From: Perkinsus chesapeaki | Taxonomy: Eukaryota; Perkinsozoa; Perkinsida; Perkinsidae | NCBI GenBank assembly: GCA_013115145.1 | Contig: JAAPAO010000297.1 | Coordinates: 1 to 41,771 of the forward strand | DNA: 41,771 nt | Reading direction: 5' to 3' | Position numbers and translations under genes: made by a program | The notes under the pieces: generated by a model | Database searches by the model: none | The model's input: the letters and a program-made list of their open reading frames with translations, nothing else | What the model was told of the DNA's origin: nothing | Part shown: positions 1-41,771 of the stretch, piece by piece | Layout: every line of letters begins with the position of its first letter | How positions within the stretch are numbered: the stretch's first letter is position 1

Positions 1-371
1 CCATTGCTAGTGGTAAATGTACTACCAGAGATCAGATAAGATGGTGGGTATCTACCTCTAACCCAAGCTATAACGCTGAAAACTTCGTTTTTATTGCGCA
101 AGAGTGTCTAGCGAAACACAGCGGGAAAGGCAGACCGGTATCCGCTTGTGTTTTTAAGTACACCTCTCAACCTTCTAATACCCCTTTCAACTTGCCTCCT
201 CTATCCCAAGACTGCTATCAATGCTTTGGGAAAGCTGGCGAGTGTATAAGAAGCAAGTGTTGGACAAAATGTTGGTGGGACGGTAGCTCCGCTAGATGCA
301 AGGACTGCGCTAAGACCCAATGCACGCCGGTTATGGCCTCATGCGCTGGCCTATCTACCATCGAGATATAA
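1..371 (+). CDS. C-terminal fragment of cysteine-rich FN3-type surface protein (paralogue of 4779-6994)
   Basis: The reading frame is open from the window edge (first full codon at base 3) to TAA at 369-371. It encodes about 122 residues that match the C-terminal cysteine-rich domain of the gene at 4779-6994: both begin TIASGKC, share RWWVSTSNP, have a PFNL block, and then a run of CxxC-type cysteines ending in a C-x-GL motif. The first 19 bases are identical to the corresponding bases of the other copy, after which the sequences diverge. The rest of the gene lies outside the window. By analogy with the full copy, this is the extracellular end of a single-pass membrane protein. The function is unknown; the Cys pattern suggests a disulfide-bonded domain. 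Confidence 0.75.
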   Translation, partial: IASGKCTTRDQIRWWVSTSNPSYNAENFVFIAQECLAKHSGKGRPVSACVFKYTSQPSNTPFNLPPLSQDCYQCFGKAGECIRSKCWTKCWWDGSSARCKDCAKTQCTPVMASCAGLSTIEI

Positions 372-549
372 ATGATACTGGATTGTTTTTAAGATTCCTC
401 GTAACGATCTTCATCAGAATTTCTTTCTATTTCTAGACGCATTTCCTGGTGTTGTGTGTGCCAACTGAATGCTACTCTTACAACGCAACAAGTCATCACT
501 AAAAACTTCAAGGAATAAATTTTTAAACCCTACTTTAAAAAGTTCACAA

Positions 550-3500
550 TCACATGCGGAAAACTCCAAAGTTGTTGCCAGTGCGGTCCCCTCTTTGATC
601 TTCGAGCTTCCGTTGGCATAACGACAAACACATCGCGAGAATCTAACAATGGTCATCTCGGTCATCAAGAATGCGCTCAAACCTTCCTAGTATCTCGTGG
701 ATCAATAACGCCATCATCCCAAATCCTAGCTGTACTATAATAACAAGACGATTCAGCTAGATACTTCTTAGTGACCTGCATAAAAGTTATGATAACATAA
801 ATAACAACAGCACATTACTGCTTCTTGCATTGCTTTCAACGCATCGGCGTCTTTCTTGCCGCTAACTGTCGTGAGTACCTGCTACGGCAATCATCCCAGT
901 TTAGCCCCACCTTACATGTGCAGCTTGAGCGGCACCCATAACGGATATCTGGGCATTTGGCCACATGAACAAAAACTCAGGTTCGTAGGCGCGGCCTGAA
1001 TAATCATCACCATCAGCGCAGGCCGTCGCCGATGGAACGCTACCATACCGGCCATCGCATAATTTCCGGCACCATGAGACCCACCAACTATTATTGTTAT
1101 CTTGGGAACTGTTAAACAGGATACAGCTCGGACCTGAGGATGGGATTGTAGAGATATGTAGTTGTCGGAAGGCACCATTTTTGCACCATCTTTGGTGATG
1201 CCTTGCCGTTCGTAATTTTTGCCGACCATAAAGCCCGCTATATTCTGCAGAAAGACCTGGCACGATTATATCCGATAAGTGATAAAAGTTTGCTGATAAA
1301 ATCACTCACCACTGGCATGCGGCGTTGCTCACAAATCATAAGGAAATGAGTGGCTTTCAACGCTGCCTGCGATGTTAAAGGGCCACCGAGATGATTGGCC
1401 AGGAACCCTGAACACATCACATTTGAACAACACTCGCTTGCATGTCACACTGTGTACGAGACGGCAATAGGTTCAAGTACGAAGAGCCCCGCGGAGATTT
1501 GTCGGAATTGTGACCCGCGGGTGAGGAAAGTAACTATGGTATGATCGTCCTCATAAGCCACTATCCCTCATGTTGTTGAGCAGTAGGACAGTACACAACT
1601 GTTCAACTTTTTATGAAGCCAAAAGAGGTTTATCTTTATCCGGTCAGCCTTTTCACAAGAGGCATCCCTCGAGCCTTTGCGACTAAATTGGACCGTTAAA
1701 ATCCGCGATAGAGAACTTTACATCACAGAATTGCGCCATATATTATTCACTCACCTGTCAGCGGGCCACCGCATATCCGACCGACACCGCAAACTAAAGT
1801 GGTGCCGAATCTTGGCTTGAACTCGTGGAACCTTCAAAGAGGAATGATACCAAACGTTTTTTCGCCCTCCTCACCTGCTGCCGTCCAGAATTCTAACCAA
1901 CACTTCATATGCATTGATCGTTGCCAGGACGGTGCCAGCTGCAGGCCCAGTTGGCGCAGGTACAACGCAGAGCATGGTCGACGGAGACACCAAAGGATGA
2001 GACCAAGGCAGATGGGCAGGTTCTGAACAGAGAGTGGATAAAGTGACCCTTCAAATGGCAATCCAAACCTTGACAGATGAGCCTTCCTGGTGTTAGCGTA
2101 TCACCCATCGTGTGGGTATCTACCATTCGCCTAAGTAATGTTATGGCACTTTCCTCGTCATTAGCCATCTGAAATAGAACGGGGGGGGGGATTGCCCCAT
2201 CTATCCCTTCCATCTACCTACATTATCGGCCACACCAGACACAGTCGTGTGCATCTCTGCACCACCAAGTTCTTGTGGCCCAACCTGTGGATACAACACT
2301 CTCGGGGTTACTATATCCGACCAAACCCACATCTTCCCCTGTAGCCGCTTTAACCAACGGAGGCCCGGCAAGGTATATCGTTCCTTGCTCCTTCACCATT
2401 ATCATCTCATCACACATCGCCGGTATATATGCGCCTTCCCAATACATGTTCATTTGCCATTATGAGATACCTTACCTCCAGCTGTGCTCATGCCGCAGAC
2501 ACAAGCAAGTTGAGGAATGCCTTTGCTGGACATCCTAGCTTGATTACAGAATCCTTTGCCTCCGGTTTCAGGGAAGACATCGGCTTGAAGGGGAAGGAAT
2601 GCTCCACCAGAATCGACAAAGTAGATGCACGGCAATCGCAGCGACCTGCGTAGCGAAGTCGAAGCAGCAGGAGGCCACTAGCCTACTCGGCGATTTGTTG
2701 GGCCCTCAGGTTCTTCTTAACCCCAATCGGGAACATCGTCCCCCCTTTGATTGTACTCTCATTACTAATAATTAAACATTCAACTCCACCAACTACACCA
2801 ATACCGATAACCATAGCCCCTTTGTGGACCTGCAGATGTGCATCGTCACACCTGTAGGATACTTCTCCTCATCTACTTGCCTTTTTATCATACATGCCGT
2901 ACGCCGCCAATGCGCTCAATTCCAGGAACTCCGTCCCACCATCGCTGAAGACCCCAAGCGCTCATTGCAGCGTGAAACGTTCGCAGTTTTCTTACACAAG
3001 CAGTCGTATACGCTCCTTCGCCAAAAGCTTCCCTCGTTTCCTGTGCAAGGCAATGGCCTTCTCGCTTCCTCCCTGAGGAGTGTGAATCTCTTAAGCACGT
3101 GCTGATGAAGGTACTTTATCAACTTCCGATAGCCTTTCTTGCAGCTTTTGACACAAACCTTCCATGAACTCGGTATTCCGTCTACCAGCCGCTGATTCTG
3201 GAGATATCTTTGAGGTCAACACACCAGGTATGGTCCTGTTACCATGATGACCTGACAACAGCTGTCACGGCCTCGTTCCAGGATACAGGCCTTACCCTTC
3301 CCTTTCGCCCCGGATTCCCTATCAAGAATCGCAACATCTTTACACCACATTGATGTCGGGCATCGCCCCTCAGTGTTACCTATCAGTAACGTATTGTGGT
3401 CACGGTCTGCCAAAGGGTTACCCCTTTGCTCAATTGCTGTCCTTGATGACACCTGCAGCTCCACTGACTCATCCTCGGCTATCGGCTGGTCGGCACCACC

Positions 3501-6500
3501 AGAGGATGTCGCGGCTATTGTGACAAGCGGCTGGTCTTCTCCAACTTGATCGCCTTTATTAACATTAACTGCTGTGACCCTTCCCCCAACAGAAGTGGCA
3601 ACCTTTTGAGGGTGAATAATGAAAGTACGGTCGCATGTTATACCTCAGTCTGGGTCTTCATACTTTCTATAACCACGACAACATCCTCATCAGCTACTAT
3701 GTCACCAACTTTAACTTTCACATCGTAAATCACACCTATTTGAGGAGGCGACAGCTACGTTTCTTTATGTCGGCTCAGCTCTACCTGCCATGGGTGCGCT
3801 TATCGCCACTTCCTTCGTGGAGGTTTTATCTTTGATCATTTTTTCATCCTTGGTTGCCCCCTCCACCGCTGTCTTATTAGTCGCCATGTAATCCGTCAGG
3901 AATGATGTATAAACTTCACCCTAACTAGTGGGTCCACCAGTGGGTTACTCTTTAATCATGTTTCACCTGTTGCTCTGCGAATACTGGATGTGTTAGTATC
4001 TCTATCAACCTTGGTACATTTGTCCGCATGCCGGGTCCCTCCAGCCCCATGGTCTGAAAGCGAGGCTCCTCGTTTGCTTTCATTAAGGTGTATCACCTTT
4101 AGTCCATCGATGAGGCACTTTAGCGTCTCTGGCCAGTCCTTACCGACCCCGATGACCTTTACTAGGAGAGGGTCGAATTCTAGGCTCAGTCTGTAGGAAA
4201 CAGAAAAATGTCTCCGCCGAGGTTCGAACCCGGAACCGTTTCAGCATAAGCTATGGCGCGGCACAATACTTGTACTCTCGTTATCCCATAAACAACAGTA
4301 AGGCTAGTGATGTTCCCGTAAGACTACGGAAGCTACTGACAACAGTCTCAAGCTTGCCTACTCATATCGCAAGCTCGACATCAACGGCGCAAACAATGTT
4401 GGCGAACTTCAAATTTGGAACTTAGCCAACCGCCAAGGGGCTTGCGCACGCGTGCAAAATCCTCCATCTTACTTTTGCCCTTCGACTATCCCAAAATCGA
4501 CCCTCAGCCCGGGCAAATCATTAGGCACCGAAAACCTGAGCGACAAGGGAGCTTTAAATACGACAATGTGAATCGCAAAGATGGAGAATCTGATCGGTCA
4601 GATTTTGTGTTGCGCTAATATCCCCGCTGTCCCCCTCCTACACGGGAGGAGGCATCCTCTTGAATTTTCGAGTGTGGTGGAAAATTTTCAACGTCGAAGA
4701 ATCGCTCAACTGGCATAAAATACTTCCATTTTCGCGTGTCAGCGGTGCTCGTGACCTAGTTAAATTTAGTTCCTAAAAATGAATAATCCGTCCGACATCG
4801 AGACGGGAGAAAATGCTGGTGGTGGGCTGGAGAAGGTCGACTCCACCTCTACCGCATCTAAAGGTGCTACCGATAATGGAGACTTTGTGATTGAGGATGC
4901 TTCCTCCCCGAAGGATGTTATGCTGGATAAGACTGAGGATGATATCACACCAAAACCGGAGGATGCTCCCAAGAAGAGCAAATGTGATAAATTCAATTAT
5001 TGGTTATGTATGATATTTTGTTGTCGTCCACCACATGAGATGACAGATGATGAAAGAGCTGAATGGGAGAAGAAGAGCTTTTGGGATAAATACAAGGATT
5101 CTATATTCTGTTTTATCCGTTATTTCATAATGTTTATTATTGGTATTGGTGTTGGTATTGGTATATTCTTCCTTGTACTTTATTGTATGGGAATTATTGG
5201 TGGTACAAATGACAATAACAATACTTCTAATAATACCATAGATCTTGGTGAACTTGAGTATCCAAGAGTTGTTGCTGGTTATAGTAATTTAACAATTACT
5301 ATTAGTCCTGTTGCAAGTGCTTTGACATATGATCCAAAAGATTATCTTATTGAGACTCAAGTTGCCTCCTCCACTTCAAGTGGTAGTAGACGTCTTCGTT
5401 CTGATGGACCATGGACTGTTGCTCTGGAAATACCATATAATAAGAATGAGGCATCTACTGGTACCATTACTGGACTAACTGCTGGTGAACAGTTACTAAT
5501 CCGTTATAAGATTGAGATGGAGGATGGCAGAACTAGTAGCCCCTCCGTTGCCGTTATGGAGAACACCAAAACTCCAACTGCTCCAAGTGTCCCTGGTAAG
5601 GCATTCTACAGATGTCGGCGAGTGACTCTTTTTCTATTTCAGGTTTAATGGCATATAATACATCTTCAAGTAGCGTATCAGTTACTATCATACCACCAAC
5701 ACATAACAATGGTGCCGATATAACAGGATATGTTATCCAACATGCGGCCACCAGTGATAATAATACGACAACTGGTGAGTGGAGCAAAGCCGAGATATCT
5801 CAAGATGACGCTGCCAAGGTAATCGGTAACGCTTGAATAATTCACGTCAAGACTACCACTTTCAGCCTTATACTGTTGATGGACTGTCCTCCGGTGATCT
5901 GGTAATGTTCAAGATCTCCGCGGAGAACAGCGCTGGTTCAAGTGATTACAGTAAACCTTATTCGATGATCACCGATAATGCAGATGCTGATAAGCCTGAT
6001 CAGGTAAGGTTGGCTGTCGGATGGGTTAAAGAGGGTATTAAGTATTGCTTCGGATCAGGTTACTGGATTTGCTGCTAACTCTACCACATCAAACTCTGTG
6101 ACATTATCCTGGACCGCTCCATCTAATAATGGTGCTATGATTCTTAATTATATTATTAGTATGGATGGTAATGATAATACATATACTGTTGATGGTCATG
6201 ATACAAGTTATACAGTTAATGGACTTAATCGTGGAAGTGATTATACATTCTATATTACTGCTAGAAACTCAAAAGGTTATGGTCCTAAATCAGATGCTTT
6301 ATCAACTAAGACTACTGAAAGTTGTGAAGCTGATCAAGCAAGTAATGTTATGAGACAAACGCCATTCTCCGATGGTTTAAGTGTAAGCTGGAGTTCCCCT
6401 ACCAACCCACAATGTGATCTACCAATAACCGGTTATCGTGTTATTGATGATGATAATAAGGAATTATGTCAACCATCTACTAATGGTGCTCTTTGGTGTG

Positions 6501-8941
6501 ATATTACTGGTCTTCAACCAAGTACGTCATATACCATTAGAGTACAGTCTAAGAATGATGCTGGTTGGTCTAATAAAATTACATCACCTGTTAAAATGTC
6601 TACCATTGCTAGTGGTAAATGCAACAACCGTGACTCCGTTCGTTGGTGGGTATCTACTTCTAACCCAACCTACAGTGGTGAGGAGTTCACCAGCCAGATT
6701 GAGACATGTAGTGTTCAAGGACTCGGTAATCCGAACAAAGTTTCGAGCTGCCTGGTCGACTACACCAAGGACCCCTCCAAGACCCCCTTCAACTTGGACC
6801 CCATCTCCGATGACTGTGGTATGTGTTATGGTGCTAATGCCAAGTGCTCTATGGCACATTGTAGTTTCCCTTGTGGCATGGGTACCGCTGATAGCTCACC
6901 GGCCTGCTTACAGTGTAATGATCAATACTGTAAGCCTGACTTCTATACTTGCAGTGGTCTCTATGCCTCTATCGGCCCTCCCGATCCGCAGTAAGAATGA
7001 TGATGCGGCAGGAGCAGCTCAATCTTATCACCATTTATATCGTTTCTCGTTACTTTTCTGGTAGTGGTAGTGGTGGTGGCGTCCACCGTTACTGCTGCTG
7101 CCATGAGAATCAATTTTCGCTGTATAGATTTCTACCAGCAACGATCCCATAATTCTTTTCGACCAATGCTTACTGTTGCGTCGTCACCAACCCACTACTC
7201 ACTTCTCCACCATAGGCCCCCCTTTCCCCCCAGTTGATGATGGAGTCCATACCACTCTGGCCTGTATAGCACACTTTGCCTTTAATAGGTTAGGCAGTGT
7301 CGGATAAACAACTTTCAATGGCTCTCCTGAAAGCAATGCTGTTAGTAATCTCCCAAAGTAAATGTCTTCTATCTCTATGCTTCGGCCATTAAGCTCGAAA
7401 AAAGTTATTCAGATTTGACAAATGCCAGCCTTTACGCACTTGTCGAACATGACTTAATAACATTACTACTATTAGTAACCATCACTACGAGGAGCTCCTT
7501 CCCACAGCAATGCCCCTTGTCCCCTTGCTGGTTGTTGCCTACCTGCAGCCAACCTCATCTGTATCTGTACCAAGTCTATCCCAAATGCCTCCTCCGTCAC
7601 CGTGTGCTCCACTTGTATCCGAGGATTTACCTACCAAACTAATACGCGGGGGACCCCTTATTAATTACCTCTAAAAATATGAAATCCTCTCCTCCCTTGG
7701 CCATCAAGAACTCTACCGTTCCCACAGACACATAGCCCGACTTCTTCGCAAGGCCACACGCTGCCCTCAAGATGGCCTCCGGTATAGGTACCTGGCAAAC
7801 CAACCTGTATCCACTCATTACCTGGCCATCCTCACCTGCGGTGGAGCTATCTCAATCACTTTCTGATTCCTCAGCTGAACACTACAGTCTCTCGAGAAGG
7901 CATGGGACACTTCACCAGTACTATCACCCAGCACCTGTCGATGATGATGAGTTTGCACAATTAATATAAGCTGGATAATCAACAGTCAACTTCGCAGCGC
8001 TGAGCTACGGGGCTCATTAAGATCCCGAATTTCTAACTGGTGCGCATCTCTGAGCATCTAATAAATTCCACCGATTTTGCAGTTGTGTCTAAAAGTGCTT
8101 ACCTGAACTTCGATATGTTTGCTGTTTGCCCACCACTCCTCCACAAATACATCACCATTGCCGAATGAAGCTTTGGCTTCTGCAGTGCATCGCTCGAATG
8201 CTGCCTTCAGTCCGCTGGAGGATGTGACCTATATTAATCAAGATACTATACCGTCGGTCAAGACTCTCATACCACTCTCATTCCCCGTCCACCACCCCCA
8301 GCAGCGGCCTTCACCACTACTGGATATCTTAAAGCAAGTCTGGCAACCTCAGACTCGCAGGTAGACGCATCTTTAACTATCCCGGTACCTCAACAGGATA
8401 GAGTATCAGACTGCCCACCAACAGGCCGCAAGTTCGATCCCCGGGCGGTACCTTTTGACACAGGCACTTCACTTTCGATTGCCATCTTCCTTGCCGCTGT
8501 TTTATCACCGAATGCTCTCAGCACGGATGGTGCAGGTCCAATAAACTTAACCCCGACCTGCCGCATAACCCCTCCTCCTCCCCATTTGTCTTCGCATTAC
8601 CCTCGCACACGCCTCAGCCAAGTCCCATGACTCCGACAGGAAACCATAGCCAGGATGAAGAGCATCACACTCACTCTCCACCGCAGCTTTGGTGATGATA
8701 TCAACATCCAAATAAGCACGTACACCAGCACCGATACACACGGCCTTATCGCAAAGAGGTATGTGTGGGGCCATCTCCTCACCTGGTAGCTGAAGATGAC
8801 GATACACTATAGAGCGGACTTGCCTTCAACAAATACAGCAACACATTCACAGCCCAGAGCCCGGCATGCTCTCTGTATACGGAGGGCTATCTCACCGCGG
8901 TTGGCAATGAGAACCCTTGTGAAGGGAGGGGATGGAGCCAT
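550..8941 (-). CDS. Single-chain biotin-dependent acyl-CoA carboxylase (methylcrotonyl-CoA carboxylase type, BC-BCCP-CT fusion), many introns
   Basis: Start ATG at 8941 (MAPSPPF, then [17 protein letters not shown]); stop TGA at 550-552 after NNFGVFRM, a typical MCC-beta end. The biotin carboxylase part has HPGYGFLSE, the ATP-grasp loop [10 protein letters not shown] (near 8300), [14 protein letters not shown] and [14 protein letters not shown]. The biotin carrier follows, with ESMKTQTE and the biotinyl-Lys codon at 3656-3658. The carboxyltransferase has [70 protein letters not shown] and [17 protein letters not shown]. In plants and animals alpha and beta are separate genes. Here at least one splice path (donor near 3360 or 3415 to acceptor near 3255, both phase 1) keeps the frame across the junction. 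More than 20 introns, mostly 40-50 bp, have GT-AG ends. Roughly 35 residues normally found near the end of the BC domain are not visible. No clear mitochondrial presequence was seen. The likely pathway is leucine/branched acyl-CoA catabolism. Confidence 0.8.
4209..4262 (-). repeat. tRNA-derived 3' half next to a 3' splice site
   Basis: On the minus strand, a T-arm (stem CCGGG/CTCGG with one G-T pair, loop TTCGAAC, 4217-4233) is followed by CGGAGAC plus A, the layout of a tRNA acceptor 3' strand. B-box consensus GWTCRANNC is met. A pyrimidine tract and the splice acceptor at 4191 follow directly. No matching 5' acceptor strand was found within 80 bases, so this is a fragment. Confidence 0.55.
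4779..6994 (+). CDS. Single-pass membrane protein with fibronectin type III repeats and Cys-rich C-terminus, nested in a carboxylase intron
   Basis: Exons 4779-5595, 5643-5818, 5866-6003 and 6059-6994; the introns are 47, 47 and 55 bp with GT-AG ends and frame is kept, giving 688 residues. Residues 1-110 are acidic/polar and presumably cytoplasmic. One hydrophobic segment follows ([19 protein letters not shown], about residues 115-140), with no signal peptide, so an N-in/C-out topology is likely. The ectodomain holds about four FN3-like units; the recurring signatures are [34 protein letters not shown] and [16 protein letters not shown]. The last ~125 residues are Cys-rich ([11 protein letters not shown], then CNDQYC and CSGL). 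N-glycosylation sequons are frequent. A role in adhesion or surface recognition is inferred. The gene is wholly inside the intron 4191-7202 of the carboxylase, on the opposite strand. Many exon stretches are AT-rich compared with neighbouring genes. Confidence 0.85.
7935..8102 (-). repeat. Carboxylase intron carrying a tRNA 5'-half (A-box) fragment
   Basis: The intron lies between the exon ending HIEVQ and the exon starting [11 protein letters not shown]; it is 168 bp with GT-AG ends. On the minus strand at 7993-8014 it reads GCCCCGTAGCTCAGCGCTGC, the form of a tRNA 5' end with A-box TAGCTCAGC. No B-box follows, so only a 5' half is present. Confidence 0.45.
8377..8451 (+). repeat. 75-bp carboxylase intron consisting of a near-complete antisense tRNA-like unit
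   Basis: The exact intron (minus strand gtaccgccc to gggatag) joins VPVSK to [13 protein letters not shown] in frame. Read on the plus strand it is tRNA-like: GGTACC at both ends can pair as an acceptor stem, an A-box-like segment TACCTCAACAGG precedes GATAGAGTATCAGACT, and a B-box AGTTCGATCCC follows. The T-stem and anticodon stem pair poorly, so it is a decayed copy, in reverse orientation to the host gene. Confidence 0.65.
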
Positions 8942-9133
8942 CGAGCAAACTGACCATCCATTTACAAACTTAACTCGACTCCCAAGCTTTACAGGAACAC
9001 TAAAGTGATGGTGATGGTACAGACGGCGGTGATGGAGCTCTCAAGGAGTAATTTTCACAAAGACAAAACGGAAAATTATGAGGCTCGGTAGAAGGCTACC
9101 ATCCAACTCAATATTATAATTCAAATGAACTCA

Positions 9134-9150
9134 CCAGGGATCGAACCTGG
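9134..9150 (-). repeat. Isolated tRNA T-arm downstream of the RING gene
   Basis: Minus strand: a perfect 5-bp stem CCAGG/CCTGG around the 7-nt loop TTCGATC, identical in form to a canonical T-arm with a B-box. It lies 20 bp after the RING stop codon, in the likely 3' UTR. No 5' tRNA half was found nearby. Confidence 0.6.
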
Positions 9151-9169
9151 CTCTCCCATAATATAAACA

Positions 9170-11549
9170 CTACTTCTGTTCCCCTGGCGATGCTATTTGC
9201 AACATGGAGCTCACAGCTTGCCTGCATATCGGACACTTCGCAGATACATGGCCTGGTGTAGCCTCCTGGACTCGCTGAGAACATAATAATAACAACACCG
9301 ACTACTCCCTATCCACTTACCACAGCACAATCGTTACAAAGACACATATGCCGGCACGGAAGGACTACTGTTGTCCGAGGCTCACTCAGACAGATAACAC
9401 ATTCACTCGCCATGGCATCAGCCTCTTCATCGTAATCGACTAGTTTATTAACTTGCCCGATTGGCCCTGCTTCATCGCTGCTTGATTCCTCCTCAGAAGA
9501 TACTGGTGAATTTGACGTTCCATCGACAACTACTTTAAAAATGCCTCCACTGGGGATCGAACCTGCGACCACATTTACCTTTGCCCTCTACTGTATCTGT
9601 TCTATGTAGCTCCTCGTGTGGTATCATCCTTGGTGCGGCGGCCTCTATACCATATATATCATGAACATCGTAAGCTTGAGTGGAGAATAGCACCCTTTGC
9701 TTCAATACCTGATCATCAGAGCAATCGATCATACAGCAAAGAAGAAAACGGGCAGATTATCTGTCACAGATATGCCAACTTCTAGGCATTGGCATCTTCA
9801 GAGGAATTGATAGGAGATGATAATTGGAGACGAGAGCCGTCAGGTTGAGGTATCACTCTGGGGTACTTAAGGCTTCACGACAGCTCTGGGAGCATCAGCA
9901 GCACCGAGCCAGAAGGACACGAAAAAGTTACGGTGTACATTTTGAAACCAATGTTGCAGGTTGGGTGGAATACAAAGCGCCGTATAATAAGAAGATCCCT
10001 TACAACTTAGCACCCACTCATCTGACCAAGAATGTCCGCAAGAAGGCGATATTGTAAATTGAAGACCAGCATTAACGTACAAGACCATGGCACTCGGCAG
10101 GAAGAGCTCAAGTCCGACTACTTTGGACGAGGCATGATTGTTAAGTAGCATCCTATTCTCTCTCCCCCCCCCCCTCCCTTCGGCCCCCCTATCACCTTCA
10201 CATTCATCATAACATCAGACTCCTCTGCTGGTGGAAAGCTCAGATAGGTTAGTTGGCCCTATTAAAGATATGCTAGTAGGTATGATATTATATCCCTACT
10301 GTGCAGAACTCATGCAGTGCATTCTGAGTCGGTTCGGCTTTGCCTTCATAGGTCACCTCGATAACGGCTGGGTATCTATGGGAGCCTCTCACATAAGTAG
10401 TAGACGCCCACCCGGCAGGAAGGGGCTCTCGGCGATCCAGTCTCTGATCGGGGAATCTTTAGGTTAACCGTGCATGATACACAGAAGGTCCATCACTTCT
10501 TCCAATTTATCAGTAATCACTTCCTGTCCCAATCCAGCATGCGCTATGTCGTACGTGTAAGTCCGGACTGAAAACACCATCGACTCTTGTCACCGCAGTC
10601 GGTGAGTTCCCATTTTATTTCTTCAGTAGCCGAGGACACCCTTCTTACCTCCCCGGATCTCCGGGAGAGCTTCCTGTGAATTGCCCTCTACAAAATAATG
10701 CACTTTAACCGTACACGGCCCGCTGGTGTCCACCGCAAACCTCAACTTTGGTGGAGCATTTGGTCTGATCGGATATCTCAAGAAAGACTAACATTAACGG
10801 TAGGCTTACGCATCTTCTATGAGCTTGATGGTATCTTTTCGAATGTTGCATGGATTCTTAACAACACAAGTCTGTTTTATCTCAGGTATCGTCTGCATGC
10901 CATTAAACGGGCTATATGGTGCCGCCGCTCTATACGGCCTGATCAGCACTCTCACCATCCAATAGGTTCCTGGTTCGATCCTACCTCTCGTCATCTGTTG
11001 GTCCCTGAACATATCGACCGTCTCTAAACACGTACACTGGTCTTTGCTGGATTTGGGCTGCTGCCTGAGAAAGCGCGATAACAGGCCTAACCCTAACACG
11101 AGCCACTATTCACGAATGACCCTAGCACCTGACGTTGCTCTTGCTGTTGACGTAAAGGGGACTGGCCAGACCAATTTACCGTGGGCCACAGAGCATTACT
11201 GGGCTCCTGTCTAGGACCAAACGACTAATACCAATAACTATACCACTACAAACCAACAACAACATTACCGATTCTTGAGGAAGGCGTCGTTGCTCCGGAT
11301 GAGCCACGTTGGGAGGAGGAGCCTCTGCTGTAGCGGTACTAGTTGGTCTGGATATACCCATCCAAGAGACCGTTGGCCAGAGACTAAACCCTCCTGTACT
11401 GCCTCCTCCATCTCGCCGTCTAGGTTGTTGTTGAGAGACCTTACCAATAGCCTTACCACCCACAGCCCTACCCATAATGAGCCCCATACTACCTGGGACG
11501 ACCGGCCTCCTCCTGCTCCTCCTCTTTGACGTGATGAATTATTACCCAT
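9170..11549 (-). CDS. RING-HC E3 ubiquitin ligase, MGRN1/RNF157/LUL family
   Basis: Start ATG at 11549 gives [15 protein letters not shown], a candidate N-myristoylation signal as in family members. Stop TAG at 9170-9172 follows ASPGEQK. Recognisable exon pieces in order: [14 protein letters not shown] (~11000), [19 protein letters not shown] (~10830), [19 protein letters not shown] (~10720, the family's beta-rich domain), [19 protein letters not shown] (~9680, the conserved DIYGIE motif before the RING) and the C3HC4 RING ([22 protein letters not shown]) at about 9200-9410. Exon joins in the middle are uncertain. Two introns carry tRNA-like fragments (9533-9578 and about 10872-10984). The protein probably attaches ubiquitin to membrane-associated targets; the substrate is unknown. 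Confidence 0.8.
9533..9578 (-). repeat. 46-bp RING-gene intron built from a tRNA 3' half
   Basis: The intron starts gtaaatgtgg and ends ttttaaag, between exons reading HRTDTVEGK and VVDGTSNSP (phase 1, frame kept). Most of it is ggtcgcaggttcgatcccc followed by agtggaggcat, which has the form of a tRNA T-arm and 3' acceptor strand, in the same orientation as the gene. Stem pairing is imperfect; the B-box GTTCGATCC is exact. Confidence 0.65.
10872..10984 (+). repeat. RING-gene intron with antisense tRNA-like B-box
   Basis: The B-box (TTCCTGGTTCGATCCTACC, about 10967-10985) abuts the probable 5' splice site of a RING-gene intron, in antisense to the gene. The B-box 9-mer GTTCGATCC is the same as in the three neighbouring elements. 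The exact intron ends are uncertain because my exon phases do not close here. Confidence 0.45.
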
Positions 11550-11641
11550 AAGGTTACTCAAAACTGATAGTCTATTATAGCAATTGATCAACTCTACATT
11601 AATTTATTCTGACACCTCTAGCCACTACCATTGCATGCTTA

Positions 11642-12144
11642 TCAATCGTCTGGATTCTCCAATGGTGGAGCATACTCTTCAACCGCCCCTAAGATCTTTG
11701 GAGCGTTACAACCATCTACTTCAGCAACCAAATCGCCATCCTAAAGATACCATTATTTCCAAAAGGATCCGAAACCGACCTTATAAAAAAGAAACCGAGG
11801 GTTGCTGGTCGTCTGGAATTTCTCGGCATATTCGGCAACTGTTTGCCGATCAATTTGTATTAGGTCAACTCGATCATCAAAACCGTCCATATTGATCTGA
11901 GTAGGTGATGAAAAGATACGAAATGAGGTCGATTGCCTGAAGATTCTTAAAGGTCGGAATGATCTGTTGACATGGACCACACCAAGAGGTGTACACGTCC
12001 ACTACATGAAGTCTTTTATCGGTTTGGTCTTCGATAACGGTCCGGAATCTAAGGTTAAGATAAGGTACCCCACAGATGCTGATAATGGCATTACTGCTCC
12101 TCGTCAGAGTAGGTCGAAACGAGGTCCTTCTTAATCGCTGCCAT
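11642..12144 (-). CDS. Thioredoxin-fold protein, TXNDC3/NME8-like (axonemal dynein-associated type)
   Basis: ATG at 12144 (MAAIKKDL); stop TGA at 11642-11644 after ENPDD. Exon pieces: RTVIEDQTDKRLHVVDVYTS followed by the redox motif WCGPC and QQIIPTFKNL; then DGFDDRVDLIQIDRQTVAEY; then FQTTSNPRFLFYKDGDLVAE and APKILGAVEEYAPPLENPDD. The NPRFLFY block with cis-Pro position and the VDVYTSWCGPC block match the thioredoxin domain of TXNDC3/outer dynein arm light chains. About 125-130 residues, two or three introns; the first junction is unclear. A flagellar role is inferred from family resemblance and from the flagellar-type gene at 14.8-22.9 kb. Confidence 0.7.
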
Positions 12145-12395
12145 AACTACTGTCTTTACTGAAAGGAAAAGGAAAAATCACTGTTACCGCGCAGGATTTT
12201 TCTCGCGCGCCACAAAATTCAATGAAGAGACGAGGAAGGGTGTCTCTTATCTCTTTTGGGGCGCCTATCAACGTTCGTGGCTAAGAACTGGAGAATATAA
12301 TAAGCTCACCGATTGGTCTAACTTAAACAATACCTCAAAGGGGGCCAAGGATTTATTGTTCTACTCACTTTCTCAGAATCTTTACGACATCCATA

Positions 12396-13310
12396 ATGAG
12401 ATCATCGCTTATTATTTGTTTTATCAACATCACTTATGAATTATCTCTAAAATCCTCTGTACAACAGCAACAACAACACACCAAACGCTCTGCCTTCTGG
12501 AAATGGCTGCAAAACCCCTTTGATTCTTCCGTGGCCGAGTCATCCGATACTGACCTAAACGTTGATAGTCTTAAATACGGACCGTTGACCGACTGGGAGA
12601 CATCTTTTGCGGGGCAAAGTATGGCAAAGAGCATTGAAAATAAACATATTTACTGTGCAACACGCAATGAAGGAGACCACATAGTGAGTTAGTTTTATAA
12701 ATTAAGAAGTAAATATTATTTTTCAGAGTATAAAGGCGTGGATGCATTCAGAGTTGGGGAAAAAGATTCCTTCGATTATACTAAGCACCTTGTAGGAACA
12801 CATTTGTTATTATTGCAGTGGACTTACTTGAATCTGTTTAGCCCCGGATGCGGTTGGATCGATGACATGGTCCACATATCGAAATTCAGTGTTAAACGTG
12901 ATTGGCAAAAAACAAGCCTTGCATATAAGATGTTACCACTGGCACTACAAGACGTAGCTTATCCACCTTTAGATGTTAATAATAAGATCTCTAAGATACG
13001 ACGGGAATGGCCGAATGCTGTGGGGGTATATTTCCGGAAGGACGATATTGATATTGATGATAGCCAACTCTTTATTGCAAATAATTTCACTGCCATACCG
13101 AAGCCTGGTAAGTATCTTTGTACAACTCGAGCACTGCATGCATCAGACAACAGTGACGGCGATTTTTACCTTTATAAGTTTCCCCTGAGTGCTGAAGATC
13201 TCGAATATACAGCTGAGCTGTCGAAATGGCTCGGGAAAGACGTACTGGATCTTTACGCCATTATCAAAGGGGGGGGAGGGGCCGGACATAAAAGGTTCCC
13301 AGGATTATAA
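12396..13310 (+). CDS. Putative secreted protein, lineage-specific
   Basis: Exon 1 12396-12683 and exon 2 12729-13310; the 45-bp intron starts gtgagtt and ends ttttcagag, the only acceptor nearby that keeps frame. This gives 289 residues. The N-terminus MRSSLIICFINITYELS is hydrophobic and may be a signal peptide, followed by a QQQQQ run. The middle holds DSFDYTKHLVGTHLLLLQW and SPGCGWIDDMVHISKFS; the end is glycine-rich over a poly-G tract (KGGGGAGHKRFPGL), where a frame slip or a missed intron is possible. I do not recognise the family. It is divergent from the thioredoxin-like gene, with 250 bp between their starts. Confidence 0.6.
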
Positions 13311-14798
13311 GTTGGTAGTCTCCTGCGTGGAACAAAGCCACGATGTAGTGCTTGAAGTCTGGTAGCATATAATAAGAATTGATCAGACTATCCGTATTGA
13401 ACTTATAATGCAACACTATGTATGGATGCGAGAGACAAAGGTTGGAGCAACATTGTTGAGAAAGGCACTAAAAGAGGTACGTCTAGCATTAAAGGACCCT
13501 GTTACCATAGCTTCATCAGCCATAGTTGGATACTTGAATCAATCAGATACCAAATTACTGGCCTAACACTAAATATGTGGTCTCCAATACGATGGACCGT
13601 CACGTTCCCCTTTTAGATGATCCTTATGTGGTTTCCTTGCAAGACTGTGGATTCAGGCGTACAAAGACCGACGCAAAATCCGGTAAGAGCAGTTTAGTGA
13701 TGACATATTTCAGTACCATCCTCCAACGGCGAGATGTCTCTTTTTGTCCTGTAGTCCGATTTTCCTAATATTCACTCTTCAATATCAGATGTCATTACTT
13801 ACACCTACAGCTATCAACTTAATGCGAGTTCCTGAGGTATTGGATATTCAGGATCTGCCTTAGGAGGTGCGGTATGGAATCTGATGTCCCTCAACTACCT
13901 GCTTTTCAGGTTTTTATGTTTACGTACAGCATTCCATCTTTACCGACAATCTGAAGATTTATTTTTTGTTGTTATGTTTTATCAATTGCATGCTTCATCA
14001 GATGTATTGAATCTCCCTGCCTTTTTGCGTTGTGTGTAGATCGCTGTCACTATCCTTACCGTCTCATTATTTATATTTTCATTTAACATTGCTTAATCGC
14101 TCTGTTGTATGTGGTAGAATGGGAGGGTACATAGCTCCCAGATGGCCAAGAGATGCAATTGTCACTACTAGTGGCTTAGCAAGTGGTTCCTAATACCAAC
14201 TACTCTTTTAGCCGCAACTCCGGAAGTCTTTCTATCATTCAATCGTGGAACTTCAGTAGCCCATCGGCACCTCGGATGACACCTGCTTATTAAGTCTCGG
14301 TTTCTCCCGAAAGGGGAGAGTTTCAAGAGGTGCTCACATGACAAGTCACCTAATATGCAGTCTTACCAACCTCCCCACAACCTCTGCGACGTATACGGTT
14401 CAACGCGATCGGATGATTCGTATTTTCGTTCAGTTTCATATGGGTATGAATGTTGGCAGTCATGTCAGTAGTGTGCACATTACTCTTGTGAAACTAATAA
14501 TCTTCCTCATTTCCGTAACCATCCGGTGTCGCCAAAGATATCCCTCATCCATTCCACCTCCACACCAATATGGGTCATTTAACACCGTTCGCTCCCGGTC
14601 ATCAGGCAGGACCCTAGATTCTCATCCTTAAAGCACCACTGGGTGTATCGGCAAACTGAACTGCATGAACAGTAAAGTATCATCTGCGTTTAACCCTTCT
14701 ATAGTTAATGTTGTACTGCCGCTATTTTATAACGGTTATTCCGACAAAAATGCTGCTTGTGCTTTTCCATCTTGTCCCATTTGAATTTATAATTTCTA
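13311..14798 (+). other. Stretch without a convincing gene
   Basis: Both strands carry many stops. A 52-codon frame at 13408-13566 (containing ATLLRKALKEVRLALKD) looks amphipathic and protein-like but has no clear partner exon. A possible short spliced piece near 13788-13907 encodes hydrophobic residues (MSLLTPTAINLMRVPE, then GAVWNLMSLNYLLFR after a 29-bp gap, too short for a normal intron). These could be remnants of a degraded gene. No RNA gene or repeat array was seen. Confidence 0.4.
13408..13566 (+). CDS. Short open frame, possible exon or gene remnant
   Basis: The ATG-initiated frame encodes 52 residues with helical character (ATLLRKALKEVRLALKD, then VTIASSAIVGYLNQSD). It is flanked by stops on both sides in frame, and no splice-linked partner is convincing. 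It may be a leftover exon of a decayed gene downstream of the secreted-protein gene. Confidence 0.2.
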   Translation: MQHYVWMRETKVGATLLRKALKEVRLALKDPVTIASSAIVGYLNQSDTKLLA

Positions 14799-17700
14799 GT
14801 GTCTGCTGCTGCTGGGCGAGCTTACCCACTGCACCCTTGCTCAACTCTGAGTTTAGGTGCTAGGAGACTGTCGTGGAGGGGGGGCTCTTGTGGGCTTAAA
14901 TGTATCATCGCATGGAGGCTGGGGAAGGATGTTAGCTATCATTATAGTGAGAAGAGTGTCTACTTTATATCTCGTGATGAGCTAGTGTTACCAATTTGGT
15001 GAGGGTGAATTGAGCTCGTTGTTAAACGGTGGCGTATTTGCCATGGCCGAGTGGTGTAGGATAGTTAACCTTGAAAGTATCTTTCTAATCTGACTTGTGT
15101 TTTATTAGTCAATGAAGAAGGTGTATAGACTTCAATGATAAACCCTCCATCAATCGAATCAACCTTTAACGGAGATATTCCAAGAGCCAAGAAAGAGCCT
15201 CAACGGGGGAGGGCAAGTCGACCTAAAGATACGCCTAAACTTACGTGAGCGCTTCAGGCCGAGATAGCATCTTTGGCCCTCTGGACCTCCTCCACGGCCT
15301 CTTCTGGTAGAAGCAGCCTGACCTCTGATGGCATGCGTCACTTTCAACTACTAGTGGTCCATGCTCTTTTGGGTGGGGCACTGACGGACCCTTTGAACCC
15401 ATCAAGGAGACGGAGGCTTTGTGATAGGATGGCTCAAACTGAAATTGATCTCATCACTGATGGTGATGAAGGTAAGGTTGCCTACCCCCGTGCTTCGAGG
15501 CCTTCAACTAGGCATGGTTATCGACTACGCTATATTTTCCCGATGGCTCCGGGATGTGGTGAAGGCATGGACACCTTCCGGGCAAGAGTAAGCCAATCTC
15601 ACACTACCTCATCGAAGACTGTACGTACAGGCCTGCACAGCTCCTAGAAAAGATTCAAAACAAGGTCGCTTCAGCGCCCCAAGCCTCAACCTTGATGGAG
15701 CAGCCATCGTTACTGGCCGACCCGATGGCGGTAGAGCCTTTCTTCTGGGCTGAAGAGGCCTTCGTGGAGGAATGCTCCTCTGAGTTGCTGTCTACTGCAC
15801 ACAAGGCAGCAGTAGAACTGAGACGCAGGGTCGCCGAGGTTGAGAATCCAGACCGGCATAGGGCTTTGATACGGTTCGGAGAGGTTCATCAGGGACATAC
15901 CGGAGAGGATAAGGATGCTATTGAGAGGAGTGATCATCAAGAGGTAAGAAGGTAGCAAGTGCTCCAGCTACAACAGTGTCCGGTCAGATCGCCGTGGTGG
16001 CTTCATTGACCTTGGTGAAGCTGGCCAGGGAGGCGTCGGGTGTTAAAGAAGTAGAAGGGAGAGATGTCGGCCCTTCCGTGGAGCTGTTGGCTATGAGCAG
16101 CAGGATGTGCGCTGCCCCAGGGGCTTTGTTAAAGAGTGATGAAGAGCCATTATTTGGTGTTTGTCGAAGTAAACCAATCTGTATGATGATAACAAGTAGA
16201 GGTTCGAGTGGGAGGTCAGCTACAGTGGAGAGGGTATGTAGGCTACTAGCCACTGGTGAGGTCCGAGGGTTCAAGCCGTCGGATGCTATTTGGCAGGCCC
16301 CAATGGACTCCAGCTCATCTCACCTAAATACACCTTAGAGGTCGCCATGGCCACACCGAGTAATCTTCGTACGCCACTGCAGCGATGGGCTGCGGAGGAA
16401 CTGCAGAAAGGAGAAGAGCTAACGCTGAAGGTGAAAGGAGGCTGGAGTAGGCTTCAGACTGGACCGAGGAATTTTACAAATTATAGTCAACACTCTATTC
16501 GAAAAAATTCAGATGTGGAATTAAAAATTAATATTTGCGCTCAATCGTTGTTTGTCAGATTGTGTTGGATTGCATGCTTGAAATGATTTGTCGAAGTGCC
16601 CGATGCCAACAGATTGGATTTGTTATGGAAATACCGGAGCCGATGGATGCTGAGCAGGTGAGGGGTGGGTAGAGTTAGTGATCAGGGATGGTGACAGGCG
16701 GTGGTGATACGACAATGGATGGCAGAGGTACAGGAGCTATCCAAGAAAGATACGCTAGAGGTTGATAGGATGTTCATGCCACCATCCGGAGGAGAGCGGG
16801 GAGAGGTAAACCCTTGGGGCAACTTGGAATAGCTACTCGACTCTAAAAATACGGTGAATTAACAGCTAAAGTTAGAGAGCGGCGAATCCTAATATATTAC
16901 GGCTGGAGTGGTAAAGGGAATCGACGCAATCCTTGGACACGCCAATGCCATTATGGGATAGTACCATCGCATGGTCTGTGATGGAGTAGTAGTCGTAATA
17001 GCACTTCGGAGGGTGACAGGAATGCAATGAGGGCTCAGGGTTACCGCAGCAGCAGGATGTCTTATAACCATTCACACGTTAGAGCTATTGGGAATGTTAA
17101 GCATGTTTGACCACGTAGGTGTGGTGATGCATTTTAGGAGGTTGAAGTGGGTAAGAGCGATTGGCCGACTCCTAACCCTCTTGCATTGGTCTGGCCGACA
17201 GTACAACACATTTGTATCGATCTAGCTGGTGAGGGTGGAGTGGTGGTGGATAGGGATACTGGGGGGGAGGTCACGTCACGGGACATACAGAGGTCAAAGG
17301 CCATGCTGGAGGATATCAAATTGAGGATGAGAAGGGCCGAAGAGAATCCAGATGATGATGAGGTGGTGATACGGATGGTGACAGGAATATGCTGCTTGTC
17401 AGGTCCCAGCTGAGGTAGATGAGGAGGTTCAAAGAGCGTTGAGTGGTCGATGGATGGAAGTGCCGGAGGAAGGTTTTACTGGGTTGGATGAAGCAACAGA
17501 TACCTTGGAGGCCATCGCCAAGGAGTACTTCATGGATACTGTCAAGAATGACATCTTTACCTGTTTGGATCTGCACAGGGGTGGCCATTGGTTGGGTAGC
17601 GGGCACGAGAGTGAGGCATGGCAGTTGATAGAGCGATTGGCAAATGCAACAGAAGCAGCAGCAGTGGCATTGGAAATCGGGGATGTCCCTGATGGGGTGG

Positions 17701-20700
17701 GGATAGTTGATGATGGTGGTGTTGTTATCAATAGTGATGGCCATGATGAATGGCAACTAGCTGAGCAAGTGAAGGTGATGACATCTACCTTGGCTGGGGA
17801 GTCGCCGGTGGGAATGCCGGAGCCATTAGATGGAGGAGGACGAGAACCAAGGGACCTATTGAGGATGGGGTAGGGACTACCGGCTCTTTGCCATCCTGCT
17901 GTAGTGTCGGTGATATCTAGCCATTTGATAGATACGATGAGGAGGGGGGTGAGGCCGGCAGACTGAGTAGGTTCTGGTCACAGTACCGTCAACATTGCCC
18001 AGTTGCCTATGTGGATGATGGTGTGATAGTAGAAGGGGAAGTCGAGTATGCTGTCTCCTGGGCTGAGGTGGTCTTTATGTGCTCAAGTGGGGAGAGGAGG
18101 AAGCAGTTCATGAGGAATCCTAGAAAGTAACCACCTTTGAGAGGGAAGCTTGGCTCGCGATGTTGGTGGCAGATACGCCTCGGCTATCCCTTCGTTCAGT
18201 GCAGCGGGGCGTAAGATGGGGGTGGCTGTGGTGGGGTGTAGACTGGCGGGAAAGAGGACATTGGCGAAGGCGTTGGTTGATAAGATAGGAGGGGTTAAGG
18301 TGATAGAGAGGCATGGGGAAGGGTGGTGGATGGAGGAAGCTGCTGGACAGCTAGAGGTGTCAGAAAACATTAAGGTGTTGGAAGAGTGGAGGGAAAGGAA
18401 GGATAACAGACCTGAAGGAGAGGGTGAAGAGGAGGAAAGTGCTAAGCAAGATGAGGAGGAGGGTCTACCTCCTCCAGAGGGGTTGAAGGGGCCTGCCAGC
18501 CACTACCTGCTGGTGGGGCCGAGTAGGGTGGATATCGATAATTGGCGAGAAAAAGTTGGTATGAAGATTGCTATGGTTATATTGCTAGATGAGGAGGATG
18601 ATGATAAGGTGTTGGATATTATAAAGGGAAGGATGTCGGTGAGGAAGGAGGAAGAGGATGGGCAACAGCAGCAGGAGGAGGAGGAGGATGCGATGGAGAA
18701 GCGGAGTATAGATGAAGAAGTAATGGATACTATGAGTCATGTTATTATATATTTTATAGATTATTGCGGAGCTGTCGGCGGCAAGAGACCTTTCTACTGC
18801 ACTTGGTGTCAGAGTAATCCGGCTGTCGATGGTAAGGAGTGTAGATGAGCTAACAAAGACAGTGGTGGATGATATAGATCCGTTCATAAGAGACAGGTGG
18901 GCTAGTGGGAGGAGGAGGAGGCAAACGATTATTGTTATTAGGGTTGATGATGAGAAGGTCTGTGAAGGTGTACCAGAGCCTTGGCTACCTTCCGAGGAGA
19001 TGCCGGGACCACATCCACTGTCGAGCTTCATTAAATACTCTCCTTTATGTGGTCCATACTGTCCTGTTACCCTCATCGATGACAACTGGCTCTTCCCTGG
19101 GCAGGTGGGAGGGCACTAGTTGGGCTTTGCTGCTGAGGCATCTTGGTCATCATAGGTTCGACCGGGAGAGGGAGACGCCCAGTGGGTTAGTGTAAACGGC
19201 AGGATCATTGGTATGGCTGATGGAGAGACTAAAGTAGGGTCAAGAAATGTAGAGATGCGGCAGGCCTTGTGTGTTATCATCAGGACAAGTTCGTATCTAA
19301 GGTTGAAGCGTGCATGACAAGCCTGAGGGAGAGGTGGAGTGAAGGAGGGTCGCTGGCTGTACCACCTTGTCGAGTGATGGTTATTGGCGCGGAAGGCAGT
19401 AGGCAGTGTTGCGGTGTCTTATGGTGATGGTCCCTACCGCTCAGCTGGTGTTAACGATATCTGTAGAAGGCTTGGAGAGGAGGGGGGCATGGAGGTGATT
19501 AGACTACAAGACAGGTGGGGAGTGATGGGGTGGTGGGTAGGGAGGGGATGCTGGTAGGTATAGGAGAGTGATGGAGGAGATGATGAAGGATAAGAGAGAG
19601 AGGATTGAGGATGATAGGAAGGCTAAGAAAAGACAGCAGCAGCAGGAGAAGGAGGAGGCTGATGGTAGCGAGGGGGAGGAGCAAGGCCAAGGGGAGGGGG
19701 AGCCACCAGAGGATCTCCCAGAAGGACAGGAGGAGGAGGAGCCAATACCTCCCCCTACAGATGAGGAGATGCAAGAGCTTCGTCGAGGGGCATTCTTAAA
19801 GGTGATGGTGGTATTGAGGATGGACCCTCAGTGGCTTGCCTCAGGTATTACCACCTACTCTTGGTCCATGTGTTATCGATGCCACTTGGATGAAGACCAC
19901 TGAAGAGGAGGAGGGTGGTGGTGGATCTACATTGGAGGAGTTGATGGTTGGCTGTAGGAGGCTACCTGAGGCGGCTGTGGTATGGGATCGGTGGGCGGGA
20001 GGGAAGGCTGATGCTGCTGCTAGCAGGTGTTGTCGGGAAGCGCTAGCGATGCGGTGGCAGCCTGTCTTGATTTGAAGAAGATCGATGAGGAGGCTGGAAA
20101 GGAACTGGAAAGAAAGCGTGAAGAGAGGGCGAAGAGGATGGAGGAGCGAGAGAGGTAGGGCCAGCAGCAACCTGACCTACTTTGAATCTTTATGTAGGCT
20201 CTTAGCCCTGCCTGAGCCACCAGAGGATATCCCAGAGATTGAGGATGAGATTGAAGAGCCGGAGGAGCGTCCCAGTGAGGTGGGCTTCATCCACTGCCAT
20301 CCGCACTGAGCAAGTTATGCAAGGTGGCCAAGAGGGAGTTCCTCGAGCGTCAAGAAAAGGCAATTGTCGGCATATCGGAGACTGTGGTCTGTCTCAAAAG
20401 GATGGGGGTGCCTGTTACTGAAATAGGGTAAGCTGATGTCCGTTGGGTTTGTACACATCAGTGATGGTGCTTAGATGCCACTGTTAGGTCCGGGGGTTTG
20501 TACACAGTAGTGTTAGTGCTTAGATGCCATTGTTAGGTCCGGTGGTCTGGCTTTCCGTCACACTCGACACGCTTTAAGGGGGCATGTATTCAGTCGGGAC
20601 AGAAGGAATCTTATCTTCAAGCACGTCTGTTTGCCGGTAGGATGTAATTAGACGATTGATGATGGTCGAGCAGCAGATCTCGATGAGTGAGGTGGAGGCT

Positions 20701-22958
20701 GGTTTAAGGAGTGGTAGAGTAGGCCTGTCAGAGGCATTTGGTCGAGCAGATGTTAATAATATAGACAAAGCAGGAGAGGAAGCTGTACTGGTTGATAACA
20801 GGATCATCTACATGTCCAGCAAACCGTACGGTGCCCAGCCGCTGCTCGATACATCAGCTACGGTGGTCAGGGAGGATTTGCTGGTATCACCGTTACCCCT
20901 CCTCCACAGTAATCCTTCACCACGGCCAAGCCAGCGGAGGGATACACCATATAGGTTGGGGCTATTGGCCGCCTTCCCGTCACCTGCTACGTTTGATGTT
21001 TCAGAATTGTTGTTGTCGGCCCGCCACTGGCTGGAATGACTAGCGTTGCGCGACAGATAGCGGAGCTGACAGGAGCGGTATACCTTCATCCAGCAGAGGT
21101 AAGCGAGGTGCGAGAAGAGCGGAGAAGGAAGTGTTGTAGGTGCTCGAGTCGGTGGACCGTTCTGGACTGCTGGGGCCACTGCTCGAGGGTCTCAGTCACG
21201 GTGGGCCACCGAAGGGCATCTGAATTGGGTTAAGTTGATGATGATCAGGTGAAGCATCATCTCCGGAGACGGTGGCGAAGGCATTGAAGGTGAGGCTGGA
21301 GAGAGCAGACTGCAGGGGGAGGGGATGGGTTGTTGATGGGTAGGAGGAGGGATGGGAGTGGTGACACGGATGGTGACACAGGTACCCTCTGGAAGCATCA
21401 CAGTTGTCATATCTTTCGGAGGTTTACGGCATAGAACCTCAACTCGTTGTGGTGTTGGAGTTGAATCGAACAGAGTTTGAAATGAGGAAGGAAAAGGCTC
21501 TTAGTGGACAGGCAGCAGCAGCAGTGATGGTTAATGAAGATCTGTTGGAGGCTCACTGGACCATATGGGCGGAGGGGCCATCCATGGGGATACCGGCCTA
21601 CTTGATGGCCAAGTATAATGGTATGGAACGGCTAATGGTCGTTGATGCTCGACGGGCGACAGGAGCGGTGGCAAATGTGGTGATGAGGCGATGTGATGAG
21701 ATGGTGAGGTGGTTGAGGAGGGTCATCGGGGAGTGTTCCTAGGTGGCGGCCTCCAACTGCTATAAGCGGCATGCCCGAGGCTCGGGAGCATCACCAATGC
21801 CGATTGGGATAGGGAGATATGTGTTGGAGGGTATGATGGAAGATGGTCACACTGCCGAGTTGGTAAGGTGGAGGAGAGAGCGGTATGATGATGAGATGTG
21901 GTAGGCGAAGGGGAAGGTGTGCCCGGTCACCTACAGCAAGCTAGAAGCTATGGTTATTGGTAAAGTGCCAGTAGAGTATAATGGACGATTATACTGGATT
22001 GATGATAAGGTAGGTGCTGGAGCAACTGTCCTCATAAAAGCGAACTGACTCTACTTCTCTCGCATCCACCACCTTGTCAGGGCAGCTACCTCAGTCAGTT
22101 CATAGACAACCCCGAAGAGTTCGTCGGTGATAACAACGCCTACGCAAAGGTAGGTCTCGATCGGCCATGACCGGTAGGATTCTCTCTCCAGAGTCCTGGC
22201 CCTCCGAGGCTGGTGGCTGATAGCTCCCATCCGTTGGAGTTTGACGGGTGCTGTGTGGTGACCTTGGCTAACACTGGACAAGCTTGGAGGGAATGCGAAT
22301 TTGATAAAGTTATTTTTGATGGTAGAGCAACCAGAGTTGTGCGTCACAAAAAGTGGCCCAGGTCGGCGATACTGTCTGGCTCACAGAGCAGCTTTAGCAG
22401 CATTCCGACGAACGCCGGTGCAGTTTATCGAGCAGGCGAGGGGTCGGGCTGAGGTGGAGGGCAGAAATGACGAAGAGAAGTATCCACACTTTGGGACAGG
22501 CAACACAATTCCTATTGAAGATACGATAAAGTGGGGAAGGATGATTGCTGCTAGTCGATGATGCGATTGTTGTTAGATATCTCAAGTCGTCTGTGAGCGA
22601 TCAGTTGTTGAAGGCCGTACAGGAGGTCGGTGAGAGGCGACCGTTGGTGCCAGGCAAAGGCCCTAGGGAGTGAGCTCTGGTCATCGCTGGATGTTGCTGC
22701 CATGATGGGGTCAGGTCTGCGCTAATCTACTTAGCGGCGTATCTTAAAGCTAACAACCCGCTAACACTAAAAGCTAGTTATTTGGCTGAGGAGCGTCGAC
22801 AGGCTCTGCAATCGATACGGGAAGCATCGACGGAGCCAGGGTTGGTGACGGATATGGAGAGACGGTTGGAAAGAGGAGCGACAAGAAGACCATCCTTGAC
22901 AGTGGAGAAGTTCGATGATGTTTTCCTGAGAGGCCTGAGCGGCGGCACTGCGGCATGA
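14799..22958 (+). CDS. Long multi-module adenylate kinase-like protein (AK9/CPC1-SPEF2 type, flagellar)
   Basis: Many exons; stop TGA at 22956-22958, 5' end uncertain. Repeating units of an adenylate-kinase-like domain plus a 'CPV' zinc-ribbon-like block are recognisable. AK-like parts: P-loop region ITSRGSSGRSATVERV (~16190) with GLQLISPKYTLEVAMATPS (~16300); VAVVGCRLAGKRTLAKAL (~18220); VMVIGAEGSR (~19380); VVVGPPLAGMTSVARQIAE (~21010). CPV-type parts: HCPVAYVDDGVIVEGEVEYA (~17990), CGPYCPVTLIDDNW (~19050), KVCPVTYSKLEAMVIGK then PVEYNGRLYWIDDK (~21930). Acidic coiled-coil linkers lie between (for example 18380-18480 and 19570-19760). The C-terminus has DAIVVRYLKSSVSDQLLKAV and SALIYLAAYLKANNP, typical of this family. 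Two of the P-loops lack the usual Lys, so only some modules may be catalytic. The likely role is nucleotide balance or scaffolding in the axoneme. Confidence 0.75.
14999..15108 (+). repeat. Intron with a tRNA-Leu/Ser-like 5' half
   Basis: A probable intron (gtgagg to ttttattag) after the exon reading YHYSEKSVYFISRDELVLPI. At 15040-15060 it reads GCCATGGCCGAGTGGTGTAG; TGGCCGAGTGGT (15044-15055) is a perfect A-box of the type II tRNA class (Leu/Ser). No B-box follows within the intron. Confidence 0.45.
16256..16296 (+). repeat. 41-bp intron with a tRNA T-arm-like B-box
   Basis: The intron between exons reading CRLLATG and PNGLQLISPKYTLE keeps the frame. It contains gtccgagggttcaagccgtc; GTTCAAGCC at 16269-16277 fits the B-box consensus GWTCRANNC. 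Pairing is limited to CCGA/TCGG around the box, so it is decayed or coincidental. Confidence 0.4.
20445..20541 (+). repeat. 49-bp tandem duplication
   Basis: Two adjacent copies of a 49-bp unit beginning gggtttgtacaca and ending cttagatgcc, then tgttaggtccg, with several substitutions between them. They lie in a non-coding part (probable intron) of the adenylate-kinase-like gene. Confidence 0.75.
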
Positions 22959-23116
22959 TGAATAAAGATAGTCGTGGTTGTTAATAGTAGTTGTTGAGTT
23001 AAGCAGCACTGTCGCAGTCAAAAAACGAGAAACGTGAAACGCTTCGCTCCGCCTAAAATCGTTCGTGCGCTATGGAAGAACGCCACGACATCGTCTATAC
23101 CGACATCTCCATCATA

Positions 23117-24430
23117 ATGTTGTCTCAGAAGGCCACTTTGAACGACCTGCCCGAGTCCGATATGAAGGGCAAGAGGGTGCTTATGCGTGTTGACTTCAAC
23201 GTCCCTATTAAGGACGGTAAAGTTGCCGATAAGACCCGCATTGTTGCCACCATCCCTACTATTAAGAAGGTCTTCCAGATGGGTGCCAACAGCATCGTCC
23301 TCATGAGCCATTTGGGCAGGCCTGAGGGCAACAAGGTCGAGAAGGTAAGATGCTGAGTTAGGAAATATCAATATCGTATCTTGCTTTAGTACTCCTTGAA
23401 GCCCGTGGTCCCCGTCCTGTCTGAGCTTGTCGGCCATGAGGTGACCTTTGTTGATGACTGTGTTGGTGAGACTGCCATCAAGGCTTGTGCCAACCCTGCT
23501 CCTGGCAGCATCATCCTTCTTGAGAATCTTCGTTTCCATATCGAAGAGGAGGGTAAGGGTGTTGTCAACGGTGAGAAGGTTAAGGCTTCCCCCGAGGCCG
23601 TGGCCGCCTTCAGGGCCGACCTCACCAAGCTTGGTGATGTCTTCATCAACGATGCTTTCGGAACTGCCCATCGTGCCCATTCCTCTATGGTCGGTGTCCA
23701 GCTTCCCATCCGCGCCGCTGGTCTCTTGCTCGCCAAGGAGCTCCAGTACTTCGGCAAGGCCCTTGAGAACCCAGAGCGCCCGGTGTTGAGCGTTTTGGGA
23801 GGCGCCAAGGTTAAGGATAAGATTCAGCTTATTAACAATATGCTTGATAAGGTTGATATGATGATCATTGGTGGTGGTATGGCTTATACTTTCATCAAGA
23901 CCCTCTACAAGACCCCTATTGGCAACTCCTTGTTCGATGAGGAGGGCAGCAAGATCGTTCCTGATCTTATGAAGAAGGCCAAGGAGAAGGGTGTTGAGAT
24001 CCTCTTGCCTGTTGACTGGGTTTGCGCCGATGATTTCGATAACAACGCCAATACCAAGATCTGCACCATGGAGACCGGCATTCCTGATGGCTGGGAAGGC
24101 CTCGATGTTGGTCCGGAGTCGACTAAGCGTAATCTAGAGATGGTTAAGAAGGCCAAGACCATCATCTGGAACGGTCCTCAGGGTGTCTTCGAATTCCCTA
24201 ACTTCGCCAAGGGATCCTTCGCCCTCCTTGACGGTGTTGTTGCCGCTACCAAGGCCGGTGCTACCTCCATCATCGGTGGTGGTGATACCGCTGCCATGGT
24301 TGAGCAGCAGGGCAAGGCCGGTGATATCTCTCACGTCAGTACCGGTGGTGGTGCCTCTTTGGAGCTCCTTGAAGGCAAGCAACTTCCTGGTGTTGTTGCC
24401 CTTACTGATAAGAGCCAGCTTTCAGCCTAA
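23117..24430 (+). CDS. PGK: Phosphoglycerate kinase
   Basis: Exons 23117-23344 and 23390-24430, with a 45-bp GT-AG intron; 422 residues, close to the usual ~415. I chose the ATG at 23117 ([20 protein letters not shown]) because it aligns with the family start; an in-frame ATG at 23072 would add 15 residues. Catalytic signatures: RVDFNVP (substrate Arg), [49 protein letters not shown] and GGGDTAA (nucleotide binding). It transfers phosphate from 1,3-bisphosphoglycerate to ADP in glycolysis. No targeting extension is obvious, so it is probably cytosolic. Codon choice is more GC-biased and even than in its neighbours, as expected for a highly expressed gene. It lies 158 bp downstream of the adenylate-kinase-like gene. 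Confidence 0.97.
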
Positions 24431-24660
24431 TAACATTTATCGGCAGCCTTGAAGACTGCTGCTTTAGATGATGATGATAGCAGCGGTTGTCCAGCGATTA
24501 CTACTGTCATTGTCGTTTTCACGATTATTGAGTGATTCTCGTCATCATTACACTGCGTTGCGCTACTAGTGGTAAAGCGGCACACAAAAGGGGACAGCGG
24601 AGGAGCTGGAGACGGAAGGACCATTGAAGCGTTGATTGATTTGTTGCCTTCCCTACCAAG

Positions 24661-25818
24661 ATGGTCGTTAAGAATCGTAAGCCTGCTGCTGCTGCTGAAA
24701 CCGCCGCTTCTGTCGGCGGCGCTGCTGGTGGAAGTGCCGTGCCCAGAGGGTTGGAGGGTGTGTACAACTGCTGGATCGAGCCACATCTGGAGGCCCTCAT
24801 GCCATATATCAGGGCCGCTGTGCCGATCATAGAAAGTATTGTCAAGAAGATGCAAGCCATTTATTTACAGTATATCAAACCAAACTGGCATGACGGTCTT
24901 GGTGACTTCTGCTTTGCTGTGTTGTTGCTGTTCTTCGGTGGACAGTTCGCTCTCACTATTTTGGCCTGGGGTGCATTCCAGCAGGCTGGTGGTGGCATGA
25001 TAAAGAGGGCGTGGAAGGAGCTTAATACGGAGTATGTTGACAGTATGAGGAAGCTTCAAGAAGATCCAGAGGCGAAGGCTCTGTTCGATCAAGATAAGGA
25101 CGGTGAAGTATCTATTGGGGAGGTAAGAAGCGTGTAAGATACTTCGGAGGTCGATTCGTGTGCCAGGTCGCCACTGCAGTGTCGTCTGTGATCGGCGCTG
25201 ATACTCCTGAGGAGAAGCAGAAGGCTCGTCGAATGATTGGCGCCACTATGAGGTGTGTCGACCCAAATCGCCTCTTGGATGCTATCACGGGATTCTGGGC
25301 TGGTCTAGTGGCTGTTATTGCTGCGCTAAGGTCTCAGTTGGCGGCCTGTGTCTCTGTTGGGGCATCTATTGGTCAGAAGGGTGCTGAGTATGCCAAGGAC
25401 TACCTCGAGAAGCCGCTTTATGAGAAGTTCCCCGATTATAAGGATTGGGTGGATGCTGGTCTGAGAGCTGGTTGCTCACTTATCGGTATTCTCGTCAGCC
25501 TCTTTATGGCTCGGATCGTTACTGCCTTCAACTGTGCTATAAAGGGTGCACAGAAGCTCGCAGGAATAGCTATTAAGAAGGCACATGAAGCTGGATATCT
25601 GACCAATGTGAAGGATAACGGCTCGAAGGTTCAAGCGTTGGCGATGGGGCTTACCGCAGTTGGGTTGTGGTATCAGGTAAGGTTAATGAATCAACCTTTT
25701 GTGAATCTTCCCGTCTTTTCAGTTCTCATCTGGATTCTCCTGCCCTACTCTGTTAAAGTTGGTGTTATTCCCATTGCTCATTTCGGAGAACATCCTCACT
25801 CTCATCGCCGCGATGTAG
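24661..25818 (+). CDS. EF-hand multi-pass membrane protein of unknown function
   Basis: Exons 24661-25122, 25167-25676 and 25723-25818 (introns 44 and 46 bp), giving 355 residues. After an Ala-rich start there is a hydrophobic segment (FCFAVLLLFFGGQFALTIL, ~85-103). One canonical EF-hand loop follows (DQDKDGEVSIGE, about residues 143-154), and the first intron lies directly after its last Glu. The second half has further hydrophobic segments (AITGFWAGLVAVIAAL; GCSLIGILVSLFMARIVTAF) and amphipathic Lys/Ala helices. I prefer the spliced end (LLKLVLFPLLISENILTLIA) because it is hydrophobic and lies behind a good GT-AG intron; unspliced read-through would instead give a polar tail to 25889. It probably senses Ca2+ at a membrane. 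Confidence 0.75.
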
Positions 25819-26904
25819 ATACTTTAACAACAACAGATGATGATAATGCTGCCGTCGAACAGAAGGCTGTCAAGATTAATATCGATTAGTTTGTTAAACC
25901 TAGTAGTGTTGTTGTTGTCATGGGAAGGGTATCTTTAGGTCGGATTGAGATCCCCCGTAGTTACTTGCTAATATGCTCACTCATCTGTACGCTATTTAGG
26001 AGGCTGCTGTTTGGAGATGAGTGGTTGTAAGGGTTGTAATATCCCCTCCGGTGTCTTTGATTTCTTTGGCTTCGTTTTCATCTGTTGTATTATTTAGCAA
26101 TGTTCTGGGGGGCCCTCAGTGAGGTAGGTCGGTCAATTACATTCTTACCAAGTTGAGTAATTCGACCTCCATTTTGAGATGGCATGTTAGCCCTTTCGTG
26201 AACCTTACCGAATCGACATTGCCGAAGAGCCTCATCCAGTTTGTTACGGCGGCGGCGCCACACTGCCTCCAATTGGCGTCTTTCATAGGGCGTCATTTCC
26301 CACGCCGATCAGCAGCAGCCGCCTCCTGGATTCGGTATCTGGATAGAAGCCTTCTATTAGAAGGGCTCATCCATGAGGTGCTCCTAAGTATTATTATCAT
26401 TTAATGACACTAGTGTTGAAATGTGCCATGTGCAGCAGATGTATCGGAGTGTTGTGAAAGCGTCCAGGCTGTGTGGGTATGTTGGCTCGGGTAAAATACG
26501 GGCAGCACTAAAATTGTAAGTTGATTGCTGCAGATGGAATAGATTTTTGTCGATACGTTGAAATTCGGCCTAATAATGCCCGGGAACCCGTCCGATTCGA
26601 TCGAACTAGTTTTCTGAATTCGATTAAGGGTGTGTAGTAGAAGCTGTTTCCTTCAGCACGCCGCCAGCCAGTGTGAGGCGGACATGCGACTCTTACCTTT
26701 GTAAATGATGGGTGTTATCAATTTGGGAGGTGTGTTGCCACCTCGCCCGTCACTTTGCTGTGACAGCAATCTGGAAGCGCCGCCGTCTTTATTAGACGAC
26801 CGAGGGTTATGAGGTGTCGAGTGTTGATGGAGCTGGTAAGGAGATACTATTGCCGTCGACTGTAGTCCGTTCAAGAGGTTTGGCGTAGGTGCAACTTATC
26901 GACA
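25819..26904. other. Intergenic stretch
   Basis: Apart from a possible small minus-strand frame at 26090-26296, I see no gene, repeat array or RNA gene before the tRNA-Arg at 26905. The region around 26500-26880 is of mixed composition, with stops in all frames. Confidence 0.4.
26090..26296 (-). CDS. Small basic hypothetical protein
   Basis: A 68-residue frame from ATG (MTPYERRQLEAVWRRRRNKL) to TAA; an in-frame stop lies just upstream, so this ATG would be the start. It is rich in Arg and has a predicted helical N-terminal half, followed by a polar tail (ANMPSQNGGRITQLGKN). It could be the last exon of a longer gene. I do not recognise it. Confidence 0.3.
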   Translation of the reverse strand: MTPYERRQLEAVWRRRRNKLDEALRQCRFGKVHERANMPSQNGGRITQLGKNVIDRPTSLRAPQNIAK

Positions 26905-26976
26905 GACCTCGTGGCGCAATGGAAGCGCGTCGGTTTCCGGAGCCGAAGGTTGCGGGTTCAAGTCCCGCCGGGGTTA
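26905..26976 (+). tRNA. tRNA-Arg (anticodon CCG)
   Basis: 72-nt cloverleaf. The acceptor stem GACCTCG/CGGGGTT pairs 7 of 7 (with G-U pairs) and the discriminator is A. The D-stem is GCGC/GCGC, the anticodon stem TCGGT/GCCGA with loop TTCCGGA (anticodon at 26937-26939, reading CGG), and the T-stem GCGGG/CCCGC with loop TTCAAGT. No intron. A T4 run directly after the gene (26977-26980) serves as Pol III terminator. It is the only intact tRNA gene I find; compare the tRNA fragments in nearby introns. Confidence 0.95.
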
Positions 26977-27350
26977 TTTTCTTCCGATTGGATTTACATC
27001 CGCCACCATGCAAGGGAACCGACCTTGATTATTGAGTGTAGGTCTATGTTTCATAGAGCGAATTCTAGGACGAGGTGGAGCAAGCTAGCGCATGATCACG
27101 AAACGGCGGGGACGAGCGCGGAGGAGGAGTAGATCTGAGTTATTGTGATAGCTGACAGGACGATATTAATCGGGCATTCCAAACACTAGAAGTGTAACCA
27201 ATGAGCAGCGAGTCCTCCTATGTGCATCATTACAGTCACGCGACCTCGACCAACCGCTCCCCGCCATGTCTGGCGTGACTTCCATTATCCATTTCCCCAC
27301 CTTATCCTGTTGAGTTATGATCCCAGTTATGATTATCTATGTTAGTTGAT

Positions 27351-27794
27351 ATGGGGATACTGTCTTGGGAGATATTTAAAGTGAGCGAGGATAAGCCACA
27401 TCGGAAGGGAAATGACTGCAAACGGATCAAATCAGATCTGGTACGTCCCCCCTCCCCTTGCTGTTGAGTAGCCCCCAGTGGTGGCATTCAGGTCCAGTGT
27501 ATGAAACAGACTCCCTGTTGGAAGAGTGGTGCAATGTTTGAAGAGTGTATGCAGTCTAAAGATCCAGCATGGGTGAGTGGAGGGGCAACTCTGCCAGGGC
27601 TCGGGTATCTCTCCGACAGCTCCTCTGAAATTACCGCCTTGGCGGCAACATCTAAAATGCTCGGGAGGCCTGCGGTAGGTTTGATGATTGATCAGGTGGC
27701 CAAGGAATGCATGCATCTTCGAGATGCCTATATGCAGTGCCGAAAGTGTCTGATAGTCCCGAACCTCAGATTATACGGTAACCCATTTTCTTAA
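27351..27794 (+). CDS. COA5: Cytochrome c oxidase assembly factor 5 / PET191-like twin-Cys protein
   Basis: Exons 27351-27440, 27492-27572 and 27696-27794 (introns 51 and 123 bp), giving 89 residues. The protein has CX9C spacings: C-KRIKSDLVQ-C, C-WKSGAMFEE-C and C-MHLRDAYMQ-C, and ends with NLRLYG, like the RFRG end of the family. Size and Cys layout match the PET191/COA5 proteins of the mitochondrial intermembrane space, which are needed for complex IV assembly and are probably imported by the MIA40 disulfide relay. The last residues could change if a further intron starts at the final GGTAAC. Confidence 0.75.
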
Positions 27795-27831
27795 GGAAAT
27801 CAGTCTGGGTGTACATGGTTTCTGTTCTTGC

Positions 27832-28047
27832 ATGTTGATTTGGATCTCGGGCCTCTGCTCCTTGTTCGCTTGGTGTTTCGGTTTAATGGTGTCTACGAGG
27901 AAGAGGGAGAGGGCTAAGCAGGAGCAGCAGCAACAGCAGCAGGCTGCCTCGGCGCGCAAGAATAAGAAAAAGAAGGATGAAGTCCCTATGGTCGAGGACG
28001 GGTATGATGGGATGGAGGCTGATACTGCGTGGGGAGGTGGCTCTTAG
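27832..28047 (+). CDS. Small signal-anchor membrane protein
   Basis: 71 residues: a hydrophobic N-terminus (MLIWISGLCSLFAWCFGLMV) followed at once by basic residues, a poly-Gln run, a Lys-rich stretch (ARKNKKKKDEVP) and an acidic tail. This suggests a single N-terminal anchor with a cytosolic tail. It starts 38 bp after COA5. It could be the first exon of a longer gene, because possible GT donors lie near its end. The family is unknown. Confidence 0.45.
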   Translation: MLIWISGLCSLFAWCFGLMVSTRKRERAKQEQQQQQQAASARKNKKKKDEVPMVEDGYDGMEADTAWGGGS

Positions 28048-28398
28048 GTGGAGGTGGCCTGAAGAGGAAGAAGGTCTGTTGGTGGTGGATACCAAGACTA
28101 GGACAAGAAACAGGTAGTAGGGCTTCTGTCAGACTGTGGCTTGTCCTCCCCAGAAGGAAGGTATCTTGTATTTGGTCTTTCATTAGATGAGTCAGCATGT
28201 CATGGAGGAGCATGAGATATTCCTAATAGGAATGCGTCATCTGACGCTCCCTTCCGATCTAAGCACATATTTCCTATCAAAGTTCCTATTGTATTTCATT
28301 TTTGTGATGTTAGATGGCATATTCCGGAGTATAATATTCTTTATTATATTCCCACCTACTTGAGTCATTGCCTGTTTTATGCCATTTCTAACCCTCAG

Positions 28399-31300
28399 AT
28401 GCTTCAATAGCATCGATAAGGTTGACGACTCGGGTGAAGTAGAATACACTGTCAAGGTACCAAGTACCATGACGTGTATTGGTGATTCAGGTTGGTGTAG
28501 GTTGGTGATTTAGTGGTGACACTATCGAATGAGGAAGCAGGAGCTGATCTAAGATTAAATTATTGGGTCGCAGTAGCCTCGGCACTTTATCAAGATACGT
28601 AAGCCGATAAAGTCATCGCCTGTGGGGAGAGGGCCTCCCTCAAGCCCTCGGAACTGCCGACTCAAACTCTCGATCGGTGCCTTCGGAAATGGCATTGAAC
28701 TTGATTGCATCAAATTTTCTGATTCCATGTATGCGCAGCGCATGGAACGCATGATGCGCTCCTACGTACCTCATGAGAATGGGGCGCGCCTCTCAACATC
28801 GCTGGTGAAGGCCGCAATCATAAAGTTGCTTGGAGGGCTTCTGTGTCATCATCATCATCAGTAGCACTAGTAGGCATGGACGTAGTATCATTTACACTGT
28901 TTTAATCTGTGGGGTATTCATTCACCTGTGTTGATGATGATGTCATCGTTCTCAGATATGGGGCCAAATTCGTGACTTTGAGATTTCTTGATTCCTTTGA
29001 GGAGTGGGCATACACCAATTTCGACACAGGTGGGCTCATCCCTGCACTCCGCAACAACCGCACTGGTAAGATTTTGTAAGATTCTCGTATGGTGAAAGAA
29101 GCGTTCGAGGCGAGTCGCCATCTGCCTGGCATCTTCGTGGAGACTGACGTATGTGAGGATGACGAAGTTGATGTCATCCAAGGGAAGGTAAAGGACGGGC
29201 ATGCCGAGCTCGGGAGGTCTACTGCAGCTCCTGGGAACCTACTTACTATTATATCTCCGCAGTGGTACCATTTCGTACTCGGCACGGATCGTCATGCTCG
29301 ACCGGGAGCGATGTCTCGTTGTTAGATTGACATCTGGGCCGAAACAGAAGAGGAGTACCTTTCTCTCATCGAAGCTGGCAGGAGTAGGTTAACCTCGGTT
29401 GGTGATAAATGCCTCGGAAGAATCTTTCAGGGCCGCATAAAGCGAGCGTCGACCTCGAGCACTTGTGCAAAAATGGCAAAGTCAAGTTCGTGGATGCGCC
29501 TCGGCGTCGTCGGAATGTCCATTGGAAGCCGGACACACTGACTGAGGACACCGTTCCACAGGCAAGCTCCCGAACCTGTTCGTGTGCGGGTGATGGGCTG
29601 ATGTGAAGGTTGTGTATACTAATCGATTGGTTATAAGATGTGATGAGGAAGGCAAGCGAGTTGAGCACAGCGACACGCTTTGGCCGGCACCACCAGAATC
29701 GAGAGTGCAAAGGGGAATTAGGTAGCCCTGTAGGAAGCTCCTCGGTTGCTGAACGTTATCAGATTTGCTCCTCTGATGAAATGCTCCCTCTGCTCTGTCG
29801 ACCCTAAATTGCGGGGGGAGCTGCTCGAGGGCAAGTCCAGTGGCTACGCGATCGTCGATGAGGATTCTCCTTCAGCTGGTAGTCTCACCGTCGGGCCGCC
29901 AGTGCTTTGTCAATATCTTTTTTAGATGAGGACGCCCGTCTGAAGGCAGCGGTCGACGAAGTGTCGGAGGCGTTCGATGAGGCTGCTAAGAAGCTCCAGC
30001 TCTCCGAGGTCCCCAAGGCAGGCAGCCTTGATAACTCACCGGCGGCACTTGTCTTCATTAGTGTCTCACCTGCCGCGAGGAGGAGCGCGGTCAGATCTAT
30101 AATTTTCTGTGGACTGCCGTGAGCACTGGTGGAGCTGGCAACGTACTCTACATCTCGGGGATGCCTGGCACTGGTAGAGTCCTCTGCAGTTGGTGAGTAT
30201 CTGTCTTGCAGGGAAGACTGCCAGTGTTATGGGTGTTGTTGGTGAACTGAAGGGAATGATGGCCGAGAGGAAAGTCCCTCCATTCAAGTTCATCTACATT
30301 AATGCCTTCCGTCTGGCCACTCCAAACGACCTCTTCAAGTGGGCGACCGTATCGTACACCGAAGTTAGGTGAGCGCTGTTCTTTAGGGAACTATACAACG
30401 CGCTGGAGGTCGGCCCCCCGCGGGTGTCAGCTGCAGTAGCTCACGAGAAGCTAGAGGCATATCTGAGGAAGTCAAGTGCCAATCTCGTCTTGTAAGGGGC
30501 ACAGGTTCGAATCCCATCGAGGGTATCTTTTAGAATAGTTGTTATCGATGAGCTTGACTATTTGGTGACAAAGCAGCAGAAGGTTCTCTATTGCCTTTTT
30601 GACTGGCCAACCCTGCCAACATCTAAGCTGGCTGTAGTGGCCATCGCCAACACTATGGACTTACCTGAACGGATGATGCCTCGAGTGGCATCGAGGGTAA
30701 CAAGAATCTAAGCTTCACCGCGCAAGATTCATCTTAGCTTGGATTCGGGCGGCTCAATTTCGGCCCATATTCCGCACAACAAATTGCGGAGATAATAGAG
30801 CAAAGGATGAAAGAGTGTGGAGGAGAGTCCGTCTTCGAGAGGTGGGCAGTTGTCATTATCTTCCTTCTTCAATCGCTACCAGCAATGCGATAAAGCTATG
30901 CGCCATGCGGGTGGCATCGGTGTCTGGGGATGTCCGGAAGGCCCTCCACATCTGTCGAAGGGCCATTGAACTACGTAAAGACGGCTGCAAGGTGGGGAAA
31001 TGACATCGACTGGATTGGTATCTTTTGGAGAGCAGGTCACACCGGCCGAGATCGCAGCAGCACAGAGCGATACTTTTATTAGCCCCCTCACCGACAAGGT
31101 CTCCTCGCTCCACACATTTCAGTTCCGCTTTATGCTTGCTTTCATGCTGCTCCTTCGAGCGCAAAAGACACCGCAAGTGAGGGAGGGGCTGGGGTTCGAA
31201 ACCGGGACCTGTCGATTGTCCATTTTCAGTCGATAACGTTGCATGCTCTGTACGAGAAGGTGAAATCGCTGTCCTACCACCACCCGCCGAAGGGATATAA

Positions 31301-31466
31301 CGACTACCCGGAAGGGTACGTGATGCCCTTCAGAGACTTCGAGTTGATGGCTCGGAAGTTGGAGAACTGGGGCATCATACACCTCTTCACCGTCCCTAAG
31401 AACTCCCTCTATTTAAGGGAGCAGGGTGATGAGTTTAAGGCAGGCCTTGTTGCTACGGAGGATTGA
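28399..31466 (+). CDS. ORC1: Origin recognition complex subunit 1 (BAH + AAA+ + winged helix)
   Basis: The first recognised exon begins at 28399 ([19 protein letters not shown]); the true start lies upstream. A BAH-like domain follows: [20 protein letters not shown] (28501 on, after a 44-bp intron) and [20 protein letters not shown] (~29120). After a linker ([19 protein letters not shown]) come the helix [20 protein letters not shown] and [16 protein letters not shown], then the AAA+ core: Walker A SGMPGTGKTASV (split by a 38-bp intron), Walker [11 protein letters not shown] (~30545) and sensor-1-like [20 protein letters not shown]. The sensor-2 region is [13 protein letters not shown]. The C-terminal winged-helix part ends at TGA 31464-31466. 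It binds ATP and marks replication origins; the BAH domain reads nucleosomes in animal ORC1. Two introns contain tRNA-like B-boxes, and one intron looks GC-AG. Middle BAH exons are uncertain. Confidence 0.85.
30492..30533 (+). repeat. 42-bp ORC1 intron consisting largely of a tRNA T-arm and 3' end
   Basis: The intron splits the codon just before the Walker B exon ([10 protein letters not shown]), with GT-AG ends and frame kept. Between gtaag and ttttag it reads ggcacaggttcgaatccc then atcgagggta: B-box GTTCGAATC plus a sequence typical of a tRNA 3' end, followed by a T-run like a Pol III terminator that also serves as the polypyrimidine tract. Confidence 0.65.
31177..31229 (+). repeat. 53-bp ORC1 intron with a tRNA-like B-box
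   Basis: The intron lies between exons reading RAQKTPQ and [11 protein letters not shown], with GT-AG ends and frame kept. It contains ggctggggttcgaaaccggg; GTTCGAAAC fits the B-box consensus, but the stem pairs only partly. Confidence 0.5.
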
Positions 31467-31632
31467 TGGTCAAAGTTTGAGTTCAGGATGGTATGGATGA
31501 GATTGATGAGGACTTACAGGCCGTTACACAGAAGGGGAAAACTAAAGATTTACTATCTACTGCGGACAAGCAACGGAGCCGTGCGTCGGAGATATCCTGT
31601 AAACCGTTTTGCCTGCGGAGTTCTATTCAGGT

Positions 31633-31864
31633 ATGGCTGCTGGATCTGTTACCGATAAGCGACGGCGAGATGAGCGTCTGAGGCAGTGTGCCGAGGACGA
31701 GCCTGGGGCGCTGACGGTCCGTGGTGCACACGGAGATGGCGGCTGTGATTGTTTGATGTTAGATCGTCTGCTTGAGTGGCTACATCGATCGAGCTGATGT
31801 CGAATATGCACTAAAACAAAGAAGTGACAACAACGACTTAGCCAGGCGCCTGTTAGCCTCCTAA
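31633..31864 (+). CDS. Small hypothetical protein
   Basis: Exons 31633-31716 and 31763-31864, with a 46-bp GT-AG intron, giving 61 residues: MAAGSVTDKRRRDERLRQC, then EDEPGALT joined to a second exon containing YIDRADVEYALKQRSDNND and ending LARRLLAS. A charged, helical protein. An upstream exon around 31493-31600 (DEIDEDLQAVTQKGKTKDL) may belong to it, in which case the ATG is not the start. It follows ORC1 by about 170 bp. The family is not recognised. Confidence 0.45.
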
Positions 31865-31886
31865 CCTCACCACCCCCACCAGTTCG

Positions 31887-32994
31887 CATGCCCACTGCAA
31901 GTATTTCATCACAGCCTTCGGTTTGCGTTACTCGAGTGCACGGCGAAAGTATCCCTCAGTGGGGTATGTCACCCTCGGTCTTCCAATAATGGCGGGTTTG
32001 GTATCTAACGATTGTTGTCTTTCACATCTTCGTGGTGCCCTCTTCATTATCCTATCATCCAATATCTACCTCGTGAATGCAAGTAGGTCAACACGCTCCA
32101 GCGTAAGGGTGGGATGATGAGTTGAATTCCAACGATCTTCGGCATCGAATGTGGAGGCTTTCGGGGGACCATTAATTTGATAATGTATCAACCATAGGAA
32201 GTCTGGAGGAGAAGAACACTCGTCTGGGAGACACAAAGAGGGTTGCTAGTGCTCCGATAATTTCGCATCTTGGTGCATCTCACGGGAGTTTTGAAAGCTG
32301 AGTTAGATATCATCTCGACACACCGCCTAGATTGAGTACTCTTTGTCAGGTGATAATAGTAAAGAGGAGAGCCCGCCGTCAAGAAGTGTGATATCCCCCT
32401 ATCTCCGAAGATCTGACGACTGGCTTATCCTCGCTAACATATTTGCCGGTGAGTATTGGTCCCGGAGGCTACAGTTCATCGTGGCTCAGTTGTATTCTTC
32501 GGCATAGCGCAGTACCTCTTCAAGACCGAACGAGCGCGAAAAGGTGATCCAAACTCCCCTGCAGTTTTACGGGAACGAAAGGAAGAGATCAAGGCGGATA
32601 TGCCTGAAGGTGGTGAGCGATTGTATATGTTGTGTAAAGCTGCAGCTGCTGCACTGTGCTCTCTGCTCAGGTATGGTCACCGCGGTGCCGAGTTACTACC
32701 ACGATCTGGGCTCTGCCAGCTTGCCTTGGCGACCTTATGTCTCCAAAAGGGAGCAACATCACCCTCATGGGACGGTCTTCAATTACTTTGATAATCGTGA
32801 GCAGCTGCCTAACGGCACACATGAAGGGCCACAAGAGGGCTCTTCAGCCGTCGATGAGATACTCAACTGCCAATACTGCGACAACTTCACTGTGTAAGTC
32901 AGGTGCTTGTGAGCTATTGTTGAGAGGCGAGTTTTAGGGTCCGTCATTCGACTGGAAGTGGGCAAGCAGAAGGTGGGATATCGGTCTCGACTAG
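31887..32994 (+). CDS. Small single-pass membrane protein, possibly mitochondrial
   Basis: Well-supported exons are ~32370-32448, 32490-32609, 32671-32891 and 32938-32994 (introns 41, 61 and 46 bp, GT-AG, phases closing). They encode a hydrophobic segment (WLILANIFAVVFFGIAQYLF), a charged helix (KTERARKGDPNSPAVLRERK), then PSYYHDLGSASLPWRPYVSK and an aromatic C-terminus (GPSFDWKWASRRWDIGLD) ending at TAG 32992-32994. An N-terminal exon starting at 31887 (MPTASISSQPSVCVTRVHGE) is a guess. One TM segment plus a Trp/Tyr-rich tail resembles accessory subunits of respiratory complexes, but I cannot name it. Confidence 0.5.
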
Positions 32995-33234
32995 GATACC
33001 TGCAGCACCCGCTCCTTGTGCAACTTGTCCCCATCATCCAGCGCCAGGCAGTACCACAATCACCAGCACCCAGCAGCAGCAACAACGCTCAGGTATCTTC
33101 GCATCAACGGTTATCCGCTTACTGTCAAACTTAGGTGACAGCAACAGACTGCGTAAGAGACGATCGATGCGTCGTTAAGTTTCTGTTGGGTGGTGTTGAG
33201 TTAGTAAAGAGCAGCAACCGTTCTACTCCAGGGC

Positions 33235-36200
33235 ATGTTCACTCGTTCATTATCGATATGGTCATGTCAATCTGCTTCAATACCGATTCATAGGGCTCTC
33301 CGGGGTCAACCGGTAGGCGAATGGGAAAGACTTCTGAGGGAGTACGTCGAAGGCGGGAATTGGCCCCACACGCTGCGATTGGCGAATACACTGTACAATA
33401 GACGAGATGCCTACTCCACCCCCGATTGGGTCTGGAAACACCTAAGTCAGCGAACAATACAAGATAACACATTAACAATTTCTCAAAGGTTGACTGTTAT
33501 AAAGGATATGATGGAATGTGGAGGCGCAATTGCTGTCCTTTGTGATGATCGGTTGGCTAATTCTGTGATCGATGATAGTGTTGCGAGCCTGCCATCTGAG
33601 CAGCACCGGTGCCTCGTTGCATTCCTGGCCTGTTATGGTCATATCAGCGAGCTCGGACGAGCCATAGAACATTTGAGATTCGAGAATCTGAAAGGTGACT
33701 CTCTGAGGTTGATAGCCCTCCATGTTGAAGCATTCCCATCGGCAGCTGCTCGACTGTATGGTGCTGCCTGGCGAAAATACCAAATGCAAGATCCCAACCG
33801 AACTGAGGGGTTGGTGTTGATGTCGACGACTGAGATTTCTGGCATTGCTCGTATGCTCGTCCATGTCGCCAATACAGCTGGGGCTGTTGAGGGGCAGGGA
33901 CTACAGAAAACCCTTCAAAGGCTTGGAGATAGAATCTATCAGAGGATGTGCGATGGTAAAGTGTCGAAGTCCATGGTAAGCCATGGCATCATCGGTTACC
34001 GACTCCAATGAAACTGTACCACTTGTCACCAATTCGCTGACTGAATACTTGCTATCAGCCTAATAGTATTAGGTGTGTTTGAGTCTATGGTTCAACTGAG
34101 CCAAAAATGGCTCAGTTAGCCTATCCTTTCTATGCTCAACTGCCTATGAGGCCTTATCATTTTGCTATTAGGTTGTTGACATATTAGAGATCTTCAGTGG
34201 CACCTGGCCGGCTCCGATACACGAGAAGGTCCTTCAGCTCGGTTATGCATTATTGCTCGACAACCACGGCCACACAGCCATTGACGGTATGATCCAGTGA
34301 ACTGATGCCATCCAATCTAGAGTCATCAGATTCTGAATGCGCCCGAGTGATGCAGGTGTCGGCTAATGCTGAGTATGCTAATATGGCTCTGAATCGCATC
34401 TTAACGATGAGGTGAAATCCACTTGGCAGTCTCATTCCCCTTGGTAGATCTTCCGTCAGACTATCGTCGGCTTCGACCACACGAGTCGACGATGGTAATG
34501 TTATCTCCCGGAGCGATGACGACGACGGTGAAGATGTTGAAGATACCAGAGCTTCTATCCGTTCATTTCACAGTATTTCCGAGAACTACAACGAAGTTGA
34601 TCCAGAGATAGCTCACAGGCTCAGCTTCAAGGTCACCACCTATCACCGTCAGCCCTCCCCCTCTGATCATCGGCATTAGGCACTCACATCTTCGGTGGCA
34701 TCGGCGGACGACGCCGCTCATATTATTGCATCTCTGGCGAACTACTCCACCCAAAACGAGTGCACTCTGGCCCTACAGTAATCCTGGTATGATGGACTAC
34801 CTGATTGCCGATGGGTTTCAGACGTTTTTGTGACAAGGAGCTCACAACAGAGCGGTTGTGCCAAATGAACATGCCCCAGCTGAGTGCTGTGATGCTAGTG
34901 CTGGCCATGCAGCAACTTTCCAGTGGAAGCCAATGTGACCTGCCTAATCATCGGAAAATCACTCTGTCTTTTCCCAGGCAGCGGTCATTGCTCTTGCACC
35001 AAAGCGGCTGATCGAGTCACCGAGTACGACTACGATCCTCGCGCTGTAAGAGTCGTGGAAAAGTTCTATTCGAGCTACAAGGTGGGGAGCCAAGGGTTTT
35101 GTGAAGCCCTTAGTGATGATTATCAGATCGGGGCTGCTCGAAAAGGTAAGATGGTGAGGGCGCCGATGGTACCGAAGCTCGTATGGCATGAGAAGGACAA
35201 ACGATGGCAGAATGGGAATTATCAAACTCGGTAAAGCTTTGCTGGTGCTCACATAGGAGACTGCAATTCAGCGAATCTGTGGGCTCTGAGCCTTTCGACG
35301 ACGGCGGGACGCTCCGAAAGGAATGCAGTTGCCATCCGCGGTTGAACTCATCGATCGGAGGGACTGCTAATGCAGTAGATTCGGCTATTCGTAGAACTTT
35401 GAGAGTTCTTGCTGTTGGTGAAGTGGTGATGGCCCGATCTATGGGCCAGTTGGATGTTCTTAGAGACTTCAAGGAGGCTGAGGGTGGCAGATACGTACCA
35501 AGTAAGGCGGAATGGTTTAGTGCCCCATGAGGTACGTAGCGATGTCTCAGCTGTTTTCGACGTAGAAGCTTTACCGTTGCCGTTGCCCTCTAAGGATGAC
35601 CTCCTGGAAGTGTACAATCCTCCTACGTTCATTACCAGGACTGATCCGGACCTGCAGGTGAGCCATTCGACGACAAACCTTCCTGACTCGGTACTTCTCA
35701 GACTGTCATCGCAACGCGTCCTCGACCTCCTGCTGCCATCGAGGATTGGATACCGCCGGGCATCCTATCAGAGGCACGAGCAGCTGCTAGTCGAGTAGGA
35801 AATGAATTGAGGGGCGCGCGAAGCGTTCATTCAGGCTGGCGGAGATTTCCCGCCTCCAAGTTGGTCGACTAATCAAAGATCGGTCACATATCATTCATCG
35901 AATGACGTAGTGTCCGGCTTAATGCTTTGGGTCAGCTCTGGGGTAAGGGTGGCAGTCTTACTCTTTCTATTGCGTTCTCAGATTCATGGCGGATTGGAGT
36001 CACTTTCCCTCGAAGAGCTGCAAGGAATGAATTGCATTTTATCTCTCTGCGAGGTGCAGATGTAAAATCGAAGGTTGCCAGTCGTATTTATCAGGTTTTC
36101 GTTCACGGCACGGATCCTCCTGAAGTTCGTTCGGATGGCGTGAAGCACCCTCCGAAACGAGCTTTCATAAACTCAGCCAGACCCGATCGGGCGGAGAATG

Positions 36201-36379
36201 AAGTCAGTGTCATTAAATTTTCTTATCATCTATCATTTCTCTTTCAGCTCCGATGTACATTAACACGCCTCATGCCAGAACTGGCTCAACTAACGATGTC
36301 ATCATCCTTAGCCATTGACACAGTACATCGTGATGTTCTTCTGGGGCATTTCCGTGTAGCATGTCTGATAGGCATGTAG
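33235..36379 (+). CDS. Helical-repeat protein, probably mitochondrial (RAP/OPR-like architecture)
   Basis: ATG at 33235 gives a basic, Ser-rich, acid-poor N-terminus (MFTRSLSIWSCQSASIPIHR) that looks like a mitochondrial presequence. The first exon (to ~33974) is a series of amphipathic helices (WERLLREYVEGGNWPHTLRL; LVAFLACYGHISELGRAIEH). Later exons continue the pattern: VVDILEIFSGTWPAPIHEKV (~34170), ANAEYANMALNRILTM (~34355), DDAAHIIASLANYSTQNE (~34710), MPQLSAVMLVLAMQQL (~34870), DVEALPLPLPSKDDLLEVYN (~35560), and SLEELQGMNCILSLCE (~36010). Such arrays occur in organellar RNA-binding proteins, which are numerous in alveolates; the RNA role is inferred. An apparent frame break near 35810 could end the protein at 35872. 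If it is an indel, the gene runs on to about 36.3 kb. Confidence 0.5.
34084..34119 (+). repeat. Perfect 10-bp inverted repeat in an intron
   Basis: aactgagcca and tggctcagtt flank a loop of four A. It lies between the exons ending about 33974 and starting about 34172, so it is probably intronic. The right arm plus flank (TGGCTCAGTTAG) also resembles a tRNA A-box. Confidence 0.6.
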
Positions 36380-37576
36380 ACGTTTCAAGAACCGTTTCTG
36401 CTGCTGCAGCTGCTGCTGCTGTGATGACCTTGTGTCAAACAGTAAACGACTTTTCGCTCAATCTGATAGTATAATCTGCTCTGGTAGACATTGATACGAA
36501 ACAATCACGTTAGTAATAAGTAGAGGCGAATCGATCCCAACTGCCGTACTGAAACCTTCACTATGTTCATCAGTCCTACAACTATTAAATTAGCAATTTC
36601 AAGTCTCTACAAGTAAACCTGAGACATGTTACGTGACTAGTCGGTTCCTAACACCAGCTCTTGTAGCCGCGGACGATAATCATGTCGAGAAAATAATGCG
36701 AGGACATGAACGAAGGTAAAACTCATTACGAACATTGTACGGTCATTGTCGAAACATGAAGCTGCGAATTCTATACTGTTAGTTTCATACATTTCTCCAG
36801 AAAAACATCGGCAGATCTTCGGCTGTGTATGCGTGATCCGCGAACAGCGCTGCGTAACGCCTGCGGAGCCGTTCCATTGGAGTAGTGACTACTCGGTAGT
36901 CCAAAAGCAAATGGGCCCGGTTTCAAGTACATAAGTATCGCACCCCCCGTCAGCAGTCATCTATTAGGATTGGTAACAACACGGCGAGGAGGGGACAAAT
37001 AGACCTCTGTTATCTAGAGTGTTCTTCTTTTGCCAAATACTAGTGGGGAAGCTTGCAGACCCAACTGCTACACAATTGGCAATTGCTGAACATGCGTCAG
37101 GCAAACAAGTTGTGATGGTCTCGGTGGTAAGGATAGGCACTGGCTTGAGGATAGGACACGCTCACTACGAGCTCGTGTGAGGGGATCTTCGGCCGAGCAA
37201 GGGACCAGTTAGGGATGCGGAGGACGGAGCTCAAACCAAGCACTCTGGAGGCGTTGCTGAACAACACAAATCCCTAATTGTTATTCTAGCTTGTTATAAA
37301 GCTTAGTAATTGTACACTTACTGAAGTATGTGATTAGAAGGAATTAAACTATTGTTGTTTATTCAAGGTTTCATTCCCATTCATATAATCACTCCTGTGT
37401 AACAATTCATCATTCAGTGATACTATTCCGGAGCGGAAAGGTGGAGTCGAGTTGGCTAGTTCTAGTACACTGCACCAAGCAAAAATGTAGACTGAGAGGA
37501 AGTACTTAGTAAAGAACAAAACGACCCTTCTAGACCGACACGGCTCCCGTAGTGAAAGCGTTAAATATTCTCTCGA

Positions 37577-37999
37577 GTGTGGTTTGAGATATCTGAAACA
37601 GTAACAACTATAATGCAACACCCAACATCTGTTGATCGACCGATCAACACTATTTTTCAGCCGCGTTCTTCCTTAAAGTGCACGAATTATAATTGTTCTA
37701 TTCGGGCATTCCAAGCACACCTGGAATCACCTCCGGAAGTGTATTCCTCGTCAATCGAAAAGTTTTTCAAATGCGGAGTCTCCGTAACGAGTAGCATTTT
37801 ATTTGCCTCTGCCGTGGAGGAGGGGAAAAATATTCTCCTGGACCAAAAGGAAAGATCAATTGCATTGCTTCTTCGAACATCTGGCATTTCTCTATACTTC
37901 CTGCAAGTTCCGAACCCCACCAGACAGTCTCCCACTGGTTTTGAGGGTCGCGGGACTCTGCTCGATTTACAGAAGGGAAGAGTCTTCCCGGAAGACTAA
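37577..37999 (+). CDS. Uncertain open frame
   Basis: 140 codons to TAA at 37997-37999; the first ATG-type start is probably internal. It encodes a mixed, fairly ordinary composition (SIEKFFKCGVSVTSSILFAS; ERSIALLLRTSGISLYFLQV). No homologue recognised, no supporting splice structure, and an opposing frame of similar length exists. It may be chance. Confidence 0.2.
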   Translation: MWFEISETVTTIMQHPTSVDRPINTIFQPRSSLKCTNYNCSIRAFQAHLESPPEVYSSSIEKFFKCGVSVTSSILFASAVEEGKNILLDQKERSIALLLRTSGISLYFLQVPNPTRQSPTGFEGRGTLLDLQKGRVFPED

Positions 38000-38300
38000 A
38001 GTGGTCACCAGCGAGCTGTTTGGCAATCAGGTCATGCTGCACAACAAAGAGAGCTACTTTACGTGAGTCATGTAACGTGATGTATCATGCATGAGCCTCA
38101 TTGTGATGTGAAATACTGGCAAGTCATCCCGGGCATGGCGCATGGCGCATGCCCCAACTTTCGCGCAGATTCATGTAATCGTCCTAGGACGCAGGAATTG
38201 TAACTCTTAACACTCTAAGAGAACATTCTCACACATTTAAAGTGCTTCTACAATGCAAATCCAATAAAGGTGATCGAGCCGAGAGCTACATGTAGATTAA

Positions 38301-38347
38301 GTTCGGGGCTCGAACTTCGGGCACAAATGCCTCCCGCGGAGCTACGC
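38301..38347 (-). repeat. Truncated tRNA-like element
   Basis: Minus strand: GTAGCTCCGCGGGAGG (A-box-like, one mismatch to TRGCNNARYGG) is followed about 20 bases later by GAAGTTCGAGCCCC (B-box GTTCGAGCC). The A-to-B distance is about 15 bases shorter than in a tRNA, as if the anticodon arm had been lost. Confidence 0.4.
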
Positions 38348-39622
38348 TCGAGGGTGACGCAGTCCTGCCTATCCCAAGAGATGCATATGCGATATTTAGA
38401 AAACTTCCGTATGCGTATCACGCTCGCGCCGTTTTCTCCCAACCCCTGACCCTTGAAGAACATACCATGGTGCAACCGCGACCACGGTTCCTAGTCGATA
38501 GTGATTCCGTACATCCCCACTTCGTGGAGGTCGTGCTCACCATGAGACTCTCATGATGAGAGGGGGAGTATGTGCGAAGGCCGGCTCTCAGTGAGACTGG
38601 AGTAAGTTGCTTATCGCTCAAATCATGGCTTACCGAAACTTACCGTACATATCATCATGATACTATCATGCCGCATGATCCACGCGGGCAATGCGGCGCG
38701 ATTTTCATGCGCCACGCGCCCGGTGCACTGCGCCGCCAGCTATACAACATATCTCCACAGCTATTCACCCTTGCTAGTGTTATTTTAAGCGTCAAGACGC
38801 TTCATGCTTCGTGCGCTCCCACTTATAATGTTAACTCTCACTTTACGTGTTATCATTTACTTAACGGTCTGTAGTATTATAGTCATTGGTACGAACAAGC
38901 CTCAGATATTGTCCGATCATAGAAGCACTCCTGCTACCCGTGCACTCAACAAACACAGTAATTGCGAGTTCTGCGAATTCTGCTATAACGGTGGAATTGT
39001 TATCTCTTCGGGACCTTGCCTTGCGCAGTATTTGGTATGTACCCGAGGAGGAAGCCTTTGTAAGAAGTGCTGCTAGTACCTTGTCTGATGTATAGACTAG
39101 TCGGACGAATACTATCTCGCAAATACTCTGCTCGGGGTTATTTCACCCCCAAGCATCGGTCTCGTGCACATGGCGTTAAGTTCAGAAAGTTTCAGTCATT
39201 TCTGCCGGGTCTCCTCGCTAATGAGGACCTCTGTATTCATAATCTCTTTTAGTTACCTTATGATCGGAGCACATTGCTCGTGCGTGTTTGGTCGATGCAG
39301 TGCACAAGGGCTCTTTGCTCATTTTTGTCATCGTCATAAGTAATCGATTTTTAGTGTCGCTGACCCAGTTTTGTGAATTCGTGATAAGAATTCCAACTTG
39401 ATCGGCTCATCTTTGGCTTTGCGTTCAGTCCAGAACAGTGAGTCAACAACGTCTGGTCCCGACGCGGGGTTGTGTCGCTGAGAGTTATTTCCATTTATTC
39501 GGGCTATGCCGTGGATTAGACCGGTGCACCCGGAATGTACCCGGAATACGTAACAAAGGCTCAAATCGGGTCACCCAAATAGGAATACTACAAACTAAAA
39601 CCCCATCGTGCTCGGTGACCCC

Positions 39623-39646
39623 GGGAAATTGGGTTAGGCTCATCTG
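39623..39646 (+). repeat. Dispersed repeat, copy 1
   Basis: gggaaattgggttagg followed directly by ctcatctg and then tttgt. The same words occur at 40997-41040, where about 14 extra bases are inserted after gggttagg. Confidence 0.7.
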
Positions 39647-39732
39647 TCTTTGTTATTCTCACCTGTTCTTGGTAATCTCAACATCTCTCGCTATCGAACC
39701 TATTCACCATGAGAGTGCGCGCGCATCTGGTA

Positions 39733-39770
39733 AACTCGACATATCTTGTTAAACTCAACATATCTTGTTA
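39733..39770 (+). repeat. 19-bp tandem repeat
   Basis: Two direct copies of aactcgacatatcttgtta with one substitution (g to a), and a shorter related piece (agctcaatgc) after them. Confidence 0.8.
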
Positions 39771-40513
39771 AGCTCAATGCTACTTGCTGTTTTAAGCTCG
39801 GTACCGCTTATACTAAAACCGCTTAATTTATTTCCTATGCTTCTTGGTAGTGATGCGAGAGAGTGAAATATTATAGACTCCATAATATGGAGGCGGCCTA
39901 GATTTGTGTTTTTTTAACGAGCTTGGTTTTGTACTGTAGTTTTGGCGCAAAGTTTTCGCTCGCGAGTCAGATTGTCAGATCAGCCAGTTTTCTAGTTTTT
40001 AATTTGCCGACCGCGCTCTTAATACTACCAGGGTAGCCGTACTTCTGTGTGGGCTTAACCAGTCACTGGTTACCAGTGCAACGTCCTTCGATAGCGTTGT
40101 TCGGAAGTGTTCAGTTTCAAATATTAGTTAGAGAACTTCACTCACCATCTATCTTTAGCAATCATTTATTCCGACTCAGAACACAGCCACCCTGAATTTT
40201 AGGGCCTGTCAAACATCTCATGAATAGCCTTGTTGCTCCATGTTAAACTTGCATTATGCCCGGCATAATATGCCGGTCGTACGCACTCACAAGGCAAGCC
40301 TGGCCTACGAGTTTATGTTCAGAATTTAAACTTTAGATTACTGTGATGACTGTAGGTGTTTAAAGGTTAATCCTTGAGCTAAATAATTCAACAAGTAATT
40401 GCGAGAACAACGTTCAACAAGCCACGAAACACATTCAGATTCGTAAGGGTGAGTCACCCGAGAAAACCGATGTCAACGATGGACAGCCGAAGCTGCTTTT
40501 TTTCCAGTAAAGC

Positions 40514-40530
40514 CTGTAGCCAGGCTACAG
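40514..40530 (+). repeat. Inverted repeat (possible hairpin)
   Basis: CTGTAGCC and GGCTACAG with one base between. It sits in a cluster of related words (ccagtaaagcc / ccagtgaagct) spanning about 40500-40560. Confidence 0.6.
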
Positions 40531-40996
40531 TAGCCCTGGCAGGAAAGCTCCAGTGAAGCTGCCTCACCTCAGTTCTTCACGAAAGCCCTAGCAAAATCCG
40601 TGAACCTAAGATAAAAACATGTTCCCGCTTAGCGGTTGCCGACTTACAATCACAGCTCCTCTGTCATCGGGTAGCACTGGCGTCCTTAGATGGGTCTCAT
40701 ACTGCCAAGCGTTGCAGAAATTCGTTGACTGCGGAATACAGCGCACTGTCATCGGTTTATGCCACTTGCTATTAACTCGACAATAGTAACTTCGATTTCG
40801 ACGGGCAAGCGAAAGATAAGATTTCGACATTAACACTCTCGTTTAATAATTTAAATATACCCCGGGAGGTGAATGTTTAATACACTTTTTGTTTTTACTC
40901 TTTATGGCCAGATTTCACAAAAATCCCACCACAAGGAGCAGCCAGCACGGGACTCCCAGCGCCACCACCATCAGCGCACCACAGACAGAAGTCGGG

Positions 40997-41040
40997 GAAA
41001 TTGGGTTAGGGCCTAACCGTTAGGCTCATCTGCGTTTGTC
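40997..41040 (+). repeat. Dispersed repeat, copy 2, with a palindromic insertion
   Basis: gggaaattgggttagg, then gcctaaccgttagg, then ctcatctg. The junction gggttagggcctaacc is itself an inverted repeat, so the copies differ by a local inverted duplication. Confidence 0.7.
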
Positions 41041-41170
41041 TGACAATTTTTCCACATATTGAAGAATTTCCGTATATTTGATGCATTGTGCAACTTAATT
41101 TGAGCTATCATCGTCGGATATTGTTTTGTCCGTGCGTGCACCTGGACCAGGTCACCTGGCAGTGTTAGGC

Positions 41171-41193
41171 AGTCTGACTGTCAGTGTCAGACT
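41171..41193 (+). repeat. Inverted repeat (possible hairpin)
   Basis: AGTCTGAC and GTCAGACT, 8-bp perfect arms with a 7-base loop. Confidence 0.6.
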
Positions 41194-41551
41194 CTGACAG
41201 GGACACCGAACTGCGTAAGATATCGATTATATAGGCGAGCGCTTTTTACTCTGCGCATCTATATTGATGAACAATTTGCATTTAAATTGAGTTAATCTCG
41301 ATCATTGAATCTGATTCAGATTGCTTTTGTTGCTTTCCTACATGAGGAATCCTCATTGAGGATCGTATGCAGTGAGAGTTTTGCTGCGAAGCTGACTGAG
41401 AAATAGAAGGAAGGTAGTTGTAGGGTCGATATCATATCGACGATATGTGGGGAAATGGTATATTCGAAATGATATGTTATTGTTTCGTTGGGGATTCTAG
41501 CTAGGAATTAGATTGTACATACGCAGTACATCCAACTTCAATGTATTAGGG

Positions 41552-41620
41552 GCGCGGCGTCCGGGACGCCACTCATTAACGTATCGTTAGATTTCTACGG
41601 AGCGCGGCGCTTCGAGCGCC
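41552..41620 (+). repeat. Diverged, hairpin-bearing satellite-like units
   Basis: Two related segments, ggcgcggcgtccgggacgcc and agcgcggcgcttcgagcgcc, both fold into a GC hairpin with the same stem base but different tips. The second follows cgttagatttctacggag, which matches the satellite to its right, so it looks like a diverged unit with a GC-rich insertion. Confidence 0.6.
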
Positions 41621-41771
41621 TAACCTCCCTTGTGGTTGCGTTAGACCTCTACGGAGTGCCTAACCTCCCTTGTGGTTGCGTTAGACCTCTACGGAGTGCC
41701 TAACCTCCCTTGTGGTTGCGTTAGACCTCTACGGAGTGCCTAACCTCCCTTGTGGTTGCGTTAGACCTCTA
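41621..41771 (+). repeat. 40-bp tandem satellite, running off the window end
   Basis: Exact copies of a 40-bp unit starting taacctcccttgtggttgcg and continuing ttagacctctacggagtgcc: 41621-41660, 41661-41700, 41701-41740, and a partial copy to 41771. Visible copies are identical, indicating recent amplification or homogenisation. Within a unit, taacc and ggtt-like words sit in inverted positions. Confidence 0.95.

Follow-up and report, generated by a model that had tools for sequence, protein, structure and literature searches.

Copies of the 3' end of tRNAs are dispersed in the intron-rich genome of Perkinsus chesapeaki, and many short canonical introns of ordinary genes consist mostly of such an element. 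We consider it likely that these dispersed copies became spliceosomal introns on landing in genes, in a way that resembles intron creation by introners.

tRNA 3' ends in introns of the window

The window, i.e. the whole stretch of 41,771 nucleotides that was analysed, contains the following features.

30492..30533, + strand: ORC1 intron of 42 nt, just 5' of the Walker B motif (gene finder); sense tRNA 3' end with the T-run adjoining the AG acceptor
31177..31229, + strand: ORC1 intron of 53 nt in the C-terminal part (gene finder and profile); sense T-arm and ...CATTTTCAG
9530..9578, - strand: intron in a gene labelled as RING-type in the initial annotation, 49 nt long, or 46 nt if the nearer AG is used (gene finder); sense tRNA 3' end with A-TTTTT; profile score 39.6, the highest in the window
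10939..10984, - strand: predicted intron of 46 nt (gene finder and profile); antisense T-arm adjoining the 5' splice site
8389..8451, - strand: biotin carboxylase intron of 63 nt (protein homology); a tRNA-like sequence in antisense that is almost complete and includes parts resembling an A-box and a B-box
16256..16296, + strand: predicted intron of 41 nt (gene finder); weaker sense T-arm (GTTCAAGCC) with a profile score of only 7.3
4205..4238, - strand: tRNA 3'-end element, after which come TTTTTCTGTTTCCTACAG and the carboxylase frame; profile score 33.2; intergenic according to the gene finder
9122..9155, - strand: tRNA 3'-end element outside predicted genes; profile score 27.6
26905..26976, + strand: intact tRNA-Arg(CCG) gene (64.6 bits), given for comparison and not part of the finding; no other was found in the window

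The gene finder was self-trained and made for this analysis, and some introns were missed or misplaced by it; for example, the biotin carboxylase intron at 8389–8451 was wrongly set at 8377–8418.

The initial annotation of the window had listed nine intervals with A-box or B-box sequences as lying in introns. Six of these coincide with introns, five from the gene finder and one from protein homology, whereas the A-box-only intervals did not hold up: 7993–8014 lies within a 103-nt low-confidence predicted intron and 15040–15060 lies in no predicted intron. A-box pieces in introns are unsupported, because the dispersed unit is the tRNA 3' end only. The interval 4209–4262 contains a clear tRNA 3' end with a T-run and CTACAG downstream of it, although no surrounding intron could be made out. 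The fourfold occurrence of the 9-mer GTTCGATCC that had been pointed out was confirmed; all four occurrences in the window fall at 8.4–11.0 kb, compared to 0.17 expected from shuffles.

Judged from the sequence, reading frame and homology require that the element introns are removed as canonical introns. In ORC1, the unspliced frame at 30492–30533 has a stop, and splicing joins ANLVL to the following 10 residues; the alignment to ORC1 from the PDB continues across this junction, with a gap of two residues that lies three residues ahead of it. When the second ORC1 intron (31177–31229) is spliced, the frame stays open into the next 20 residues. Splicing of the biotin carboxylase intron leaves the frame open over 14 residues, retention brings in an in-frame TGA, and the alignment to pyruvate carboxylase spans the junction, close to which it has a gap of one residue. 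Apart from these two genes of the window, homology crosses the splice junction in kinesin, acyl-CoA dehydrogenase and poly(A) polymerase (antisense), and Pfam matches run across it in a K+ channel gene and in Syf1 (L127). Furthermore, of 45 element introns, 37 would cause a frameshift or introduce a stop if they were retained.

Dispersal and intron enrichment

In the whole 35.4 Mb genome, the tRNA 3'-end pattern GTTCGANYC-N11-ATTTT has 607 matches, compared to three for the reversed pattern. When the pattern is required to be flanked by GTRAG and AG, 118 matches (a count that takes in nested matches) stand against none in the reversed control. Best matches to the PGK of this genome come mainly from alveolates; among the 120 listed of 8000, they include Chromera (70%), Vitrella and apicomplexans, and the topmost carries the label Ancylostoma caninum (61%).

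We then compared elements to random sites. Among sampled elements outside intact tRNA genes, which are the first in contig order (contigs C1–C68) rather than a random draw and cover about 70 of 100 places listed out of 1256 in all, 34 of 76 lie inside introns predicted by the self-trained gene finder. The corresponding fraction is 4.9% for 3209 random 25-base sites, where introns make up 9.7% of the bases, and it reaches 13.6% once partial overlaps with introns are counted. Of the 607 strict matches, 82 make up the strict sample, which includes two elements of the window; the gene finder labelled 34 of the 82 as lying in predicted introns, 38 as intergenic and eight as coding. When the splice models were reduced to GT/AG, introns contained 16 of these 82 elements, compared to 2.9% of 3253 random sites. 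The per-base density of elements in predicted introns is about five times that in intergenic DNA. One locus (L117) was off-centre, so that its target element was not covered.

For the sense orientation, we kept by hand one version per place among the 100 matches listed of the 118, which resulted in 87 element introns. These have subfamily structure, with 109 similar pairs (at least 13 of 17 columns) compared to 51 in column-shuffled sets.

The shared block lacks the tRNA 5' half

The block common to the copies covers only tRNA positions ~42–77, roughly 35 nt, and lacks the tRNA 5' half and the A-box. Its boundary at about position 42 is alike in intronic and intergenic copies. We observed no excess of A-boxes upstream of intronic (3/51, compared to six in the reversed control), intergenic (3/46, compared to five) or coding-labelled copies (1/15, compared to two). 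A-box-like words in predicted introns (9/412, compared to four in the reversed control) are not convincingly enriched; the nine include two real tRNA genes.

Six loci with intact tRNA genes were removed before T-stems were counted and before later profile building. In the remaining 76 elements, T-stem pairing is at or below the shuffled level (below it at 49–65), and the mixed set shows no co-variation. In the 87 element introns, 49–65 is the sole T-stem pair above the shuffle (48 compared to 38). Since T-stem pairing is not kept, the copies are either old or were never derived from intact tRNAs. The paired acceptor and T-stem cloverleaf of a functional tRNA gene is absent from the elements. 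We rejected intact tRNA genes nested in introns as an explanation.

Splice signals and length of the element introns

The initial annotation had claimed that the tRNA 3' end abuts the 3' splice site in sense insertions and that the element abuts the 5' splice site in antisense ones. Both claims hold as tendencies. The AG directly follows the T-run in 22 of the 87 sense introns, and in the others it lies further off, ending within 16 bases in 87 of 87, a distance that is limited by the search pattern itself. GTAAAA(A)T, which complements the T-run, opens four of eight antisense introns. The donor is usually located within the tRNA-like block. Its most frequent distances to G53 are 12 and 18, and donor-like words can occur at these positions in tRNAs themselves. 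We found no excess of matches for direct repeats, such as target-site duplications, at the splice sites of element introns; further out, there is a weak excess that is not clearly above same-locus controls.

Element introns, here taken as introns with GTTCRANYC, of which a few may be chance words, have a near-ordinary length of 48 nt compared to 46 nt for other introns and are slightly longer (p 0.012). Three loci (L014, L020 and L028) were left out of this class because tRNA genes lie there. With a flat-length gene model, the length range is wider in both groups and the medians are 53 and 48 nt. The near-ordinary length implies that the element accounts for most of the intron.

Origin of the element introns

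We suggest that tRNA-precursor 3' ends (about the variable loop, T-arm, 3' acceptor strand and Pol III T-run; roughly 35 nt) were copied throughout the genome, and that spliceable copies inserted into genes became spliceosomal introns. In the sense orientation, the donor bases would come from the tRNA, either as GTAAG in the anticodon loop or as GT with the variable-loop AGGTC, and the Pol III T-run would act as the polypyrimidine tract ahead of the AG. In the antisense orientation, the complement of the T-run could yield the donor GTAAAA. Dispersal and subfamily structure suggest that the element is mobile. The missing 5' part and the terminator-anchored 3' end point to copying via RNA. The intron was presumably created by the insertion itself. 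More tentatively, and with somewhat less than an even chance, the unit copied into genes may itself be a short fragment from the 3' end of a Pol III tRNA precursor, probably copied via RNA (retroposition or RNA-templated break repair) and spliceable at once, which would amount to tRNA-based intron gain. An insertion could be spliced at once because the tRNA 3' end is a near-ready mini-intron, with a donor in the anticodon or variable loop and the T-run as polypyrimidine tract. The initial annotation had proposed that a tRNA-derived element creates introns or that tRNA sequences are recruited as introns; the roughly fivefold intronic density, the near-ordinary length and the donor inside the block agree with this, whereas the A-box (5') pieces drop out of the proposal.

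Alternatively, the introns might be older, and tRNA 3'-end copies inserted into them or replaced part of them, followed by shrinkage to a tolerated tight length. We consider this the strongest competitor, albeit an unlikely one. It is favoured by the narrow range of intron lengths in the genome and by the kinesin family. The kinesin gene at L123 has an intron with tRNA content. At precisely this position, its paralogue at L179 is interrupted by an ordinary intron of 48 nt, and the kinesin intron may therefore predate its tRNA content. However, the close paralogue L181 is uninterrupted at this site and several other kinesin paralogues also have no intron there. Furthermore, an insertion would lengthen an intron by ~33 nt, an excess that element introns do not show, and the donor often lies inside the element, in L123 even at G53–T54. 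For acyl-CoA dehydrogenase, matches in seven other places cross the site of the element intron; all of these are distant (32–49% identity). Searches for paralogues of the K+ channel and of the L121 protein did not help to decide between the readings.

It is improbable that the elements belong to a tRNA-derived SINE superfamily, as decayed SINE heads that are enriched in introns only through the intolerance of exons. The genome does contain two longer dispersed B-box repeats (12 and 20 matches including the query), and subfamily structure would fit as well. Yet the copies have nothing in common 5' of about position 42 and show no excess of A-boxes, which a SINE would carry together with a B-box in its tRNA-like 5' region. 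Their density in introns is high compared to that between genes, and the boundaries of the introns coincide, or nearly so, with those of the shared block.

Still less probable is that selection has preserved the B-boxes, be it for TFIIIC binding (ETC-like sites) or because functional pieces of tRNA are carried by introns. Intronic and intergenic copies do have the B-box core and its flanks in common, where the core was also the search criterion, but they also share part of the acceptor 3' strand (positions 70–72), which a bare B-box does not need; matching 5' halves were not found, and T-stem co-variation is absent from the mixed set. Lastly, chance words in coding or intron sequence, although some GTTCGATCC matches are plain coding sequence (e.g. 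L001, L005 and L006), can be rejected from the window shuffles, the reversed-pattern counts and the shuffled introns, where no T-arm matches reach a score of at least 12 in either orientation compared to six sense and four antisense matches observed, some of which are intact tRNA genes; the initial annotation had proposed this comparison.

Significance and comparison with known systems

How new spliceosomal introns originate is an old question, and intron-generating transposons are the known large-scale route. tRNA 3' ends are present in every eukaryote. Many introns of this genome are recognisably marked by such an end, with splice signals that can be deduced from tRNA anatomy. If introns were created in this way, close relatives or strains should have empty sites, and a Pol III terminator could double as part of the 3' splice signal. 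Among open-licence PMC papers, we found no description of tRNA-derived introns or of such a source of new introns.

Published introner families are mostly consistent with DNA transposition (TSDs in 49/130, TIRs in 72/177; PMC9860276), and the words 'tRNA' and 'SINE' are absent from the main text of that paper. Like introners (PMC9860276), the Perkinsus elements form many short canonical introns in unrelated genes, with a common sequence and splice signals that are partly borne by the element; they differ in that this common sequence comes from a tRNA 3' end and that no direct repeat was found at the splice sites. Repeated introns are also known from introner elements of the alveolate Amoebophrya, a parasitic dinoflagellate (PMC7789003). 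These have inverted and direct repeats and largely form non-canonical introns, whereas those described here are canonical GT-AG introns with a tRNA T-arm; both mentions of tRNA in that paper concern tRNA synthetases (PMC7789003).

Similar to tRNA-derived SINEs, of which SINE-like B-box repeats also occur in this genome, our elements are dispersed, tRNA-derived and contain a B-box and a T-run. In contrast to SINEs, they have no A-box or 5' tRNA part and no common tail past the T-run, and they share only about 35 nt. We know of no case where tRNA retropseudogenes or tRNA 3' halves form introns. With these and with other tRNA fragments, our elements have in common that they are truncated tRNA copies; they differ in that the 3' T-run is kept rather than CCA and that the copies make up introns.

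Repeated tRNA 3' ends in the genome

The 9-mer GTTCGATCC, reported as repeated by the initial annotation, indeed occurs four times in the window, with 0.17 copies expected. We searched the dense eukaryotic genome (35.4 Mb assembly, 884 contigs; the window is G000:C220:1-41771) and found 1256 copies of the word compared to 196 of its reversal. Since some of these matches are coding sequence, we adopted a stricter pattern, GTTCGANYC, 11 bases and ATTTT, in which tRNA position 53 and the discriminator base are as far apart as in a tRNA and a Pol III T-run follows. This pattern yields 607 matches (strict elements) compared to three for the reversed pattern. The genome probably belongs to an alveolate-like organism, as the protein matches of its phosphoglycerate kinase include Chromera, Vitrella and apicomplexans, with up to 70% identity.

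When aligned on G53, the copies have tRNA positions ~42 to 77 in common. The shared block consists of the variable loop (A)AGGTC, the T-arm, G70, G71, C72, A73 and the T-run, where positions 53-58, 61 and 73-77 are imposed by the search pattern and the other shared positions are independent of it. Positions 66-69 are near random, and no sequence is common to the aligned copies upstream of position ~42. The T-stem pairing is not maintained in the elements, and the A-box shows no excess over the reversed control, neither in introns (3 of 51 compared to 6) nor in intergenic copies (3 of 46 compared to 5). The limits of the block, the A-box counts and the unpaired T-stem indicate that the elements, as judged from their sequence, are tRNA 3' ends, decayed or of many origins, rather than tRNA genes. 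Among element introns, 109 pairs are similar (at least 13 of 17 columns) compared to 51 in column-shuffled sets; thus, subfamilies exist.

Two longer dispersed repeats (12 and 20 matches) that carry a B-box are also present in the genome. In these SINE-like families, the B-box and T-run lie within a longer conserved unit, and identity to the query is 72-85% (loci L157 and L159-L170) and 82-92% (loci L148 and L171-L178).

A tRNA model search of the genome scored at least 62 tRNA genes. On contigs C328 and C440 several tRNA-Arg genes that hardly differ from one another are clustered, and many of them have the anticodon TCT (loci L010, L012, L013, L015-L017, L025 and L027); at L079:133-267 ARAGORN calls a tRNA-Arg with an odd long insert rich in GGTCC repeats.

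To estimate abundance, we used 70 kb around tRNA genes, a sample picked independently of the elements; the window, picked for the finding, is richer. With intact tRNA genes excluded, six copies score at least 18, one of them intronic among the 114 introns predicted there. This suggests very roughly 3,000 copies genome-wide and tRNA content in ~1% of introns.

Location of the elements in introns

Introns were called by a purpose-written gene finder that was trained on the fetched sequence. It predicted 108 introns in the window, and over all fetched loci the predicted introns have GTRAG donors and a median length of 46 nt; such extreme shortness and uniformity may restrict which elements can turn into introns.

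Predicted introns contain 34 of 82 strict elements, of which 26 have sense and 8 antisense orientation to the host gene; of the others, 38 are intergenic, 8 are labelled coding and 2 are partly in introns. None of the 34 intronic elements comes from the six sampled loci where intact tRNA genes bear the pattern, and without those loci the fraction is 34/76. Random 25-base sites from the same loci (n=3209) are fully intronic in 4.9% and partly in 8.7% of cases. Per base, the elements are ~5 times as dense in introns as in intergenic sequence (34 in 9.7% of bases compared to 38 in 52.5%). With the splice models flattened to bare GT/AG, 16 of the 82 are intronic and 18 labelled coding, 2.9% of 3253 random sites are intronic, and the density ratio is ~3 (16 in 6.9% compared to 43 in 57.1%). 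Furthermore, the pattern GTRAG-element-AG has 118 matches genome-wide, a number that includes nested matches (87 distinct places among 100 matches listed), compared to 0 for the reversed pattern.

The initial annotation had placed nine tRNA-like intervals in introns of the window. Six coincide with predicted introns that have T-arm content, whereas the A-box-only intervals 7993-8014 and 15040-15060 have no statistical support. One real element has no placed intron:

4205-4238, tRNA 3'-end element

This element lies in a region (600-9000) where the minus-strand carboxylase gene is apparently interrupted, from ~7200 to 4200, by a plus-strand FN3-type gene (~4780-7000, from frame reading); a nested gene in a long intron, an insertion or a misassembly are the options. 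The carboxylase piece after the interruption begins directly past the element. At 1-366 lies what is apparently the 3' end of a second FN3-type gene, a paralogue, with a resemblance by eye to 6600-7000.

Evidence for splicing

If retained, 37 of 45 element introns at the fetched loci would cause a frameshift or stop. Spliced peptides of a kinesin (L123), a poly(A) polymerase with an antisense element (L136) and an acyl-CoA dehydrogenase (L054) align over the junction with solved homologues. The alignments of ORC1 (30492-30533) and biotin carboxylase (8389-8451, antisense) also cross the junction, with a gap three residues before it and a one-residue gap nearby, respectively. Among ten spliced peptides scanned with Pfam, the match spans the junction in the same kinesin, polymerase and dehydrogenase, a K+ channel (L048) and Syf1 (L127). 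For Syf1 at L126, TFIIS-like L114 and L153, the family was matched without clear support at the junction, and L044 and L115 had no Pfam match.

Splice signals and origin of the introns

The donor lies within the tRNA-like block or at its edge. Its distance to G53 peaks at 12 (15/87), where the variable-loop bases AAGGTC come after GT, and at 18 (13/87), where the donor is at the anticodon loop, as in an intact tRNA-Thr(AGT) reading GTAAGCGGGAGGTCG. In 22 of 87 element introns AG directly follows the T-run, which may serve as part of the acceptor signal, and 4 of 8 antisense introns start with GTAAAA(A)T, the T-run complement. By its sequence, a tRNA 3' end would be a near-ready intron.

We consider it fairly probable that tRNA 3'-end copies are a source of introns. 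The rival explanation is that content was replaced inside older introns. Element introns are slightly longer than others (median 48 nt, n=53, compared to 46 nt, n=359; p 0.012); a ~33-nt element inserted in an existing 46-nt intron would total ~80 nt. The splice sites of element introns show no direct repeat, and the direct-repeat excess farther from them is weak.

The kinesin L123 intron begins at G53-T54 itself. In the close paralogue L179, three introns occupy the positions seen in L123, the middle one without tRNA content; another close paralogue, L181, has no intron at that middle site and reads through, and matches to several more distant kinesins are likewise continuous over the element-intron site. 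This pattern fits either a gain in the L123/L179 ancestor followed by decay or replaced content of an ordinary intron. These three paralogues, with some intron sites shared and some not, are a ready system for intron dating. For the acyl-CoA dehydrogenase, seven other places, all distant (32-49% identity), are continuous over the intron site.

Comparison with known introns

We found no description of tRNA-derived introns in the open-licence PMC literature. In a large introner survey, the families reported are mostly DNA-transposon-like, and its main text mentions neither tRNA nor SINE (PMC9860276). The reports on Amoebophrya (PMC7789003) and Amorphochlora (PMC12730881) deal with different cases from the tRNA 3'-end introns that we describe here.
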